NCBI RefSeq assembly: GCF_000381965.1
Contig: NZ_KB908459.1
Location: 124,001 to 188,000 of the forward strand
Source of the DNA: Oceanimonas smirnovii ATCC BAA-899
GTDB taxonomy: Bacteria > Pseudomonadota > Gammaproteobacteria > Enterobacterales > Aeromonadaceae
Direction of reading: 5' to 3'
DNA length: 64,000 nt
Made by a program: the position numbers and the translations under genes. Under the pieces are notes generated by a model, which had not been told where the DNA came from, searched no databases, and was given only the letters and a program-made list of their open reading frames with translations. Position 1 is the first letter of the stretch, and each line of letters opens with the position of its first letter. This document shows, piece after piece, positions 1-64,000 of the stretch.

Positions 1-70
1 TGCTTCTCCGGCACGCCATCCTTGGCGCGAAGGGCGCGGCGAAGCAGACACCCTTTGCCCTCCTCGGTAG
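1..70 (-). repeat. Dispersed intergenic repeat, diverged copy, truncated by window edge
   Basis: Aligned with the minus-strand copy near 9.87 kb, this stretch shares GGCA..GCCATCCTTGGC and CCCTTTGCCCTCCT (from about 49). The inner arms are CGCCA/TGGCG around TCCT, so the hairpin is kept although outer bases differ. It lies in inverted orientation to the copy at 114-229. The left end is outside the window. Confidence 0.5.
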
Positions 71-113
71 GCTCGGTGCTGCCAGTCAGCAAGCAGACAG
101 CGTCGATGTTGCT

Positions 114-229
114 CGAAGCAGCAGTGGGGATTGCCGGATTCGACCGTCAAATGCCAGGGATGGCATTTGCCGAGCGTCCCATGGATGGGCCTGAAGCGTG
201 TCGAAGGAGGTAACCCTGCTGCTGCTTCG
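114..229 (+). repeat. Dispersed intergenic hairpin repeat, copy with terminal inverted repeats
   Basis: The core hairpin is CAAATGCCA (148-156), GGGA loop, TGGCATTTG (161-169), followed by CCGAGCG and CTGAAGCGTGTCG, which are shared with copies near 9.87 and 35.36 kb. This copy is additionally bounded by an 11-bp inverted repeat, CGAAGCAGCAG (114-124) and CTGCTGCTTCG (219-229). No ORF of its own. It could be a REP/MITE-type element or a structured RNA element; which of these is not decidable here. Confidence 0.65.
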
Positions 230-285
230 TTTGGCTCGGCTTTTCAGACAACGAATGTTGCACGGCGCTTCAGAAAGACGAGAGC

Positions 286-963
286 TCACGCCTCCAGCAG
301 CCACTGCTGCAGCTGGCCAAGGGACGTCACTTCATGGTGGGGAGTAATGCCTGCAGGGGTGAGCTTGCCTTGCGTGTTGAGCCAGCAGGTGTGCAGGCCG
401 GCGTTGAGGCCGCCGAGAATATCGGAGTGGGGGTTGTCGCCCACCATCAGCACCCGGCTGCGATCGGGGTTACCCATAAGCTCCAGCGCATGCTCAAAAA
501 TGCCCGGATCGGGCTTGGCCACGCCCACCTCTTCCGATACTACCAGAGGTGAAAAAGCATGCTCCCAGCCGGCGCGCTGCAGCCTTGCCTGCTGCATGGA
601 GGCAAAACCGTTGGTAATAATGCCCAGCCGAGCTCTGCCTTCCAGCCCGGCAATCAGCTCACTGGCACCGGGCAGCAGGGTGCACACCTCCACCATGGTG
701 TTCATAAAGGTCTCGTTCAGGTGTTGTGTGGTCACCGCCAGCCGTTCGGCCCAGAGGGCAAAACGGCGATGGCGCAGCTCTTCGGCATCAATATCACCAT
801 TCTGATAAGCCACCCATAACGGCTGATTCTGAGCCTGATAGTGTGCAAAGGCACTTTCATCGAAGTTAACACCAAATTCGGCAAAAGTACGCTTAAGGCC
901 GCCAAATGCATCGAAATGAAACAAAGTGTCATCGGCGTCAAACAGTATCCAGTCGTAGCGCAT
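286..963 (-). CDS. yjjG: Pyrimidine 5'-nucleotidase YjjG (HAD family)
   Basis: A 225-aa cytosolic haloacid-dehalogenase phosphatase. Motif I is FDADDTLFHFD at residues 8-18, with the nucleophile and acid/base aspartates in DADDT. Motif II is IITNG near 115, and VGDNPHSDI near 175 is the Mg-binding motif IV. Length and N-terminus match YjjG, which dephosphorylates non-canonical and pyrimidine nucleoside monophosphates (house-cleaning; family knowledge). It is a single gene, and its 3' end faces a repeat element. The ATG start at 963 is the only sensible one. Family assignment is firm; substrate is inferred from the family. Confidence 0.9.
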   Translation of the reverse strand: MRYDWILFDADDTLFHFDAFGGLKRTFAEFGVNFDESAFAHYQAQNQPLWVAYQNGDIDAEELRHRRFALWAERLAVTTQHLNETFMNTMVEVCTLLPGASELIAGLEGRARLGIITNGFASMQQARLQRAGWEHAFSPLVVSEEVGVAKPDPGIFEHALELMGNPDRSRVLMVGDNPHSDILGGLNAGLHTCWLNTQGKLTPAGITPHHEVTSLGQLQQWLLEA

Positions 964-1088
964 CTAATCAAAACTCCAGAGCAAGTTGCCGGCAGAAGAC
1001 GCACAGTGTAGAAAGTCCGTCAGGTAAAACTCAATAGTTACAGCAAATTATGCTTAAATGCAGCTATTCGTTATAGCGAGGTAAAAGC

Positions 1089-1697
1089 ATGGAATTGTCG
1101 AGCTGGCTGGCCCTGGCGGCCATCTGCATCATGGGTGCCGTGAGTCCCGGCCCCAGCCTGGCGGTGGTGATGCGCAATACGGTGCGCGGCGGCCAGAGCC
1201 ACGGTGTGCTTACGGCGCTGGGCCATGGCTTGGGAGTGGGGCTTTATGCTTTGATCACCGCCCTGGGGCTGGCGCTGCTGATCACCCGCAATCCGCTGTT
1301 ATTCGATATTATTCGCTACGGTGGTGCCGCCTTTCTGGCCTGGCTTGGCATCAAGGCCTTGCTGGCGAAGCCACAGCCGGCAGTTACAGGGGAAAGTGGC
1401 CATGTCGTACGCGGCCGGCAGGGTGCTTTTGAGGGCTTTATGGTGGCCTTTCTTAACCCTCAGCTGGCCATTTTCTTTGTGGCCCTGTTCAGCCAGTTTG
1501 TGCGCGCCGATACCGGCTGGCAGCAGGGTGGCATCATGATGCTCACCGCCGGCGGCATTGATGCGCTCTGGTATGTGCTGGTGGCCTTGTTGCTGTCTCG
1601 CGGGCCTGTGCTGGGCTGGCTGCGTGAAAAGTCATTTATAATAGACAAGCTAAGCGGTCTGGTACTGCTGGCACTGGCGGTAAAAGTGGTGCTTTAG
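1089..1697 (+). CDS. LysE/RhtB family amino-acid exporter
   Basis: A 202-aa inner-membrane protein of about six hydrophobic segments. The N-terminal signature GAVSPGPSLAVVMRNTVRGG (about residues 16-35) is the RhtB/LysE hallmark PGP motif, followed by the conserved GHGLGVG. GAGG lies 8-10 bp before the ATG. Family members export homoserine, threonine, lysine or related compounds by proton antiport; the substrate here cannot be read from sequence. Monocistronic and divergent from yjjG, which starts 125 bp upstream on the other strand. Confidence 0.88.
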   Translation: MELSSWLALAAICIMGAVSPGPSLAVVMRNTVRGGQSHGVLTALGHGLGVGLYALITALGLALLITRNPLLFDIIRYGGAAFLAWLGIKALLAKPQPAVTGESGHVVRGRQGAFEGFMVAFLNPQLAIFFVALFSQFVRADTGWQQGGIMMLTAGGIDALWYVLVALLLSRGPVLGWLREKSFIIDKLSGLVLLALAVKVVL

Positions 1698-1823
1698 CGG
1701 GCTAAAAATAAATGCTCTTGTTGTGTGCTGGATCAAAGTTTGGTAGCCTTTCGCGGTCAAAAAAACAGCCTTTGTGCTCTGTGTCACTGATTTAATAACA
1801 GATAGAACCAACGGAAACAGCCC

Positions 1824-2237
1824 TTGAGCCCGATGTTGCACCTGCCCATAGCCGAGAGATGGCACGACCTGGCGTCGTTGTCGCGATCTGGTATGGACGG
1901 ATTTGGTGTACTTGGTGCCCTTATGATGCTGGAGCTGGTGGGTGACTGGCTGCTGAGCTGGACCGGCCTGTCTGCCGATGTGTTTGAATATCAGGCACAG
2001 CTGGCAGATCTGCAGCCCCTGGATGCACTCAAGGCACTGCTGTGCACTTCCTTGCTGGTCTTTGCGCCGCTGTTGCTGCAATGGCTGTTGCTGTTGCTGC
2101 ATTTATTGCTGCAAACCTTTAACTGGCCCCGGCTCACTCAACGCAAACCCTGCTTTTCTGCTTCAACCAAGCCGCGCCGTGCTCTGTTAAAAGCGCACAG
2201 TTGTCGCGCGCCACCTGTTTTCCCCTGCGGAGTCTGA
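1824..2237 (+). CDS. Small hypothetical membrane protein upstream of cyoA
   Basis: A 137-aa ORF with codon use like its neighbours throughout, and no family I recognise. Two hydrophobic stretches are visible: about residues 30-50 (VLGALMMLELVGDWLLSW) and a very Leu-rich one at about 73-98. The C-terminal 35 residues are basic with three Cys. The start is uncertain because no good Shine-Dalgarno precedes the ATG. It is co-oriented with cyoA, 132 bp upstream, so it might be a cyo-associated or independent protein. The gene is probably real; function unknown. Confidence 0.5.
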   Translation: MSPMLHLPIAERWHDLASLSRSGMDGFGVLGALMMLELVGDWLLSWTGLSADVFEYQAQLADLQPLDALKALLCTSLLVFAPLLLQWLLLLLHLLLQTFNWPRLTQRKPCFSASTKPRRALLKAHSCRAPPVFPCGV

Positions 2238-2246
2238 CAGTCTGAC

Positions 2247-2338
2247 GACGTAACCATTACGTCCGTTTTGTCTGCGTCATTCTTCGCCATCGGGTCATAC
2301 CCGAAAGTTCCAATATGGTCTTGCCGATAAGCGGCAAG
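2247..2338 (+). promoter_or_regulatory. Structured leader of the cyo operon: three consecutive hairpins
   Basis: Three perfect inverted repeats occur in 92 bp: GACGTAA/TTACGTC (2247-2253, 2257-2263, followed by CGTTTTG), CGGGT/ACCCG (2291-2295, 2299-2303) and CTTGCCG/CGGCAAG (2320-2326, 2332-2338). The first could be a weak terminator of the preceding gene. The third sits 31 bp before the cyoA start codon. A regulatory role in cyo mRNA is inference. Confidence 0.4.
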
Positions 2339-2369
2339 CTAGACCCATAGGAATAGGGGAAGGTTTCCT

Positions 2370-3278
2370 TTGTTTATTCGAAAGTTAGTTAACCTGCTGC
2401 TGGCAGGGGCGGCGTCCTTTGCGCTGTCCGGCTGCGAAGGCGGCGTGCTGGATCCCAAGGGCCAGATCGGTGCCGACGAAAAGTACCTGATCATGGTGGC
2501 TACCGGCCTGATGCTGCTGGTGGTGATTCCGGTGATCGTGATGACCTTGTTCTTTGCCTGGAAATACCGGGAAGGACGCAACGAGGCTTATGCTCCCAAA
2601 TGGTCTCACTCCACCAAAATTGAAACCGTGGTGTGGATAATTCCCGTCATTATTATCGTAATTCTGGGTGTTATTACCTGGCGCTCTACTCATGAGCTGG
2701 ACCCGTATAAAAAGCTGGACCATGAGAAAGAGCATCTGGTGGTGCAGGTGGTGTCACTGAACTGGAAGTGGCTGTTTATCTATCCGGAGCAGGGCATTGC
2801 CACCGTCAACGAGCTGGCGTTCCCGAAAGACGTGCCGGTGGAGTTCCGCATTACCTCCGACACCACCATGAATTCCTTCTTTATTCCGCAACTGGGTGGC
2901 CAGATCTACTCCATGGCGGGTATGGAAACCCAGCTGCACCTGATTGCCAACGAGGCCGGCCGCTATGACGGCATCTCCGCCAACTACAGCGGCGAAGGCT
3001 TTACCGGCATGAAGTTTGACGCCATTGCCACCGAAGACGAAGCCGACTTTGACGCCTGGGTGAATAAGGTGAAAACGAGCGAACACACCCTCGATATGGC
3101 GGCCTACCGGCAGCTGGCCGAACCCAGTGAACACCATCCGGTGGAATACTTTGGCGATGTCAGCCCGAATCTGTTCCACAACGTTGTGATGAAATTTATG
3201 CAGGACCATCACCCCATAAAGGGCGATGCGCATTCCCATCATCATTCAGCCAGCACCATGACGGAGGCTGAGAAATAA
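2370..3278 (+). CDS. cyoA: Cytochrome bo3 ubiquinol oxidase subunit II
   Basis: A 302-aa subunit II of the proton-pumping quinol oxidase, anchored in the inner membrane. The start is TTG at 2370, chosen because AGGGGAAGG lies 6-7 bp upstream and it opens directly on a lipoprotein signal (FALSGC, acylated Cys22). Two transmembrane helices (about residues 42-66 and 86-108) precede a periplasmic cupredoxin domain with [17 protein letters not shown]. The CuA Cys and His ligands of cytochrome c oxidases are absent, as expected for a quinol oxidase. The His-rich C-terminus (DAHSHHHS) is unusual. First gene of cyoABCDE, 1 bp before cyoB. Confidence 0.96.
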
Positions 3279-3279
3279 T

Positions 3280-5262
3280 ATGTCGTTACTAGGTAAACTC
3301 ACACTTGACGCCGTGCCCTACCATGAGCCCATTATCATGGTGACCCTGGGCGTGGTGGCCATTGCCGCCGTGGTGATCGCCTTCCTGATCACCCGTTATC
3401 AGAAATGGGGCCTGCTCTGGCGCGACTGGATCACGTCGGTGGACCACAAGCGACTGGGCATCATGTATATCGTGCTGGCCTTTGTCATGCTGATCCGCGG
3501 CTTTGCCGACGCCATCATGATGCGGGCCCAGCTGGCACTGTCTACCAATGGTGCCGACGGTTATCTGCCACCCGAGCACTACGACCAGATCTTCACCGCC
3601 CACGGTGTCATCATGATCATCTTTATGGCCATGCCCTTCATGATCGGCCTGATGAACATAGTGCTGCCGCTGCAGATCGGTGCCCGCGACGTGGCCTTCC
3701 CCTTTCTGAACAACCTCAGCTTCTGGCTGGCGGTTTCCGGTGCCGTGCTGGTGAATATCTCCCTCGGTCTGGGTGAGTTCGCCAAAACCGGCTGGGTGGC
3801 CTATCCGCCGCTGTCGGAGCTGGACTTCAGTCCGGGCGTGGGGGTCGACTACTACATCTGGGCCTTGCAGATATCGGGTATCGGTACCCTGCTCACCGGC
3901 GTTAACTTCCTGGTGACCGTGTTCAAAATGCGCACGCCGGGTATGAAGCTGATGCAGATGCCGATCTTCACCTGGACCTGCACCTGGGCCAACATTCTGA
4001 TCGTGGCGTCCTTCCCCATCCTGACTGCGGTGCTGGGCATGCTGACCCTGGATCGCTACCTGGACTTCCACTTCTTCACCAACGCCGCCGGCGGTAACGC
4101 CATGATGTACATCAACCTGTTCTGGGCCTGGGGTCATCCCGAGGTGTACATTCTGATTTTGCCGGCCTTTGGTATCTTCTCTGAAGTGATCTCCACCTTT
4201 ACCGGCAAGCGGCTGTTTGGCTACAACTCCATGGTCTATGCCAGCGGTGCCATTTCGGTGCTGGGCTTTATCGTGTGGCTGCACCACTTCTTCACCATGG
4301 GCTCCAGCGCCAACGTCAACGCCTTCTTTGGCGTCATGACCATGATCATCGCCGTGCCCACCGGGGTGAAGCTGTTCAACTGGCTGTTCACCATGTATCG
4401 CGGCCGCCTGCGCATTACTGTGCCGGTGCTGTGGACCTTAGGCTTTATGACCACCTTTACCATTGGTGGCATGACCGGCGTGCTGCTGGCGCTGCCCGGT
4501 GCCGACTTTGTGCTGCACAACAGCCTGTTCCTGATTGCCCACTTCCACAACACCATCATAGGTGGTGCCGTGTTCGGCTACCTGGCAGGCTTTGCCTTCT
4601 GGTTCCCGAAAGCCATGGGCTTTCATCTCGACGAAAAGCTGGGCCGAGTGTCCTTCTGGTGCTGGCAAATCGGCTTCTACGTGGCCTTTATGCCGCTGTA
4701 CGTGCTGGGCTTTCTGGGCATGACCCGTCGCCTCAACAGCACCGACAACCCGGCCTGGAACTTCTGGCTGTACCTGGCCGCCGTGGGCGCTGTCTTCATT
4801 CTGATCGGCATTCTGGTGCAGTTCTACCAGCTGTATACCGCCTTCCGTGATCGCAAAGCGAACAAGGATCTGACCGGCGACCCTTGGAACGGCCACACCC
4901 TGGAGTGGTCCACCAGCTCTCCGCCCCAGTTCTACAACTTCGCCAAACTGCCCCATGTGAGCGATATCGACGCCTTTACCGACATGAAGGAAAAGGGCAT
5001 CGCCTATCAGCCACAGAGCAGCTATCAGCCCATTCACATGCCCAAGAACACCGCCTGTGGTGTGCTGATTGCCGCCGCTGCCACTGCCGCCGGCTTTGGT
5101 GCCATCTGGCATATCTGGTGGATGGTGATTGCCGGTCTGGTGGCCAGCTTTGTTGTCTTCCTGTGCCGGGCCTATGACACCGACACCGACTATTACGTGC
5201 AGCCCGACGAAGTCGAGCGCATTGAGCAGGCACACCTGCGTAACGTGATGAAGGAGGCCTGA
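3280..5262 (+). CDS. cyoB: Cytochrome bo3 ubiquinol oxidase subunit I
   Basis: A 660-aa haem-copper oxidase catalytic subunit with about 15 transmembrane helices. It contains haem b, haem o and CuB and couples oxygen reduction by ubiquinol to proton pumping. Signatures include [17 protein letters not shown] near residue 50, [15 protein letters not shown] near 107 (low-spin haem His), [17 protein letters not shown] near 280 (CuB His and the cross-linked Tyr), HHFFT near 333 and the haem ligands in [10 protein letters not shown] near 419. Full length for CyoB. Its stop TGA overlaps the cyoC ATG by one base. Confidence 0.97.
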
Positions 5263-5882
5263 TGGAAGCCGTATCCGTTGATCTCAAACAGGTGCATGAG
5301 CACCACGAAGAAGAGCACCACGACACCGGGGGCAATACCCTGTTCGGTTTCTGGCTCTATCTGATGACCGACTGCCTGCTGTTCGCCTCGGTGTTCGCCA
5401 CCTATGCGGTGCTCTATATGAACACCGCCGGCGGTCCGGGTGGCCGTGAGCTGTTCGATCTCAAGTTCGTGGCGGTGGAAACCGCCGTACTGCTGGTTTC
5501 CAGCATTACCTACGGCTTTGCCATGCTCGCCGGCCACAACCACAAGCGGGGCCTGACCCTGCTGTGGCTGCTGGTGACCTTTGCGTTGGGTGCCACCTTT
5601 ATCGGTATGGAGCTCTATGAGTTCCATCACCTGATTGAGTCTGGCAATGGTCCGCAACGCAGCGCCTTTCTCACCTCCTTCTTCACTCTGGTGGGCATGC
5701 ACGGTCTGCATGTGACCGCCGGCCTGGTGTGGATGCTGGTGCTGATGGTGGAGCTGATGACGCGGGGCACAGGCCCCCGTACCCTGACCCGTCTGGGCTG
5801 CCTGAGCATGTTCTGGCACTTCCTCGACGTGGTGTGGATCTGTGTGTTTACCGTGGTGTATCTGATGGGGGCAATGGCATGA
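5262..5882 (+). CDS. cyoC: Cytochrome bo3 ubiquinol oxidase subunit III
   Basis: A 206-aa integral membrane subunit III with five predicted helices. Visible features are the [20 protein letters not shown] segment (about residues 29-48), a central ELYEFHHLI and [14 protein letters not shown] near 145-158. Subunit III stabilises subunit I and its proton uptake. Overlaps cyoB by 1 nt and cyoD by 4 nt (ATGA), so translational coupling is likely. Confidence 0.96.
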
Positions 5883-6199
5883 GTCACAACCATGACGCTG
5901 TGGATCACGGCAGTGTGAAATCCTATCTCACCGGCTTTGTGCTGTCGGTGATCCTGACCGCCATTCCGTTCTGGGCGGTGATGACCGGGCAGCTGAGCCC
6001 GGGGGCGACCCTGGGCACGGTTGTGTTGTTGGCCATTGTGCAAATAGTGGTGCACCTCAAGTACTTTCTGCACCTGAGCTTCAAGCCCGGCAGCCGGGAA
6101 AACACAGTGGCATTCCTGTTCTCCGCCCTCATTATCGTGATGGTGGTGGGCCTGTCGGTATGGATCATCATCAGCTCCAACGAAATGATGATGTATTAA
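5879..6199 (+). CDS. cyoD: Cytochrome bo3 ubiquinol oxidase subunit IV
   Basis: The 106-aa small subunit IV has three transmembrane helices (about residues 18-38, 46-66, 78-99). The N-terminal [11 protein letters not shown] and the [10 protein letters not shown] segment are typical of CyoD, which helps assemble the CuB centre. The start at 5879 is chosen because it gives the ATGA overlap with the cyoC stop and the family's usual length; an upstream in-frame extension reads through cyoC in the wrong frame and is spurious. Confidence 0.94.
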
Positions 6200-6278
6200 G
6201 ACGGTGTTCCGGCCCGGGCAACCGGGCCGGATACAGGCATAAACACGCGAACAAGGGGTTCATCCCAAGGGGCATTTT

Positions 6279-7166
6279 ATGATTCGGCCTTATCTCAAGG
6301 TCACCAAGCCGGGCATCATTATGGGCAACCTGATCTCGGTGGCCGGCGGCTTCTTTATGGCCGCCCGCGGCGATATCGACTGGTCGCTGATGTGGGCTAC
6401 CGTTATCGGGCTGTCGCTGGTGGTGGCCTCCGGCTGTGCCGTGAACAACTGCATCGACCGGGATATCGACGCCCGCATGCGCCGCACTCGCAACCGGGTG
6501 ACCGTGACCGGTGAGCTGCCGGTGCGCACCGCGCTGGTTTACGGGCTGGTGCTGGGGGTGCTCGGCTTTGGCCTGCTGGCGCACTATACCAATGCCGTGG
6601 CAACTGGCTTTGCCGCCTTTGGCTACGGGGTGTACGTGGGCTTTTACAGCCTGTGGCTGAAGCGCGCCTCGGTTTACGGCACCCTGGTGGGCAGCCTGTC
6701 CGGCGCGGTACCGCCGGTGGTGGGCTACTGCGCCGTTGCCGGCCAGTTTGATGCCGGTGCCGCCATTTTGCTGCTGATGTTCAGCTTGTGGCAGATGCCC
6801 CATTCCTACGCCATTGCCATTTTCCGCTATGAGGATTATGCGGCGGCGAATATTCCGGTGCTGCCGGTGGCGAAGGGAATGGCCAGGGCCAAACGGCAGA
6901 TAGTGCTTTATATTGCGCTGTTCTGTGTGGTGACCGCCCTGCTGCCGCTCAGCGGTTATACCGGCCTCACCTTTATGACGGTGGCCTGTGCCACCAGTCT
7001 GTGGTGGCTGGTGATGGCCTTTAACGGTTATCGCCGGGGGGCCGAGGAGCTGGGCTGGGCCCGCCGTGTGTTTGTGCTGTCCATCATTACCATCACCGCC
7101 ATCAGCGTGACCATGGCGCTCGACTTTCGGGTTGCGCCCGACGCCTGGCTGGCGATGAATTTTTAA
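6279..7166 (+). CDS. cyoE: Protoheme IX farnesyltransferase (haem O synthase), cyo operon copy
   Basis: A 295-aa UbiA-superfamily membrane prenyltransferase that attaches farnesyl to haem b to make haem O for the bo3 oxidase. Motifs: first Asp-rich motif [18 protein letters not shown] (about residues 60-77), YTLWLKR-like YSLWLKRAS near 127, and PPVVGYCA. It follows cyoD by 79 bp and closes the operon before a terminator. A second homologue of nearly the same length lies at 42.8 kb in the aa3 oxidase cluster. Confidence 0.95.
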
Positions 7167-7190
7167 GCTTTTACCGGTTCTCTCCCATTT

Positions 7191-7232
7191 GGCCGGAGTA
7201 AGCAGCGTTACTCCGGTCCTTCTTTTGTTCTT
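7191..7232 (+). terminator. Rho-independent terminator of the cyo operon
   Basis: Stem CCGGAGTAA (7193-7201), loop GCAGCG, TTACTCCGG (7208-7216), extendable by two pairs, then the T-rich run TCCTTCTTTTGTTCTTG. It lies 25 bp after the cyoE stop. Confidence 0.8.
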
Positions 7233-7307
7233 GTCTCTCTTTCTGCTCAAGACATCTGGCTGCTGATACACTCTGGCAATGGTATTGTGTTGCACAGGTG
7301 AATTTGA

Positions 7308-8042
7308 ATGCTGAGACCCCGCACCACACCGTCCCGTCTGTTGCATCAGCATCAGCCGCTGTCCGGTGACGATATTGGTGTTCTGTGCTGGAACGCCCAG
7401 AAACTGACCCAGGATGCCCGTTTTCATCAAAGCATTACCGATCTGACGTTACTTTACCCGACCAGCTTACTATTGCTGCAAGAGGCTCGACTGGCACCCT
7501 TGGGGGAAAGCTGGCTGGAAAGCTGGTCCTGGGCTGCCGCTCCCAATATGCAGACCCGCAAGCAGATGTTTGGTGTGCTTACCGCCGGACGCTGTGCCTT
7601 TGAGGATATACAGCCTTTGCTGACTCAAAGCCGGGAGCTGCGCTTTGCCACTCACAAAAGTTTGATCCTCACCCGTCATCCACTGCCTGAGGATGAAACC
7701 CTGCTGGTGGTCAACATGCATGCGATTAACTTTGTTCATGCGGGGCTGTTTCTTAAAGAAATGGAGCAGGTGCGTATTGAGCTGCTGCACCATACCGGAC
7801 CACTGATTGTAGCCGGCGACTTTAATGCATGGAGTCGGCAGCGGCGCTTGTATTTGCGCCGTTTTTGCCGGGCGACGGGGTTACGTCAGGCAGTAATGGA
7901 CAATGCCCATTATGTTAAGACGTATCTGCACCAACCGCTGGATTTTATCTTTTATCGGGATCTTAAACTGCGATCGGCGACAGCTATCGATATGCCAACC
8001 GTATCGGATCATAATCCTATTTATGCGCGATTTTTGCTTTAA
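7308..8042 (+). CDS. Endonuclease/exonuclease/phosphatase (EEP) family protein
   Basis: A 244-aa protein with the EEP (DNase I-like) fold. Visible are the N-terminal VLCWNAQK with the metal-binding Asn near residue 28, LLLQEARL with catalytic Glu near 60, VVNMHAINF near 130, the AGDFNAWS motif near 170 and the C-terminal SDHNPIYARF with catalytic His. It resembles the YafD subgroup, for which the substrate is not settled. No signal peptide is evident. Monocistronic, after the cyo terminator, and followed by a 387-bp gap. Confidence 0.85.
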   Translation: MLRPRTTPSRLLHQHQPLSGDDIGVLCWNAQKLTQDARFHQSITDLTLLYPTSLLLLQEARLAPLGESWLESWSWAAAPNMQTRKQMFGVLTAGRCAFEDIQPLLTQSRELRFATHKSLILTRHPLPEDETLLVVNMHAINFVHAGLFLKEMEQVRIELLHHTGPLIVAGDFNAWSRQRRLYLRRFCRATGLRQAVMDNAHYVKTYLHQPLDFIFYRDLKLRSATAIDMPTVSDHNPIYARFLL

Positions 8043-8429
8043 TGTCGCAATTTGACGACAAAATACATGATTTTGATGAAGAATTGCCAGTAAATTGTTA
8101 GTTAAAAAAGTAACTTTTTTTGCATTGAATAATTCTGTGTCAGAATCTGTCTCAGAATAATCCACTTTTTTTGTCTGGCAGGTCAGGTTGTTTCTGCGGA
8201 ATACAGTAACACTCATAAAAGTACTGTTTTTCTGTGTGACTAATGTCGCAAAAAAGCATTGATTTACATTTTGTATACAATTTTATTGTGTTTTGTATCC
8301 ATTTTAGGCGGGTGTAGTATTTATTTTGTTCCCGGGCAGGAAGCAGATTGCTTTTGTTACAGGAATAAATTTCGCAGTGGTCACCCAAGCGTGAGCCCGC
8401 ATATAAAAGTAAATAAAAAGGAATATAAA
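8043..8429 (+). promoter_or_regulatory. AT-rich upstream region of the small secreted-protein gene
   Basis: This 387-bp gap is markedly more AT-rich than its surroundings and I find no ORF in it. It holds the imperfect palindrome AAAAAAGT-A-ACTTTTTT at about 8104-8120, the perfect palindrome TTGTATACAA at 8271-8280, and a repeated TTTTGTAT near 8270 and 8293. A weak sigma-70-like pair, TTGTAT with TAGTAT 16 bp on, lies near 8294-8321. It probably carries the promoter and a long 5' leader. Confidence 0.4.
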
Positions 8430-8726
8430 ATGCAAAAAGCCAAATGGGTTATTTCCGCAGCAGCACTGGTACTCGCCGCTTCCGCTAACGCCGGTTTCGG
8501 TGGTAACTACTCTTACAACAACAGCTACAGCAACGACTACGCCGACGTACAGGTGAGCAAAACCGTTTCTGAAGACGGCACCGTGTCTTTCACCAAGACG
8601 GTAACCAAAGCCAACGGTGAAACTTACACCTATTCCGTTGACAAGCAAGTGACTGAAGATGGCGTGACCATCAACAAGAACGTGAACGGCAACGAGTACT
8701 CCTACAAGAAGAACTTCTACCGTTAA
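8430..8726 (+). CDS. Small secreted Tyr/Asn-rich protein, unknown function
   Basis: A 98-aa precursor. The ATG at 8430 is chosen because AAAAAGGA lies just upstream and it opens on a Sec signal peptide (MQKAKW..AAALVLAASANA, cleavage after about residue 21). The mature part of 77 residues begins GFGGNYSYNNSYSNDY and then contains two imperfect repeats of the pattern T/QVxEDGxV..K.V..NGxxYxY (about residues 45-67 and 74-94). No Cys. Composition and repeat recall surface or matrix proteins, but no family is recognised. A strong terminator follows, then a porin gene, so it is a separate unit. Confidence 0.75.
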   Translation: MQKAKWVISAAALVLAASANAGFGGNYSYNNSYSNDYADVQVSKTVSEDGTVSFTKTVTKANGETYTYSVDKQVTEDGVTINKNVNGNEYSYKKNFYR

Positions 8727-8753
8727 TAAAGACCGCCACTGAGACGGTCCTGG

Positions 8754-8779
8754 GGGTGCTGTGTTCAGCACCCTTTTTT
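8754..8779 (+). terminator. Rho-independent terminator after small secreted-protein gene
   Basis: Stem GGGTGCTG (8754-8761), loop TGTT, CAGCACCC (8766-8773), T6. Canonical form, lying between the secreted-protein gene and the porin gene. Confidence 0.9.
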
Positions 8780-8801
8780 ATTGGTTTTTTCGGTAATAAG
8801 T

Positions 8802-9803
8802 ATGAAACGCGCAATCTTGTCTTTGCTGCTGCTGGCCCCGTCAGCCCTGGCAGTTACCTGGAGCACGGATGATCAGCAACAGGTACTGGAACTGCATGGC
8901 AAAATAGAGCAGAACCTGGGTGTCCTGGGTTATCAGAGTGGCTATAAAGCCGAATCTCTTGGCGGCGATACCATGGCTTCTCTGGGGCTTTCCGGTGCCG
9001 GCCGGCTGAATGCTGATGTTATTTTAATTGGTGAAATGAGCTGGGATCTGTTTAATAACTCCCGCTATGGCGATCAGATTTATGCCGATGAAGCCTGGCT
9101 GGGTGTGCGCATCAAGGATAATTTTGAGCTGACCGCCGGCCGCAGTGACAGCACCTTTAATCAGCTGCGGGACAAAACGGACGTATTTAATCTGTTTGGC
9201 GGCAATGCTTATGCCTACCTGGTGGATAGCACCCTGGATGATCATATCAAGCTGACCTGGGCCAGCAATGGTTGGGATGTACGCGCCGGTTATGCGTTTA
9301 ACGATGCCAACAAGCAAAGTGATCATGATGGTACCAGGGCTCAGTATGGTGGCTCTGTAGGGTACCAGGCTCAAAATGGTCTGGGGGCTGTGGTGGCCTA
9401 TGAAAACAAGCGGGAAGCTGATCCTAACAGTGATGTCAGCAATATGGCGGTGGGCCTGAGCTATAGCACACCCGGTGGCTTTTATGCCGCCGTAACCCGG
9501 GGGCGCACCGACTTTCAACGTAACTGGCAGGTTTTTTCTCTTAAAGAGAACCGTGTTTACAGCATGCGCCGGGTAGATTACTGGGAATCAGTTGTTTCCT
9601 ATTCCCGTGAAAAAATGGCGTTTGGTGTGGGTTACAGCCGGCAGAGCATGCGTGAAAATGCGCACCTGCATTGGGTGGATGAATATATTTTCGCAGCCGA
9701 ATATTACCTGATGCCCAAAGCCAAGATTTATGCAGAGTTTATGCTGAACAAGATGGACGATCAGGACAACCTCTACGGCGTGGGTCTGCAGTATTACTTC
9801 TGA
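8802..9803 (+). CDS. Gram-negative porin (general porin-like outer-membrane protein)
   Basis: A 333-aa precursor with signal peptide MKRAILSLLLLAPSALA and mature start VTWSTDDQQ. Alternating amphipathic beta strands, the patch LGLSGAGRLNADVILIGEMS, the loop-3-like FNLFGGNAYAYL and the terminal GVGLQYYF (C-terminal Phe, the BAM assembly signal) mark a trimeric porin of the OmpC/OmpF type. The ATG at 8802 is taken over a TTG at 8781, which would put residues before the signal peptide. Selectivity cannot be inferred. The 3' end abuts a copy of the dispersed repeat. Confidence 0.85.
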   Translation: MKRAILSLLLLAPSALAVTWSTDDQQQVLELHGKIEQNLGVLGYQSGYKAESLGGDTMASLGLSGAGRLNADVILIGEMSWDLFNNSRYGDQIYADEAWLGVRIKDNFELTAGRSDSTFNQLRDKTDVFNLFGGNAYAYLVDSTLDDHIKLTWASNGWDVRAGYAFNDANKQSDHDGTRAQYGGSVGYQAQNGLGAVVAYENKREADPNSDVSNMAVGLSYSTPGGFYAAVTRGRTDFQRNWQVFSLKENRVYSMRRVDYWESVVSYSREKMAFGVGYSRQSMRENAHLHWVDEYIFAAEYYLMPKAKIYAEFMLNKMDDQDNLYGVGLQYYF

Positions 9804-9830
9804 TCCAGAGCGCAAGTCGGCCAAACGGCC

Positions 9831-9924
9831 AACTTCACGACACGCTTCAAGTACTTCCATGTAATGCTCGGCAAATGCCATCCTTGGCATTTGATCGGTC
9901 GTGAAGCTGCTCCCTTTGCCCTCC
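9831..9924 (-). repeat. Dispersed intergenic hairpin repeat, copy with two-level stem
   Basis: On the minus strand this reads GGAGGGCAAAGGGAGCAG, then an outer stem CTTCACGAC/GTCGTGAAG (plus-strand 9898-9906 with 9833-9841) enclosing a perfect inner hairpin CAAATGCCA-AGGA-TGGCATTTG (9872-9893) and an AAGTACTT palindrome (9849-9856). It lies between a porin gene and the convergent yjfC, so it could also act as a bidirectional transcription-end structure. Confidence 0.75.
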
Positions 9925-9946
9925 TTTCGAATATTGGGAGAGCGAA

Positions 9947-11113
9947 TTAACCCAGAATAATATGGGGCAGATAGCGGGACAGATCCTGAGTAATGGGACT
10001 GGTGTCTTCGCGCATGGCAATGCCAGCGGGGGCATCGTCTACCAGCCAGCTGCCTACCAGAGCATGGCGGCCACCAAACACCGGCAGCGGATGCCAGGCC
10101 TGATAAATAAAGCCTTCCTCGCCGTAGGGGCCGTCCACTTCAGCCACCACCTCACCGTGGCGCACTATGCGTATATTGGCGCCTTCCCGGGAAAACAGCG
10201 GCTTTTGCACATATTCATGTAGTTGCGAACGGGCGGGATCGTCGCCGAAATAGGCGGGAAGAATATTGGGATGATTGGGAAACTGCTGCCACAGCAGCGG
10301 CAGTAACGCCTTGTTGGACAGCACTGATTTCCACATGGGCTCCAGCCAGCTTATCCGGCTGGACACCAGATGTTCGGCGTAGGCTTCCTCAAACATAAAC
10401 TCCCAGGGGTAGAGCTTGAACAGCCAGTCGATGGTGTTGTCCCGGCTGTCGGTGAGCCAGCCACCTTCCCCCAGGCCGATGTCTTCTACAAACACAAAGG
10501 CGGTATTCAGCCCGGCTTCCCGTGCGCAGTCTTCCAGATACTGCACCGTGCCTCTGTCTTCTTCGGTGTCTTTGCAGCAGGCAAAATGAAGCCGCTGGCC
10601 GGCATGCTCCGGTGCCAGAGCCCGAAAACGGTTCACCAGCCGCTCCTGCAGCAGGTTGAACTGATCCGCGTCCCGCCGCAGCCGGCCGGCATCCACATTG
10701 TCTTCCAGCCAGAGCCACTGCCAGAAGGCGGTTTCAAACAAACTGGTTGGGGTGTCGGCGTTGTTTTCATAGAGCTTGGCCGGACCCCGGCCGTTATAGG
10801 CCAGATCCAGCCGGGAATAGAGGCTGGGATCCCGCCTGTGCCAGGAGTCGGCCACTTCCTGCCAGCGCGCTTCAGGAATGCCACAACGGCGCAGCAGCTG
10901 TTCGTCCCGCACTACTCTGTCTACCACTTGCAGGCACATTTGATGCAGTTCGGCAGTGGGGTCTTCTATGTCCTGCTCTATTTGCTTCAGAGTGAACTGG
11001 TAATAGGCGGTTTCATCCCAGTAGGGTTCGCCATACATGGTATGAAAGCCAAAACCCAGCTGCTCAGCCAGCGAGCGCCAGTGCGGGCGCTCGCTGTGTG
11101 CCACTCTCAGCAT
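9947..11113 (-). CDS. yjfC: Glutathionylspermidine synthase-like ATP-grasp protein YjfC
   Basis: A 388-aa cytosolic ATP-grasp ligase of the YgiC/YjfC group. Family landmarks read clearly: PYWDETAYYQF near residue 30, NADTPTSLFE near 120, WLEDN, DTEEDRGTV near 188, LYPWEFMFEEA near 240, KPLFSREGANI near 320 and GSWLVDDAPAGIAMRED near the end. Related GspS domains ligate a thiol peptide to a polyamine; the YjfC substrate is not established. It overlaps yjfM by one base (TGATG) and ends the operon. Confidence 0.93.
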   Translation of the reverse strand: MLRVAHSERPHWRSLAEQLGFGFHTMYGEPYWDETAYYQFTLKQIEQDIEDPTAELHQMCLQVVDRVVRDEQLLRRCGIPEARWQEVADSWHRRDPSLYSRLDLAYNGRGPAKLYENNADTPTSLFETAFWQWLWLEDNVDAGRLRRDADQFNLLQERLVNRFRALAPEHAGQRLHFACCKDTEEDRGTVQYLEDCAREAGLNTAFVFVEDIGLGEGGWLTDSRDNTIDWLFKLYPWEFMFEEAYAEHLVSSRISWLEPMWKSVLSNKALLPLLWQQFPNHPNILPAYFGDDPARSQLHEYVQKPLFSREGANIRIVRHGEVVAEVDGPYGEEGFIYQAWHPLPVFGGRHALVGSWLVDDAPAGIAMREDTSPITQDLSRYLPHIILG

Positions 11114-11730
11114 CAGCCGCCCCAGCCCCGGGAGCGGCTGCTTGCGCGTTTGCTGCTGCTCCAGCTGCTTTTGGCCTGAGCCGACGAGCCAAAGCCTCCC
11201 CGGGAAATGGTGCGGGTGACCTTGGGTTTGGGCTTGAGCGCTTCCCGGCTTACCGGCATGCGCTTGCCGTAACTGGCCTTGCCCAGCCGGTAACCACCGG
11301 CTGTGGTCCAGTGCCCATAGTAGGGCGAATAGGGGTTGCGTGAAGTATATACAGGGTGATGAATATAGCGGTTCTGGTCCAGCAGGCGGCCAAACATAAA
11401 GCCGGCCATGGCGGGCATAAACCAGTTGTTGCCCTGATATTGATAGGGCACACAGTTGCCGCCGCCAAAGTCGGCTTCACAGTCGTGCTCGCGGTTATAT
11501 TTGGGTGCGGTATCGGCCGACTCTGCCAGCGCCTGCTGATAGGCGGCCCGGCATTGCTCGGCCTGCTCCGGATTGGCATTGCTGCAGTCTTCCGGCGACT
11601 GATATACCTGCACTTCCGGATCTTGCTGGCCGCAGGCGGTAAGCATGACTGAGCCGGCAATGGCAGCACTCACGGGTTTGCCAATGCGCTGCGTCATGCT
11701 GGTCAAGAGCTGGCGTCGGGAGCGTTTCAT
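11113..11730 (-). CDS. yjfM: YjfM-like lipoprotein (DUF1190)
   Basis: A 205-aa protein with a basic N-terminus, a hydrophobic stretch and a lipobox-like LTACGQQ (Cys about residue 33), hence probably an envelope lipoprotein. The mature part has EDCSNANPEQAEQCRAAYQQAL and CEADFGGGNCVPYQ (paired Cys), then a Gly/Ser/Arg-rich tail ending SRGWGG. These are marks of DUF1190, encoded next to YjfC. The mid part is Tyr-rich. Nine bp after yjfL; function unknown. Confidence 0.85.
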   Translation of the reverse strand: MKRSRRQLLTSMTQRIGKPVSAAIAGSVMLTACGQQDPEVQVYQSPEDCSNANPEQAEQCRAAYQQALAESADTAPKYNREHDCEADFGGGNCVPYQYQGNNWFMPAMAGFMFGRLLDQNRYIHHPVYTSRNPYSPYYGHWTTAGGYRLGKASYGKRMPVSREALKPKPKVTRTISRGGFGSSAQAKSSWSSSKRASSRSRGWGG

Positions 11731-11739
11731 ATTGCCTCC

Positions 11740-12156
11740 TCAGTAGGTGATGCAGGCAGCGTTGAGCAGGCCCACCGCCACCGACAGACCGCCCACTACG
11801 GCACCGGCCGAGACCTGGCCGTCATTAATGCGTTCGGCCACCTTGGGCAGAAACATCAGCCGCACTATCACAAAGGCCAGCAACTGGGCCACCAGCGCCA
11901 CCACACCCCAGACGGCAAAGTCGAGCAGTGATACCGAGTTGGCAGCGGCACTGCCTACTGCCAGCGAGAAGCCCACAAAGGCACCCACCAGCGCAATGGC
12001 GGCAGCCAGGTTGTGATCTTCCTTGATTAACCGCCATTCGTCATAGGGGGTTACCAGCACATACAGCCACTTGAACAGCAGCAGCATGATGATGGACATG
12101 GCGAAATAGAGCAGAAACGGGCCCAGGCCCGCAAGAGAAGTTAACAGAGCGTCCAT
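11740..12156 (-). CDS. yjfL: YjfL-like inner-membrane protein (DUF350)
   Basis: A 138-aa membrane protein with four hydrophobic segments (about residues 10-33, 48-70, 77-100, 113-136). LAAAIALVGAFVGFSLAVGSA repeats in weaker form near the C-terminus (VVGGLSVAVGLLNAA), the internal duplication typical of DUF350. Presumed membrane partner of the PspA-like YjfJ; no biochemical role is known to me. It starts 55 bp after yjfK, the widest gap inside this operon. Confidence 0.85.
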   Translation of the reverse strand: MDALLTSLAGLGPFLLYFAMSIIMLLLFKWLYVLVTPYDEWRLIKEDHNLAAAIALVGAFVGFSLAVGSAAANSVSLLDFAVWGVVALVAQLLAFVIVRLMFLPKVAERINDGQVSAGAVVGGLSVAVGLLNAACITY

Positions 12157-12211
12157 GAATATCCTTTTATTCCGTTGGGAAACAAGTTTTCTGTTGCTGC
12201 ATCGCGTGGCA

Positions 12212-12853
12212 TCAGCTCACAAAGCGCAAATCCGTCGGCCCCAGGTCGATACCGGTGGCCAGCACCAGGCTGTGTTCGGCCTGATTGCCGGTGATTTTTT
12301 CTTCGCCGGCCACCATCAGTATTTCGGCGTCATCGTTGTCCAGCGCGCGCTCATAGAGCATCACAAACTGATCGGTATCGCTGCGGCTGCCATTCTGCAG
12401 CCAGGTGGTCTCGGTCATGGCCACGGGCCTGGTATTGTCCCATGCCTTGCTGAACACTCGACCGTCCAGATCCCACTCGGGCTGCACCAGCTCAGTTTCC
12501 AGCAGGGTATTCCAGGCCTTGCTGCCGTCTACCGGTGTGGTGCGATAAAAATACCAGAGCTTGACCTCGGTCACGCAGTCGTCTGTGGTGCCGCCGCTCA
12601 GCAGCACCTGTACAAAGCCGTCGTCGTCGGTGTAAAAGCGCAGCAGCTGGTGGCTTTCATCCAGTATCACCCGGCCGACTGCCTGAATAATCTGAGTGCT
12701 GGCGGCCCCTTCAAAGGTGACCTGACTTTCAAGCAGCGACAGCCGCAGGGCGTCCAGCTCAATGCCGCCGCCCAGGCGCAGCCCCAGCACCTCCGGGGCC
12801 GGCTCTGTCTGGGGAGCCGCCGGCTGTATTTTCTTTTTCAGCCAGTCAAACAT
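12212..12853 (-). CDS. yjfK: YjfK-like protein (DUF2491)
   Basis: A 213-aa soluble protein. It starts MFDWLKKKIQPAAP and has EVLGLRLGGGIELD near residue 24, ETTWLQNGSR near 150 and VMLYERAL near 170, matching DUF2491, found only with yjfJ-type operons. No catalytic motif seen. It starts one base after the yjfJ stop, so translational coupling is likely. Family call from context plus sequence; role unknown. Confidence 0.82.
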   Translation of the reverse strand: MFDWLKKKIQPAAPQTEPAPEVLGLRLGGGIELDALRLSLLESQVTFEGAASTQIIQAVGRVILDESHQLLRFYTDDDGFVQVLLSGGTTDDCVTEVKLWYFYRTTPVDGSKAWNTLLETELVQPEWDLDGRVFSKAWDNTRPVAMTETTWLQNGSRSDTDQFVMLYERALDNDDAEILMVAGEEKITGNQAEHSLVLATGIDLGPTDLRFVS

Positions 12854-12854
12854 A

Positions 12855-13541
12855 TTACTTGCCTAAAATGCGGGACAGCTCGTCTTCGGCTCCCGCCGAC
12901 TGGCTGCCGGTAATGCCGGCGCTTTTCAGCTTCTGCTCCAGGGCATCGCCGCTTTCGGTGGCGGCGCGCTCGGCGGCCACGTCCAGCTCGGCCTGACGCT
13001 GGGTCTGTTTCTGCTTGATGCGATCCAGCGACTCCACCGCGGTTTTCATGCGGGAGTTGGCACCGGTATGGCGGGAAGAGACCGCCGCCTGGGCCTTTTG
13101 CACGCTGTCGGTGGCCTTGACCACATCCAGTTGCTGCTCCAGCTGGCGCAGGCGGTTTTTAGCGGCACTGATATTGTCTTTCAGTGTGCTTTCAGAGGCG
13201 GTGAACTGATCCAGATAGGACTTTTCTGCATCCTGCTCGTTTTTCAGCTCGCTCACCCGCTGAGCGCATTCCAGTGCCAGCTCGCGGTTTTCCCTGGCCA
13301 TGGCGGCCCGGGCATGGTTCTCATAGTCGGCGATGCTGGCGCTGATGGCGTCCACCTTCTGCTGGGCCAGCTTGCGCTTGGCCATAATGCCGGTGAGAGA
13401 CTCGTCAGAGCGGCGCAGCTCCTGTTTGGCCTCGCGAATTTCCTGCTCCAGAATGCGCAGGGCCTGGCTGTCGGCCACGGCTTCGGCGGCCTCGTTGGCA
13501 CCGCCCTTGATGGCGGTGACCAGTTTTTTCCATACGCTCAT
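12855..13541 (-). CDS. yjfJ: PspA/IM30 family (ESCRT-III-like) protein YjfJ
   Basis: A 228-aa protein that is almost wholly alpha-helical coiled coil (about residues 25-195, rich in Ala, Glu, Lys and Gln heptads) after an amphipathic N-terminal helix (MSVWKKLVTAIKGG). This is the PspA/IM30/Vipp1 plan; relatives polymerise on membranes and repair or remodel them. The C-terminal helix ends in AEDELSRILGK. It overlaps yjfI by 4 nt and yjfK follows after 1 bp. No pspBC or pspF is nearby, so this is the YjfJ branch and not the classical Psp response. Confidence 0.9.
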   Translation of the reverse strand: MSVWKKLVTAIKGGANEAAEAVADSQALRILEQEIREAKQELRRSDESLTGIMAKRKLAQQKVDAISASIADYENHARAAMARENRELALECAQRVSELKNEQDAEKSYLDQFTASESTLKDNISAAKNRLRQLEQQLDVVKATDSVQKAQAAVSSRHTGANSRMKTAVESLDRIKQKQTQRQAELDVAAERAATESGDALEQKLKSAGITGSQSAGAEDELSRILGK

Positions 13542-13939
13542 GAGGTTACTCCTTGCAGATGGTCCTGATAGAGCTCGAGAAAGGCTTCGGTATTGCGGAA
13601 CAGGGTTTCCACTTCTATTTGCACACTTTCTTCTTTTGATCCGGAAGACAGAGCACCAAAGGCAATGTAGTAGTCGTCACCGTTAATGTGGCTGATGCCC
13701 ACTGTGGTCAGCGGAAACAGCTGATGGGTGCGAAGGATGGTGTCGTTCAGAGCTGCCGCATCGGTGACCACGCTGGCAGGAAACAGCAGGGTTTCGGCAA
13801 TAATCTGCTCGCCGGAGACCGCCAGAAAAGCGTCCAGCCCTTCTTCATTGGTGATCAGCAAAGAATCATTTTCCAGTGAGCACTGCCAGCCGTGGCGCTT
13901 GGCCAGCAGGTCGTGCAGTTGTTGTGGGGTCCAGGACAT
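13538..13939 (-). CDS. yjfI: YjfI-like protein (DUF2170), first gene of the yjf operon
   Basis: A 133-aa soluble acidic protein beginning MSWTPQQLHDLLAKRHGW, with the middle segment EEGLDAFLAVSGEQIIAETLL and YYIAFGALSSGS near residue 90; this is the DUF2170 pattern. Overall fold resembles small secretion-chaperone-like proteins, but that is inference. First gene of the six-gene unit, overlapping yjfJ by ATGA. Its promoter must lie in 13940-14027, where no clear -10/-35 pair stands out. Confidence 0.8.
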   Translation of the reverse strand: MSWTPQQLHDLLAKRHGWQCSLENDSLLITNEEGLDAFLAVSGEQIIAETLLFPASVVTDAAALNDTILRTHQLFPLTTVGISHINGDDYYIAFGALSSGSKEESVQIEVETLFRNTEAFLELYQDHLQGVTS

Positions 13940-14027
13940 GAGTCACTCCGTGTTGTTTGGGCCATAACCCAGACAAGATAGAACAAAGATGGTTCCAAAA
14001 ACCAGCTTTGGCGGAGAGAAAGCAGAT

Positions 14028-14055
14028 AAAAAACGAGAGCCATAAGGCTCTCGTT
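14028..14055 (-). terminator. Rho-independent terminator of the BCCT transporter gene
   Basis: Read on the minus strand: AACGAGAGCC (14055-14046), loop TTAT, GGCTCTCGTT (14041-14032), then T run. Ten-bp perfect stem, just after the transporter stop and before the yjf operon. Confidence 0.85.
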
Positions 14056-14064
14056 CAAGTGATG

Positions 14065-15630
14065 TCAGGAGGCACTCTCTGTAGATGCCACCTTGCTGCG
14101 CGGTGCCTGAGTCACAATGCCCTGTTCATAAGCCATGGCATGGGCCATGCGCGGGCCGGTCCAGAGCACTGGCAGCAGCAGCAGTGACACAGGGGCTGCG
14201 GTGATCACGATAAAGGACTGCAGCGCATTGATGCCGCCTTCGCCCATACGCAGCAATACCGCCGCCACCAGACCCATGGTGAGGGCCCAGAAAATACGCT
14301 GGCGGGTGCGCGGAGTGTGGTCGCCGCTGATGGCCATAGCAATGGAATAAGCCATGGAATCACCGGTAGTGGCCACAAAAATCACCGTCAGCACCAGAAA
14401 AGCAGGCACCATCAGCTCGGCCAGAGGCAGCTGCTGGGTCACTGCCAGCAGCGCCGCGGGCAGACCGCTTTCCTGCAGCGGGCCGGACACCACACCGGCG
14501 GCGGCCTGCTCGTAGAAAATGCCGGCACCGCCAATGCTGGAGAACCAGAAGTTGGTGACCAGGGGGGCCATCACCGCCACTGCCATCACCAGCTCGCGCA
14601 GGGAGCGGCCCCGGGAAATGCGGGCAATAAACAGCGCCATCATGGGGCCGTAACCAATAAACCAGCCCCAGAAAAACAGGGTCCACCAGCCCAGCCAGCT
14701 GTCATCCTGCCGGTTCAGCGCCATGGGCATAAAGTCCTGCAGATAGATACCCATGCCGTTAAGAAAGGCATCAATAATGAAGTTGCCCGGCCCTGCCAGA
14801 AGAATAATGGCCAGCAGGATCACCGCCAGTACCACGTTGGCGCTGGACAGCCACTGAATACCCTTTTCAATGCCGGTAGAGGCAGACAGAGTGTAAATGG
14901 CCACCAGACCGCCAAGAATCGCCAGCTGCAGACCATAGTTGTTCTCCCAGCCCAGCAGCGCCTCAAAGCTGAAGCCCAGCTGAGTAGCCAGAAAGCCAAT
15001 AGGGCCTATGGTGCCGGCGGCCACCGCAATAATGGACACCACATCGGCCAGGGTGCCCAGCCAGTGGGTTTCCACCTTGTCGCCCAGCAGCGGATAGAGC
15101 AGTGTGCGCGGGCGCATGGCCAGGCCTTTGTGATAATGCGCATACACCACTACGATGGCAGAGAGAGTGCCCAGGGCGGCCCATGCCAGAAAGCCCCAGT
15201 GCATAAAGCTTTGGGCCAGAGCGGCAGACACCTGGGACACACCCGATTCAGACTCCGCAAACAGCGGCGGTGTGGTCACATAGTGATACATGGGCTCGGC
15301 GGCAGACCAGAACACGCCGCCACCGGCCAGCAGGGTACACATGATCACCGCCAGCCAGCGAAAGGTGGAGCTGTCGGGGGCGACGTTACCGCCCAGACGA
15401 ATATCACCGTAGCGGGTCAGGCCAAGCACCAGGGCAATCACCAGGTTGGCCAGCATCCACACCTGCCACAGAGGGCCGAATACATCAATGGTCCAGGCAA
15501 AGCCCTGGTTGATCCATTGGGTCATCTGTTGCAGGTCAAAAAAGGCGAGAACTACGAAGAGGAGCAGGAAGCCGCCACTGAGGCCGGCCACCAGCCTTTG
15601 TTCATTAAGGCTGAGGTTGGAAACTTTCAT
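14065..15630 (-). CDS. BCCT family betaine/choline/carnitine transporter
   Basis: A 521-aa membrane protein with 12 predicted helices. The BCCT hallmark Trp-rich segment TLFFWGWFIGYGPMMALFIARISRGRS lies near residues 320-346, and GGVFWSAAEPMYHYVTTPP near 80 and TNFWFSSIGG near 360 are typical. The family imports compatible solutes with Na+ or H+, fitting a saline habitat. The ATG at 15630 is preferred to an upstream TTG (15663) because the family starts near this point. Monocistronic with its own terminator. Substrate not assignable. Confidence 0.9.
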   Translation of the reverse strand: MKVSNLSLNEQRLVAGLSGGFLLLFVVLAFFDLQQMTQWINQGFAWTIDVFGPLWQVWMLANLVIALVLGLTRYGDIRLGGNVAPDSSTFRWLAVIMCTLLAGGGVFWSAAEPMYHYVTTPPLFAESESGVSQVSAALAQSFMHWGFLAWAALGTLSAIVVVYAHYHKGLAMRPRTLLYPLLGDKVETHWLGTLADVVSIIAVAAGTIGPIGFLATQLGFSFEALLGWENNYGLQLAILGGLVAIYTLSASTGIEKGIQWLSSANVVLAVILLAIILLAGPGNFIIDAFLNGMGIYLQDFMPMALNRQDDSWLGWWTLFFWGWFIGYGPMMALFIARISRGRSLRELVMAVAVMAPLVTNFWFSSIGGAGIFYEQAAAGVVSGPLQESGLPAALLAVTQQLPLAELMVPAFLVLTVIFVATTGDSMAYSIAMAISGDHTPRTRQRIFWALTMGLVAAVLLRMGEGGINALQSFIVITAAPVSLLLLPVLWTGPRMAHAMAYEQGIVTQAPRSKVASTESAS

Positions 15631-15812
15631 CAATTCACTTTGTTCAATGCATGAACGCGCCAATTGTACAGAAAAGGCGCTAATAAGTGAAATTTAATTA
15701 GAATGCAAAGTAACCATCTGGCATGGCTTAGTACGGCAAGATCCCTTAAAAAGCCGAGGAAAATGCCGGTAACGCCTGAGTATAAGGTGTATTTTACTTT
15801 CTGACTGAAGAG

Positions 15813-16232
15813 TTAAATCAGGTTCTTTTCCATGGAAATATGCACGATACCCGCATCAAGAAATTCGTCTCCGTAAGGGGTAAATCCCAGCTTTTGGTAA
15901 AAGCCGGTGGCATACTTCTGTGCCCCCAGATAAACCCGTTTCAGGCCTTGCCGGCCGGCTTCATCCACCAGCGCCTGCACCACTCTGGCCCCCAGCCCCA
16001 GACCACGAAATTCCTTGCGCACGGCAATGCGGCCTATATGGCCGTCCTTCAGCATGCGACCGGTGCCGGCCCATTGACCGTCTATGCTCAGCAGCACATG
16101 AATGGCAGCATCATCCAGACCATCATATTCCAGCCCGGGATCAATGCGCTGCTCTTCGATAAAAACCGTATTGCGCACGGCACGAATGGCCGGCTGATGT
16201 TCGTTATCAAAGGATACAAGCTGAATATGCAT
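15813..16232 (-). CDS. GNAT family N-acetyltransferase
   Basis: A 139-aa GNAT-fold acetyl-CoA transferase. Motif A is GRIAVRKEFRGLGLGARVVQAL (residues about 70-91), with the RGLGLG pyrophosphate-binding loop. Motif B is KRVYLGAQKYATGFYQKLGF (about 101-120). It resembles ElaA/YjcF-type proteins of unknown substrate. Start MHIQLVSFD at 16232 chosen by family length; METAM at 16244 is the alternative. Confidence 0.85.
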   Translation of the reverse strand: MHIQLVSFDNEHQPAIRAVRNTVFIEEQRIDPGLEYDGLDDAAIHVLLSIDGQWAGTGRMLKDGHIGRIAVRKEFRGLGLGARVVQALVDEAGRQGLKRVYLGAQKYATGFYQKLGFTPYGDEFLDAGIVHISMEKNLI

Positions 16233-16322
16233 GGCAGTCTCCACAGGTTATAAAAAACGGGTTTGGTAGCAAGATACCGGTTCAGACTCAGAATGACGAT
16301 GTTTTAAACACAGTTTCAGCAG

Positions 16323-17006
16323 TCAGATGCCGGCCATCTCGGCGGCGGTCAGTGTGCGCCATTGACCTGCCGGCACATTCAGCCGAATATCGCCAATCTG
16401 CTCCCGGTGCAGACCGGTTACCCGGTTGCCTACCGCGGCAAACATGCGCTTTACCTGATGAAAGCGCCCTTCGGTAATGGTCAACAGCGCCTCGCGCGGG
16501 CCGCTGGCCTCTACCCTGGCGGGCTGAGTGGGCTTGGTTTCGCCCTGTAACAGCAGCCCTTGGGCAAAGCGCTCGGCCACTCCGCCATCCAGCGGATCTC
16601 TCAAGCTGACTCGATACACCTTGGCACAGTGTTGCTCGGGCCGCGTAATATTGAACGACCAGCGGCCGTCATCGGTAAGCAGCACCAGGCCGGTGGTGTC
16701 GGCGTCGAGGCGGCCGACAATATGCAGCTCGTCGGGCTTGTCGATATCCAGCCAGCGAAACAGAGACGGATACACGCCGTCCACATTGGAGCACAGGGTG
16801 CCGGCGGGCTTGTGCATCATAAAGTAACGAAACGGACGGGGCACCAGCCGCTGGCCGGCCAGGGTCACCAGATTGTTTTCGTGCACCTGAGTGGCCTCAT
16901 GAGTGACCGCCTCACCGTTAACCTGCGCCTCGCCAGCGGCAATGGCCCGCCAGGCCTCAGTTCGGCTCAGATCCGTGCTTTTGCAGATGAATTTATCGAG
17001 GCGCAT
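16323..17006 (-). CDS. rsuA: 16S rRNA pseudouridine(516) synthase RsuA
   Basis: A 227-aa cytosolic enzyme that isomerises U516 of 16S rRNA. It has an N-terminal S4 RNA-binding domain (MRLDKFICKSTDLSRTEA, to about residue 55) and a catalytic domain with HIVGRLDADTTGL (Asp101 catalytic) and KVYRVSL. RFHQVKRMFAAVGNRVTGLHR near 180-200 is the other family motif. Ends nine bp from the start of the convergent-direction neighbour tex's stop on the same strand, so it is downstream of tex and likely co-transcribed. Confidence 0.93.
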   Translation of the reverse strand: MRLDKFICKSTDLSRTEAWRAIAAGEAQVNGEAVTHEATQVHENNLVTLAGQRLVPRPFRYFMMHKPAGTLCSNVDGVYPSLFRWLDIDKPDELHIVGRLDADTTGLVLLTDDGRWSFNITRPEQHCAKVYRVSLRDPLDGGVAERFAQGLLLQGETKPTQPARVEASGPREALLTITEGRFHQVKRMFAAVGNRVTGLHREQIGDIRLNVPAGQWRTLTAAEMAGI

Positions 17007-17015
17007 GAAAACCCG

Positions 17016-19340
17016 TTACTTTTTCTTCTGCAGTGCCGCTGCCAGGGCCGCGCCCATGGCACCCTGCGGAGCCGGTTGCTCACGTCGGGCCGGACGTTGC
17101 TGGCGCTGGCCCGCGGGTTTGTCGTTGCGGCTGCGTTCATTGCGGCGCGGCGCGGTTTTGCCCTCGGCATGGTCGGCGGCGCTCTGCTCCAGGCGCATGG
17201 TCAGGGCGATGCGGTTGCGCTGCAGATCCACCTCCAGCACCTTGACTCGGACGATATCGCCGGCCTTCACCACTTCACGCGGATCCTGCACAAAGCGGTC
17301 GGTGAGCGCTGATATATGTACCAGCCCGTCCTGATGCACGCCTATGTCCACAAAGGCACCGAAGTTGGTGACATTGGTGACGCCCCCCTCCAGCACCATA
17401 TCGGGAATAAGGTCCGCGGGCTTTTCCACGCCGTCCATAAAGCGGGCGGTTTTGAACTCGGGGCGCGGATCCCGGCCCGGTTTATCCAGCTCCCTGAGAA
17501 TGTCCTGCACGGTCGGCAGGCCAAAGTGCTCGTCGGTATAGTCTTTCGGATCCAGGGTTTTCAGCAGGCCGGCATTACCCAGCACGGCGTTGACCGGCTG
17601 CTTGAGCTGCTCCAGCATGCGGGTCACCACCGGGTAGGCTTCCGGGTGCACCGCCGAGGCATCCAGCGGGTTCTTGCCGCCCTGAATGCGCAAAAAGCCG
17701 GCGCACTGTTCAAAGGCTTTGGGGCCAAGGCGGGGCACCTTGAGCAGTTGTTTACGATCCGCAAACACGCCCTGCTCGTTGCGCCAGGCCACTATGTTCT
17801 GGGCCAGAGTGGGAGTCAGGCCCGAGACCCGGGCCAGCAGCGGGGCCGAGGCCATGTTCACGTCCACGCCCACGGCGTTCACGCAGTCTTCCACCACGGC
17901 ATCCAGGTTGCGGGCCAGCTGGGTCTGGGATACATCGTGCTGATACTGGCCCACGCCAATGCTTTTGGGATCGATCTTTACCAGCTCCGCCAATGGGTCC
18001 TGCAGCCGGCGGGCAATGGACACGGCCCCGCGCAGAGATACATCGAGATCCGGGAATTCATTGGCGGCCAGCTCCGAGGCGGAATACACAGAGGCACCGG
18101 CCTCGCTCACTACTACCTTCTGCAGCTTGAGCTCCGGGCTTTGCTTTATCAGCTGCTCTACCAGCTTTTCGGTTTCCCGCGAGGCGGTGCCGTTGCCGAT
18201 GCTCACCAGACTGACACTGTGCTTGCGGCACAGCGCCCCAAGAGTGCGCAGGCTCTGCTCCACCTTGTTATGAGGCTGGAACGGGTACACGGTGGCGTGC
18301 TCGAGCAGCTTGCCGGTGTTATCCACCACCACCACCTTGACCCCGGTGCGAATGCCCGGATCCAGCCCCATGGTCACACGGGCACCGGCGGGAGCGGCCA
18401 TCAGCAGATCCTTGAGGTTAAGGGCAAACACGCGAATGGCTTCTTCTTCGGCCCGCTCCCGGGCCTGGCCCAGCAGCTCGGTTTCCATCTGCAGTGACAG
18501 TTTCACCCGCCAGGTCCAGCTGAACACGCCCGCCAGCCATTTGTCGGCGGGGCGGCCCTTGTCCTGCCAGCCGGCATGGCGGGCAATAATGGCTTCACAA
18601 GGGTGGCGCTCTGCTTCAGTGTCGACCACCAGTCCCAATGCCAGCACGCCCTCGTTGCGGCCCCGCAGCATGGCCAGCACGCGATGTGACGGTGCCTTGC
18701 TGATGGGTTCATTGTGCTCGAAGTAGTCCTTGAACTTGGCACCGGTTTGTTCCTGGCCTTCCACCACCCGGGCCCGCAGCTGGCCGTGCTGTTGCAGGTA
18801 GCCGCGCACCGCTTCCAGCAGATCCGCCTGCTCGGCCAGACGCTCCATCAGTATGTATTTGGCACCGTCCAGTGCTGCCTTGGCATCGGTCACGCCGGCC
18901 TCGGCATTGATGAACTGCTCTGCCAGCCGCTGTGGATCCTGACCGGGGTCGGTAAACAGAGTATCGGCCAGCGGTGCCAGGCCGGCCTCAATGGCAATCT
19001 GGCCCTTGGTGCGACGTTTGGGTTTGTAGGGCAGGTAAAGGTCTTCCAGCCGGGTTTTGGTGTCGGCGGCCAGCAGCTCGGCTTTCAGTTCCGGGCTCAG
19101 TTTGCCCTGTTCGTCTACCGATTTGAGGATCACCGCCCGTCTGTCTTCCAGCTCGCGCAGATAGCCGAGGCGGCTGTCGAGGGTGCGCAGCTGAGTGTCG
19201 TCCAGGCCGCCGGTGGCTTCCTTGCGGTAGCGGGCAATAAAGGGCACTGTGGCCCCTTCGTCCAGCAGCCTGACGGCGGCATCCACCTGAGACTGAGGCA
19301 CGGCCAGTTCATTGGCCAGAATGTGGTTTATGGTGTTCAT
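17016..19340 (-). CDS. tex: Transcription accessory protein Tex (YhgF)
   Basis: A 774-aa nucleic-acid-binding protein of the Tex/Spt6 family. Order: N-terminal helical domain with [17 protein letters not shown] near residue 33, YqgF-like RNase H fold ([17 protein letters not shown] near 325), helix-hairpin-helix pairs near 500-570, and a C-terminal S1 RNA-binding domain ([21 protein letters not shown] near 655). A 50-residue basic tail ([11 protein letters not shown]..) follows. greB, its neighbour in many Enterobacterales, is 3.6 kb away here, separated by a DUF4168 gene and a two-component pair. Confidence 0.96.
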
Positions 19341-19437
19341 CAGCTTGTGCTCCGGCAGCGGGGGCTTGCCCGGCTTGCAGTCAATTGAAAAAGCAGGGCG
19401 AGCATTATGAAACAGAACCGCCGGCTAAACAAAACAT

Positions 19438-19482
19438 GGCCGGCGCTGACAGCCGGCCACAAAAAAGGGGCCCGCAGGCCCC
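19438..19482 (-). terminator. Rho-independent terminator of the DUF4168 gene
   Basis: On the minus strand GGGGCC (19482-19477), loop TGCG, GGCCCC (19472-19467), T6 (19466-19461). A second GC-rich stem GGCCGGC/GCCGGCC follows (19438-19458). It separates the DUF4168 gene from tex. Confidence 0.85.
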
Positions 19483-19499
19483 GGATTCATCATTAACAC

Positions 19500-19892
19500 T
19501 TATTGCAGAGCGCTGGCTCTGTCCTGCAGCTCGGGATCCGTCTGCAGGCGGGCGGCAATGGCATTGTAGGTGGGTGCGTCAAGATCGTGCTTTTCCACTG
19601 CCTTTATCATTTCTTCCTGAGCCTGCATCTGCAGCTCCTGTGCTTTTTGCTGATCCTGCTCCTGATTCAGTTTTTGCGAAAATTCATCGCGAATTTGAGC
19701 CACTTCTTCATTGGCTTTCACAAACTTTTTCAGCTCGCCATCAGTCACGGGTGCTGCAGCCTGGCCTTGTTCAAACTGCTGGGCCGGTGCACTGGTTTGC
19801 GGTGCCGGTGCCTGCTGAGCCATGGCGGCGGTGGCGGTCATGCCGAAGGTGGCAAAGGCAATGGCAGTGGTCAAGGTTTTGAGCTTGGTCAT
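19500..19892 (-). CDS. Secreted DUF4168-domain protein
   Basis: A 130-aa precursor with signal peptide MTKLKTLTTAIAFATFGMTATAAMA (cleavage about 25), a Gln/Ala/Pro-rich linker (AQQAPAPQTSAPAQQ) and a helical DUF4168 domain: ELKKFVKANEEVAQIRDEF then DLDAPTYNAIAARLQTDPELQDR. Charged helices with many Gln suggest a coiled coil in the periplasm. Function unknown; relatives are stress-linked in some bacteria. Has its own terminator and is divergent from the sensor kinase gene. Confidence 0.82.
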   Translation of the reverse strand: MTKLKTLTTAIAFATFGMTATAAMAQQAPAPQTSAPAQQFEQGQAAAPVTDGELKKFVKANEEVAQIRDEFSQKLNQEQDQQKAQELQMQAQEEMIKAVEKHDLDAPTYNAIAARLQTDPELQDRASALQ

Positions 19893-20056
19893 AAAAGCAC
19901 TCCTCTGGTTGAAAGTGCTCTCACTGATACAGAAAACGTGCCAGATTTTATTTTTATTTATAAGTTTATGATTTTAATAGTTTATTTAATTTATTTTGCG
20001 TTTTGGTGATCTGTGCGGCTGGGTTTTGGGGGCGTATTTATGTATACATATTACAC

Positions 20057-21565
20057 ATGAGCAAAAATAACCCGTTTACAAATAACACAGGTTTTCGCTG
20101 GCGCATCAGCGGCCTGCAACGCACCCTGCTGCTGTTTGTGGTGCTTCCTTTGGTCCTGCTCACGGCCTTTGGCATTCGTCTGGGGCTGGAGCAGGCCAAT
20201 CAATATCAGGAGCAGCGTCTTAAAAACGACCTTGAGTTGCTGGGCCGGGCCATCAGCATTCCTATTGGCGATGCGGTCAACAGAGGCGATATGGAGGCAG
20301 TGGCGGTAGCGCTGCGCTCGGTGTTTGTGCTGGGCGAGGTGTATGGGGCCTCGGTATTTGATGTGGATGGCAACCGCATTGCCGCCGCCGGCTTTGCCGT
20401 GAAAGATCTGACCGCCACCACTATTCCGGCGCGCATTCGCTTTACCGGCGAAAGTCAGGAGGCCTTCAGCCGGGTGGATGGCCGGCGCTTGTTTTCCCAT
20501 TTTCTGCCTGTGTTTGATACCGGCGGTCAGATACGGGGGCTGATCCAGATCTCCCGCCGGGCCAGCGACTTCGACCGGGCCCTGCAGCAGTTTACGGTCA
20601 TTGCCTGGGTGGGCTGGGGTCTGTTCAGTCTGGTGATCCTGGCCAGTGTGCTGCTGGGGCACTACGGTGGCGTGGGGCGTTATGTGGATAATTTGCTGGC
20701 ACATATGAAGAGAGTGAAAGACGGCGAGCTGTCTCACCGGGCGGCGCTGAATGGCCCGCAGGAGGTAGCCAGCCTGGCGCTGGGACTGAACCGCATGCTG
20801 GACAGCATAGAAGCCGCGCACCGCAGTCTGGATGCGCACCGTGAAGCGGAAACCCGGCTGCTGGCCCAGCTGAAAGACAATGAAAAAATGGCCGCCATCG
20901 GCAGCATGGCCCGGGGCATAGCTCATGAGCTGGGCGCGCCCCTGAGTGTGATTGACGGCCGCGCCCGGCGGCTGGAGCGTTCCGGCAGTCTTAATGCACA
21001 GCAACAGCATAATCTGAACGGCATTCGTGCCCAGGTGCAGCGCCTTACCCGCACAGTGCGCCAGTTGCTGGATTATTGCCGGCCGGCCGCCACTCAGACC
21101 CGGCTGCTGTATGCCGGACAGGTGATTGCCGATGCCTCGGCCGCCATGGCCCCCGAGCTGGAAGCCGGTGGCTGCCGGTTAAGCCGGCAGGTGCCTTCGG
21201 GGTTGCCGCCTTTTGCGGCCGATGCGGGCCGGCTGGAGCTGGCATTGCTGAATTTGCTGCGCAACGCCCTGCAGGCGGGAGCCAGTTATATTGAGATTGC
21301 GGCCGCCGCGAGTGAAGACCGGCTAATCATCTGCGTGCGTGACAACGGCCCCGGCCTGCCCGCAGGACATGATGCTGCCAGCCTGACAGAGCCGTTTTTC
21401 ACCACCAAGTCGCCTGGTGAAGGCACCGGTCTGGGCCTGGCCATAGTGCAGGCGGTGGCAGACGAGCAGGACGGTGATTTTACCCTGGCTAACCATGGGC
21501 AGGGAGGCTGCGAGGCCTGTCTGGTATTGCCTCTGAATCATGCACTCAAGGAGGTGCCGGCATGA
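20057..21565 (+). CDS. Membrane-bound sensor histidine kinase
   Basis: A 502-aa kinase. TM1 is near residues 22-42, followed by a periplasmic domain of about 140 residues (to about 183) and TM2 ([21 protein letters not shown], about 184-204). HAMP-like linker, then HisKA with [18 protein letters not shown] (phospho-acceptor His290) and HATPase_c with [17 protein letters not shown] and [20 protein letters not shown] 20057 chosen over an upstream extension that lacks codon character. It overlaps the response-regulator gene by 4 nt. The signal is unknown; no known sensor domain was recognised in the periplasmic part. Confidence 0.92.
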
Positions 21566-22926
21566 GCAAAACCGACCATATTCTGCTGGTGGAAGACGAT
21601 GCCGCCCTGAGGGAGCTGCTGGAAGAAGAGCTGGAGGCTGAAGGCTACCGGGTTACCGCCTGCGGCGATGCGGAGCAGGGACGGCACTGGCTGCAGACGC
21701 AGCCGCCGGATCTGCTGATAAGCGACCTGCGCCTGCCGGGCAAGGACGGTCTCAGCCTGTTGCCGGCCCTCAAGGCGCAGGACATGCCGCCGGCGGTGCT
21801 GATTATTACCGCCTTTGGCTCTGTGCAGCAGGCAGTCAAAGCCCTGCAGGCCGGTGCCGATGACTTTTTAACCAAACCGCTGGAGATGGATCATTTTCTG
21901 CTTACCGTGAGCCGGCTGCTGGAAAACCGCCGGTTACGCCGCGAAGTGCAGCAATATCGCAATATGCTGGCCATTGAGCAGTTTCACGGCATTATCGGGC
22001 AAAGCCCGGCCATGCAGCAGCTGTTTCATCAGATTCGGCAGGTGGCTACTGCCGACGCCCCCGTGCTGGTGCAGGGGGAGAGCGGCACCGGTAAGGAGCT
22101 GGTGGCCAGGGCGCTGCATGATCAAAGTCAGCGCAGTGCCGGCCCTTATATGGTGGTGAACTGCGGCGGCATTCCCGGTGAGCTGATGGAAAGTGAATTT
22201 TTCGGTCATGCCGCCGGGGCTTTTACCGGTGCCAAAAGCCGGCGGGCCGGCCTGTTTCAGCAGGCCAATGGCGGTACCCTGCTGCTGGATGAAATGGGAG
22301 AAATGCCTCTGCCTTTGCAGGCCAAGCTGCTGCGGGTGTTGCAGGACGGCAAGGTCAGGCCGGTGGGCAGTGATCATGAAATTCAGCTGGATGTGCGCAT
22401 TATCGCTGCCACTAACCGCAAGTTAACCGAGGCGGTGGCCGATGGCAGCTTTCGGGAAGACCTGTTTTACCGGCTGGAAACCTTTGCCCTGCAGATACCG
22501 CCGCTGCGGGAGCGGGGGGACGACATACAGCGGCTGGCGGCGTTTTTTCTGACCCGGTTCAACGCCCGGCAGCAGCGCCATATCAAGGGCTTCAGTGATG
22601 AGGCCAGTGCGCTGCTGCAGCATTATGCCTTTCCGGGCAATGTGCGTGAGTTGCAAAACGCCGTGGAGCGGGCCGCCACCTTTTGTGATGGTGCCCTGAT
22701 AGACGTGGAGCATCTGCCCCAGCGCATTCGCGAGCAGGGCGACGCCGGGCCAGAACCTGTCGCCGGCGAGGGGCGAGCGTCAGATCATGCTGAAGCGCTG
22801 CCCAGTCTGGAAACGGTGCAGCGCCGGCATATTCACCGGGTGCTGGCCGCCACCGAGGGCAACAAGCGGCGGGCGGCAGAGATTCTGGGCATTACCCGCC
22901 GCACTCTTTACCGCTGGCTGGAATAA
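21562..22926 (+). CDS. Sigma-54-dependent response regulator (NtrC family)
   Basis: A 454-aa three-domain activator. Receiver (1-120) with EDD and phosphoacceptor Asp55 in LLISDLRLPGKDG. AAA+ domain with Walker A GESGTGKE near 174, the sigma-54 contact loop GAFTGAK near 221 and Walker B GGTLLLDEMGEM near 236. C-terminal Fis-type HTH (NKRRAAEILGITRRTLYRWLE). Partner of the kinase immediately upstream. Targets are not evident; sigma-54 (-24/-12) promoters were not found in this window. It ends 5 bp from the convergent greB. Confidence 0.94.
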   Translation: MSKTDHILLVEDDAALRELLEEELEAEGYRVTACGDAEQGRHWLQTQPPDLLISDLRLPGKDGLSLLPALKAQDMPPAVLIITAFGSVQQAVKALQAGADDFLTKPLEMDHFLLTVSRLLENRRLRREVQQYRNMLAIEQFHGIIGQSPAMQQLFHQIRQVATADAPVLVQGESGTGKELVARALHDQSQRSAGPYMVVNCGGIPGELMESEFFGHAAGAFTGAKSRRAGLFQQANGGTLLLDEMGEMPLPLQAKLLRVLQDGKVRPVGSDHEIQLDVRIIAATNRKLTEAVADGSFREDLFYRLETFALQIPPLRERGDDIQRLAAFFLTRFNARQQRHIKGFSDEASALLQHYAFPGNVRELQNAVERAATFCDGALIDVEHLPQRIREQGDAGPEPVAGEGRASDHAEALPSLETVQRRHIHRVLAATEGNKRRAAEILGITRRTLYRWLE

Positions 22927-22931
22927 AGAGC

Positions 22932-23417
22932 TTATTCCTGCTCAAAGGGCTGGTACTGAATTTTATTGATGTACCATTCCTTTGTGCCCGACGGCGTTTT
23001 TACCAGCACTTCGTCGTCTGTCTGTTTGCCGATAAGCGCCCGGGCCATGGGTGAGTCGATGGTGATGTGGTTGTTTTTGGTGTCGATTTCGTCGGGGCCG
23101 ACAATGCGGTAGCGCACGACCTCGCCGTCTTCGTTTTCCAGCTCCACCCAGGCACCAAAAAACACTTTTCCGTTCTGGCGCGGGTCGTGATCGATGATCT
23201 TCACCGCTTCCAGCCGCTTCATCAGATAGCGCACCCGGCGGTCAATTTCCCGCAGTCTTTTCTTGCCGTAGATATACTCTGCATTCTCGCTTCGGTCGCC
23301 GAGGGCGGCCGCCTCCGACACCGACTGAGTCACCGCAGGGCGCTCCACCTTCCACAGATATTTAAGCTCTTCATCCAGCTTGTGCCAGCCGGCACGGGTG
23401 ATCAGATTGGTTTTCAT
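22932..23417 (-). CDS. greB: Transcription elongation factor GreB
   Basis: A 161-aa transcript-cleavage factor that rescues backtracked RNA polymerase. N-terminal coiled coil (MKTNLITRAGWHKLDEEL to about residue 75, with the GDRSENAEYIYGKKR tip whose acidic residues act in cleavage), then the C-terminal FKBP-like domain (GAWVELENEDGE.. SPMARALIGK). YIYGKKRLREIDRRVRYLMKRL is GreB- and not GreA-like. Convergent with the response regulator, 5 bp apart, no terminator between. Confidence 0.95.
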   Translation of the reverse strand: MKTNLITRAGWHKLDEELKYLWKVERPAVTQSVSEAAALGDRSENAEYIYGKKRLREIDRRVRYLMKRLEAVKIIDHDPRQNGKVFFGAWVELENEDGEVVRYRIVGPDEIDTKNNHITIDSPMARALIGKQTDDEVLVKTPSGTKEWYINKIQYQPFEQE

Positions 23418-23475
23418 TGCACAGGCTCTTGGCTCAACAATGGCGGCTATTGTGCGCCAGTGATGTCAGTGCCGT

Positions 23476-24675
23476 CTACTCCCAGGCCGGAAAGGGGTCG
23501 GGCAGCTGTTGCCAGCCCGCAGCGCCCGCGCGCATTTCGTCGTCGGTGAGCAGGCAGGCGTCCAGTTGCCGGCAAATTGCGTGTTGGTTCAGCCCCTGAC
23601 CAATAAACACCAGCTCCTGCCGGCGATCGCCATAGGGCTCGGCCCAGCTAGCCAGTATATGCTCCCGGCTTTCTTCATCCTCGGGCCATTCTTCTTTGGG
23701 CACGGCCTGCCAGAACAGGCCGGCACCACCGTGATAGGCAATGCCACCGGCCTGGTTCCACTGGCCGGCCAAATCGGGGCGGCTGGCCAGCCAGAAAAAG
23801 CCCTTGGAGCGCAGCAGCCGGCCCTGCTCCTGAGGCTGGTGCAAAAACGCAAAGAAGCGCTGAGGATGAAAGGGGCGGCGGGCCCGGTAAACAAAACTGC
23901 CGATATGGTATTCCTCGGTTTCCGGCTGGTGCTCGCCGCGCAGTTCTTGCAGCCAGCCCGGAGCGCTGGCGGCCCGTTCAAAGTTAAAGCGCCCTGTGTT
24001 CAGCACTTTGTGCAGCGGTACCCGCCCCTTACTGACGGGCAGTATCTCGGCCGCCGGGTTTAGCCGGGCAAGAATGGCGGTAAGTTCTTCCAGCTGCGCG
24101 TCGCTCACCAGATCGGTTTTGCTGATCAGTAACAGATCGCAGAATTCCACCTGTTCAATCAGCAGATCGGTTACGCTGCGCTCGTCTTCCTCACCCAGGC
24201 TTTCGCCTCGTTCGGCCAGGGTGTCGGCGGCCTGAAAATCCGCCAGAAAGTTCACCGCATCCACCACTGTGACCAGAGTATCGAGCCGGGCAATGTGATT
24301 CAGGCATTGGCCGTTTTCGCTCTCAAAGGTAAAGGTTTCGGCTACCGGCATGGGCTCCGAGATGCCGGTAGACTCGATCACCAGACAATCGAAGCGGCCT
24401 TGAGTGGCCAGCCGGCCGACTTCCTGCAGCAGATCTTCCCGCAGGGTACAGCAGATGCAGCCATTGCTCATTTCCACCAGCCGGTCTTCGCCTCTGTGCA
24501 GGCTGACCTGCTGGTGTATCGTGGCCACATCGATATTCACCTCGCTCATATCGTTAACGATCACTGCCACCCGCAGGCCCTGCCGGTTATTGAGAATATG
24601 GTTCAGCACTGTGGTTTTGCCGGCACCGAGAAAGCCGGACAACACAGTAACGGGAAGGGGAGAATGGCAGTGCAT
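23476..24675 (-). CDS. COG0523 GTPase, ZigA-type zinc metallochaperone
   Basis: A 399-aa G3E GTPase. Walker [10 protein letters not shown] at about residues 14-22, metal-binding CxCC in NGCICC (Cys73, Cys75, Cys76), ESTGISEP near 104, SKTDL near 190 and a C-terminal CobW_C domain ending [15 protein letters not shown]. Matches ZigA/YeiR-like zinc-responsive members, which transfer zinc to client enzymes when zinc is scarce. Divergent from a DUF1826 gene with a Zur-box-like site between. No terminator noted before greB. Confidence 0.9.
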
Positions 24676-24718
24676 GGTAGTGGCTCCGTATGCTGGCCGT
24701 GGATTTAAAGGTGTTTGT

Positions 24719-24733
24719 TGTTATAACATAACA
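24719..24733. promoter_or_regulatory. Zur (zinc uptake regulator) box
   Basis: TGTTATAACATAACA, against the gammaproteobacterial Zur consensus TGTTATANTATAACA, differs at one position only. Arms TGTTAT/ATAACA are perfect. It sits 44 bp from the ZigA-like start codon and 40 bp from the DUF1826 start codon, so it could repress both in zinc-replete cells. Confidence 0.75.
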
Positions 24734-24772
24734 TATCTTTATTTCTTCGTGTATCAGCAAGGAACCTTGAAC

Positions 24773-25384
24773 ATGAATATGACCGAATTGTCGCCGGTGT
24801 CAGCTGCCGGCACCGAAGCCGGCGTGTTTGCTCGCATCTATCAGCCGGACTGTAATCTGGCGGTGTGGCAGCGGCCGCTGCCTTCGAACATAACGGATTA
24901 TGTCGCCCGGCTGCATCAGGCGAGCAGCCGGGTCAGCGTGCGGCAGCTGTTACCCCCGCAGCAAGTGGCAAGCGCGCTGGCTGAACAGCTGCCGGATCTG
25001 CCGGGCCGGGCGGCGCTGGCAAAGGATGTGCAGCAGCTGGCGGAGATGTTTGCCTGTTTATTTGAGCTGAAACGGGTAGGCGTGCGGCTGGCCAGCCTGC
25101 AAACCGCCATGTGTCCGCGCTTTCATACCGACCGGTTGCCCTGCAGGCTGGTGAGCACTTATTCCGGCCCGGGCACTCACTGGCTGAATACACCGCAGCG
25201 GAACCAGCTGCTGGAACAGGGCGGAGCGGAGCCGGCGCAGTGGCAGCAACTGGCGGCGGGCGAGGTGGCGCTGATGAAAGGGGAAGGCTGGCAGGGCCAG
25301 GAAGGCTGTGGTCTTTGGCATCGATCACCGCCGGTGCCCACCGGTTATCGCCGGTTGTTTCTGTCGATGGATTTTGGGGAGTGA
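24773..25384 (+). CDS. DUF1826 domain protein, Zur-box partner of the ZigA-like gene
   Basis: A 203-aa soluble protein. ATG 24773 is chosen because AAGGAACC lies 9-14 bp upstream; an apparent upstream extension is spurious because it reads across the divergent gene. Features: PDCNLAVWQRPLP near residue 27, MCPRFHTDR near 110 with a Cys-His pair, TYSGPGTHWL near 130 and the C-terminal HRSPPVPTGYRRLFLSMDF, all typical of DUF1826. The fold may be dioxygenase-like (FHTD metal-ligand pattern), which is inference. Known to co-occur with COG0523 GTPases in zinc regulons. Confidence 0.85.
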   Translation: MNMTELSPVSAAGTEAGVFARIYQPDCNLAVWQRPLPSNITDYVARLHQASSRVSVRQLLPPQQVASALAEQLPDLPGRAALAKDVQQLAEMFACLFELKRVGVRLASLQTAMCPRFHTDRLPCRLVSTYSGPGTHWLNTPQRNQLLEQGGAEPAQWQQLAAGEVALMKGEGWQGQEGCGLWHRSPPVPTGYRRLFLSMDFGE

Positions 25385-25449
25385 AAATAATAATGGCGGA
25401 AGTTAGGTATGAAGTTTGTACTTCCGCCAAGTGCTGGTCGTAGTTTTTA

Positions 25450-25806
25450 TTAGCCTCTATTACAACCTGGCTGGGTAGTGTCAATGATTTGGTCACCCTC
25501 GACTCTGAAGCCGATAGAGCCGAAAATGAATGCATGGTTCAGCTGAGTAATAACTACATCAGATAGACCAACCGCACACTTATCAGTTTCGATAGCTTTA
25601 TCCATGGCTGTCTTAACATTAGGAATGCCCAGTGGAAAAATAATTACCGGATAGGTGTCTTCACCTTTTACCCGTTTTCCTTTAACAAACTCTGCTGCAT
25701 TAATGTTGTAATTCTTCGTGCTGCCAACGGTCATATCTGCGACGCGCATAGAGCACGCTGAAAGCGTAAGGGTAGAGAGTAAAGCTACAAATATTGCCTT
25801 TTTCAT
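25450..25806 (-). CDS. Hypothetical lipoprotein
   Basis: A 118-aa protein with lipoprotein signal MKKAIFVALLSTLTLSACS (lipobox LSAC, Cys18). Mature part includes VADMTVGSTKNYNINAAEFVKGKRVKGEDTYP and KAIETDKCAVGLSDVVITQLNHAFIFGSIGFRVEGDQIIDTTQPGC; two further Cys may form a disulfide. Codon use and base composition are more AT-rich than in the neighbours. I do not recognise the family beyond envelope lipoproteins of unknown role. Alone on the minus strand, convergent with the DUF1826 gene; the facing stops lie 65 bp apart. Confidence 0.75.
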   Translation of the reverse strand: MKKAIFVALLSTLTLSACSMRVADMTVGSTKNYNINAAEFVKGKRVKGEDTYPVIIFPLGIPNVKTAMDKAIETDKCAVGLSDVVITQLNHAFIFGSIGFRVEGDQIIDTTQPGCNRG

Positions 25807-26046
25807 TATTTTTTACCTGAAGTTAAGCGTTGGTTTTTGGTTATAGTGGCGTCAATTTTTGTCGCGGGTTGCGAGGTTAACACTTTTTTTGAGGGTATAA
25901 AGGTTGATTTGTAGCTTGGTTGAATTTTTATTGGCAAAGAGCAGCAAGCTTTAGCTCAATAAACGTACTCTTCCTTTGGGTGCATTTACATGATTGCATC
26001 ATGTATTACAATGCCTTGCTTTGTGTCAAAAACGGAGACAAAGCCT
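25807..26046. promoter_or_regulatory. AT-rich intergenic region with a candidate operator
   Basis: About 240 bp with no ORF that I trust. It contains the perfect inverted repeat TACATGAT-TGC-ATCATGTA at 25987-26005 and T-rich runs near 25875. The palindrome is 42-60 bp before a short ORF (26047) that precedes a GNAT-like gene, an operator-like position. Regulator unknown. Confidence 0.45.
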
Positions 26047-26151
26047 ATGCAGTTTTCTCATTGTGAACGGCCGGGCGGCATCAGCCTGGCGGCGCGGCCC
26101 CTGTTGTGTGTGGCTACCGGTGAATACAGCGAGAAGGGGTGGTTTACATAA
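26047..26151 (+). CDS. Possible 34-aa leader ORF
   Basis: ATG 26047 has a Shine-Dalgarno-like ACGGAGA 6-12 bp upstream and runs 34 codons (MQFSHCERPGG..GWFT) to TAA at 26149-26151. The stop overlaps the ATG of the next gene as TAATG, so reinitiation or translational coupling is possible. Composition is unremarkable (Cys 2). It is too short to be sure; it may be a leader peptide or noise. Confidence 0.4.
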   Translation: MQFSHCERPGGISLAARPLLCVATGEYSEKGWFT

Positions 26152-26954
26152 TGCCTGCCCAACATCAGCGCCGGCGGGTGGCCGCCGATACTTATCCCCT
26201 GTTCAAACACCTCAAGCACACCTTTGTCCGTGAGGCCGGCTACCTCAGCCGTGGTCACTGGACCCTGAATCACCTGCTGGATTACACCCGGCTGCGTGAT
26301 GAGTTTTCCGATTATCCCTGGTTATTTCCCGAATGGCTGGACCGGCTGTCTTTACAGCTGATGGACTGGCACCACCCCGAGCACAGGCCACTGTTTGAGC
26401 GTTTTCGCCATAGCGCCCTGCACGAGCATAAAGATGTGTATGCGCCCCGACCCCTGTTCTGGGGCGAGACCCGGCCGCAAGAACAAGGTGCCGATGCGGC
26501 ACCGCGTATTCACGACTTCGGCATGGATTATCGCTGTAATGTGGCCCTGCTGGACCATCAACAGAAACAGCCGCGCATGGTGGGCAACTGGGTGCTGAGC
26601 TTTGCCGTCGACATTCCCGCAGAGCGGCCGGCACCGGCACTGGAAATGACCCTGAACAGCCTGTATCTGCTGCCGGAATGGCAGGGCTATGGTGTGGGCT
26701 CGGCAGTTAACCGCGTGGTCAGTGAGCTGATCTGCAAAGTGCTGTCGCCGCCGCTGGCAGAAGCCATGCCAGAGGCACTGCCGGCGCCGCCGGCCATGCA
26801 GTTTGATGCCGGTTACACCAGCCGCAACGGCCAGCGCATGGGCCGGCAAATTGCCCGCCGGCTGGCACCACTGGCCCGCCGGCATGGCCTGCTGTATTAC
26901 GACAGCAGCCGCTTTGCCAGTCAGGGCACCGCCCGCGAGGGTATTACCGCCTAG
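26151..26954 (+). CDS. GNAT-like hypothetical protein
   Basis: A 267-aa protein. The central part has LNSLYLLPEWQGYGVGSAVNRVVSEL (about residues 166-191), which fits GNAT motif A with the Q-x-x-G-x-G acetyl-CoA loop, after FAVDIPAERPAPALEMTL; the N-terminal 130 residues (HLKHTFVREAGYLSRGHWTLNHLLDY) match nothing I know. ATG 26151 chosen because it couples to the leader ORF stop (TAATG) and GAGAAGGGG lies 11 bp upstream; a GTG at 26139 is the alternative. Substrate unknown. It faces the Rof-like gene on the opposite strand with a 4-nt overlap of ends. Confidence 0.65.
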   Translation: MPAQHQRRRVAADTYPLFKHLKHTFVREAGYLSRGHWTLNHLLDYTRLRDEFSDYPWLFPEWLDRLSLQLMDWHHPEHRPLFERFRHSALHEHKDVYAPRPLFWGETRPQEQGADAAPRIHDFGMDYRCNVALLDHQQKQPRMVGNWVLSFAVDIPAERPAPALEMTLNSLYLLPEWQGYGVGSAVNRVVSELICKVLSPPLAEAMPEALPAPPAMQFDAGYTSRNGQRMGRQIARRLAPLARRHGLLYYDSSRFASQGTAREGITA

Positions 26955-27196
26955 CTGAAGTTAATGTGCTGAAAATGCGGATTGGGCCTGGTGGCGCTCA
27001 TGCTGGCCAGGCCCGACAGCGGCAGCAGGCACACCTGCGTGCCTGTGTTCAGCTTCAGGCATTCCTCTTTGTGTTCATTGCGGCTGGTGTCCAGTGCTAT
27101 GCCGGTAATTTGTTCGCCTGTGGTCAGTATCAGCCTGATTTCATAACGATACATACAGGCAATCTCCAGATAATCATGTTGATCGCAGTTCATCAT
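26951..27196 (-). CDS. rof: Rho-binding antiterminator (Rof/YaeO family)
   Basis: An 81-aa small protein. Start MMNCDQHDYLEIACMYRYEIRLILTTGE: the NCD(X)nYLEIAC pattern with the conserved Cys, followed by a Rof-type five-strand barrel, identify it. Rof binds the primary RNA-binding site of Rho and inhibits termination (family knowledge). Start 27196 (ATG, with AGGAA 10 bp upstream) chosen over 27247 by family length. Divergent from the liv substrate-binding protein, from which the start is 143 bp away. Confidence 0.78.
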   Translation of the reverse strand: MMNCDQHDYLEIACMYRYEIRLILTTGEQITGIALDTSRNEHKEECLKLNTGTQVCLLPLSGLASMSATRPNPHFQHINFS

Positions 27197-27338
27197 GGCA
27201 GCGTTTTCCTGTGGTAGTGGGCGGGGGTTTGGTCCCATTCGAAGCATTTTCCTCTTGTGCTAATTTTGTACAAGGGTTAGAACTGTGGAAGACGGCCGGA
27301 GCCGTTCCGGCTGCCCTGTTCGAATAGAGGATGTTCGT

Positions 27339-28454
27339 ATGGTGACAAGGAATAAAAAGGCGGTCGCACTGGCAGTGTTTGCGGCCCTGGGTTATGGCGC
27401 TGCCTTTGCTGCCAGCGCCGAGACCATTAAAATTGCCATTGCCGGCCCCATTACCGGTCCGGTGGCCCAGTATGGTGATATGCAGTTTACCGGCGGCCGC
27501 ATGGCGGTGGAGCTTATCAACAAATCGGGCAAGCTGGGCGAGCACACCCTGGAAGCGGTGGAGTTCGACGACGCCTGTGATCCCAAGCAGGCGGTGGCGG
27601 TAGCCAACCGCATTGTCAACGACGGTATTCAGTTTGTGGCCGGCCATCTGTGCTCCGACAGCACCCTGCCGGCGTCGGATGTGTATGACGACGAAGGCAT
27701 TCTGATGATTACGCCGGCGGCCACCAGCCCCACCATTACCGAGCGTGATCTTGAGTTTGTGATGCGCACCATAGGCCTCGACAGCGATCAGGGCCCCACA
27801 GCCGCACGTCATATCGTAGACAAGGTAAAACCCGAGCGCATCGCCATTATTCACGACAAGAAACAATACGGTGAAGGTCTGGCCTCCAGTGTGCGCGATG
27901 CCCTGAAGGAAGCCGGTGCCAATGTGGTGGCCTATGAGGGCATTACCTCCGGCGATAAAGACTTCTCGGCGCTGATTGCCAAACTGCAGCGAGACAAGGT
28001 GGACTTTGTCTATTACGGCGGTTACCACCCCGAGCTGGGGCTGATTTTGCGCCAGTCTGCTGAAAAAGGCTTCAACGCCCGCTTTATGGGTCCGGAAGGA
28101 GTCGGTCATAAAGATATTACCTCCATTGCCGGTGATGCCTCGGAAGGCCTGCTGGTGACCCTGCCCAAAAAATATGACCTCGAGCCGGCCAACGCCGACA
28201 TAGTGGCCGCCATTCAGGCCAAAGGTGAAGATCCCACCGGCCCCTTTGTGTGGACCACCTACGCCGCCATTGAGGCCTTTGCCGAGGGCATAAAACGGGC
28301 CGGTACCGATCCGGAAGCCGTGGCCACGGCGCTGCGCGCCGAGCCGGTAGAAACCGTGATGGGGCCGCTGTCCTGGGACGACAAGGGCGATCTCAAGGGC
28401 TTTGAGTTCGGCGTGTTCGAGTGGCACAAAGACGGCTCTTCCACTCAGCTTTAA
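27339..28454 (+). CDS. livK: Branched-chain amino-acid ABC transporter substrate-binding protein (LivJ/LivK)
   Basis: A 371-aa periplasmic binding protein. Signal peptide ends [18 protein letters not shown]; the mature N-terminus with [14 protein letters not shown] and Cys pair DDACDPK..GHLCSD is the LIV-binding hallmark (disulfide). ATG 27339 with AGAGGA 8 bp upstream is preferred to an in-frame ATG at 27285. First of livKHMGF, supplying leucine/isoleucine/valine or a related hydrophobic amino acid. Binding specificity inferred from family. A copy of the gene name livK versus livJ cannot be decided from sequence alone. Confidence 0.9.
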
Positions 28455-28541
28455 TCATAGTAAGACATTTCATCGTCAACGGGCGGAGCCTGCTCCGCCT
28501 GCATTGACGGCGCTCATCGTGCTACGACAAGGAAAGGTTGT

Positions 28542-29465
28542 ATGTCCGAGCCCCTTCTTTATTTTATTCAGCAGCTGCTTAATGGTCTGACCATCGGCAG
28601 CACCTACGCCCTGATCGCCATCGGCTACACCATGGTGTATGGCATTATCGGCATGATTAACTTCGCCCACGGCGAGGTTTACATGATTGGGGCCTACGCC
28701 GCCTTTATGGTGATGACGGCCCTGGCCATGTTGGGCATAGACAGCACAGTGCTGCTGCTGTGTGCCGCCTTTCTGGTGAGCATTATCATTACCAGCGTCT
28801 ATGGTTATTCCATCGAGCGGGTGGCCTACCGGCCGCTGCGCCACAGCAAACGGCTGATTGCCCTTATCTCGGCCATCGGCATGTCCATTTTTCTGCAGAA
28901 CATGATGCGTCTGGCCCAGGGCTCCCGGGATGTGGCCATTCCGCCGCTGTTGCCGGGTGGCTGGAGCTTTGGCGGAGAGGGCTTTCAGGCCAGTCTGTCT
29001 TATATGCAGCTGATCATTTTTGTGGTCACCTTTATTGCCATGACCTTGCTGTCGCTGTTTATTTCCCGCTCGCGCATGGGCCGGGCCTGCCGGGCCTGCG
29101 CCGAAGATCTGAAAATGGCCAACCTGCTGGGCATTAACAGCAACAGCATTATCGCGCTCACTTTTGTGATTGGTGCCGCGCTGGCGGCGGTGGCCGGTGT
29201 GTTGCTGGGCTCCTATTACGGCGTCATCAACCCCTACATCGGCTTTATTGCCGGGCTCAAGGCCTTTACCGCCGCCGTGCTCGGTGGCATTGGCAGCATT
29301 CCCGGTGCCGTGATTGGCGGCCTGCTGCTGGGCGTGACCGAAGCCATGACCGGCGCTTATTTCAGTACCGAATATAAGGACGTGGTGTCCTTTGGCCTGC
29401 TGATTTTTGTGCTGCTGTTTATGCCTACCGGCATTCTGGGCAAACCGGAGGTAGAAAAGGTATGA
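28542..29465 (+). CDS. livH: Branched-chain amino-acid ABC transporter permease LivH
   Basis: A 307-aa inner-membrane permease of about eight helices, starting [52 protein letters not shown], which is near identical in pattern to LivH. The conserved cytoplasmic loop [28 protein letters not shown] (about 182-209) carries the EAA-like contact to the ATPases. 87 bp after livK and overlapping livM by 4 nt (ATGA). Confidence 0.94.
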
Positions 29466-30703
29466 GCCGACTTAAACCTGCTTTTATTGCCGCGGGTCTG
29501 TTTCTGCTGCTGGCGGGCTGGCTGCTTGGCTTTCGGCTGGAAACCGAGGGCACGCAACTGATAGTGGCCAACCGGCTGGATGCCAGCTGGCAGTGGCTGG
29601 CGCTGGGGGCCGGGCTGGTGTTTGTGGCCCAGTTGTTTGCCGAGCAATGGCGCAAGCCTTTTCGCTATCTGGCGGATCGCAAGGGCAGCTTTGCGCTGCC
29701 GGCCCCGGAAGAGCAGCCCTGGCTGTATCGCATTGTGACCGTGCTGGTGCTGGGCGCCCTGCTGGTGTGGCCTTTTATGGGCTCCCGCGGAGCCGTGGAT
29801 CTGGCCACCCTCACACTGATTTATGTGATGCTGGGGCTGGGGCTGAACGTGGTGGTGGGGCTGGCGGGCCTGCTCGACCTGGGTTACGTCGCCTTTTACG
29901 CGGTGGGGGCCTACAGCTATGCGCTGCTGAACGCCTACTTCGGGCTGGATTTCTGGACCTGTCTGCTGCTGGGCGGTGCTCTGGCGGCGCTGGCGGGCTT
30001 TTTACTGGGCTTTCCGGTGCTGCGGTTGCGAGGGGATTATCTGGCCATCGTCACCCTGGGGTTTGGCGAGATTATTCGCATTCTGCTCAATAACATGACA
30101 GAGATTACCGGCGGCCCCAATGGCATTGCCGGTATTCCCAAACCCACTTTGTTCGGGCTGGAGTTCGAGCGCCGGGGCGATAACACCTTTCACGAGTTTT
30201 TCGGCATTGCCTATAACTCGGGCTACAAGGTGATTTTTCTTTATCTGCTGGCACTGGTGCTGGTGGTATTGACCATCTTTATTATCAACCGGCTGCTGCG
30301 CATGCCGCTCGGCCGGGCCTGGGAGGCGCTGCGGGAAGACGAAATCGCCTGCCGCTCCCTGGGGCTGAACCCGACGCTGATCAAGCTCAGCGCCTTTACC
30401 ATAGGAGCCGCTTTTGCCGGCTTTGCGGGCTGCTTTTTTGCCGCCCGGCAGGGCTTTATCAGCCCGGAGTCATTCGTGTTTATCGAGTCGGCCATTATTC
30501 TTGCCATCGTGGTGCTGGGGGGCATGGGCTCACAAATTGGCGTGGTGCTGGCGGCCATTATCATGACCATATTGCCCGAGCTGACCCGGGAATTTAATGA
30601 ATATCGCATGCTGTTGTTTGGCCTGCTGATGGTGCTGATGATGATCTGGCGGCCGCAAGGCCTGCTGCCCATGCATCGCCCTCATATGGAGCTGAAATCA
30701 TGA
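29462..30703 (+). CDS. livM: Branched-chain amino-acid ABC transporter permease LivM
   Basis: A 413-aa permease with about ten helices. The N-terminus is the extended LivM type, then [45 protein letters not shown] (about 115-159) and [29 protein letters not shown] (about 280-308), the ATPase-coupling loop. Heterodimer partner of LivH. Overlaps livG by 4 nt. Confidence 0.94.
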
Positions 30704-31464
30704 GTGAACTGCTGAATGTAGCCGGCCTCACCATGCGCTTTGGCGGCCTGGTGGCGGTAGACGGGGTGGCGCTGGCCATGCAGGAGCGGCAAATCGTGTC
30801 CATTATCGGCCCCAACGGGGCCGGCAAAACCACCGTCTTCAATTGCTTATCGGGGTTTTACCGGCCCAGTGGCGGCAGTGTGAACTTTCGCGGTCAGGCC
30901 ATTGCCGGCCTGCCCGGCCATAAAATTGCCCGTTTGGGCATGGTGCGCACCTTTCAGCATGTACGCCTGTTTAAGGAAATGACGGTACTGGAAAACCTGC
31001 TGGTGGCCCAGCATGCCCACCTTAATACGCACTTTCTTGCGGGCTTGCTGAAAACCCCGGCCTTTCGCCGGGCCGAGCGGGAAGGGCTGGAGCGGGCTCA
31101 TTACTGGCTGGAAAAAGTGAATCTGACCGAATTTGCCAATCGCGCTGCCGGCAACCTGGCCTATGGTCAGCAGCGCCGGCTGGAAATTGCCCGCTGCATG
31201 GCGGCACGGCCGGCCCTGCTGATGCTGGACGAACCGGCGGCGGGGCTGAACCCCTTTGAAACTCAGGAGCTGAACCGGCTTATTCAGGATCTGCGCACCA
31301 ATGAAGGCGTGAGCGTGTTGCTGATAGAGCACGACATGAAACTGGTGATGGATATCTCCGACCATATCTATGTGGTGAATCAGGGCCGGCCGCTGGCCGA
31401 CGGCAACCCGGAAGCGGTGCGCAATCATCCTGATGTGATCAAGGCCTATCTGGGAGAAACCTGA
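30700..31464 (+). CDS. livG: Branched-chain amino-acid ABC transporter ATP-binding protein LivG
   Basis: A 254-aa ABC ATPase. Walker [10 protein letters not shown] (about 37-45), signature-type [16 protein letters not shown] (about 151-166), Walker [14 protein letters not shown] (about 170-182) and the H-loop LIEHDM. The LivG-specific [17 protein letters not shown] is present. Overlaps livF by 1 nt. Confidence 0.95.
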
Positions 31465-32168
31465 TGCTGCATGTTGATAATATTTGCGCCCACTACGGCA
31501 AGATTCAGGCCCTGGAAGACGTGACAGTGCATATTGAACAGGGCGAAATCGTGACCCTTATCGGAGCCAACGGGGCGGGCAAAACCACCCTGATGATGAG
31601 CATTTGTGGTGATCCCAAGCCCAGCAAGGGCAGGGTGATGTATGAGCAGCAGGACTTAACCGGCCTCGACACCGCCGCCATTATGCGCCGGGATATTGCC
31701 ATCGTGCCGGAAGGGCGGCGTATTTTTGCCCGGCTGACGGTGGAAGAAAATCTGCATATGGGCGGTTTTTTTGTAGATAAGCGCGAGCATGCCGGCCTGA
31801 TGGCCGAGGTGTTTGCCATGTTTCCGCGGCTCAAGGAGCGCCGGCAGCAGCGGGCCGGCACCATGTCGGGCGGGGAGCAGCAGATGCTGGCCATTGGCCG
31901 GGCGCTGATGAGCAAGCCCAGGTTGCTGCTGCTGGATGAGCCGTCGCTGGGACTGGCCCCCATTATTATTAATCAGATTTTTGACACCATCGCTCAGTTG
32001 CGGGATGAAAAGGGCATGACCATTTTTCTGGTGGAGCAGAACGCCAATCAGGCGCTGAAGCTGGCGGATCGGGGCTATGTGCTGGAAAACGGTCGTGTGG
32101 TGCTGGCTGACACCGGCACTGCGCTGTTGGCCAACGAGCGGGTACGTAACGCCTATCTGGGCGGCTGA
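31464..32168 (+). CDS. livF: Branched-chain amino-acid ABC transporter ATP-binding protein LivF
   Basis: A 234-aa ABC ATPase: Walker A GANGAGKTTLMMSICG (about 33-48), signature MSGGEQQMLAIGRALMSKP (about 133-151), Walker B LLLLDEPSLGLAP and H-loop LVEQNANQAL. The LivF mark VPEGRRIFARLTVEENL is clear. Last gene of the liv operon; glpE follows 45 bp later with its own GAGGAGG Shine-Dalgarno, so it may be read from the same message. Confidence 0.95.
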   Translation: MLHVDNICAHYGKIQALEDVTVHIEQGEIVTLIGANGAGKTTLMMSICGDPKPSKGRVMYEQQDLTGLDTAAIMRRDIAIVPEGRRIFARLTVEENLHMGGFFVDKREHAGLMAEVFAMFPRLKERRQQRAGTMSGGEQQMLAIGRALMSKPRLLLLDEPSLGLAPIIINQIFDTIAQLRDEKGMTIFLVEQNANQALKLADRGYVLENGRVVLADTGTALLANERVRNAYLGG

Positions 32169-32213
32169 GGCCGAATTGGGTACACTGGCCGTCGTATTCT
32201 TGAGGAGGAATTT

Positions 32214-32534
32214 ATGGAACAGTTTGCCCACATCTCGGTGGATGAAGCGCACACCATGCTGAGCGAAGGCCGGGCCCGGCTGGTGGATATTCGTGATCCC
32301 CAGTCGTTTGCTCTGGCCCATGCCGAGGGTGCTTTTCACCTGACCAACGACAGCCTGGTGAGCTTTACCAACGAGGTAGATTACGAGACCCCGGTGATAG
32401 TGATGTGCTATCACGGCATCAGCAGCCAGGGGGCTGCTCAGTACCTTATTAATCAGGGCTTTGAAGAAGTGTATAGCCTGGATGGCGGCTTTGAAGCCTG
32501 GCGGCGCAGTCAGGCCGTGGTTGAAGCCTCGTGA
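32214..32534 (+). CDS. glpE: Thiosulfate sulfurtransferase GlpE (rhodanese)
   Basis: A 106-aa single-domain rhodanese. [21 protein letters not shown] near residue 23 and the active-site loop [13 protein letters not shown] (Cys65 is the persulfide carrier) are canonical; [16 protein letters not shown] closes it. It transfers sulfane sulfur from thiosulfate to cyanide or thioredoxin. GAGGAGG is 4 bp before the ATG. It overlaps glpG by 4 nt, as in many gammaproteobacteria, though no glp regulon gene is near here. Confidence 0.93.
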
Positions 32535-33376
32535 AAGCGCTGCTGGTGCTGGATGATCCGCGCCGGGCGCAGGCCTTTGTGGATTATCTGGGCGAAGCCG
32601 GCCTGCATTGTGAGCTGACCCAGGACGACAGCGGCAATGTCCATATCTGGCTGGTGGATGAAACCCGCTATGAAGAGGCGCACCGGGAAGTAAAACGCTT
32701 TCTGACCGAGCCGCTGCATCCGCGCTATCAGGAAGCATCCTGGAAGCGGGGAGACAGCCAGGTGCACTTTGCCGATGGCCCGCAGCGGGGTCTGCTCGGT
32801 GATGTGTTGCGCCAGACCGGACCGGTTAATTTGCTGGTATTACTGGCCTGCCTGGCCATTTATGGCCTGAGCTGGCTGGGTTTGCCCATGTTTGGCGTGC
32901 TGTCTTTTCCCGCTCAGCTGAGTGACCTGCTCGGAGCCCAGTTCTGGCGCGGCTTTACGCCGGCGCTGATGCACTTTTCCCTGATGCATCTGGTGTTTAA
33001 CCTGTTCTGGTGGTGGTATCTGGGCGGCATGGTGGAACGCCGGCTGGGCAGTGGCAAGCTGCTTACTCTGCTGCTGGTGGCAGCCGTATTGCCCAATGTG
33101 CTGCAGTTCTGGGAAAGCGGCCCACGCTTTGGCGGCCTGTCGGGAGTGGTATACGCCCTGCTGGCCTATGTCTGGCTCAGTGGCCGGCTTAACCCTGCCA
33201 GAGGCATTGGCCTGCCCGATGGCATGGCGGTGTTTATGGTTGTCTGGCTGGTGCTGGGCTTTGCCGATATGCTCGGCACCCCGGTGGCCAATATGGCCCA
33301 CCTGGGCGGTGCCGTGATTGGCCTGCTGCAGGCCTGGCTGGATAACAGACGCGGCCTTACTGGTAGAGAAAGGTAG
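32531..33376 (+). CDS. glpG: Rhomboid intramembrane serine protease GlpG
   Basis: A 281-aa inner-membrane protease. Cytosolic N-domain (1-85), then six helices. The catalytic dyad is readable: Ser204 in [10 protein letters not shown] and His257 in [11 protein letters not shown], with the oxyanion His-Asn in [16 protein letters not shown]. It cleaves single-pass membrane substrates in the helix. Its 3' end overlaps the convergent FliL-like gene by 20 bp. Confidence 0.95.
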
Positions 33377-33758
33377 TAAACAGCACTCGCCGCACCGGGG
33401 TCTCGCCGGTTTCTTTCAGCAGCAGTTCATTCAGCCGTTGCCGGCCTTCACTGGCTAGCTCGGTGCGGGCCGGCAGGGAGCGTATTTCCTGCCGGTTTTT
33501 CTCTGCCAGCAGATCATTGAGGGCATCCCGCAGCAGCGGCATATTATTCTCCACCAGCGGCAGCTGCTCCGGCCGCTCCAGCATCAAATCCACTGCCACT
33601 CTCACATAGCCCAGGTTTTGCTCGGAGTTCTGGTAGTTGGTAATAATGTCCGGCGTCATGGTGTAATATATTGGCCCGGCGGGCTCCGCCGGTTGTTCCT
33701 GTGCACTGAGGGTGGCCGAGGCGGCCAGCAGCAAGCAAAAGGCAGCAAACCGAAACAT
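33357..33758 (-). CDS. FliL-like envelope protein encoded by the glpG locus
   Basis: A 133-aa protein with signal peptide MFRFAAFCLLLAASATLSA and a FliL-type domain: IYYTMTPDIITNYQNSEQNLGYVRVAVDLMLE, then RDALNDLLAEKNRQEIRSLPAR and [23 protein letters not shown]. Unlike true FliL there is no N-terminal transmembrane anchor beyond the signal, and no flagellar gene is near; related FliL-like ORFs sit next to glpG in several marine gammaproteobacteria (family knowledge). Role unproven. Ends 20 bp inside the 3' end of glpG on the opposite strand. Confidence 0.82.
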   Translation of the reverse strand: MFRFAAFCLLLAASATLSAQEQPAEPAGPIYYTMTPDIITNYQNSEQNLGYVRVAVDLMLERPEQLPLVENNMPLLRDALNDLLAEKNRQEIRSLPARTELASEGRQRLNELLLKETGETPVRRVLFTTFLYQ

Positions 33759-33849
33759 ATGAGTCTCCGATAAGGAATCGAGCGGGCATTGTTTAAACTT
33801 TTGCCGGTGCGGTCAAGTTAAACGGCCAGGCAGGACCCAATGAGTTTTT

Positions 33850-34425
33850 ATGTCTTTGTTATTCCAAGAAACAAACACGACGTCCAGCATAGACAGTGAC
33901 TGGCACTGGGGCCAGCTGCCACCGGCGTCTCCGGTGCTGCAAAGCTGGCTGCATGAGCCGGGCTCGCTGACCCGAAGGCTAAGACAACATTGCCAGCAGT
34001 TTCACGTCAAGGTGTTGGCAGATGGCGTATTAAGACCACTGATGCCGGCGCAGGCCGAATTGCTGCAGGCCGAACAGGGCTACTGCCGGGAAGTGCTGCT
34101 GTGCTGCGATAATATTCCCTGGGTGTATGCTACTTCGCTGTATTCTCCGGCCACTCAGGCGGCGCTGCCGGCCTTGTCCGGTCTGGGCAGCAAGGCACTG
34201 GGCGAGCTGATGTTTGAAGCGCCGGATCTGACCCGCACGCCTTTTGAACTGACCGGCCTGACCCCAACCCAGTATCAGCAGCTGGCTGCACATGCGGGGC
34301 TGGCCGCCACCGAGCCGGCCACCATGCCCTGGGCCCGTCGCTCCGCCCTCAGCACAGGCCAGGCCAGCGTGCTGGTAACCGAACTGTTTTTGCCGAATTC
34401 GGCCCCTTATCAGGATTTAGTATGA
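33850..34425 (+). CDS. ubiC: Chorismate pyruvate-lyase UbiC
   Basis: A 191-aa enzyme that removes pyruvate from chorismate to give 4-hydroxybenzoate, first step of ubiquinone synthesis. Visible: [13 protein letters not shown] near residue 36 (Arg of the chorismate pocket), [23 protein letters not shown] near 78 and [13 protein letters not shown] near 118, ending with the WARRS..VTELFLP segment. The usual length is about 165-190. Overlaps ubiA by 4 nt (ATGA), the typical ubiCA pair. Confidence 0.92.
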
Positions 34426-35294
34426 CCACCCTGACGTCTTCTTCCCGCCCGCGCTGGCGCGCCTATATGGCGCTGGCCCGTCTCGACAAGCCCATCGGCA
34501 CCCTGCTGCTGCTGTGGCCCACTCTGTGGGCGCTGTGGATAGCCGCCGAAGGCATGCCCTCACTCTGGCTGCTGGTAGTGTTTGTGGCAGGCGTGTTTTC
34601 CATGCGCTCTGCCGGCTGTGTGATCAACGACTATGCCGACCGGCATATCGACGGCCATGTAAAACGCACTCATGCCCGGCCGCTGCCTTCGGGAGAGCTG
34701 ACCGAGCGCCAGGCCTTGAGCTTTTTTGCTCTGCTGGTGGGCATTTCCTTTGTGCTGGTGCTCACCACCAACCTGTTTACCATAGGGCTGGCCTTTGCAG
34801 GCTTGTTCTGGGCGGCGCTCTATCCCTTTATGAAGCGCTACACCCATCTGCCCCAGCTGTTTCTGGGCATTGCTTTTTCCTGGGCCATTCCCATGGCCTT
34901 TACCGCCGCCAGCAATGAGCTGCCCGCCGGGCTCTGGTTGCTGTTTGCCGCCAACCTCACCTGGACCATTGCCTACGACACCATGTATGCCATGGTAGAC
35001 AGAGACGACGACCTCAAGATTGGCGTCAAATCCACCGCCATTCTGTTTGGCCGGCACGACAAACTCATGGTGGGTCTGCTGCAGCTGGCCACCCTTCTGC
35101 TGCTGGTAGCTGCCGGCCGGACTTTTGAACTGGGCGCGGCCTTTTACTGGGGCTTGCTGGTGGCCGCCGGCCTGTTTGTGTATCAGCAACGGCTTATCCG
35201 CGACCGGGAGCGCATGCCCTGCTTTCGAGCCTTTCTTAACAACAACCACGCCGGCATGGCCATCTTCGCCGGCCTGGTACTGGCACTGTGGTAA
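34422..35294 (+). CDS. ubiA: 4-hydroxybenzoate polyprenyltransferase UbiA
   Basis: A 290-aa membrane prenyltransferase that joins the polyprenyl chain to 4-hydroxybenzoate. First Asp-rich motif [26 protein letters not shown] (about 66-91, NDxxDxxxD), second motif [21 protein letters not shown] (about 187-207), [20 protein letters not shown] near 23. Nine helices. A dispersed repeat copy follows, then lexA. Confidence 0.95.
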
Positions 35295-35319
35295 CCAGGC
35301 GGATAGCCAAGGCTGAACA

Positions 35320-35420
35320 GGGAGGATAAAGGGAGCGGCTTCACGACCGATCAAATACCAAGGATGGTATTTGCCGAGCGTTACAGGGAGGTACCTGAAG
35401 CGTGTCGGGAAGTTGCCTCT
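35320..35420 (+). repeat. Dispersed intergenic hairpin repeat, copy with compensatory stem change
   Basis: Inner hairpin CAAATACCA-AGGA-TGGTATTTG (35352-35373). Compared with the other copies both arms changed together (GC to AT pair). The outer stem is CTTCACGAC (35339-35347) with GTCGGGAAG (35404-35412, one mismatch) and the palindrome is AGGTACCT (35389-35396). Preceded by GGAGGATAAAGGGAG, also shared. Lies between ubiA and the lexA promoter. Confidence 0.75.
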
Positions 35421-35465
35421 TTATTCGACCTTCACCATGCCTGCAGACGGGTGAGGCTTTGGGGC

Positions 35466-35493
35466 TTGCTCTGTGCTGATTACTGGATATACT
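35466..35493 (+). promoter_or_regulatory. lexA promoter
   Basis: TTGCTC (35466-35471), 16 bp, TATACT (35488-35493). The -10 matches 5 of 6 consensus bases, the -35 only 3. The first LexA box overlaps the -10. Promoter identity is inferred. Confidence 0.55.
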
Positions 35494-35518
35494 GACAGTT
35501 AACTGTATAAACAGACAG
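35483..35518 (+). promoter_or_regulatory. Two tandem LexA (SOS) boxes
   Basis: CTGG-N8-ACAG (35483-35498, one mismatch to CTGT-N8-ACAG) and CTGT-N8-ACAG (35503-35518, exact). The 20-bp centre spacing fits two LexA dimers on the same helix face, as at lexA of Enterobacterales. Together they make lexA autorepressed and SOS-inducible. Confidence 0.85.
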
Positions 35519-35526
35519 GTCTCATC

Positions 35527-36141
35527 ATGAAAGCCCTAACTCCCCGCCAGTCTCAGGTGCTGGACATCATCAAGGATCATATTCAGCAAACCGGCATGCC
35601 ACCCACCCGGGTGGAAATTGCCAAGGTGCTGGGGTTCAAGTCTGCCAATGCCGCCGAAGAACACCTCAAGGCCCTGGCCAAAAAGGGCGTGATTGAAATG
35701 ATGCCCGGTACGTCACGGGGCATTCGTCTCGCCGGTGAAGAAGCAGAACAAGAGCCGGGCCTGCCGCTGATTGGCCGGGTGGCCGCCGGCGAACCCATAC
35801 TGGCGCAGCAACACATAGAAAGCCACTATCAGCTCGACCCGGGCCTGTTTCATCCGTCGGCCGACTTTCTGCTGCGGGTGCAGGGTATGAGCATGAAAAA
35901 CATCGGCATTATGGACGGCGATCTGCTGGCGGTGCACAAGGTGCAGGAAGCCCGCAACGGTCAGGTAGTGGTCGCCCGCCTCGACGACGAAGTCACGGTA
36001 AAGCGCTTTCAGCGCAAGGGCAACAAGGTCAGCCTGTTGCCCGAAAACGAAGAGCTCTCACCCATTGAAGTAGATCTGCGCACTCAGGAACTGATTATTG
36101 AAGGCCTGGCCGTAGGCGTGATTCGCAACGGCGACTTCTGA
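35527..36141 (+). CDS. lexA: LexA repressor of the SOS response
   Basis: A 204-aa repressor. Winged-helix HTH in the N-terminus ([16 protein letters not shown] then [22 protein letters not shown]). Autocleavage site Ala87-Gly88 (RVAAGEP) and the Ser122/Lys159 dyad ([14 protein letters not shown]) are all present, so the protein is RecA-responsive. Start at 35527, preceded by two SOS boxes and CAGGTCTC. Monocistronic; the downstream gene cluster begins 187 bp on. Confidence 0.97.
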
Positions 36142-36156
36142 GCCGCTTCTTGATTC

Positions 36157-36185
36157 GGCAGGCCGCTGTCTCATCATGGCCTGCC
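36157..36185 (+). terminator. Hairpin after lexA (possible terminator)
   Basis: Perfect 8-bp inverted repeat GGCAGGCC (36157-36164), 13-nt loop, GGCCTGCC (36178-36185). It is followed not by a U tract but by the C-rich AATCCCC repeat, so it is not a typical intrinsic terminator. Confidence 0.4.
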
Positions 36186-36227
36186 AATCCCCAATCCCCA
36201 ATCCCCAATCCCCAATCCCCAATCCCC
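36186..36227 (+). repeat. Tandem heptanucleotide repeat, six AATCCCC units
   Basis: Six uninterrupted AATCCCC units. The minus strand therefore has six runs of GGGG separated by ATT, a strong G-quadruplex pattern; the plus strand is C-rich and low in G, a possible Rho-utilisation site. The unit number could vary by slippage. Lies between lexA and coxB, with A/T-rich TTTACATTTTACATTT next to it. Confidence 0.85.
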
Positions 36228-36328
36228 GCTTTTACATTTTACATTTCCTTAACTGCTGCTTTACTTAAAACACCGAATGGAAGCATGTAGTCATTTGGGT
36301 AAAACCGCCGAGTACTCCGGTTTACAGG

Positions 36329-37471
36329 ATGAAACGATTGGGGGTGCACGTGAAGCCTATTCTGCTGCTGTGGCCATTACTGGCCGTTATGCCTGCACAA
36401 GCGCAAACACGCCTTAACATGACCGAAGGGGTCACCGATATCAGCCAGCAGGTATACGGGCTGCACATGACCATTCTGGCCATTTGTGCCGTTATTGGCC
36501 TGGTGGTGTTCGGCATTATGTTCTGGGCCATGATCCATCACCGCAAATCCAAAGGGGCTCAGGCGGCCCAGTTTCACGAAAGCACCAGGGTCGAAATTCT
36601 CTGGACCCTTATTCCCTTCGTTATTCTTATCGCCATGGCAGTGCCCGCCACTAAAACCCTGGTGGCCATGGAAGATGCGTCCGAGTCGGATCTCACCGTG
36701 CAAATCACTGGCTCCCAATGGAAATGGCACTACAAATATTTTAATGAAGGCGTCGAGTTCTACAGCCTGCTGGCCACCATGCCCGAGCAGATTCAGGGAC
36801 AACTCAACAAGGGCGAAAACTACCTGCTGGAAGTGGATCAGCCCCTGGTGCTGCCCACGGATCGCAAGGTGCGTTTTCTTATTACCTCCGACGACGTGAT
36901 CCACTCCTGGTGGATGCCGGCTTTTGCAGTAAAAAAAGACGCTGTGCCCGGTTTTATTAACGAAGCCTGGACCCGTATCAATGAGCCAGGCCTTTATCGC
37001 GGCCAGTGCGCCGAGCTGTGCGGCAAGGATCACGGCTTTATGCCCATAGTGGTGGACGCCCGCGCGCCGGAAGAATTTGACGGCTGGCTGGCTCAGCTAA
37101 AAACCGAGCAGGCAGACGCCAAAGCTGCCGAGCAGAAGCTGCTGGACATGGAAATGAGCATGGAAGAATTAATGACCCTGGGTGAGCAGGTATACAAGAA
37201 AGCCTGCGCTGCCTGCCATCAGCCCGATGGTAACGGTCTGCCCGGTGTGTTTCCGGCACTGAAGGGCAGTGAGCTGGTGCTGAATGACCGCGCTGCGCAC
37301 ATAGATATAGTGGTACACGGCAAGTCAGGCTCTGCCATGCAGAGCTTTGACAAACAGCTGACGCTGAAAGAGCTGGCGGCAGTCATTACCTATGAACGTA
37401 ACGCCTGGGGCAACGATACCGGTGATTCGGTGCAGCCCAAAGACATTGATCAGGCCCGGCAGGGACAATAG
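36329..37471 (+). CDS. coxB: Cytochrome c oxidase subunit II with C-terminal cytochrome c domain (caa3/aa3 type)
   Basis: A 380-aa subunit II. Signal peptide (residues 1-26), two transmembrane helices (about 45-70, 90-110), cupredoxin domain with complete CuA set (His192, Cys227, Glu229, Cys231, His235, Met238 in RGQCAELCGKDHGFM) and, unlike plain subunit II, a fused class I cytochrome c domain with ACAACHQPDGNG (haem Cys293/Cys296/His297). CuA accepts electrons from cytochrome c. First gene of the aa3 oxidase cluster; 9 bp before coxA. Confidence 0.96.
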   Translation: MKRLGVHVKPILLLWPLLAVMPAQAQTRLNMTEGVTDISQQVYGLHMTILAICAVIGLVVFGIMFWAMIHHRKSKGAQAAQFHESTRVEILWTLIPFVILIAMAVPATKTLVAMEDASESDLTVQITGSQWKWHYKYFNEGVEFYSLLATMPEQIQGQLNKGENYLLEVDQPLVLPTDRKVRFLITSDDVIHSWWMPAFAVKKDAVPGFINEAWTRINEPGLYRGQCAELCGKDHGFMPIVVDARAPEEFDGWLAQLKTEQADAKAAEQKLLDMEMSMEELMTLGEQVYKKACAACHQPDGNGLPGVFPALKGSELVLNDRAAHIDIVVHGKSGSAMQSFDKQLTLKELAAVITYERNAWGNDTGDSVQPKDIDQARQGQ

Positions 37472-37479
37472 GGGGCAGC

Positions 37480-39084
37480 ATGGCACAGATGGATCGCACG
37501 GAAACCGCCGACATTCACCTCACCGGAGATGAACATCATCATGGCCCCGTCAGGGGCATAGGCCGCTGGCTGTTTACCACCAATCACAAAGACATTGGCA
37601 CCATGTATCTGCTGTTCAGCCTGGCCATGTTCTTTGTGGGCGGGGCCATGGCCATGGTAATCCGGGCCGAGTTGTTTCAGCCCGGGCTGCAGCTGGTGGA
37701 GCCCAACTTCTTTAACCAGATGACCACCATGCATGGCCTGGTGATGATCTTCGGTGCCGTCATGCCGTCTTTTGTGGGGCTGGCCAACTGGATGATTCCC
37801 ATGATGATAGGCGCGCCCGACATGGCACTGCCGCGCATGAACAACTGGAGCTTCTGGATTCTGCCCTTTGCCTTTGTGCTGATGCTGGGCTCCCTGTTTG
37901 TGCCCGGCGGCGGCCCCAACTTCGGCTGGACCTTCTACGCGCCCCTGTCTACCACCTATGGCCCCGACAGCACAGCGCTGTTTGTGTTTGCCATTCATAT
38001 TATGGGCATCAGTTCCATTATGGGGGCCATTAACGTCATTGTGACCATCTGGAACCTGCGTGCGCCGGGCATGACCTGGATGAAGCTGCCCATGTTCTGC
38101 TGGACCTGGTTTATTACCGCCTTTCTGCTGATTGCGGTGATGCCGGTGCTGGCGGGGGCCGCCACCATGGTGCTGACCGACAAATACTTCGGCACCAGTT
38201 TCTTTGAAGCCGCCGGGGGCGGGGATCCTGTGATGTTTCAGCATATTTTCTGGTTCTTTGGTCACCCCGAGGTCTACATCATGATATTGCCGAGCTTTGG
38301 CATTATCTCGGCCATCATTCCCGCCTTCAGCCGCAAGCGGCTGTTCGGTTATGCCTCCATGGTGTATGCCACCGCCTCCATTGCCGGCCTCAGTTTTCTG
38401 GTGTGGGCCCACCATATGTTTACCGTGGGCATGCCGGTGGCGGCGGAGCTGTTCTTTATGTACTGCACCATGCTGATCTCGGTGCCCACCGGGGTCAAGG
38501 TGTTCAACTGGGTGGCCACCATGTGGCGGGGCTCCATCAGTTTTGAAGTGCCCATGCTGTTTGCCCTGGCCTTTATTGTGCTGTTTACCATCGGTGGCTT
38601 CAGCGGCCTGATGCTGGCCATTACACCGGCGGACTTTCAGTATCACGATACCTATTTTGTGGTGGCGCATTTTCACTATGTGCTGGTAACCGGGGCCATT
38701 TTTTCGGTGCTGGCGGCGGTGTATTACTGGCTGCCCAAATGGACCGGTCATATGTTTGATGAATGCCTGGCCAAGTGGCATTTCTGGTGCTCAGTGGTGT
38801 CGGTGAATGTGTTGTTCTTTCCCATGCATTTTCTGGGGTTGGGCGGCATGCCTCGGCGTATTCCCGACTACTCGCTGCAGTTTGCCGATATTAACGCCCT
38901 GGTCAGCATAGGGGGCTTTGCTTTTGGTCTGTCGCAGCTGTTGCTGCTGGCGGTGGTGATCAAATGTATTCGCGGTGGTGCCAAGGCTGAGGCCAGCCCC
39001 TGGGAGGGTGCTGAAGGGCTGGAATGGACAGTGCCGTCACCGGCGCCCTATCACACCTTTGATACGCCCCCCGAGGTGAAATAA
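37480..39084 (+). CDS. coxA: Cytochrome c oxidase subunit I
   Basis: A 534-aa haem-copper oxidase subunit with 12 helices, binding haem a and the haem a3-CuB centre. Motifs: TTNHKDIGTMYLLF near residue 30, MTTMHGLVMIFGAVMP near 83 (haem a His), WFFGHPEVYIMILPSFG near 254 (CuB His, cross-linked Tyr), HHMFTVGM near 310 and VAHFHYVLVTGAI near 394 (haem a/a3 His). A-type oxidase with the YxxxGHPEVYI pattern. It is co-transcribed after coxB and overlaps ctaG by one base. Confidence 0.97.
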   Translation: MAQMDRTETADIHLTGDEHHHGPVRGIGRWLFTTNHKDIGTMYLLFSLAMFFVGGAMAMVIRAELFQPGLQLVEPNFFNQMTTMHGLVMIFGAVMPSFVGLANWMIPMMIGAPDMALPRMNNWSFWILPFAFVLMLGSLFVPGGGPNFGWTFYAPLSTTYGPDSTALFVFAIHIMGISSIMGAINVIVTIWNLRAPGMTWMKLPMFCWTWFITAFLLIAVMPVLAGAATMVLTDKYFGTSFFEAAGGGDPVMFQHIFWFFGHPEVYIMILPSFGIISAIIPAFSRKRLFGYASMVYATASIAGLSFLVWAHHMFTVGMPVAAELFFMYCTMLISVPTGVKVFNWVATMWRGSISFEVPMLFALAFIVLFTIGGFSGLMLAITPADFQYHDTYFVVAHFHYVLVTGAIFSVLAAVYYWLPKWTGHMFDECLAKWHFWCSVVSVNVLFFPMHFLGLGGMPRRIPDYSLQFADINALVSIGGFAFGLSQLLLLAVVIKCIRGGAKAEASPWEGAEGLEWTVPSPAPYHTFDTPPEVK

Positions 39085-39635
39085 TGAGCATTGCTAAAAA
39101 AGCCGGACAACTGGGGCTTCTGGCCGTGGCCATGTTTGGCTTTGGTTTTGCGCTGGTGCCGCTCTATGACGTTTTTTGTGACATTACTGGGCTTAACGGT
39201 AAAACCGACAATACCGCCGCGGTGGCGGCACAGGGTGTAAATGAGCACAGACAGATAACGGTGGAATTTATTACCTACCAGAGTGCCGGCCTGAGAGGGG
39301 AGTTTACGCCTTCGGTGCAGCGCCTGAGTGTGCACCCGGGAGAGATGCACAGGGTGGACTTTACCGTCACCAACCCGGGTGTCAGCGGTCAGGTGTTGCG
39401 GGCCATTCCGTCGGTGTCGCCGGGGCGGGCAGCAGCCTATCTGCGCAAGACAGAGTGCTTTTGCTTTCAGGAGCAACCGCTGGACGGCCGGGCAACTGCG
39501 GTAATGCCCATGACCTTTTATGTGGATGAAGCCCTGCCTGCCGACATAGAGGTGTTTACTCTGTCCTACACCCTTTACGACATCAGTGAGCAGGTGGCTG
39601 CGCAAGGAGGCAATGATGGCGGTCAAAACGGATAA
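39084..39635 (+). CDS. ctaG: Cytochrome c oxidase assembly factor CtaG (Cox11, CuB insertion)
   Basis: A 183-aa membrane-anchored copper chaperone. One transmembrane helix (about 13-33, GFALVPLYDVFCDITG), then a beta domain with GQVLRAIPSVSPGRAAAYLRKTECFCFQEQ (the CFCF copper motif near residue 130) and VMPMTFYVD. Inserts copper into CuB of subunit I. Start overlaps the coxA stop by one base; its end overlaps coxC by 20 bp. Confidence 0.94.
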   Translation: MSIAKKAGQLGLLAVAMFGFGFALVPLYDVFCDITGLNGKTDNTAAVAAQGVNEHRQITVEFITYQSAGLRGEFTPSVQRLSVHPGEMHRVDFTVTNPGVSGQVLRAIPSVSPGRAAAYLRKTECFCFQEQPLDGRATAVMPMTFYVDEALPADIEVFTLSYTLYDISEQVAAQGGNDGGQNG

Positions 39636-40485
39636 ATATTATGTACCGGCGCAAAGTCCCTGGCCGCTGACCGGCGCTGTGGGTTTGTTTCTGCTGGCGG
39701 CCGGGGCCGGGCTTTGGTCGGCAGGTTTGTGGGGCATTGCCGGCCCTGTGGTGTTTGCCGCCGGTACCCTGGTGATGACCATCATGCTGTTCGGCTGGTT
39801 CTCCAATGTGATCAGCGAGTCTCATCAGGGCCTCTACAGCGAGCAGATGGACAGATCCTTTCGCCAGGGTATGACCTGGTTTATTTTCTCGGAAATCATG
39901 TTCTTTGGTGCCTTTTTTGGTGCGCTCTTCTACGCCCGTGTATTGTCCGTGCCCTGGCTGGGCGGGGCCGGCAACAATGCCATGACCCACCAGGTGCTGT
40001 GGCCCGACTTTCAGCCGGTATGGCCCTTGCTGACCACCCCCGGCGGCATGGAAACCACCGCCATGGGCTGGCTGGGGCTGCCGCTGATCAACACCATGAT
40101 ACTGCTGACCTCATCGGTCACCGTGCATGCGGCGCACCTGGCGCTGCTGCAGCAGCAACGTAGCCGGCTCAAGGCCTGGCTGGGTGCCACTGTGGTGCTG
40201 GGGGGGCTGTTTCTCGGCCTGCAGGTGTGGGAATACGTGCATGCCTATCAGGATCTGGGGCTGCGGCTCGACTCGGGCATTTATGGCAATACCTTTTTTC
40301 TGCTGACCGGTTTTCACGGTGCTCACGTCACCCTGGGCACCATAATGCTGTTTATTATGTGGCTCAGGGTCAACAAGGGGCATTTTACGCCGGCCCAGCA
40401 TTTCGGCTTTCAGGCCAGCAGCTGGTACTGGCATTTTGTGGATGTGGTCTGGCTGTGTCTGTTTGTCTTTGTCTATATTTTATAA
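39616..40485 (+). CDS. coxC: Cytochrome c oxidase subunit III
   Basis: A 289-aa subunit III with seven helices; begins MAVKTDKYYVPAQSPWPL. FSEIMFFGAFFGALFYARV near residue 90 and FHGAHVTLGTIMLF near 230 are typical. The ATG at 39616 is preferred to the adjacent ATG at 39613 because AAGGAGG (39604-39610) is then 5 bp away. Overlaps ctaG by 20 bp. The next gene (DUF2909) is on the other strand, convergent 16 bp off. Confidence 0.94.
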   Translation: MAVKTDKYYVPAQSPWPLTGAVGLFLLAAGAGLWSAGLWGIAGPVVFAAGTLVMTIMLFGWFSNVISESHQGLYSEQMDRSFRQGMTWFIFSEIMFFGAFFGALFYARVLSVPWLGGAGNNAMTHQVLWPDFQPVWPLLTTPGGMETTAMGWLGLPLINTMILLTSSVTVHAAHLALLQQQRSRLKAWLGATVVLGGLFLGLQVWEYVHAYQDLGLRLDSGIYGNTFFLLTGFHGAHVTLGTIMLFIMWLRVNKGHFTPAQHFGFQASSWYWHFVDVVWLCLFVFVYIL

Positions 40486-40501
40486 GTGTTTCAAACGGCA
40501 C

Positions 40502-40708
40502 TTAAAATGGCGTTGGCTTGGTGCTCAGCACACCGGTGGCCAGCGCGATGATCAGCAGCAGCAGGACAAGCCCGGCACACCAGAGCCGGCGGCCGATGTA
40601 GCGGGCCATCAGCGCCGGATCCCGGTGGCTGAGCATGGCTTTCAGGCCCAGCATCAGGTTACCGATCATTAATAACAACAATAATATTATCAGTAGTTTA
40701 AGAAGCAT
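40502..40708 (-). CDS. DUF2909 twin-transmembrane protein
   Basis: A 68-aa protein, two hydrophobic helices (residues 1-24 and 43-62) around the basic loop LKAMLSHRDPALMARYIGRRL. Matches DUF2909, encoded in reverse orientation between coxC and the SURF1 gene of many gammaproteobacteria, so probably an oxidase-linked membrane peptide; exact role unknown. The start is ATG 40708; it is divergent from surf1 by 21 bp. Confidence 0.8.
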   Translation of the reverse strand: MLLKLLIILLLLLMIGNLMLGLKAMLSHRDPALMARYIGRRLWCAGLVLLLLIIALATGVLSTKPTPF

Positions 40709-40729
40709 ATATACGGGCGTAACAAAAGG

Positions 40730-41419
40730 ATGTGTGCCTTGAGTATAGGAAAACGCGGCGGATTACTGGTATTAACCGCAGCCATCTCCGGGCTGATGGT
40801 ATTCATGGGCATCTGGCAGCTGTCCCGGGCCGATGAAAAGCGCGTGCTGCTGGAGCAGTGGCAGCAGCGCAGCGGCATTCGGCTGGAGCTGAAAGAAGCC
40901 ATGACCATGGAGCAGCCCTTTGGTTATGAGCTGCAGGCCAGTGGTGTGTTTCTCGCCGGCGGCGAGCTGTTTCTGGATAACCAGATTGAAAACGGCCGGC
41001 CCGGCTATCGCCGCATTATGCCGCTGCAAACCGCACTGGGGCTGCTGGCGGTAGACACCGGCTGGTGGCCGGCCAGTGCCGATCGTGGCCAATTGCCTGT
41101 TACTCCCGCCCTTGATGATGGCCCGGTGCAGCTCAGCGGTGTGCTGGTACGTCCCTGGCAGCCTCCGCTGAGTTTTGGTAATGAACCCAATACAGATTCC
41201 CGTCGGGTAGTCAGCCTGGCCCCTGAGTTACTGGCTGCACACTGGGGTCAGCCGGTACTGCCCATGGTGCTGAAAACCGATATGAACGCCGGCCAGTGGC
41301 AGCCGGTGGTGATGGGGCCGGAAAAACACCTTGGCTATGCGGTGCAATGGTTTGCCATGACCGCAGCCATCTGGCTGGCGGCAATATGGTGGTATCGGAG
41401 GCCTTATGATGAAACATAA
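40730..41419 (+). CDS. SURF1-family cytochrome oxidase assembly protein
   Basis: A 229-aa protein with a helix at each end (about residues 11-30 and 207-224) and the periplasmic SURF1 body: MGIWQLSRADEKR, DNQIENGRPGYRRIMPLQTALGLLAVDTGWWPASADR and GPEKHLGYAVQWFAMTAAIWLAA. It assists haem a insertion into subunit I (family knowledge). ATG 40730 has its Shine-Dalgarno (AAAAGG) directly against it; TTG 40739 with a 9-bp gap is the possible true start. Confidence 0.9.
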   Translation: MCALSIGKRGGLLVLTAAISGLMVFMGIWQLSRADEKRVLLEQWQQRSGIRLELKEAMTMEQPFGYELQASGVFLAGGELFLDNQIENGRPGYRRIMPLQTALGLLAVDTGWWPASADRGQLPVTPALDDGPVQLSGVLVRPWQPPLSFGNEPNTDSRRVVSLAPELLAAHWGQPVLPMVLKTDMNAGQWQPVVMGPEKHLGYAVQWFAMTAAIWLAAIWWYRRPYDET

Positions 41420-41840
41420 ACCGGTATTGGCCCTGGTGGCCGTGTTTTTACTTCCTCCGCTGCTGGCCTGGCTGGTGCTGGCCAAAGGCTGGTTTACGCC
41501 CGGCGTAACCGGCCATGGTGAATGGGTTAAAGGCAACATCAGTGCCGCCGGCCAGTGGCGGCTGGTGCTGGTAACCGACGAGCCCTGTGACTACTGCGCA
41601 CCGGCCAAAAGCATGCTGCATAATCTGGATCTGGCGCTGGGCCGCAACGAGGGCAGGGTGATGGTGACCGAGCAGCCCGCTGATGAATTGCTGGAGGCTG
41701 GCTTTGTCTATATTGCCGATCCGCCGGGGTTGCTGGTGATGCGCTACCCCATGGACAAGAGCGCAGAACAGAACCGCCATACCGGCAAGGCACTGCTGGA
41801 AGACCTGCGCCGCCTGCTGAAATATTCCCGGGCCGGATAA
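41406..41840 (+). CDS. Unknown CxxC membrane-anchored protein in cox cluster
   Basis: A 144-aa protein with one N-terminal helix (about residues 7-27), then GQWRLVLVTDEPCDYCAPAKSMLHNL: a WRLVxVxD..CxxC thioredoxin/SCO-like element with Cys60 and Cys63. The C-terminus has ADPPGLLVMRYPMDKS and RHTGKALLEDLRRLLKYS. I judge it a thioredoxin-fold oxidase-assembly protein (redox or copper), not assigned. It overlaps surf1 by 14 bp; start 41406 or 41409 (GGAGG 7 bp upstream favours the latter). Confidence 0.7.
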   Translation: MMKHKPVLALVAVFLLPPLLAWLVLAKGWFTPGVTGHGEWVKGNISAAGQWRLVLVTDEPCDYCAPAKSMLHNLDLALGRNEGRVMVTEQPADELLEAGFVYIADPPGLLVMRYPMDKSAEQNRHTGKALLEDLRRLLKYSRAG

Positions 41841-41849
41841 GGAGGCTGC

Positions 41850-42881
41850 ATGCGTGCATTATGTGGCTTTGCCTTTGTGCTGACCCTGGTGGTGGTGCTG
41901 CTGGGAGCCTTTACCCGGCTCACCGATGCCGGCCTGGGCTGCCCCGACTGGCCCGGCTGCTACGGCTTTAATTATGTACCCGCCAGTGCCGGTGAACATG
42001 CCCTGGCCGCCGAGCGCTTTCCCGATGCGCCGCTGGAAGTGACCAAGGCGCGCAATGAAATGATCCACCGCTATGCCGCCGGCACTCTGGGGCTGACCAT
42101 TTTAGTGATGGCGCTGGTGTCGCTCAGACCTGCCAACCGCCGTTACCGGCTGCCCGCCTTTTTGTTGCTGGCGCTGGTGTTGGGGCAGGCGACCCTGGGC
42201 ATGCTGACGGTGACCCTGAATTTAATGCCCTTTGTGGTGATGGGGCATTTGCTGGGCGGCTTTACCATACTGGCACTGTTGTTCTGGCTATGGTGCCGGC
42301 AGGGAGCGTACAAGGGACCCCAGCCAAAGATGCAGGGCGTGAGCAGATTGTTCCGGCTGGCGCTGGCGGCGCTGGTGCTGCAGATTGCCCTTGGTGGCTG
42401 GACGGCGGCCAACTATGCCGCTCTGGCCTGCACCGAGCTGCCGGTATGTCAGGGCGACTGGCTGAGCCAGTGGCAGTGGAGTGCCTTTCATCCTCATGGC
42501 ATGCCCGCAGAAACCTACCAGTATGGCGTGCTCAGCCAGCCGGAGCGGGCCACCATTCATGCCGCTCACCGGCTGTGGGCCATGGTCACCGCCGTGCTGT
42601 TGCTGGCCCTTGCCCGGCAGCTTGGTCGTCATCCCGGCTTGCGCCTCTGGGGGCTGGCGCTGGGGCTGATGGTGCTGCTGCAGCTGGCGCTGGGCGTGGC
42701 CAATGTGGTACTGCACCTGCCGTTGTGGGTAGCGGTGGCTCATAACGGCGGTGCTGCCGTATTGCTGTTGATTTTAACCGGAACGGGAGAGCGCCTGGGG
42801 CGCTTTGGGGAGGAAAAATGGCAAGAAGCCTGGCAATTTTCACCAGCCGGTCACACATCTGGCAGGACTATTTCGCACTGA
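41850..42881 (+). CDS. ctaA: Haem A synthase CtaA (Cox15)
   Basis: A 343-aa membrane enzyme, eight helices, that oxidises the C8 methyl of haem O to make haem A. Motifs: [22 protein letters not shown] near residue 18 (conserved Cys), [15 protein letters not shown] near 71, [19 protein letters not shown] near 118, [10 protein letters not shown] near 190 and [11 protein letters not shown] near 228 (haem His). Its last 64 bp are overlapped by ctaB. Confidence 0.94.
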
Positions 42882-43714
42882 CCAAACCCAAGGTGGTGGC
42901 GCTTATTTTGCTGACCGCCGTGGTGGGCATGTTTCTGACCGAGGTGCTGCCGTCGGTGCAGACGCTGGTGGCGGCAACGGCAGGCATTGGTCTGATGGCG
43001 GGCGGCGCGGCGGCGATTAATCATGTGCTGGACCGGCGCATCGACATTAAAATGGCGCGCACTCATCACAGACCAGTGGCGCAAGGCAGGGTAGCCACGC
43101 CCAGGGCACTGGCGTTTGCGCTGGCGCTCTCGGCCACCGGTCTGACCATATTACTGTTGTTTGTTAATGCGCTCACCGCCTGGCTGACCCTGGCCTCCTT
43201 ACTGGGTTATGCGGTGGTGTATACGGTCTGGCTGAAGCGGGCCACGCCGCAAAATATTGTGATTGGCGGTCTGGCAGGTGCCATGCCGCCGCTGCTGGGC
43301 TGGACGGCGGTCAGTGGTGAGTTTCACGGTTATGCGTTGTTGCTGGTGATGATTATCTTTACCTGGACGCCGCCGCACTTCTGGGCCCTGGCCATTCACC
43401 GGCGGGACGATTATGCCAAGGCCGATATTCCCATGTTGCCGGTCACTCACGGCATTGAGTTCACCAAAACCTGTGTGCTGCTCTATACCCTGCTGCTGAC
43501 CCTGGTATGTCTGCTGCCCTGGGTGGTGGGCATGTCGGGGCCGGCCTATCTGCTGGGTTCGCTGGTGCTGAATCTGCGCTTTATGCAGTGGGCCTGGCGG
43601 CTCAAGTTTAGACCCGGGCCGCAAACCGCATTACAATGTTTCCGCTTTTCAATCAGTCACCTGATGTGGCTGTTTGTTCTTATTCTGGCGGATCACTGGA
43701 TAGACTATGGCTAA
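42818..43714 (+). CDS. ctaB: Protoheme IX farnesyltransferase CtaB, cox cluster copy
   Basis: A 298-aa UbiA-superfamily enzyme, second haem O synthase of this window, here feeding Cta[25 protein letters not shown] near residue 66-89, [17 protein letters not shown] near 136-152 and [23 protein letters not shown] near 185-207 are typical. Good GGGAGGA Shine-Dalgarno 5 bp before the ATG, which lies inside ctaA (64-bp overlap). sco1 starts 8 bp before its stop. Confidence 0.94.
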
Positions 43715-44354
43715 CACAAACAAGCTGATTTGGTTACTGGCGCTGACCCTGCTGGTGGCAGGCACGCTGAGCGGCATTGCCTGGTATAACAACCGGGCCA
43801 ATACCCTGACAGAAGCCGTAGTGGTATACCCCGAGCCCCGGCCCCTGAGCAATATTGCGCTTACCGACGCCGAAGGTCAGCCTTTTACCGAAGCAGAGTT
43901 GCAGGATCACTGGAGCCTGGTGTTTGTGGGCTATACCTTTTGTCCGGATATCTGCCCGACTACCCTGTCGGATCTGTCCCGCATCTACCCCGAGCTGATG
44001 CAATTAAGTGACAAGGCTCAGGTGGTGTTTGTGTCGGCGGATCCCGAGCGGGATACGCCGGAGCGACTCAAAGCCTATACCGCCCATTTTAATTCGGCAT
44101 TTATCGCTGCCACTGCCGAACACGATAAGCTGATGCCGGCGGTACAGCAGCTGGGGTTGATTTATGGCGTGCACGAGCGTGGCGAACAAGACTATCTGGT
44201 GGATCACTCCGCCTCTGTGTCTCTGGTTAACCCCAACGGCGAGCTGCATGCCTCGTTCCGGCCGGTATTTGATGAAGGCAGCGGCATTCCGCTGGTGGAT
44301 GGCCAGCTGCTGCTGCAGGACTTTGAGCGTATTGTAAAACGCTGGCACGACTGA
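43707..44354 (+). CDS. SCO1/SenC-family copper chaperone for CuA
   Basis: A 215-aa thioredoxin-fold protein with one N-terminal helix (about 8-27). Copper ligands: Cys79 and Cys83 in [16 protein letters not shown], and His in [11 protein letters not shown] near 168. Sco metallates CuA of subunit II or keeps its Cys reduced. Last gene of the cluster, overlapping ctaB by 8 bp; the MATE transporter follows 27 bp later. Confidence 0.93.
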
Positions 44355-44381
44355 TTTTTACTGCGTAATAACGAGCTTTTC

Positions 44382-45743
44382 TTGACGACTTCTTTTCTGA
44401 ATGCCCGCCGGCATGGCCAGGTGTTTGCCCTGGCCATGCCCATGGTGCTGTCCAATATTACCGTACCGTTGCTGGGGCTGGTTGATACCCTGGTTATCGG
44501 CCATCTGGAGCAGCCGTATTATCTGGGTGGCGTGGCCGTGGGTGCGGCCATTATCAGCCTGCTGTTTTTTCTGCTGGGCTTTCTGCGCATGTCTACCACC
44601 GGGCTGACCGCTCAGGCCTTTGGTGCCCGCCGGGAGCAGGAGCTGCTGGGCGTGCTGGTGCGTGCCCTGGTGCTGGCCTGGGGGCTGGCATTGGCGTTAT
44701 TGTTGTTGCAGGTTCCCATTATCGAGCTGGCGTTCCGGCTGGCGGGTGCCAGCGCCGAGGTAGAAACCTATGGCCGGCAATATGTGAGTGTGCGCATCTG
44801 GAGCGCGCCGGCGGCGCTCACCAACCTGGTGCTGCTGGGCTGGCTGCTGGGCAATCAGAATGCCAGAGCGCCCATGTGGCTGCTGATCCTCGGTAACGGG
44901 GCCAATATAGTACTGGATATCTGGTTTGTGGTGGGGCTGGGCTGGCAGGTCAAAGGAGCCGCTGCCGCCTCTGTGCTGGCGGACTATGCCGCCATGGCAC
45001 TGGGTGCCTGGCTGGTGTGGCGCACCCTCAAGCGTCGCGACACAGTGCCGGCTCCGGGCTTTTGGCAAAACGCTCTGAGTATTGATGCCTTTCGCCGGTT
45101 GCTGGGGCTGAACCGGGATATCTTTATTCGTGCGCTTTGCCTGCAGCTGACCTTTGTGTTTATGACCTTTCAGGGTGCCCGGCTGGGCGATGCGGTGGTG
45201 GCCGCCAATGCGGTGCTGATGAATTTTCTGATGTTTATCTCCTACGGCATGGACGGTTTTGCCTACGCCGCCGAAGCCATGGTGGGCAAGGCCATTGGCC
45301 GGGGCAGCCGGCGGCACTTTCGGCTGGCCTGCGGCCTTAATCTGTTCTGGGGCCTGCTTGTGGCGGTGCTGTTTACCCTGGTGTTCTGGCTGGCGGGCAA
45401 GCCGCTGGTTGGGCAAATCACCAGCATTGAGTCGGTACAACAACAGGCCTATGGCTTTCTGCCCTGGCTGGTGGCCATGCCGCTGGTGTCCTGCTGGTGC
45501 TTTGTGCTGGACGGTATTTTTATTGGAGCCACTCAGGGCCGGGCCATGCGCAATATGATGCTGGTGTCTACTTTGGGGGTATTCTTTCCGGTGTGGTGGC
45601 TGAGTCAGAGCCTGGGCAATCATGCCCTCTGGCTGGCCATGTTGTGTTTTATGGCAGCCCGGGGTCTGACCCTGGGCTGGGCCTGGTGGCAACTGGACCA
45701 GCGCCGCGCTTTTGTGCCCGACGGGCTGCCCGCAAAGAGATAA
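44382..45743 (+). CDS. dinF: MATE family efflux transporter (DinF type)
   Basis: A 453-aa 12-helix multidrug and toxin extrusion protein. N-terminus GQVFALAMPMVLSNITVPLLGLVDTLVIGHLE (about 12-43) and GLTAQAFGARREQELLG near 73 are DinF/NorM-like. Starts with TTG (no ATG near). Sodium or proton antiporter. Not preceded by a LexA box, unlike some E. coli-type dinF genes, although lexA lies 8 kb away. trmL starts 3 bp after its stop. Confidence 0.85.
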   Translation: MTTSFLNARRHGQVFALAMPMVLSNITVPLLGLVDTLVIGHLEQPYYLGGVAVGAAIISLLFFLLGFLRMSTTGLTAQAFGARREQELLGVLVRALVLAWGLALALLLLQVPIIELAFRLAGASAEVETYGRQYVSVRIWSAPAALTNLVLLGWLLGNQNARAPMWLLILGNGANIVLDIWFVVGLGWQVKGAAAASVLADYAAMALGAWLVWRTLKRRDTVPAPGFWQNALSIDAFRRLLGLNRDIFIRALCLQLTFVFMTFQGARLGDAVVAANAVLMNFLMFISYGMDGFAYAAEAMVGKAIGRGSRRHFRLACGLNLFWGLLVAVLFTLVFWLAGKPLVGQITSIESVQQQAYGFLPWLVAMPLVSCWCFVLDGIFIGATQGRAMRNMMLVSTLGVFFPVWWLSQSLGNHALWLAMLCFMAARGLTLGWAWWQLDQRRAFVPDGLPAKR

Positions 45744-45746
45744 TAC

Positions 45747-46223
45747 ATGTTTGACATTGCTTTGTATGAGCCGGAGATTGCACCCAATACCGGCAATATT
45801 ATGCGCCTGGTGCGCAATAACGGCTGCCGGCTACATCTGATAGAGCCGTTGGGATTCAGCCTGGATGAGAAACGACTGCGCCGGGCCGGGCTGGATTACA
45901 CCGATTATGGCCAAATCACCCTGCACAAAGACTATGCCGCCTTTGTGCAGGCCATGGCTGGCCGGCGCATTTTTGCCTGCACCACCAAGGGCAGCCGCCA
46001 TCATCATGAGGCAAGCTATCAGCCCGGTGATGTGCTGCTGTTTGGCCCCGAGACCCGGGGCCTGCCCGATGAGGTGTTAGCGGGTATGTCGCCGGAATAC
46101 CGTATTCGCATTCCCATGCAGCCCGGCAGCCGCAGTCTTAACCTGTCCAACGCGGTGGCGGTGATCAGCTATGAGGCCTGGCGGCAGCAGGGGTTTGCCG
46201 GCGCAGTGGGTGGCGGGCAGTAA
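45747..46223 (+). CDS. trmL: tRNA (cytidine/uridine-34 2'-O)-methyltransferase TrmL
   Basis: A 158-aa SPOUT-fold methyltransferase, [37 protein letters not shown] with the trefoil-knot end [14 protein letters not shown] and [26 protein letters not shown]. It methylates the wobble base of tRNA-Leu isoacceptors. Full length for the family. Confidence 0.95.
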
Positions 46224-46315
46224 CCAGAAATAATATTTATACTCGCTGGTTATTTATTGAGCGCTCTGGCCTACACTTGGTCGCAGGCACCGGCAACCAG
46301 TGGAGGATAAAGGTG

Positions 46316-46612
46316 ATGTTGAGTAAAAAGTGCAGTTATGTTCTGACAGATACTCATTCAGCGAAAGCCACTATGATATTGCACCCCGGTGGTGAGCTGG
46401 AAGTGGAGGTAGCTGAACGGCAGCAACACTTTATTGTGGATTTTGACCATGTGCAGTTTTGCCGGGGCGAGCAGGGCATGGTGGTTATTTGTGAAGACGT
46501 GGCCGGCGCACCGGTGTGTCTGTCACTGTCGGCCCATGATGCCTTTGAGCTGTATCATCTGATGGAAGACAGTCGTGATGAACTGGAAGAGCTGATGTGT
46601 GATCTCGCCTGA
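46316..46612 (+). CDS. Hypothetical 98-aa protein
   Basis: A 98-aa protein, no signal or membrane segment, that I do not recognise. ATG 46316 is chosen because GGAGGA ends 8 bp upstream. It starts LSKKCSYVLTD and has a mixed beta profile (MILHPGGELEVEVAERQQHFIVDFDHVQF) followed by an acidic helix (DAFELYHLMEDSRDELEELMCDLA). Four Cys; two in FCRGEQGMVVIC. Probably a small soluble adaptor-like protein. It stands alone between trmL and the fieF promoter. Confidence 0.65.
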   Translation: MLSKKCSYVLTDTHSAKATMILHPGGELEVEVAERQQHFIVDFDHVQFCRGEQGMVVICEDVAGAPVCLSLSAHDAFELYHLMEDSRDELEELMCDLA

Positions 46613-46635
46613 TATCGCACTTTAGTCGAAAACGC

Positions 46636-46663
46636 CTGACGATAATCCAGCCGGCGTTATAAT
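46636..46663 (+). promoter_or_regulatory. Candidate sigma-70 promoter of fieF
   Basis: CTGACG (46636-46641), 16 bp, TATAAT (46658-46663). The -10 is a perfect consensus and the -35 matches 4 of 6. It lies 28 bp before the fieF ATG. Confidence 0.5.
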
Positions 46664-46690
46664 AGCTCAAATCTATTTATCAGCCGGCTC

Positions 46691-47590
46691 ATGACTCAGA
46701 CTTATTCCCGTCTGGTAACCACGGCAGCCATAGCGGCTACCCTGGTTGCCGGACTTTTAATTATTGCCAAGCTGGGAGCCTGGTTTTATACCGGCTCCGC
46801 CAGCATGCTGGCTTCTCTTACCGATTCATTGCTGGATATCAGTGCTTCTCTGGTGAACCTGATGGCCATTCGCTATGCTCTTGTTCCTGCAGATGAAGAT
46901 CACCGTTTTGGTCATGGCAAGGCAGAGTCGCTGGCGGGTCTTGCCCAGTCTGCTTTTATCAGTGGCTCGGCAGTATTTCTGATTATTAATGGTATTTCCC
47001 GGTTACTGAATACTCAGGTGGTGGAGCGGCCGCAAGCCGGTATCTGGGTGATGGTATTTTCGCTGGTGCTGACCCTGGCGCTGATCAGCTTTCAGCAGTA
47101 TGTGATTAAACGGACTCAGTCGGTGGCCATCAAGGCAGACCAGCTGCACTATCGTTCTGATATTTTACTAAATGTGGCTGTGTTGGCGGCCATTGTATTG
47201 TCCTGGCTGGGCTGGCACTGGGCCGACGGATTGTTTGCCGTGCTGATTGGCGGCCATATTTTGTATGGTGCCTTGAAAATTGGCTATGATTCCGCGCAAA
47301 TGTTGCTCGACAGACGGTTGCCCGATGAAGAGCAAAAGCGCATTATGGAATGCTGTCTGGCAGTGAAAGGAGTGCGGGGGCTACATGATCTGCGCACCCG
47401 GCGTTCTGGCCCGACCCGATTTATTCAGCTTCACCTGGAGCTTGATGATCAGCTTCCTCTGGTACATGCTCACCGCATTGCCGACATCGCCGAGCAAGCG
47501 TTGCGTGAGCTGTTTCCTGACGCCGATATCATTATCCACATGGATCCTGTTTCGGTAGTACCTTTCGACAAGCGGCTCGAAAGCGAGTGA
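46691..47590 (+). CDS. fieF: Cation-efflux pump FieF (CDF family)
   Basis: A 299-aa cation-diffusion-facilitator. SLTDSLLDISASLVNLMAIRYALVPADEDHRFGHGKAESLAGLAQS (about 36-81) holds the metal-binding Asp/His of site A, and LHYRSDILLNVAV (about 152-164) the second half. C-terminal cytosolic domain with DLRTRRSGP and IHMDPVS. Exports Fe2+/Zn2+/Cd2+ by proton antiport. cysE follows with start options at 47587 (GTG, overlapping) or 47620. Confidence 0.95.
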   Translation: MTQTYSRLVTTAAIAATLVAGLLIIAKLGAWFYTGSASMLASLTDSLLDISASLVNLMAIRYALVPADEDHRFGHGKAESLAGLAQSAFISGSAVFLIINGISRLLNTQVVERPQAGIWVMVFSLVLTLALISFQQYVIKRTQSVAIKADQLHYRSDILLNVAVLAAIVLSWLGWHWADGLFAVLIGGHILYGALKIGYDSAQMLLDRRLPDEEQKRIMECCLAVKGVRGLHDLRTRRSGPTRFIQLHLELDDQLPLVHAHRIADIAEQALRELFPDADIIIHMDPVSVVPFDKRLESE

Positions 47591-47619
47591 ACATACATTT
47601 TAAAAACAAGGTTTTACCC

Positions 47620-48402
47620 ATGGAAGACGGCATTCAATCCAGAACCTGGTTGCGTATTCGTGAAGAAGCTCAGCGCATGATCGCGGAAGAGCCCATGCTG
47701 GGCAGCTTTTTTCACTCCACCATTCTGAACCACGATACCCTTAAATGCTCCCTGAGTTTTATTCTGGCCAACAAGCTGGACAGCAACGTGATGCCAGCTA
47801 TTTGTCTGCGGGAAATTATCGAGGGAGCACTGGATGAAGAGCCTGCCATTCTGGATACGATAGCCGCCGATATTTGTGCAGTACAGGAGCGGGATCCGGC
47901 AGTGGATTTGTTTTCTACCCCGTTGTTGTATCTGAAAGGTTTTCACGCCCTGCAGGGCTACCGGGTAGCCAACTGGCTGTGGCATCATCATCGCCGCGCG
48001 CTGGCCACCTACCTGCAGAATCAGATTTCAGTGGTATTTGGCGTGGATGTACATCCGGCAGCACGCATCGGCAAGGGTATTATGTTTGACCATGCCACCG
48101 GCATAGTGGTGGGAGAGACAGCAGTAATAGAAGACGATGTGTCCATTTTGCAGAGTGTGACTCTGGGTGGCACCGGTAAGGAAGGCGGCGATCGCCATCC
48201 CAAGATCCGTGAAGGGGTCATGATTGGTGCCGGTGCTAAAATTCTGGGCAATATTGAAGTGGGTAAAGGGGCCAAAATTGGTGCCGGCAGTGTAGTGCTG
48301 GATCCGGTTCCTGCTCACACCACGGTAGCCGGTGTGCCGGCCAGGGTGGTAGGCCGGCCCGGTTCAGACAAGCCTTCTTTTGATATGAGTCAGAATATCT
48401 GA
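47620..48402 (+). CDS. cysE: Serine O-acetyltransferase CysE
   Basis: A 260-aa enzyme making O-acetylserine from serine and acetyl-CoA for cysteine synthesis. N-terminal helical domain, then left-handed beta-helix hexapeptide repeats (HPAARIGKGIMFDHATGIVVGETAVIEDDVSILQSVTLGGTGKEGGDRHPKI; catalytic His/Asp in DHATG and GDRHP). ATG 47620 chosen because the CysE N-terminus aligns there (MEDGIQSRTW); the GTG 47587 adds 11 foreign residues. It is downstream of fieF in the same orientation. Confidence 0.96.
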   Translation: MEDGIQSRTWLRIREEAQRMIAEEPMLGSFFHSTILNHDTLKCSLSFILANKLDSNVMPAICLREIIEGALDEEPAILDTIAADICAVQERDPAVDLFSTPLLYLKGFHALQGYRVANWLWHHHRRALATYLQNQISVVFGVDVHPAARIGKGIMFDHATGIVVGETAVIEDDVSILQSVTLGGTGKEGGDRHPKIREGVMIGAGAKILGNIEVGKGAKIGAGSVVLDPVPAHTTVAGVPARVVGRPGSDKPSFDMSQNI

Positions 48403-48533
48403 CGCCAACAGGCAGATTTTTGCGCCAATTGCGCTTGTGCTTCATATGGCATCTTGTTGTCATCCTGAGGCCAAGGTATGCTCGACGGTGTGTGGCCCGA
48501 TGGCCGGTAAACGTGAATTACAGGGGTTAGAAC

Positions 48534-48743
48534 ATGTCTTTTGATGTACTGGAAAAGCTGGAAGCCAAAATCCAGACGGCGGTGGATACCATTTCTTTGC
48601 TGCAGATGGAAGTGGACGAGCTGAAAGAGCAGAACGGCAAGCTGGGCGACGAAAACCAGCAGCTGCGTCAGCAGCAGCAAGCCTGGCAAGAGCGCCTGCA
48701 GGCACTGCTGGGCAAAATTGACCAGGTAGAAGAAAGCGTCTGA
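48534..48743 (+). CDS. zapB: Cell division protein ZapB
   Basis: A 69-aa almost wholly coiled-coil protein ([37 protein letters not shown]..), the usual length of ZapB, which joins FtsZ rings through ZapA and MatP. Shine-Dalgarno is weak (CAGGGG). It lies directly opposite the convergent rraA, as in related genomes. Confidence 0.9.
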
Positions 48744-48761
48744 TCACCGCTGTTTTTTGTA

Positions 48762-48788
48762 AAAACGCCGGCTTAAAGCCGGCGTTTT
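48762..48788. terminator. Bidirectional terminator between zapB and rraA
   Basis: Perfect 11-bp stem AAAACGCCGGC (48762-48772), loop TTAAA, GCCGGCGTTTT (48778-48788). Flanked by A4/T4 tracts, so it can serve both converging genes. Confidence 0.9.
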
Positions 48789-48803
48789 ATCATCAGAACA
48801 GTA

Positions 48804-49289
48804 TTACTCGATATCGAGGGCTTCCGGCGAGAGAATAATACCTGTGGTGTCGGCGTAGAGATGATCTTCCGGTAAAAAGGTCACGCCGCCAAAGTTGACC
48901 GGCACATCCAGCTCACCCATGTTGTTATCGTCGGAGCTCACCGGAATGGACGCCAGTGCCTGAATGCCGATATCGGTTTCTTCCAGCGCATCCACCTCAC
49001 GTACGCAGCCATAGCAGACAATCCCTTCCCAGCCATTTTCTGCTGCTGTTTCAGCAATGTCCGCATCGATCAATGCACGACGCAGCGAGCCGCCACCGTC
49101 GATCAGCAATACACGGCCCACACCGTTCTGCTTTACTGTCTCAAGGATTAAACCGTTAGACTCAAAGCATTTGACGGTCGACACCAGACCGCCAAAAGAG
49201 TTACGTCCGCCAAAAGTGGAAAACATGGGTTCAACCACATCGACCATATCAATGTAGGTATCACACAGTTCAGAGGTATTGTATTCCAT
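48804..49289 (-). CDS. rraA: Ribonuclease E activity regulator RraA
   Basis: A 161-aa protein, [34 protein letters not shown], with [39 protein letters not shown] typical of RraA, which binds the C-terminal domain of RNase E and inhibits it. ATG 49289 chosen by family length over 49313. Downstream of hslU in the same direction; 97 bp apart. Confidence 0.95.
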
Positions 49290-49386
49290 GGATTCTGCCA
49301 CGCCTGAAGACAAGATAACCTCAGTATAAAGAGGCGGGAGCGGTTTTCAATCACAATGATGTGACCGCTCCCGTAAACAGCAGATA

Positions 49387-50715
49387 TCAGAGAATAAAGC
49401 GGCTCAGATCTTCGTCTTCCACCAGATTCTTCAAATAACGATCTACATAGTCCGCATCTACGGTAATGGTTTCACCGGATTTGTCTGAAGCTTCAAATGA
49501 AAGCTCATCCAGCAGGCGTTCCATCACGGTATGCAGCCGGCGGGCACCGATATTTTCGGTGGTTTCGTTCACCCGCCAGGCGGCGTCAGCCAGACGACGA
49601 ATGCCATCGTCGGTGAATTCGACGTTTACATTTTCGGTGGCCAGCAGTGCCTTGTACTGCTCGGTGAGTGAAGCACTGGGCTCGGTAAGAATACGTTCAA
49701 AGTCTTCTGCGGTGAGTGAGCTCAGCTCAACCCGAATGGGCAGACGGCCCTGCAGCTCGGGGATCAAATCCGACGGGCGGGCAACCTGAAAGGCACCGGA
49801 AGCGATAAACAGCATGTGGTCAGTACGTACCATACCGTGCTTGGTGTTCACGCTGCTGCCTTCAATCAGTGGCAGTAAATCGCGCTGTACGCCTTCGCGG
49901 GATACATCCGGGCCCGAGCTTTCGCCACGTTTACAGATTTTGTCGAACTCATCGATAAAGACGATGCCGTGGTTTTCCACTGCATGAATGGCCTGCTCTT
50001 TCAGCTCTTCCGGATTCACCAGCTTGGCGGCTTCTTCTTCCACCAGCAGCTTGAAGGCTTCTTTTATCTTCATTTTGCGCTGTTTGCTGGTGTTGCCTGC
50101 CAGATTCTGGAACATGCCCTGCAGCTGGTTGGTCATTTCTTCCATGCCGGGAGGAGCCATGATCTCCACACCCATCTGCGGTGCAGCTACATTGATTTCG
50201 ATTTCCTTGTCATCGAGCTGGCCTTCCCGCAGTTTTTTGCGGAACAGCTGGCGGCTGCCGCTGTTGTCGGCCTTTTCTTCTTCACCCCAGGTGTTGCGGG
50301 GGTTGGGCAGCAGGGCATCAAGCACCCGTTCCTCGGCCGCTTCTTCGGCACGATGGCGGTGTTTTTCTACCTGTTGTTCGCGCACCATCTTCATGGCGAT
50401 ATCGGTCAGATCGCGAATAATAGAGTCTACTTCTTTACCTACATAGCCAACTTCGGTGAACTTGGTCGCTTCTACCTTGATAAAGGGCGCATTGGCCAGT
50501 TTAGCCAGACGGCGGGCAATTTCGGTTTTGCCCACGCCGGTAGGGCCTATCATCAGAATGTTTTTGGGAGTCACTTCCTGGCGCAGTTCGGGCTCAAGCT
50601 GCATACGACGCCAGCGGTTGCGCAGGGCAATGGCTACGGCGCGTTTGGCTTCACTCTGGCCAACAATAAAACGGTCCAGCTCGTGAACAATTTCTCTCGG
50701 GGTCATTTCAGACAT
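49387..50715 (-). CDS. hslU: ATP-dependent protease ATPase subunit HslU (ClpY)
   Basis: A 442-aa AAA+ unfoldase: N-terminal [20 protein letters not shown], Walker [18 protein letters not shown] (about 57-73), inserted I-domain rich in Glu/Lys (about 110-240), Walker [11 protein letters not shown] (about 250) and the C-terminal tail [19 protein letters not shown] that docks into HslV. 25 bp after hslV. Confidence 0.97.
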
Positions 50716-50740
50716 AATTCAATCCTGTTGCAATGGACCG

Positions 50741-51271
50741 TTACTGGCCGTAGTCGAGTTCTTCAATAGTCTGGTTACCGTTGGTGTACACGCACACATC
50801 GCCGGCAATGGTGAGTGCTTTTTCCACTATGTCCCGGGCATCCATATCGGTATTTTCCAGCAGGGCGCGTGCCGCCGACTGAGCGTAGGGACCGCCGGAG
50901 CCGATAGCGATCAGATCCTGCTCGGGCTGTACCACGTCGCCGTTACCGGTAATGATAAAGGAGTGCTTGTCGTCAGCGACCGCCAGCAGGGCTTCCAGCC
51001 GGCGCAGAGCGCGGTCGGTCCGCCAGTCTTTGGCCAATGCCACGGCAGCACGCTCCAGATTGCCCTGGTGAGCCTGCAGCTTGGCCTCAAAGCGTTCCAG
51101 CAGGGTAAAGGCGTCGGCGGTGCCACCGGCAAAACCGGCCAGTACCTTGCCGTTGTGCAGCCGGTGTACCTTGCGGGCGTTGCCTTTCATTACGGTATTA
51201 CCAAGAGAAACCTGGCCGTCGCCACCGATAACTACCTTGCCGTTACGGCGAACTGAAACGATTGTTGTCAC
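50741..51271 (-). CDS. hslV: ATP-dependent protease peptidase subunit HslV (ClpQ)
   Basis: A 176-aa threonine peptidase. The start is a GTG at 51271, giving [25 protein letters not shown] lies upstream. An earlier ATG (51283) would add MRFT and bury the catalytic Thr2, so the GTG is required for function once Met is removed. The rest ([53 protein letters not shown]) is canonical. Makes a two-tiered hexamer with HslU. Confidence 0.95.
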
Positions 51272-51328
51272 TGTGAACCTCACTTGACGGTGTTGCCGGC
51301 CGGACCGGCGAGAATGTCATGTTCACGA

Positions 51329-51357
51329 AGATGGGGGCGGGCAGGAAAAACTTCAAC
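51329..51357 (-). promoter_or_regulatory. Sigma-32 (heat-shock) promoter of hslVU
   Basis: Minus strand: GTTGAAG (51357-51351), 14-bp spacer, CCCCATCT (51336-51329). Consensus for RpoH is CTTGAAA-N11-16-CCCCATnT. The -10 element matches fully and the -35 core TTGAA is kept. It lies about 58 bp upstream of the hslV start codon, fitting the known heat-shock control of hslVU. The -35 overlaps the ftsN terminator arm. Confidence 0.6.
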
Positions 51358-51383
51358 CCTGCAGGCGCACTCTTGGGTTGAAG
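51346..51383 (-). terminator. Terminator of argS-ftsN, overlapping the hslV promoter
   Basis: Minus strand: CTTCAACCC (51383-51375), 15-nt loop, GGGTTGAAG (51359-51351), then T5 (51350-51346). A 9-bp perfect stem ending 38 bp past the ftsN stop. Confidence 0.7.
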
Positions 51384-51420
51384 TTGTTTCAGGCAGGTCG
51401 CTGCGAGACCGCGACTATGA

Positions 51421-52014
51421 TTAGCCCTGCAACAGTATGCAACCGGTGTTGATGCTGCTCATTTTATGCTTGGCCTGGTCGGCCTTGCGCTTGCTCTCAT
51501 AGGGACCCATCACCACCCGGTACCAGACACCATTGCTGCCCTCGCTGCGTTTGACTTCCGAGCTGAGACCCTGAAAGGCAATGCGGGCCTTGAGCTGCTC
51601 AGCCTGAGCAGAAGAGCGGAATGATCCGCACTGCATGTAATAGATTTTGTCTGGTGCCGCTTCGGGCTTTTTACGTGCTTCTGCGGGTTTGGCCGGGCTG
51701 ACCACGATTTCCTTGTTTTCCAGTTGCTCTATGTAGCGCCATTTTTCTACTGGTTTTTGATCGATGGGATCCACCTTTTTGGCCGGAGCCTGCGGTGGTT
51801 GCTGAGTGGCAGCCGGCGTGGCTGACGGTGAGGTGCCGGCAGAGCCTTTAATCAGAAAAATGATGTAGCCCATTCCCCCCAGCAATATCAGAGCAAATAT
51901 AATGGCCAGCCAGGGAATACTGCGCTCTGGCGCACGACCACGGCTGTTGCCGGTGCGCTTGCTATTACCGCCCTTTTTCTTGGGCGGGCTGCGGCGAACA
52001 TAATCCCTGGCCAT
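51421..52014 (-). CDS. ftsN: Cell division protein FtsN (SPOR domain)
   Basis: A 197-aa type II membrane protein. Short basic cytosolic tail (MARDYVRRSPPKKKGG), transmembrane helix SIPWLAIIFALILLGGMGYIIFLI (about 32-55), Pro/Ala linker, short E-domain-like helix VEKWRYIEQLENKE and a C-terminal SPOR domain (YYMQCGSFRSSAQAEQLKARIAFQG.., about 125-197) that binds denuded septal peptidoglycan. Follows argS by 3 bp, an argS-ftsN unit. Confidence 0.93.
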   Translation of the reverse strand: MARDYVRRSPPKKKGGNSKRTGNSRGRAPERSIPWLAIIFALILLGGMGYIIFLIKGSAGTSPSATPAATQQPPQAPAKKVDPIDQKPVEKWRYIEQLENKEIVVSPAKPAEARKKPEAAPDKIYYMQCGSFRSSAQAEQLKARIAFQGLSSEVKRSEGSNGVWYRVVMGPYESKRKADQAKHKMSSINTGCILLQG

Positions 52015-52017
52015 GGC

Positions 52018-53772
52018 TTACATCCGCTCCAGAGTATCGATGCCCAGCAGGGACAGACCCTGTTGCAGTACCTTGGCGGTGGCGGCGCACAGGCGCAGAC
52101 GGCTGGCCCGCGCCTCGGCCGGCACGCCCTCCTTATTGATGGGGCAGGCTTCGTAGAAGCTCATAAAGGCACCGGACAGCTCGTACAGGTAGAGGCACAG
52201 CAGATGTGGCATGCCCTTGTCGGCCACCGACCTGACGGTATCGTTGAACTGCACCAGCTTCTGGGCCAGAGCTTCTTCTGCCGGAGCGTCAATGATGACG
52301 TTACCGGTCAGCGCATCGGCACTGACGCCGGCCTTGCGGAAGATGGACTGCACCCGGGTGTAGGCATATTGCAGGTAGGGAGCGGTATTGCCCTCAAACG
52401 ACAGCATGTTGTCCCAGTCAAAGATGTAGTCGGTGGTGCGGCTCTTGGACAGATCGGCATATTTCACCGCCGCCATGGCCACCCGGCTGGCAACCTGAGC
52501 TTTTTCTTCGGCGCTGAGATCGGTGTTTTTCTGCTCCAGCAGGGCGGCGGCGCGCTCTTCTGCCTCATCCAGCAAATCTACCAGCTTGATGGTGCCGCCG
52601 GAGCGGGTCTTGAACGGACGACCGTCCTTGCCCAGCATCATGCCAAAAGCGTGATGCTCCAGGCTCATGGAATCGGGAATGTAGCCGGCCTTGCGCACTA
52701 TGGTCCAGGCCTGCATCAGATGCTGGTGCTGACGGGAGTCGATAAAATACAGGGCACGATCGGCACCCAGCTGCTCATAGCGGTACTTGGCACAGGCAAT
52801 GTCGGTGGTGGTGTAAAGGAAACCGCCGTCCTTCTTGCGTACTATCACGCCCATGGGGTCGCCGTCTTTGTTCTTGTACTCGTCGAGGTACACCACCAGA
52901 GCACCTTCGTCTTCCACCGCCAGGCCTTGTTGCTGCAGATCGGCAACAATGTCGTTGAGCATGGGGTTATACATGCTTTCGCCCATCACATTGGCGGGGG
53001 TCAATGATACACCCAGGCGGTCGTATACTTCCTGGTTGTGCTTCAGGGTCACGTCTACCAGCTTCTGCCACATGTTCAGGCAGTATTCATCGCCACCCTG
53101 CAGCTTCACCACATAGTTGCGGGCGCGCTCGGCAAAGTCAGCATCGTTGTCATATTGCTGTTTGGATTCCCGGTAAAATTGCTCCAGATCAGACAGACCG
53201 GAAGACAGCACGTCCGGGTTTTCCTGCTCCAGCTTTTCCAGATAGGCAATCAGCATGCCGAACTGGGTGCCCCAGTCACCAATGTGATTGGCGCGAATCA
53301 CTTTATGGCCAAGAAATTCCAGAGTGCGCACCACGGCGTCACCGATAATGGTAGAGCGCAGATGGCCCACGTGCATTTCCTTGGCCACGTTGGGGGCTGA
53401 GTAATCCACCACCACGGTTTGCGGCTGCTCGGCGGCGGGCACATTGGCACGTTCATCAGCCACCATGGCGTCTATCTGGCCAGCCAGCCAGTTGCTGTCG
53501 AGAAAGAAATTGATAAAGCCGGGGCCGGCCAGCTCGGTTTTGGCGACCAGCTCTGAAGCGGGCAGGTTGTCGACCAGCAGCTGGGCCAGGGCGCGGGGGT
53601 TCTGTTTGGCCGGTTTGGCCAGCAACAGCGCCAGGTTGGTGGCCAGATCGCCATGGGCCTTGTCTTTGGTGCGGTCTACCTGGATGCGTGGCTCCAGCTC
53701 GGCAGGCAGCTTGCCCTGTTGTTTGAGAGTAGAGACCGTCTGCTCAAGCAGCGCTTGAATATGTTCTTTCAT
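52018..53772 (-). CDS. argS: Arginyl-tRNA synthetase
   Basis: A 584-aa class I synthetase. ATG 53772 chosen ([16 protein letters not shown], family start, with GGTGA 4-8 bp upstream) over 53847. HIGH-type motif [21 protein letters not shown] near residue 128, ARG-specific N-terminal Add1 domain with [16 protein letters not shown] near 43 and C-terminal anticodon-binding domain. KMSKS is degenerate, as usual for ArgRS. Confidence 0.96.
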
Positions 53773-53971
53773 TATCAGTTCACCAAAGTTTGAGACAAGG
53801 TCGAGCAAAACCCGAGGGGCGTAAATTCTACTCATAACCGGCTTCAAAAACTACCTTGCCGGGGCGACAGGCGTTTGAGTGAAAGCCGGTATTTCATGCA
53901 CAGGTCATTTTAGAGACAAGAAAAAAGGTGTTTACTGCTTTATATTCCGGTAAGTAACCAAGGAGTCGTCC

Positions 53972-54565
53972 ATGAAACTGGCATTACTTCCTCTTACCCT
54001 GCACTTATTACCCGAAGGCAGAGTGCCCCTGCGGATTTTTGAGCCCAGATATGTACGCATGATTGCTGAGGCAGAAAAGGACGATCGCGGCTTTGGCATC
54101 GGCATGCTTGAAGATGCGGACGAAACCGGAAAGGGCGACCTGTATATGCTGGGTGCCAGGGTAAAAATCGTGGACTTTTATACGCTTGAAGACGGCATGC
54201 TGGGTATTACCGTAGAAGCCACAGAGCGCTTTCGCATTCGCGAGCTGGCAGAGGAGCAGGATGGTCTGTTGCAGGCTGAGGTAGAATTGCTGGATAACTG
54301 GCGCTCCTGTGCATTGTCGCCGGTAGAGCAGATTTTGTCCGACAAACTGCAGGAAGTGTTTGAGGAATATCCTGAACTGGCCGCGCTGCACCCCGAGCCG
54401 CGCTGGCAGGATGCCGCCTGGCTCACTCAGCGCTGGCTGGAAGTGCTGCCTATCAAGAATGATTATATTCAAATGCTGATGGGGGAGCCCAGCTGCCACC
54501 GGGCGCTGACCTTTCTGTTATCCATGATCCGCCCCGACGACGCGCGGCCCGATCAGCAGCACTGA
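53972..54565 (+). CDS. Lon N-terminal (substrate-binding) domain protein
   Basis: A 197-aa stand-alone Lon-N (PUA-like) domain protein: ALLPLTLHLLPEGRVPLRIFEPRYVRMI near residue 5-32, GARVKIVDFYTLEDGMLGITVEATERFRI near 60. No AAA+ or protease part. Function not established. Convergent with priA, 8 bp between the ends. Confidence 0.85.
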   Translation: MKLALLPLTLHLLPEGRVPLRIFEPRYVRMIAEAEKDDRGFGIGMLEDADETGKGDLYMLGARVKIVDFYTLEDGMLGITVEATERFRIRELAEEQDGLLQAEVELLDNWRSCALSPVEQILSDKLQEVFEEYPELAALHPEPRWQDAAWLTQRWLEVLPIKNDYIQMLMGEPSCHRALTFLLSMIRPDDARPDQQH

Positions 54566-54573
54566 GCCCGGCC

Positions 54574-56790
54574 TCACCACAGCTCCTGCGGATCAATATC
54601 CAGTGACCACCTTACCTTGCGTGCTGCCGGCAGGCTGTCGGCAATGGCCAGTGCATGGCGGCAGGCGCTGGCCAGCTCCCGCCGGCTGTTTGCCTGCAGC
54701 AGCATCTGATAACGGTACTGGCCGGCCTTGCGCTCCATGCGCGCACTGAAAGGCCCCAGACACAGCACGGAGGCGGGCAGGGCCGGGGCCAGCTGTTGAG
54801 CCAGCGGTACCAGGAACTCCCGGCAGGCCTCGCCCTGAGTGGCCTGGCAGCGAAACAGTGCCTGATAGCTGTAGGGCGGCAGTCCGGCCTGACGGCGCTC
54901 TTCCAGCGCGGTGTGGGCAAAGTGCCGGTATCCCTGATTGGCCAGATCCTGCAGCAGGGCATGATCCGGATGATGGGTCTGCAGCACCACCCGGCCCGGT
55001 TTGCTGGCACGGCCGGCGCGGCCGGCCACCTGAATATACAGCTGAGCCAGACGCTCGGCGGCACGAAAATCACCGGCAAACAGGGCACCGTCCACATCCA
55101 GCATGGCCACCAGGGTCACATCGGGAAAGTGGTGTCCTTTAGCCAGCATTTGCGTGCCAAGCAAAATCTGGTATTTGCCGGCGCGAATGCCTTCCAGGTG
55201 CTGCTCAAAGCTGCCCTTGCGGCGCGTGTTGTCCCGGTCGATACGAATGACGTTGTACTGAGGAAACAGCATTGCCAGCGCCTGCTCCACCTGCTCGGTG
55301 CCCAGGCCGGTGCCCACCAGCTTGCTGCTGCCACATTGCGGGCACTGGGGCGGACGAGGGCGCTGATGATCGCAATGATGGCAGTGCAGCCGGTTGCCGT
55401 TTTTGTGCCAGGTGTAATGAGCATCGCAGCGCTCGCAGTCTGCCAGCCAGCCGCAGTCGTGGCACAGCAGCACAGGCGCATAGCCTCGGCGGTTAAGAAA
55501 CAGCATGACCTGATTGCCTTTGCCGAGCTCTTCCGCCATCAGCTGCTGCAGCTGGGGCGACAGCCCGGCCTCCAGCTGTACATGGCGGCTGTCCAGCAGC
55601 AAATGCTCGGCCACAGTGGCGGTACCCGGCCGCTGGCTGAGAGTAAGCAGCTGGTATTTGCCGGCAGCGGCATTGTGCAGACTTTCAAAACTGGGCGTGG
55701 CCGAACCCAGCAGAATGGGAATATTCAGCTGATGAGCGCGCAACAGCGCCAGATCCCGTGCATGATAGCGAAAGCCGTCCTGTTGTTTGAAAGAGCTGTC
55801 GTGCTCTTCATCGATAATAATCAGGCCAAGCTGGTCAAAGGGCGTCAGCAATGCGGAGCGGGTACCAATCACAATGGCGGCACTGCCATCCTGGCAGGCC
55901 AGCCAGGCGTCGAGCCGTTCCCGCTCGTTCATGGCCGAGTGCAGGGTGCATACCGGCAGCGGAAACCGGCGCTGAAAGCGGGCTATGGTCTGGGGCGTTA
56001 GGCCGATTTCCGGCACCATGACCAATACCTGTTTGCCTGCTTTTAATACCGGTTCCATGGCCTGCAGGTAGACTTCGGTCTTGCCTGAGCCGGTAATGCC
56101 TTCCAGCAAAAAGGGGCTGAAACGGTTCGCCTGCTGCAGCACGCTCACCGCCAGCGCCTGCTCTGTGGTCAGCCTGGGTTTGGCGTCTTCATTAATGGTG
56201 ACCTTGCCGCGCCAGTGGGTGCGGGCGGGCAGGCTCTCCCGCTTTTCGGCCAGCCCTTTTTTGGCCAGGGCATTAAGCGTTGCAGAAGTGACCCCCCTGG
56301 CTCCCAGCTCACCCGGCGTCATGGGAGTGTGTTGCAGCAGCTCATAAGCTTCACGCTGTTTTGTTGCCCGGTTCAGGCTGCTGTTATCGCCTTCCAGTGC
56401 ATGCCAGCTTTCCACCGGCCGGTAACCGGCCTCTTCACCTTTGCGCAGCAGGGTAGGCAGGGCCTGAAAATACACTTCTCCCGGCGGGTGCAGGTAATAT
56501 TGTGTCGCCCAGGCCAGCAGTTTGCGGTCTGCCTCATTCAGTACAGGCGTGTTGTCGATAACAGCGGTTACCGGCTTAATGCGGGCCGGATCCAGTTCCG
56601 TGGTTTGCGGATGACTCAGCACCAGACCCACCAGAGTGCGATTACCAAAAGGCACGCGTACCCGGCAACCTGCTTCGGGCAAAGGCTGCGAACACAGATA
56701 ATCGAACTCCCGGCGCAGGGGGACGGGCAGTACCACCCGAATCAGAGCCTGTTGTGCCGAAGGTGACATTGCTGATTTTTTCATCCGCAT
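54574..56790 (-). CDS. priA: Primosomal replication protein N' (PriA helicase)
   Basis: A 738-aa replication-restart helicase. N-terminal 3'BD domain (VVLPVPLRREFDYL near residue 18-31), helicase core with Walker A LLEGITGSGKTEVYLQA (about 230), DEEHD (about 328), and the zinc-binding Cys cluster LLCHDCGWLADCERCDAHYTWHKN..LHCHHC..PPQCPQCGSS (about 440-490). C-terminus WSLDIDPQELW. Start 56790 or 56784. Convergent with the Lon-N gene. Confidence 0.96.
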   Translation of the reverse strand: MRMKKSAMSPSAQQALIRVVLPVPLRREFDYLCSQPLPEAGCRVRVPFGNRTLVGLVLSHPQTTELDPARIKPVTAVIDNTPVLNEADRKLLAWATQYYLHPPGEVYFQALPTLLRKGEEAGYRPVESWHALEGDNSSLNRATKQREAYELLQHTPMTPGELGARGVTSATLNALAKKGLAEKRESLPARTHWRGKVTINEDAKPRLTTEQALAVSVLQQANRFSPFLLEGITGSGKTEVYLQAMEPVLKAGKQVLVMVPEIGLTPQTIARFQRRFPLPVCTLHSAMNERERLDAWLACQDGSAAIVIGTRSALLTPFDQLGLIIIDEEHDSSFKQQDGFRYHARDLALLRAHQLNIPILLGSATPSFESLHNAAAGKYQLLTLSQRPGTATVAEHLLLDSRHVQLEAGLSPQLQQLMAEELGKGNQVMLFLNRRGYAPVLLCHDCGWLADCERCDAHYTWHKNGNRLHCHHCDHQRPRPPQCPQCGSSKLVGTGLGTEQVEQALAMLFPQYNVIRIDRDNTRRKGSFEQHLEGIRAGKYQILLGTQMLAKGHHFPDVTLVAMLDVDGALFAGDFRAAERLAQLYIQVAGRAGRASKPGRVVLQTHHPDHALLQDLANQGYRHFAHTALEERRQAGLPPYSYQALFRCQATQGEACREFLVPLAQQLAPALPASVLCLGPFSARMERKAGQYRYQMLLQANSRRELASACRHALAIADSLPAARKVRWSLDIDPQELW

Positions 56791-56909
56791 TTTCCTTGCC
56801 TGAAAAAAGGCGATCCTATATTATTCGCACCCTTCACAAAACGTGTAACTCTCGTGTGGTGTCTGGCTCAGGATCAGATAGCGACACGGCCTACTGACAG
56901 AGGTTGTCC

Positions 56910-57125
56910 ATGAAACAAGGTATCCACCCGGAATACAAAGAAATTGTTGCCAAATGTTCTTGTGGTAATGAGATCAAGACCCGCTCCACCCTGGGCCATG
57001 ATCTGAACCTGGACGTTTGCTCCTCTTGCCACCCCTTCTTTACCGGCAAGCAGAAAATTCTTGATACCGGCGGCCGTGTTGATCGCTTCAACAAGCGTTT
57101 CGGCGTGCTGGGCAGCAAAAAATAA
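56910..57125 (+). CDS. rpmE: 50S ribosomal protein L31 (zinc-binding type)
   Basis: A 71-aa protein: [50 protein letters not shown]. Four Cys (16, 18, 37, 40) bind zinc, so this is the Cys-plus RpmE, not the YkgM-type paralogue. Divergent from priA, starting 119 bp away. Start 56910 is the family start; an upstream TTG is not needed. Confidence 0.97.
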
Positions 57126-57142
57126 GTTGCTGCACCGGTCTC

Positions 57143-57168
57143 AAAAAAGCGCCTGCGGGCGCTTTTTT
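57143..57168 (+). terminator. Rho-independent terminator of rpmE
   Basis: AAAAAAGCGCC (57143-57153), loop TGCG, GGCGCTTTTTT (57158-57168). A-tract/T-tract symmetric, 17 bp past the stop. Confidence 0.92.
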
Positions 57169-57241
57169 GTTGCCTGTTATTTGCCTTGTAGCCCCATTTC
57201 CACCATGGTTAATCAGACTTGCCTGCCTGTGGTGTGCTGCC

Positions 57242-57976
57242 ATGCTGGTTCCCGCCCTGTTTTTTCTGCTTTTATTACCCTTTGGCCTTCAGGCCTCCTG
57301 CCCGCAATTCTCCAAGTATGAAATTGCAAATGTTAAAAAAGTAATAGACGGAGATACTGTATATCTTGCAGATGGCCGGCGTATTCGTCTGGTGGGAATA
57401 GACACACCGGAATTATACAAAAACGGACGTCTGGCACCTGAACCCGGTGCAGAGAAAGCACATCGATGGCTGAGTAATAAATTACCAGAAAAGATTCAAA
57501 TGAAACTGGTTTTTGCAGTAAAAAGGCGTGATGATTACGGTCGCCTTTTGGCTTATCCACTGACAAATAGCGGACAATTGCTGGTAAAAAGCATGCTGGC
57601 AGCCGGATTGGGTGAGTTGATGCTGTTTGAGCCCAACCACAAATACTGGCGCTGTCTCTTGGCGGCCGAGCAACAAGCCCGCCGGCATAACCGTGGCATC
57701 TGGTCACGAGCCTTGCCGGCAACGCCTGTAAATCGTCGTTGGCAGCATTTGCTGGTTACGGTGCAAAGTGTGCACGTTCGCCATGACAAGATAACACTGA
57801 TCAGTCGTAGCGGATTAACGCTGCATTCAGGCAGGCGGCTGCCGGCCATATGGCGCGGTCAGCTGGCCCGGTTAACCCCCGGAGACCGGCTTTTTGTGAG
57901 GGGCGAACCGCGCAAACAGAAGGCCGGCTGGCAACTGTGGCTTAACCAGCCCTGGCAGTTTTACCGAGAAAAATAA
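57242..57976 (+). CDS. Secreted thermonuclease-like nuclease (SNase fold)
   Basis: A 244-aa precursor. Signal peptide MLVPALFFLLLLPFGLQA then SCPQF. SNase fold: KKVIDGDTVYLADGRRIRLVGIDTPE (about residues 31-56, the catalytic Arg and Glu of the family), RDDYGRLLAYPL near 100 with the third catalytic Arg, RRHNRGIWS near 155. A C-terminal OB-like region of about 75 residues (LLVTVQSVHVRHDKITLIS..) is extra. Start 57242 fits the signal peptide; the reading frame is open further up, into the rpmE terminator. No clear own promoter. Confidence 0.8.
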   Translation: MLVPALFFLLLLPFGLQASCPQFSKYEIANVKKVIDGDTVYLADGRRIRLVGIDTPELYKNGRLAPEPGAEKAHRWLSNKLPEKIQMKLVFAVKRRDDYGRLLAYPLTNSGQLLVKSMLAAGLGELMLFEPNHKYWRCLLAAEQQARRHNRGIWSRALPATPVNRRWQHLLVTVQSVHVRHDKITLISRSGLTLHSGRRLPAIWRGQLARLTPGDRLFVRGEPRKQKAGWQLWLNQPWQFYREK

Positions 57977-58005
57977 GTGGATCAGACTGGGCAAGGTGAA
58001 AAAAG

Positions 58006-58052
58006 TTGATTAATATCACATTGTATAAACATTGTGATAAACTTGTTCACAG
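58006..58052 (+). promoter_or_regulatory. Upstream control region of malic enzyme gene
   Basis: Contains TTGAT-TAAT-ATCAC (58006-58019), which fits the FNR box TTGAT-N4-ATCAA except the last base, and the inverted repeat TATCACA/TGTGATA (58014-58020, 58033-58039, 12-nt spacer), part of a CRP-like half-site array. Positions are 45-90 bp before the ATG. Regulator identity is uncertain. Confidence 0.4.
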
Positions 58053-58096
58053 TGTAATCAAACAAATGTCTACAATCGCATCAGGGTACTCGCAAA

Positions 58097-59341
58097 ATGA
58101 CCGACTTCCGTCAAAAAGCGCTCGACTATCATGCTTTCCCCAAGCCGGGCAAAATCTCCGTTGAAATCAGCAAGCCGGCGGAAACCGCCAAAGATCTGGC
58201 CCTGGCTTACAGCCCGGGTGTAGCCGAGCCGGTGCGCGAAATCGCTGCCGATCCGGAAAATGCCTACAAGTACACTGCCAAAGGCAACCTGGTAGCGGTT
58301 ATCTCTAACGGTACTGCCATTCTGGGTCTGGGCAACCTGGGCCCGCTGGCTTCCAAGCCGGTAATGGAAGGCAAGGCGCTGCTGTTCAAACGTTTCGCCG
58401 GCCTCGACTCCGTGGATATCGAAGTCAAGCATCGCACCACCGAAGAATTTATTCAGACCGTTGAAGCCATCGCTGATACCTTTGGCGGCATCAACCTGGA
58501 AGACATCAAGGCACCTGAATGCTTTGAAATTGAAAAAGAGCTGATCGAGCGCTGTAATGTGCCCGTATTCCATGACGACCAGCACGGCACCGCCATTGTT
58601 ACTGCTGCGGGTCTGATCAACTCGCTGGAAGTGCAGGGTAAGGACATTGCCGATGCGCACATCGTATGTATGGGTGCCGGTGCTGCCGCCGTTGCCTGTA
58701 TGGAGCTGCTGATCAAGTGCGGCGCTCAGCGTGAAAACATCTACATGCTGGACCGCAACGGCGTTATTCACACTCGCCGTGACGATCTGAACGAGTACAA
58801 GGCGTTGTTTGCCAACAACACCGACAAGCGTACTCTGGAAGACGTGATCACCGACGCCGACGTATTTGTAGGCGTGTCCGGCCCCGACGTACTGCCGGCT
58901 GAAGCCGTCAAGCTGATGGCTCCGAACCCGGTTATCTTCGCCTGCTCCAACCCGGATCCGGAAATCAAGCCCGAGCTGGCTCACGCCACTCGTTCCGATC
59001 TGGTGATGGGTACCGGTCGTTCCGACTTCCCCAACCAGGTGAACAATGTGCTGTGCTTCCCCTTTATCTTCCGCGGTGCTCTGGACGTGCGTGCCACCCG
59101 GATCAACGACGAGATGAAAGTGGCTGCCGTAGACGCCATTCGCTCTCTGGCCAAAGAGCCGGTACCTCAGGAAGTGCTGACTGCTTCCGGTTACGACTCT
59201 CTGGAATTCGGTAAAGACTATGTGATTCCGAAGCCGATGGATCCGCGCCTGCTGCCTCGCGTAGCCCGCGCTGTGGCCGTGGCCGCCGTGGAATCAGGTG
59301 TTGCCCGCATCGCCCTGCCGGAAAACTACATGCTGGACTGA
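58097..59341 (+). CDS. NADP-type malic enzyme, short form (malate dehydrogenase, decarboxylating)
   Basis: A 414-aa enzyme converting malate to pyruvate and CO2. N-terminal [37 protein letters not shown] near 37, LGNLGP near 79, catalytic [22 protein letters not shown] (about 155-176) and nucleotide-binding [13 protein letters not shown] (about 196-208). It lacks the C-terminal phosphotransacetylase-like domain of long MaeB. Strong terminator follows. The priA-rpmE-malic enzyme order is typical of related genera. Confidence 0.94.
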
Positions 59342-59355
59342 GCTTCAGTCTAAGC

Positions 59356-59388
59356 AGCAAAAAGGGGAGCTTCGGCTCCCCTTTTTTA
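59356..59388. terminator. Bidirectional terminator between malic enzyme gene and trmA
   Basis: GGGGAGC (59364-59370), TTCG tetraloop, GCTCCCC (59375-59381), T6, with A-rich upstream side (AAAAA), hence usable from both sides. Confidence 0.92.
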
Positions 59389-59412
59389 TTTCACGTCTTC
59401 ACTCATCACTAT

Positions 59413-60504
59413 TCACTTTCGGCGCGTCAGATACACACCGGCTTCCATATGATGGGTGTAGGGGAACTGATCAAACAGCGCAAAACGGCTGATGTGGTGA
59501 GTCTGGCTCAGGGTTTCCAGGTTCTGGCGCAGGGTGTCCGGATTACAGGAGATATAAACGATATTGTCGTAATCCTGAACCAGCTTTACCGTGTCTTCAT
59601 CCAGCCCGGCCCGGGGCGGGTCCACCAGTATGGTATTGCACTCATAGCTTGGCAGATCCACGCCTTTTAACCGGCGAAACTCGCGCACGCCGCGCATGGC
59701 CTGAGTAAACTCTTCCGCCGACATACGCAGTATGGTGACGTTATCGATGGCGTTGGCAGCAATATTGTACTGGGCTGACTTGACCGAAGAGCTGGAAATT
59801 TCCGTTGCCAGCACCCGGCGAAAGTTTTTTGCCAGGGCCAATGAGAAATTGCCGTTGCCGCAATACAGCTCCAGCAGATCACCGCTGGCATTCTGAGTCA
59901 CGTCTAGCGCCCAGCTCAGCATGTTTTCGTTCATGCGGCCATTGGGCTGAGTAAAGCTGTTCTCCACCTGCTGATAAATCAGCTCCTGGCCGGACACGTT
60001 CAGCCGCTCCAGCACATAATCACAGTCGTGCACCAGTTTCTGCTTTTTAGCCCGGCCAATAATGTGGGCGCTGATGCCTCTTTCTTTCAGCCAGGCGCGC
60101 AGGTTTGTCACTTCCGCCTGCCAGTCTTCACCCAGCTGGCGATGATAGAGCAGGCTGATCACCAGCTCGTTGCTGAGGGAAGACAAAAAGTCTACCTGAA
60201 ACAGCTTGCGGCGCAGCACAGGGCTGGGGCGCAGGGCTTCCAGCAGCAGCGGCATGGCGGTGTTGATGAGCGCAGAGGCGGCCGGAAACTGCTCCACCCG
60301 GTATTTTTCCCGGGTGGCCTGATCAAACATGATGTAATAGAGATCGTCTCCCTCATGCCACACACGAAACTCGGCGCGCATGCGGTAATGCTTGGGGTCG
60401 GAGGCAAACACTTCCAGACGGGGAGGGGTAAAGGGAGCGAAAATCTGCTCCAGCCGGGCGGCTTTTTCATCCAGTTGAGTCTGGTAGCTGTCTTGGGTGC
60501 TCAT
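59413..60504 (-). CDS. trmA: tRNA (uracil-54-C5)-methyltransferase TrmA
   Basis: A 363-aa methyltransferase making m5U54 of all tRNAs with SAM. Start ATG 60504 (GTGAGGC 6-12 bp upstream; an apparent 69-residue upstream extension reads non-coding DNA). SAM-binding [17 protein letters not shown] near 208, [11 protein letters not shown] near 295, the catalytic Cys320 in [13 protein letters not shown] and the general base Glu354 in HHMEAGVYL, matching E. coli TrmA numbering with an offset of four. Confidence 0.96.
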
Positions 60505-60637
60505 TATTCGCCTCACTTTAAAACGGAGCGCAAATTCTACGGCTTGTAGTGAATTTGTCCAGTTGACCAGAGCGGAGCGTGGGCATTTAAGGCGGGTAAA
60601 GGCAGGAGCGCTGCTCCGCTCCCGCCGAATAGTAGAG
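60505..60637. other. Gap between trmA and the sulfite dehydrogenase cytochrome gene
   Basis: About 130 bp, GC-rich with the dyad GGAGCG/CGCTCC (60606-60622 region). No U tract follows it and no ORF is convincing. Confidence 0.3.
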
Positions 60638-61003
60638 TTACTCTGTGCTGGCCGGCTTTCGGTAGGGGTTTTCCGGCAATTGATCCGCCCGCAGCGGTGG
60701 CCGTCGGGCACCTTCTTTGGGGCCGTAGGCGCTGCTTAGATAGGCAAGAATGGTCTCCTCGGTCTGGGCATCAAAGGTCCACAGCCCCTGTTTTTCCTGC
60801 ATCCAGCGGATCAGTGACAGCCAGTGTTCCCGGCTGCCACTGTTCTGGGTGACCAGTTTGGCGGAATGGCAGGCGGTGCAGTTATTGCGTACCGTCTCCC
60901 AGCCGGGAGCGATAATCAAGCCGGTTTGTGGATCCTGCTCGGCAGCCAGGGCGGGTGCCGTTGTCAGGCCCAGCAGCAATGCCAGTGCAGCAGTGCGTAT
61001 CAT
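60638..61003 (-). CDS. Cytochrome c subunit of sulfite dehydrogenase (SorB-like)
   Basis: A 121-aa periplasmic monohaem cytochrome. Signal peptide [20 protein letters not shown], then [22 protein letters not shown] (haem CxxCH near residue 45) and [16 protein letters not shown]; Met axial ligand probably in the RWMQEKQ segment. Partner of the molybdoenzyme encoded just upstream, 11 bp away. Accepts electrons from sulfite oxidation and may pass them to cytochrome c and the aa3 oxidase in this window (inference). Confidence 0.85.
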
Positions 61004-61014
61004 GCATACCTCCA

Positions 61015-62355
61015 TTAAACGATTTGCACCGCAATGCGATGGCAGGCGTTATTGAGATAGCCCTTGGGGTTCCAGCCCGGCACCACCATGGGCTGAGCCT
61101 TGCCTTCACTGTCTACTGCCTTGGCCCAGATCTCGTAGTAGCCTTTTTCGGGAAAGCTCAGCTCGCTGTGCCAGTGCTGCCAGGCCAGCCGGTTGGCGGG
61201 TTTGCGTAGTTCGGCTTTATGCCAGGTGGCACCAAAGTCGATGGACACATGCAGCTCGGTCACTTCCAGATCGCCGGCCCAGGCATGGCCCCGCACCTGC
61301 AGCGGTTGACCCAACTCGTGGCTGATGCCGGTTTTGGGAAAGGTGATCAGCGATTTCACCGGCATGGAGTGAATGATCTCCATGTCTTCGTTCGGCACCT
61401 GAGTGCCCGGTGCCACTGCATATTTGGGCACGCTGTAAGACGGTGCCGCCATTTTGTTGCCGTCGTGCACTCGGTTACGAATAACGATTTTCTTCAGCCA
61501 CTTGCCCGAGGTGGAGGCCGGCCAGCCCCCGCATACCAGCCGCAATGGGTGGCCATTTAGCACCGGAATGTCTTCATCGTTCATGGCCCAGGCGATCAGG
61601 GTTTCGTCTTCCAGTGCCTTGGACATGGGCACGCCCCGGGAGATGGCCTCTTTGCCCGGCTCGCCGCTGGGGTGAAGGTCGCCGCCGTAATAACCAATAT
61701 AAACGGCGTCTTTTTTGATGCCGCAGGCTTCCAGTACGTCCCGCAGCCGCACCCCGGTAAATTTGGGGCTGGCCACGGCACCGGTCGTCCACTGGTTGCC
61801 GCTGGCCGCCGGTACATATTCACTGCGGCCGTTACCGCCGCATTCCACCGTCAGCTGATAGCTGTGATGCTCAAACTTTTCTTTCAGCTCGGCAATGGTA
61901 AAAGTAGTGGGGTTCTCGCAGGACTCACCGGCGATTTCCAGCGTCCATTGGGCCGGGTCCAGCGTTTCTATATTAGGCACCAGGCCGTTATTGCGCACAA
62001 ACATATGCTTGGCTGGTGTGATTTCGTCGTCCAGCAAATGAGGCGGGGTTTCGGCGTTAATGGGCCTGTCGTTAAGAATGGTCAGCCCTTCTTTGCCGGG
62101 CAGTGAAAAAGGCTCGTCGGACTGGGCAAAAGCGGCCGGTATCAGCCCCGCCGGCATATTTCTGGCAAAGGGAATGCTGGCTCCAATGGCGGTAGCCATG
62201 GCCAGCAGGCCGCTGCGTTTTAAAAATCCCCGCCGGCTGCCGGGGTCGCTCTCACGGCCCCAGAGCTGCTTATCGGCTTTGATGGAATCTTCATTGTAAA
62301 GCTCATGAATGCCCTTGTGGGTGGGCTGCTTGCTGTTGTTGGAATCGCTGGCCAT
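61015..62355 (-). CDS. Periplasmic sulfite dehydrogenase, molybdopterin subunit (SorA-like)
   Basis: A 446-aa sulfite-oxidase family enzyme. The N-terminal region carries the twin-arginine signal SRRGFLKRSGLLAMATAIGA (near 41-60) for folded export with cofactor. The molybdenum-ligating Cys is in LTVECGGNGRSEYVP, followed by Moco-dimer parts GYYGGDLHPSGEPGKEAISRGVPM and RLVCGGWPASTSGKWLKK and a C-terminal Mo-co dimerisation domain. No haem b5 domain. Start MASDSNNS (62355) chosen; MQQGENL at 62376 also possible. Forms an operon with the cytochrome subunit. Confidence 0.88.
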   Translation of the reverse strand: MASDSNNSKQPTHKGIHELYNEDSIKADKQLWGRESDPGSRRGFLKRSGLLAMATAIGASIPFARNMPAGLIPAAFAQSDEPFSLPGKEGLTILNDRPINAETPPHLLDDEITPAKHMFVRNNGLVPNIETLDPAQWTLEIAGESCENPTTFTIAELKEKFEHHSYQLTVECGGNGRSEYVPAASGNQWTTGAVASPKFTGVRLRDVLEACGIKKDAVYIGYYGGDLHPSGEPGKEAISRGVPMSKALEDETLIAWAMNDEDIPVLNGHPLRLVCGGWPASTSGKWLKKIVIRNRVHDGNKMAAPSYSVPKYAVAPGTQVPNEDMEIIHSMPVKSLITFPKTGISHELGQPLQVRGHAWAGDLEVTELHVSIDFGATWHKAELRKPANRLAWQHWHSELSFPEKGYYEIWAKAVDSEGKAQPMVVPGWNPKGYLNNACHRIAVQIV

Positions 62356-62531
62356 AAGGTTCTCTCCCTGTTGCATTCGGCACTGCCGATAAGCTTAAAA
62401 CGGCAGCCTATCAAAAACTGCAAAGTTAAATATATGTTAATTTTAAGTAATTGAGAGCCGGCTCATATTTCACAATGAGTCAGTTTTTGCGTTTTTTCTC
62501 AAAAATCATGCATATATCTTCAGTTAACCTT

Positions 62532-62537
62532 TATAAT
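62532..62537 (+). promoter_or_regulatory. Candidate -10 of btuB
   Basis: TATAAT, perfect consensus, 12 bp before the riboswitch begins. No good -35 at 17 bp (TGCATA), so the promoter may need an activator or be extended. Confidence 0.45.
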
Positions 62538-62546
62538 GCCCGCGCT

Positions 62547-62715
62547 TTGGTGCCGACAGGCGTAAACGGGAATCCGGTGCAAATCCGGAACTGGCGCGCA
62601 GCGGTAAGAGGGAACGAAAGCGACACGGAAGATTCCAGGCACTGCCGCAAGGTGGGAAGCCGTCGCCGTAGGTGGGCTGCCGCCCGAGCTCTCAAGTCCG
62701 AAAACCTGCCAAAGA
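62547..62715 (+). ncRNA. Cobalamin (adenosylcobalamin) riboswitch upstream of btuB
   Basis: The aptamer core reads GGTGCCGACAGGCGTAAACGGG, then AATCCGGTGCAAATCCGGAACTGGCGCGCAGCGGTAA (the B12 box with its two CCGG arms), GGCACTGCCGCAAGGTGGGAAG, and closes with AAGTCCGAAAACCTGCC, which pairs with the start. It controls the following btuB gene: B12 bound, expression off. The short dyad AGGCC-GCA-GGCCT at about 62729 may be the expression platform near the start codon. Confidence 0.93.
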
Positions 62716-62761
62716 GAGAGTCACAAGGCCGCAGGCCTCACTACGCGAACTAGGGAAAAGA

Positions 62762-64000
62762 ATGTCTAAGAAATTGTTGGCAGCCGCTCTGCTGCCATGG
62801 GCCGCCTGTGCCCAGAATTCATCTGAACCTACCTCTATTACCATCTACAACCGGGCAGAGCAGCCGCTCACCAGTGCCCTGGCTCCGGTGGAAGTGATTA
62901 CCAGGGCCGACATCGAACGCCGCCAGCCTCGTTCTCTGATTGACTTGCTGGAAACCCTGCCAGGTATGCAATTTGGCTCCCAAAGCGGCGGTATTGGTCA
63001 GCTCAGCAGCCTGTTTGTGCGTGGCACCGAGTCTGATCATGTACTGGTGTTACTCAACGGTCGCCCCATGGCGCAGATGGTGAACTCGAACGTCGACTTC
63101 AGCCAGTTGCCGGTGAGCAACGTTCAGCGCATTGAATATATTCGTGGTCCTCGTGCCGCCATCTATGGCTCCCGTGCCATTGGCGGTGTGGTCAATATCA
63201 TTACCACTTCTAAAGTGAATGATATTAGTGTGGGCGTGACCACCGGCAGTAACGACTACTATGCCGCCGATGTGTCGGTTAACCAGTGGGTCACCGATGC
63301 CACCCGGCTGCAGCTGGCCACCGGTTATCGGGAAACCCGGGGTTACGATATTATTCCTGACAATAACGAGCCGGATCGGGATGGATTTTCCAGCAAAAAT
63401 CTGACACTGGGTGTTGAGCACCAGCTGGATCAGAGCTGGACGCTGAATGCCAACGTTAATGGCTGGGAGAACAAGACGGATTACGACAATGGTGGTTTTG
63501 GTCCCGATACCAGTAATACCCAGACCTATCAATTTGATGCCGGATTGGCATATCAGGATGAACAGTTAGTTGGCCAGCTGAATGCCAGTTATGGCGAGCA
63601 TGAGCTAGAGAGCTGGGTAAAAGCAGACGGACGTAATTCAGCGTCGTACAGTAACAGCAGCACAGCAACAACCCGTCTCGATGGTCTGGTGCAGTATCGT
63701 TATTCCGACCAAGGTTACACATTGGCAGGCATGGATTGGCAGCAGGATAGGTTGTTGTCCAGAAGCACAAGTTTTACTGCGCCAGACCGTGATAACACAG
63801 GCGTCTTTATTTCCGCCTATCATACCTGGTCACCGCTTACCCTGGAGCTGACCGGCCGGATAGATGACAACGAACAGTTTGGTACTCATGGCACCTGGCA
63901 GAGTGCGTTGTCGCTTCAGTTACCTGAACAGCACAAAGCCACGTTAAGTTACGGCACCGCGTTCAGGGCACCGACCTTTGGTGACTTGTACAGCAGCTGG
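62762..64000 (+). CDS. btuB: TonB-dependent vitamin B12 receptor BtuB (partial, 3' end beyond window)
   Basis: 413 codons visible, open to the window edge. Signal peptide MSKKLLAAALLPWAACA, TonB-box-like SITIYNRA, plug domain (APVEVITRADIERRQPRSLIDLLETLPGMQFGSQ.. LFVRGTESDHVLVLLNGRPM.. RIEYIRGPRAAIYGSRAIGGVVNIITT, to about residue 150), then beta-barrel strands. It imports cobalamin across the outer membrane. Preceded by the cobalamin riboswitch and GGGAAAAG near the ATG. Confidence 0.93.
   Translation, partial: MSKKLLAAALLPWAACAQNSSEPTSITIYNRAEQPLTSALAPVEVITRADIERRQPRSLIDLLETLPGMQFGSQSGGIGQLSSLFVRGTESDHVLVLLNGRPMAQMVNSNVDFSQLPVSNVQRIEYIRGPRAAIYGSRAIGGVVNIITTSKVNDISVGVTTGSNDYYAADVSVNQWVTDATRLQLATGYRETRGYDIIPDNNEPDRDGFSSKNLTLGVEHQLDQSWTLNANVNGWENKTDYDNGGFGPDTSNTQTYQFDAGLAYQDEQLVGQLNASYGEHELESWVKADGRNSASYSNSSTATTRLDGLVQYRYSDQGYTLAGMDWQQDRLLSRSTSFTAPDRDNTGVFISAYHTWSPLTLELTGRIDDNEQFGTHGTWQSALSLQLPEQHKATLSYGTAFRAPTFGDLYSSW

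Follow-up and report, generated by a model that had tools for sequence, protein, structure and literature searches.

Our analysis indicated that a palindromic repeat recurring about 50 times between genes in the Oceanimonas smirnovii ATCC BAA-899 genome is a relative of the Yersinia YPAL/RU-2 mobile palindrome, so its family has already been named. Judging from sequence and predicted fold, we consider the chances roughly even that the repeats are non-autonomous mobile palindromes of the YPAL/RU-2 kind whose paired loops serve as putative CsrA docking sites. A first-pass annotation of this DNA had assigned the repeat to no named family, a claim overturned by the fold and loops common to these repeats and YPAL/RU-2, which is an outcome that the annotation itself had listed as refuting.

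The window, that is, the whole 64-kb stretch of DNA analyzed, contains three intact copies of the repeat and one damaged partner. They were scored with a covariance model (R1) that was built solely from copies in this genome, including the window's own three, and that encodes the loops. The features are as follows.

1 to 64, minus strand: partial C-type partner, head to head with the A-type copy (R1 score 11.2 bits, cut off).
114 to 229, plus strand: A-type element with an outer stem, CGAAGCAGCAG...CTGCTGCTTCG, enclosing a three-way junction and two hairpins (R1 score 90.8 bits at 141-203, plus strand).
148 to 169, plus strand: first hairpin (hairpin 1) of this A-type element, with a GGGA loop that is in the ANGGA frame when the closing A-U is counted (R1 alignment).
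178 to 189, plus strand: second hairpin (hairpin 2) of this A-type element, CCC-ATGGAT-GGG, loop A at 181.
9816 to 9927, minus strand: B-type element with outer stem GGAGG...GGGAG, CTTCACGAC/GTCGTGAAG, two hairpins and CCGAC ends (R1 score 84.7 bits at 9838-9901, minus strand).
9852 to 9863, minus strand: hairpin 2 within the 9816-9927 element, TAC-ATGGAA-GTA, loop A at 9860.
9872 to 9893, minus strand: hairpin 1 within the 9816-9927 element, with an AGGA loop (R1 alignment).
35320 to 35429, plus strand: B-type element (R1 score 80.6 bits at 35344-35407, plus strand).
35352 to 35373, plus strand: hairpin 1 within the 35320-35429 element, CAAATACCA-AGGA-TGGTATTTG (R1 alignment).
35382 to 35393, plus strand: hairpin 2 within the 35320-35429 element, TAC-AGGGAG-GTA, loop A at 35385.

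R1 scores, a pattern search and shuffled sequences all confirmed the dispersed repeat at the positions given by the first-pass annotation; the core pattern, with at most three mismatches, matched three times in the window and in none of 100 shuffles. Three of the four copies described there as alike are intact, and the fourth (1-70) proved to be a C-type fragment on the minus strand that lacks hairpin 2 and extends beyond the window start, as seen in the contig sequence past the window. The AGGA-type hairpin loop was correctly recognized: three of the four copies carry AGGA in hairpin 1, and the one at 114-229 has GGGA there instead. The flank motif CAGACAACG had one exact match in the window and at least one in 28 of 100 shuffles.

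The repeat is not rare: in the 3.28-Mb genome, 40 matches were found by BLAST and 53 by the covariance model at 70 bits or more. The alignment of the core set took in 39 of these 40 BLAST copies, omitting the truncated L033; 14 model matches of at least 70 bits outside the BLAST list were counted and are absent from the loop tables. None of the 53 strong copies overlapped a called gene (genes were called with our own hexamer gene model), in agreement with the earlier placement of the repeat between genes and beside gene ends. The copies sit 3′ of genes on either strand, with an enrichment in convergent-gene intervals (23 copies versus 4 in divergent ones) that recurs in related genomes (17 versus 3; background 11 versus 38), where 6 of 47 copies lay at locus edges and were left unclassed. 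Tandem arrays and head-to-head pairs of copies were also observed.

The folded strand consists of a long outer stem leading into a three-way junction and two hairpins. Among A-type copies (n = 27), 19 of 41 stem pairs had a change in each of the two partners (0 of 500 shuffles), as had 16 of 42 pairs in the B type and 17 of 20 across 72 distinct distant copies, which confirms concerted change at paired positions over a large number of copies. The first-pass annotation was right about an outer CTTCACGAC/GTCGTGAAG stem, and its example of CAAATGCCA/TGGCATTTG against CAAATACCA/TGGTATTTG does represent a double change; its other example, AAGTACTT versus AGGTACCT, is not a pair, one changed column being a free loop position and the other facing an invariant A. 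An alternative hairpin 2, preferred by RNAfold in some copies, was set aside, as it is the CANGGANG hairpin whose pairs covary. In three separate counts of stem mismatches, G-U was commoner than A-C (33 versus 10, 18 versus 5 and 45 versus 21), which places the constraint on one strand. The proposal of a structure acting as RNA or as a cruciform is upheld by the covariation as regards structure, whereas a symmetrical cruciform is disfavored. The G-U excess is compatible with RNA and with single-stranded DNA alike and does not separate them.

Both loops match CANGGANG, which is the CsrA/RsmE pattern. GGA and the preceding A were invariant in both loops of the aligned copies from this genome (39 of 39), the next base being free, and ANGGA occurred in 66 of 72 first hairpins and 67 of 72 second hairpins of the distant copies (85 rows of alignment A5, collapsed to 72 by removing identical rows). 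A loop-blind model, run on 21 genomes preselected via matches to the loop-aware R1 (no match came from 10 of them), found GGA, for each hairpin, in 29 of the 30 distinct copies from distant genomes. Its alignment (A7) was likewise collapsed from 80 rows to 67, comprising 37 same-genus and 30 distant rows; 7 of the same-genus rows had no paired ANGGA loops, and we read these as opposite-strand shadows. The two sites lay 24-25 nt apart in all 39 rows from this genome and 22-26 nt apart in 74 of 76 two-site rows. These values agree with a sequence description of CsrA-binding RNA, in which hairpin loops carry A-N-GGA and a pair of sites is separated by 10-63 nt; the site consensus and bridging range were taken from a review (PMC7652899).

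The genome encodes a canonical CsrA, and CsrA docking at both loops is plausible from the predicted structure. Were read-through, or a place inside a 3′ untranslated region, to yield a transcript of the appropriate strand of an element, a single CsrA dimer could clamp both of its loops. Scattered copies would then act as docking sites affecting the mRNA that contains them, and the copies might jointly draw on the CsrA pool beside the canonical CsrB. Several observations speak against such a role: hairpin 1, with nine pairs, is very stable, while CsrA ligands from SELEX mostly have no more than four, according to the same review (PMC7652899); the genome has its own CsrB, separate from the repeats; the small RNA Ysr224 is modeled on the strand that lacks GGA loops; and ANGGAN hairpins of at least three pairs showed no excess across the whole window (22 versus 25.8 in shuffles). 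The presence of CsrB also led us to reject a lack of it as the reason for the repeats. Copies lying between tandem genes showed no preferred orientation (12 sense versus 14 antisense in this genome, 11 versus 10 in related genomes), which counts against a cis-acting RNA, since such an RNA would predict a bias.

YPAL/RU-2 is described, in three reports (PMC2759123, PMC2229807, PMC2847712), as a Yersinia palindrome of about 168 bp that is intergenic, multi-copy and mobile, as judged from empty sites. The present repeats are likewise multi-copy, intergenic and palindromic, and comparing filled with empty sites shows them to be mobile, the element being present or absent at orthologous sites of related genomes. 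Other YPAL/RU-2 traits are target duplications of 3-26 bp and co-transcription with the upstream gene; at two sites inspected by eye, no clean duplication was seen. The 35.3-kb site was compared among 22 genus mates, with one genome (G009) lacking a flank match in the loci compared; another (G011) carries extra DNA at this site. BLAST aligned the C type with RU-2 at 78-80% over 51 nt (E 6e-9), and gave weak matches for the window's B copies (75% over 40 nt; E 0.006 and 0.25) and A copy (E 0.87). R1 detected YPAL-like copies on a Klebsiella plasmid (46.9 bits) and in Pantoea (32.2 bits) and Enterobacter (19.5 bits). Of 114 genera sampled from the order, 17 contained relatives of the repeat, and subtypes A, B and C belong to the Oceanimonas/Oceanisphaera/Zobellella clade.

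The turnover at orthologous sites, the lack of orientation bias to flanking genes, and the tandem arrays and head-to-head pairs would also fit a fold and loops that serve mobility itself, as single-stranded DNA hairpins for a transposase or recombinase, the likeness to CsrA sites being accidental. The strand bias of the mismatches agrees with this too, G-T being the better tolerated mismatch in single-stranded DNA as well. We nevertheless regard this explanation as rather unlikely, since it leaves unexplained that the free and the fixed positions of the loops match the CsrA pattern in both hairpins, and no REP-type transposase was found in the genome, the lone Y1 match adjoining a TnpB-like gene. 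It is less probable still that the repeats are stable RNA hairpins at mRNA 3′ ends, similar to REP/BIME, in which stem stability alone, on either strand, provides exonuclease protection or termination; the position after genes on either strand, the convergent enrichment and a possible influence of YPAL on transcript stability, mentioned in PMC2229807, are in line with it, yet it leaves both the one-strand constancy of the loops and the G-U over A-C bias unexplained. Independent small RNAs driven by promoters in the spacer of head-to-head C and A copies are very improbable: a spacer of about 45-55 nt with shared motifs does part the facing 5′ ends, but a simple pattern recognized a partner for just 15 of 53 copies, and by eye no convincing -35/-10 pair was seen in the spacers.

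If the loops of such mobile palindromes bind CsrA, a class of bacterial repeats regarded as inert would in fact supply a global regulator with mobile binding sites, and the position of copies alone could make closely related bacteria differ in their Csr targets. CsrA binding would also account for the dispersed-repeat look of the small RNA family Ysr224 and would unite separately described families. If CsrA is uninvolved, the question stays what holds both loops constant while the stems get replaced. A broader proposal, which we put forward tentatively and with less than even confidence, is that YPAL, Ysr224, the present repeats, their relatives in the sampled genera and perhaps TwoAYGGAY form one ancient superfamily of mobile palindromes, in which the folded strand carries a paired putative CsrA-docking module and self-spreading sites may wire genes into the Csr network or titrate it.

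At gathering scores, the only Rfam matches in the window were an L31 leader and a cobalamin riboswitch, and at E values up to 5 it placed nothing at the element cores of 10 loci of this genome; MIR477 and mir-616 matches were taken as chance matches of long stems. The 127-bp ERIC (RU-1) sequence was rejected (best E 0.65 over 19 nt). No match was obtained in phage records with the window copy or RU-2, in plasmids with the window copy or copy L145, or in E. coli genomes with L145; copy L151 gave one partial plasmid match, in Vibrio. No tRNA genes were found in the window, and the literature searched yielded no mention of YPAL-type loops fitting CANGGANG.

Compared with known systems, the repeats have the CsrA motif in hairpin loops, like CsrB/RsmZ-type small RNAs, and differ in having two sites per RNA rather than many and in their many dispersed copies. 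They resemble REP/BIME (compare PMC3733652) in being intergenic, located after genes and paired head to head; however, they are at least 110 nt long with two inner hairpins, whereas REP/BIME span 20-40 nt, and a RAYT-driven REP was rejected because no RAYT gene was found in the genome, the single Y1 transposase match being of the IS200/IS605 type. TwoAYGGAY (RF01731) also has two hairpins with A-Y-GGA-Y loops, and this two-loop RNA has already been proposed to bind CsrA (PMC4333381); at its cut-off of 43 bits there was no window match, copies of one distant genome scored best (32.2 bits), and an unrelated miRNA family beat it in E-value on the same stretch of that genome. The Ysr224 (RF02770) consensus, read backwards, gives the same two hairpins, although the family is modeled on the opposite strand; a YPAL-like plasmid copy passed its cut-off on the opposite strand (72.4 versus 70 bits), with no match in the window and 24.3 and 26.3 bits for two copies of this genome (L018 and L025). 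YPAL/RU-2 differs from the A and B types in the sequence of the outer stems, which are unrelated; the window's A and B copies resemble RU-2 by fold only. The three-way fold is common to both, as are the two A-N-GGA loops, 24 nt apart in RU-2.

Three intact copies of a dispersed intergenic palindromic element, 110-116 nt in length, were located in the window from the sequence together with R1, a covariance model built from the copies in the whole genome (G000). A further, damaged copy was recognised with R1 and the contig sequence:

114-229, + strand, intact element
9816-9927, - strand, intact element
35320-35429, + strand, intact element
1-64, - strand, damaged copy of a related subtype, running off the window edge

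Across the 3.28 Mb of G000, BLAST returned 40 matches and R1 returned 53 matches of at least 70 bits, plus weaker ones. Of the 40 BLAST copies, 27 are of the A type, with the outer stem CGAAGCAGCAG...CTGCTGCTTCG, and 11, plus one truncated copy, are of the B type, marked by GGAGG and CTTCACGAC/GTCGTGAAG; the core is common to both types, whereas the outer stem differs. One copy, L036, is a chimera with a B outer stem and an A inner part. Copies of the C subtype lie on the opposite strand, head to head with A copies; a simple pattern recognised a partner for 15 of the 53 G000 copies, and head-to-head pairs also recur in relatives. The motif GCAGACAACGCCGATGTTGC, which recalls the end of RU-2, a published Yersinia palindromic element also known as YPAL, recurs next to many A-type copies on their 5' side (in the window at 93-113, for example) and may mark the true border of the element. 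Elsewhere in the window, a cobalamin riboswitch (62531-62727, +) and an L31 ribosomal protein leader (56853-56904, +) scored above their Rfam cut-offs.

Each element folds into an outer stem, an inner stem, a three-way junction and hairpins 1 and 2, and compensatory changes, as proposed in the first-pass annotation, were evident in larger sets of copies. Among the 27 A-type copies, 96.4% of cells were paired and 19 of 41 pairs had changed on both sides; none of the five measures was reached in any of 500 shuffles, and pairing was at most 41.6% when the structure was slid. The 12 B-type copies (chimera included) were 94.6% paired, with both-side changes in 16 of 42 pairs; four measures were reached in 0/500 shuffles and further pair types in 62/500. 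For 72 distinct copies from other genera, whose alignment was fitted to the model, 95.1% of cells were paired and 17 of 20 pairs showed both-side changes, with further pair types not above shuffles (355/500). Our own mutual-information test, which ignores phylogeny, ranked the two hairpin-2 pairs first in both the A and B sets; in the 12 B copies the chance-pair expectation fell below 0.05 for no pair but the best, and several non-pair columns scored too in the A set. Counted as cells, which are non-independent events, G-U exceeded A-C in all three sets (33 versus 10, 18 versus 5 and 45 versus 21). This excess points to a constraint on one folded strand, either RNA or single-stranded DNA.

The most interesting property of the repeat is a paired loop module resembling the sites of the RNA-binding regulator CsrA, which is kept while the stems are replaced. 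A-N-GGA with a variable N, in the wider frame CANGGANG, occupied both hairpins in 39/39 aligned G000 copies; in hairpin 2, C, A, GGA and G were invariant while both N positions varied, and in hairpin 1 the second N was T in 35/39. Among the 72 R1-found copies from other genera, ANGGA was present in 66 (hairpin 1) and 67 (hairpin 2), alongside 44 distinct aligned strings for the 5' arm of hairpin 1. Because R1 knows the loops, a loop-masked model, R2, was built and run on 21 genomes, all previously matched by R1; it gave 43 matches in 11 genomes, every one previously found with R1, and no match in the other 10. From 28 distant R2 loci, 30 distinct copies were obtained, of which 22 had ANGGA in both loops; GGA itself, as read by eye, was present in 29 of the 30 for hairpin 1 and likewise in 29 of the 30 for hairpin 2. 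The two sites were spaced 24-25 nt apart in 39/39 G000 copies; of the 76 distant rows holding two sites, 74 had a spacing of 22-26 nt. According to a review, the CsrA SELEX consensus is RUACARGGAUGU, the hexaloop for RsmE is ANGGAN, and two sites can be bridged at distances from 10 to 63 nt, best above 18 (PMC7652899). In G000 a single CsrA, 63 residues long, is encoded, and a single CsrB passes the gathering score. Judged from sequence, CsrA docking is the best single reading of the repeat, with about an even chance of being correct.

What mainly speaks against CsrA acting in cis is the genomic setting: the element sits after genes without a direction preference. With genes called by our own hexamer model, none of the 53 G000 copies overlapped a gene; 23 lay between convergent and 4 between divergent genes, and those between tandem genes were 12 sense and 14 antisense. 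The 47 copies in named relatives were likewise outside genes: 17 lay between convergent and 3 between divergent genes, 6 were at locus edges, and in tandem settings 11 were sense and 10 antisense. For comparison, the background gaps of at least 100 nt in relatives numbered 11 between convergent, 38 between divergent and 53 between tandem genes.

The main rival to CsrA docking is mobility as single-stranded DNA. At the 35.3-kb site, compared with 21 genus mates, G010 has a different, A-type copy (L225:2173-2284) itself carrying an insert, and G002 has a B-type remnant (L223) without an R1 score; the remaining 19 mates had no R1 match in the gap, including G011, which has extra DNA between the flanks, and in G003, G004 and G006 the two flanks are nearly joined. 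Hairpin 1 of the G010 copy contains a nested insertion, a second small palindrome that interrupts it, and the G002 remnant joins its 5' GGGAGG directly to the GGGAGG of hairpin 2, as a deletion between short repeats would do. At the 9.8-kb site, compared with 11 mates, several of them with just one aligning flank, both flanks are joined and the element is absent in G010; G007, G009 and G019 have their own copies nearby, and no R1 match was found in the compared loci of the other seven. No clean target duplication was seen at either site. The sole Y1 transposase match in G000 is of the IS200/IS605 type (L042, G000:C17:27158-27523); a TnpB-like gene adjoins it on the opposite strand.

An exact core pattern found 44 stretches in the named genome collection, 43 in Oceanimonas, Oceanisphaera or Zobellella and one in a gammaproteobacterial MAG, which probably places the host in the clade of those three genera. 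R1 matched 35 of 61 genomes in the relatives search, including 23/23 of the genus. In the order, at E ≤1e-5, matches came from 66 of 394 genomes, spread over 17 of 114 genera; for the sister genus g4, 20 listed genomes gave no match in this search. Tandem arrays in some distant genomes comprised five copies with a 168-nt period, the length of RU-2 (G052:C2:216010-216742), three with a 194-nt period (G396:C4:362561-363011; L170, L271) and three with a 140-nt period (G098:C23:188010-188351). A degenerate copy (23.2 bits) follows a helicase gene on the mobilizable Vibrio coralliilyticus plasmid pOCN014 (L288, 1496-1547), a route by which the repeat may spread.

At distant copies, weak Rfam matches suggested the RNA families Ysr224 and TwoAYGGAY. 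The latter, which may bind CsrA according to a published proposal (PMC4333381), is doubtful here because an unrelated miRNA family has a better E-value over the same stretch; the literature searched, a partial coverage, ties neither YPAL nor Ysr224 to CsrA. RU-2, which others call YPAL, is a 168-nt Yersinia sequence printed in a paper on small mobile sequences (PMC2759123). Its loops, GCC-AAGGAT-GGC and TAC-ATGGAT-GTA, are 24 nt apart, and it aligns with the repeat over the whole core. Likeness to RU-2 was 78% over 116 nt for a copy from a family f19 genome and 78-80% over 51 nt for the G000 C subtype, weak for the window B copies (E 0.006 and 0.25) and without a match for the window A copy (E 0.87). 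Seventeen plasmid records, every one from an enterobacterial genus, had a match to RU-2. With R1, the YPAL-like copies of Klebsiella, Pantoea and Enterobacter plasmids scored 46.9, 32.2 and 19.5 bits, and with Ysr224 their reverse strands scored 72.4, 30.8 and 39.5 bits (cut-off, 70). YPAL is described as mobile, with empty sites, variable duplications and a possible effect on transcript stability (PMC2229807). Collectively, the repeat is a real, structured and mobile palindrome of the YPAL kind, and a new variant of it.
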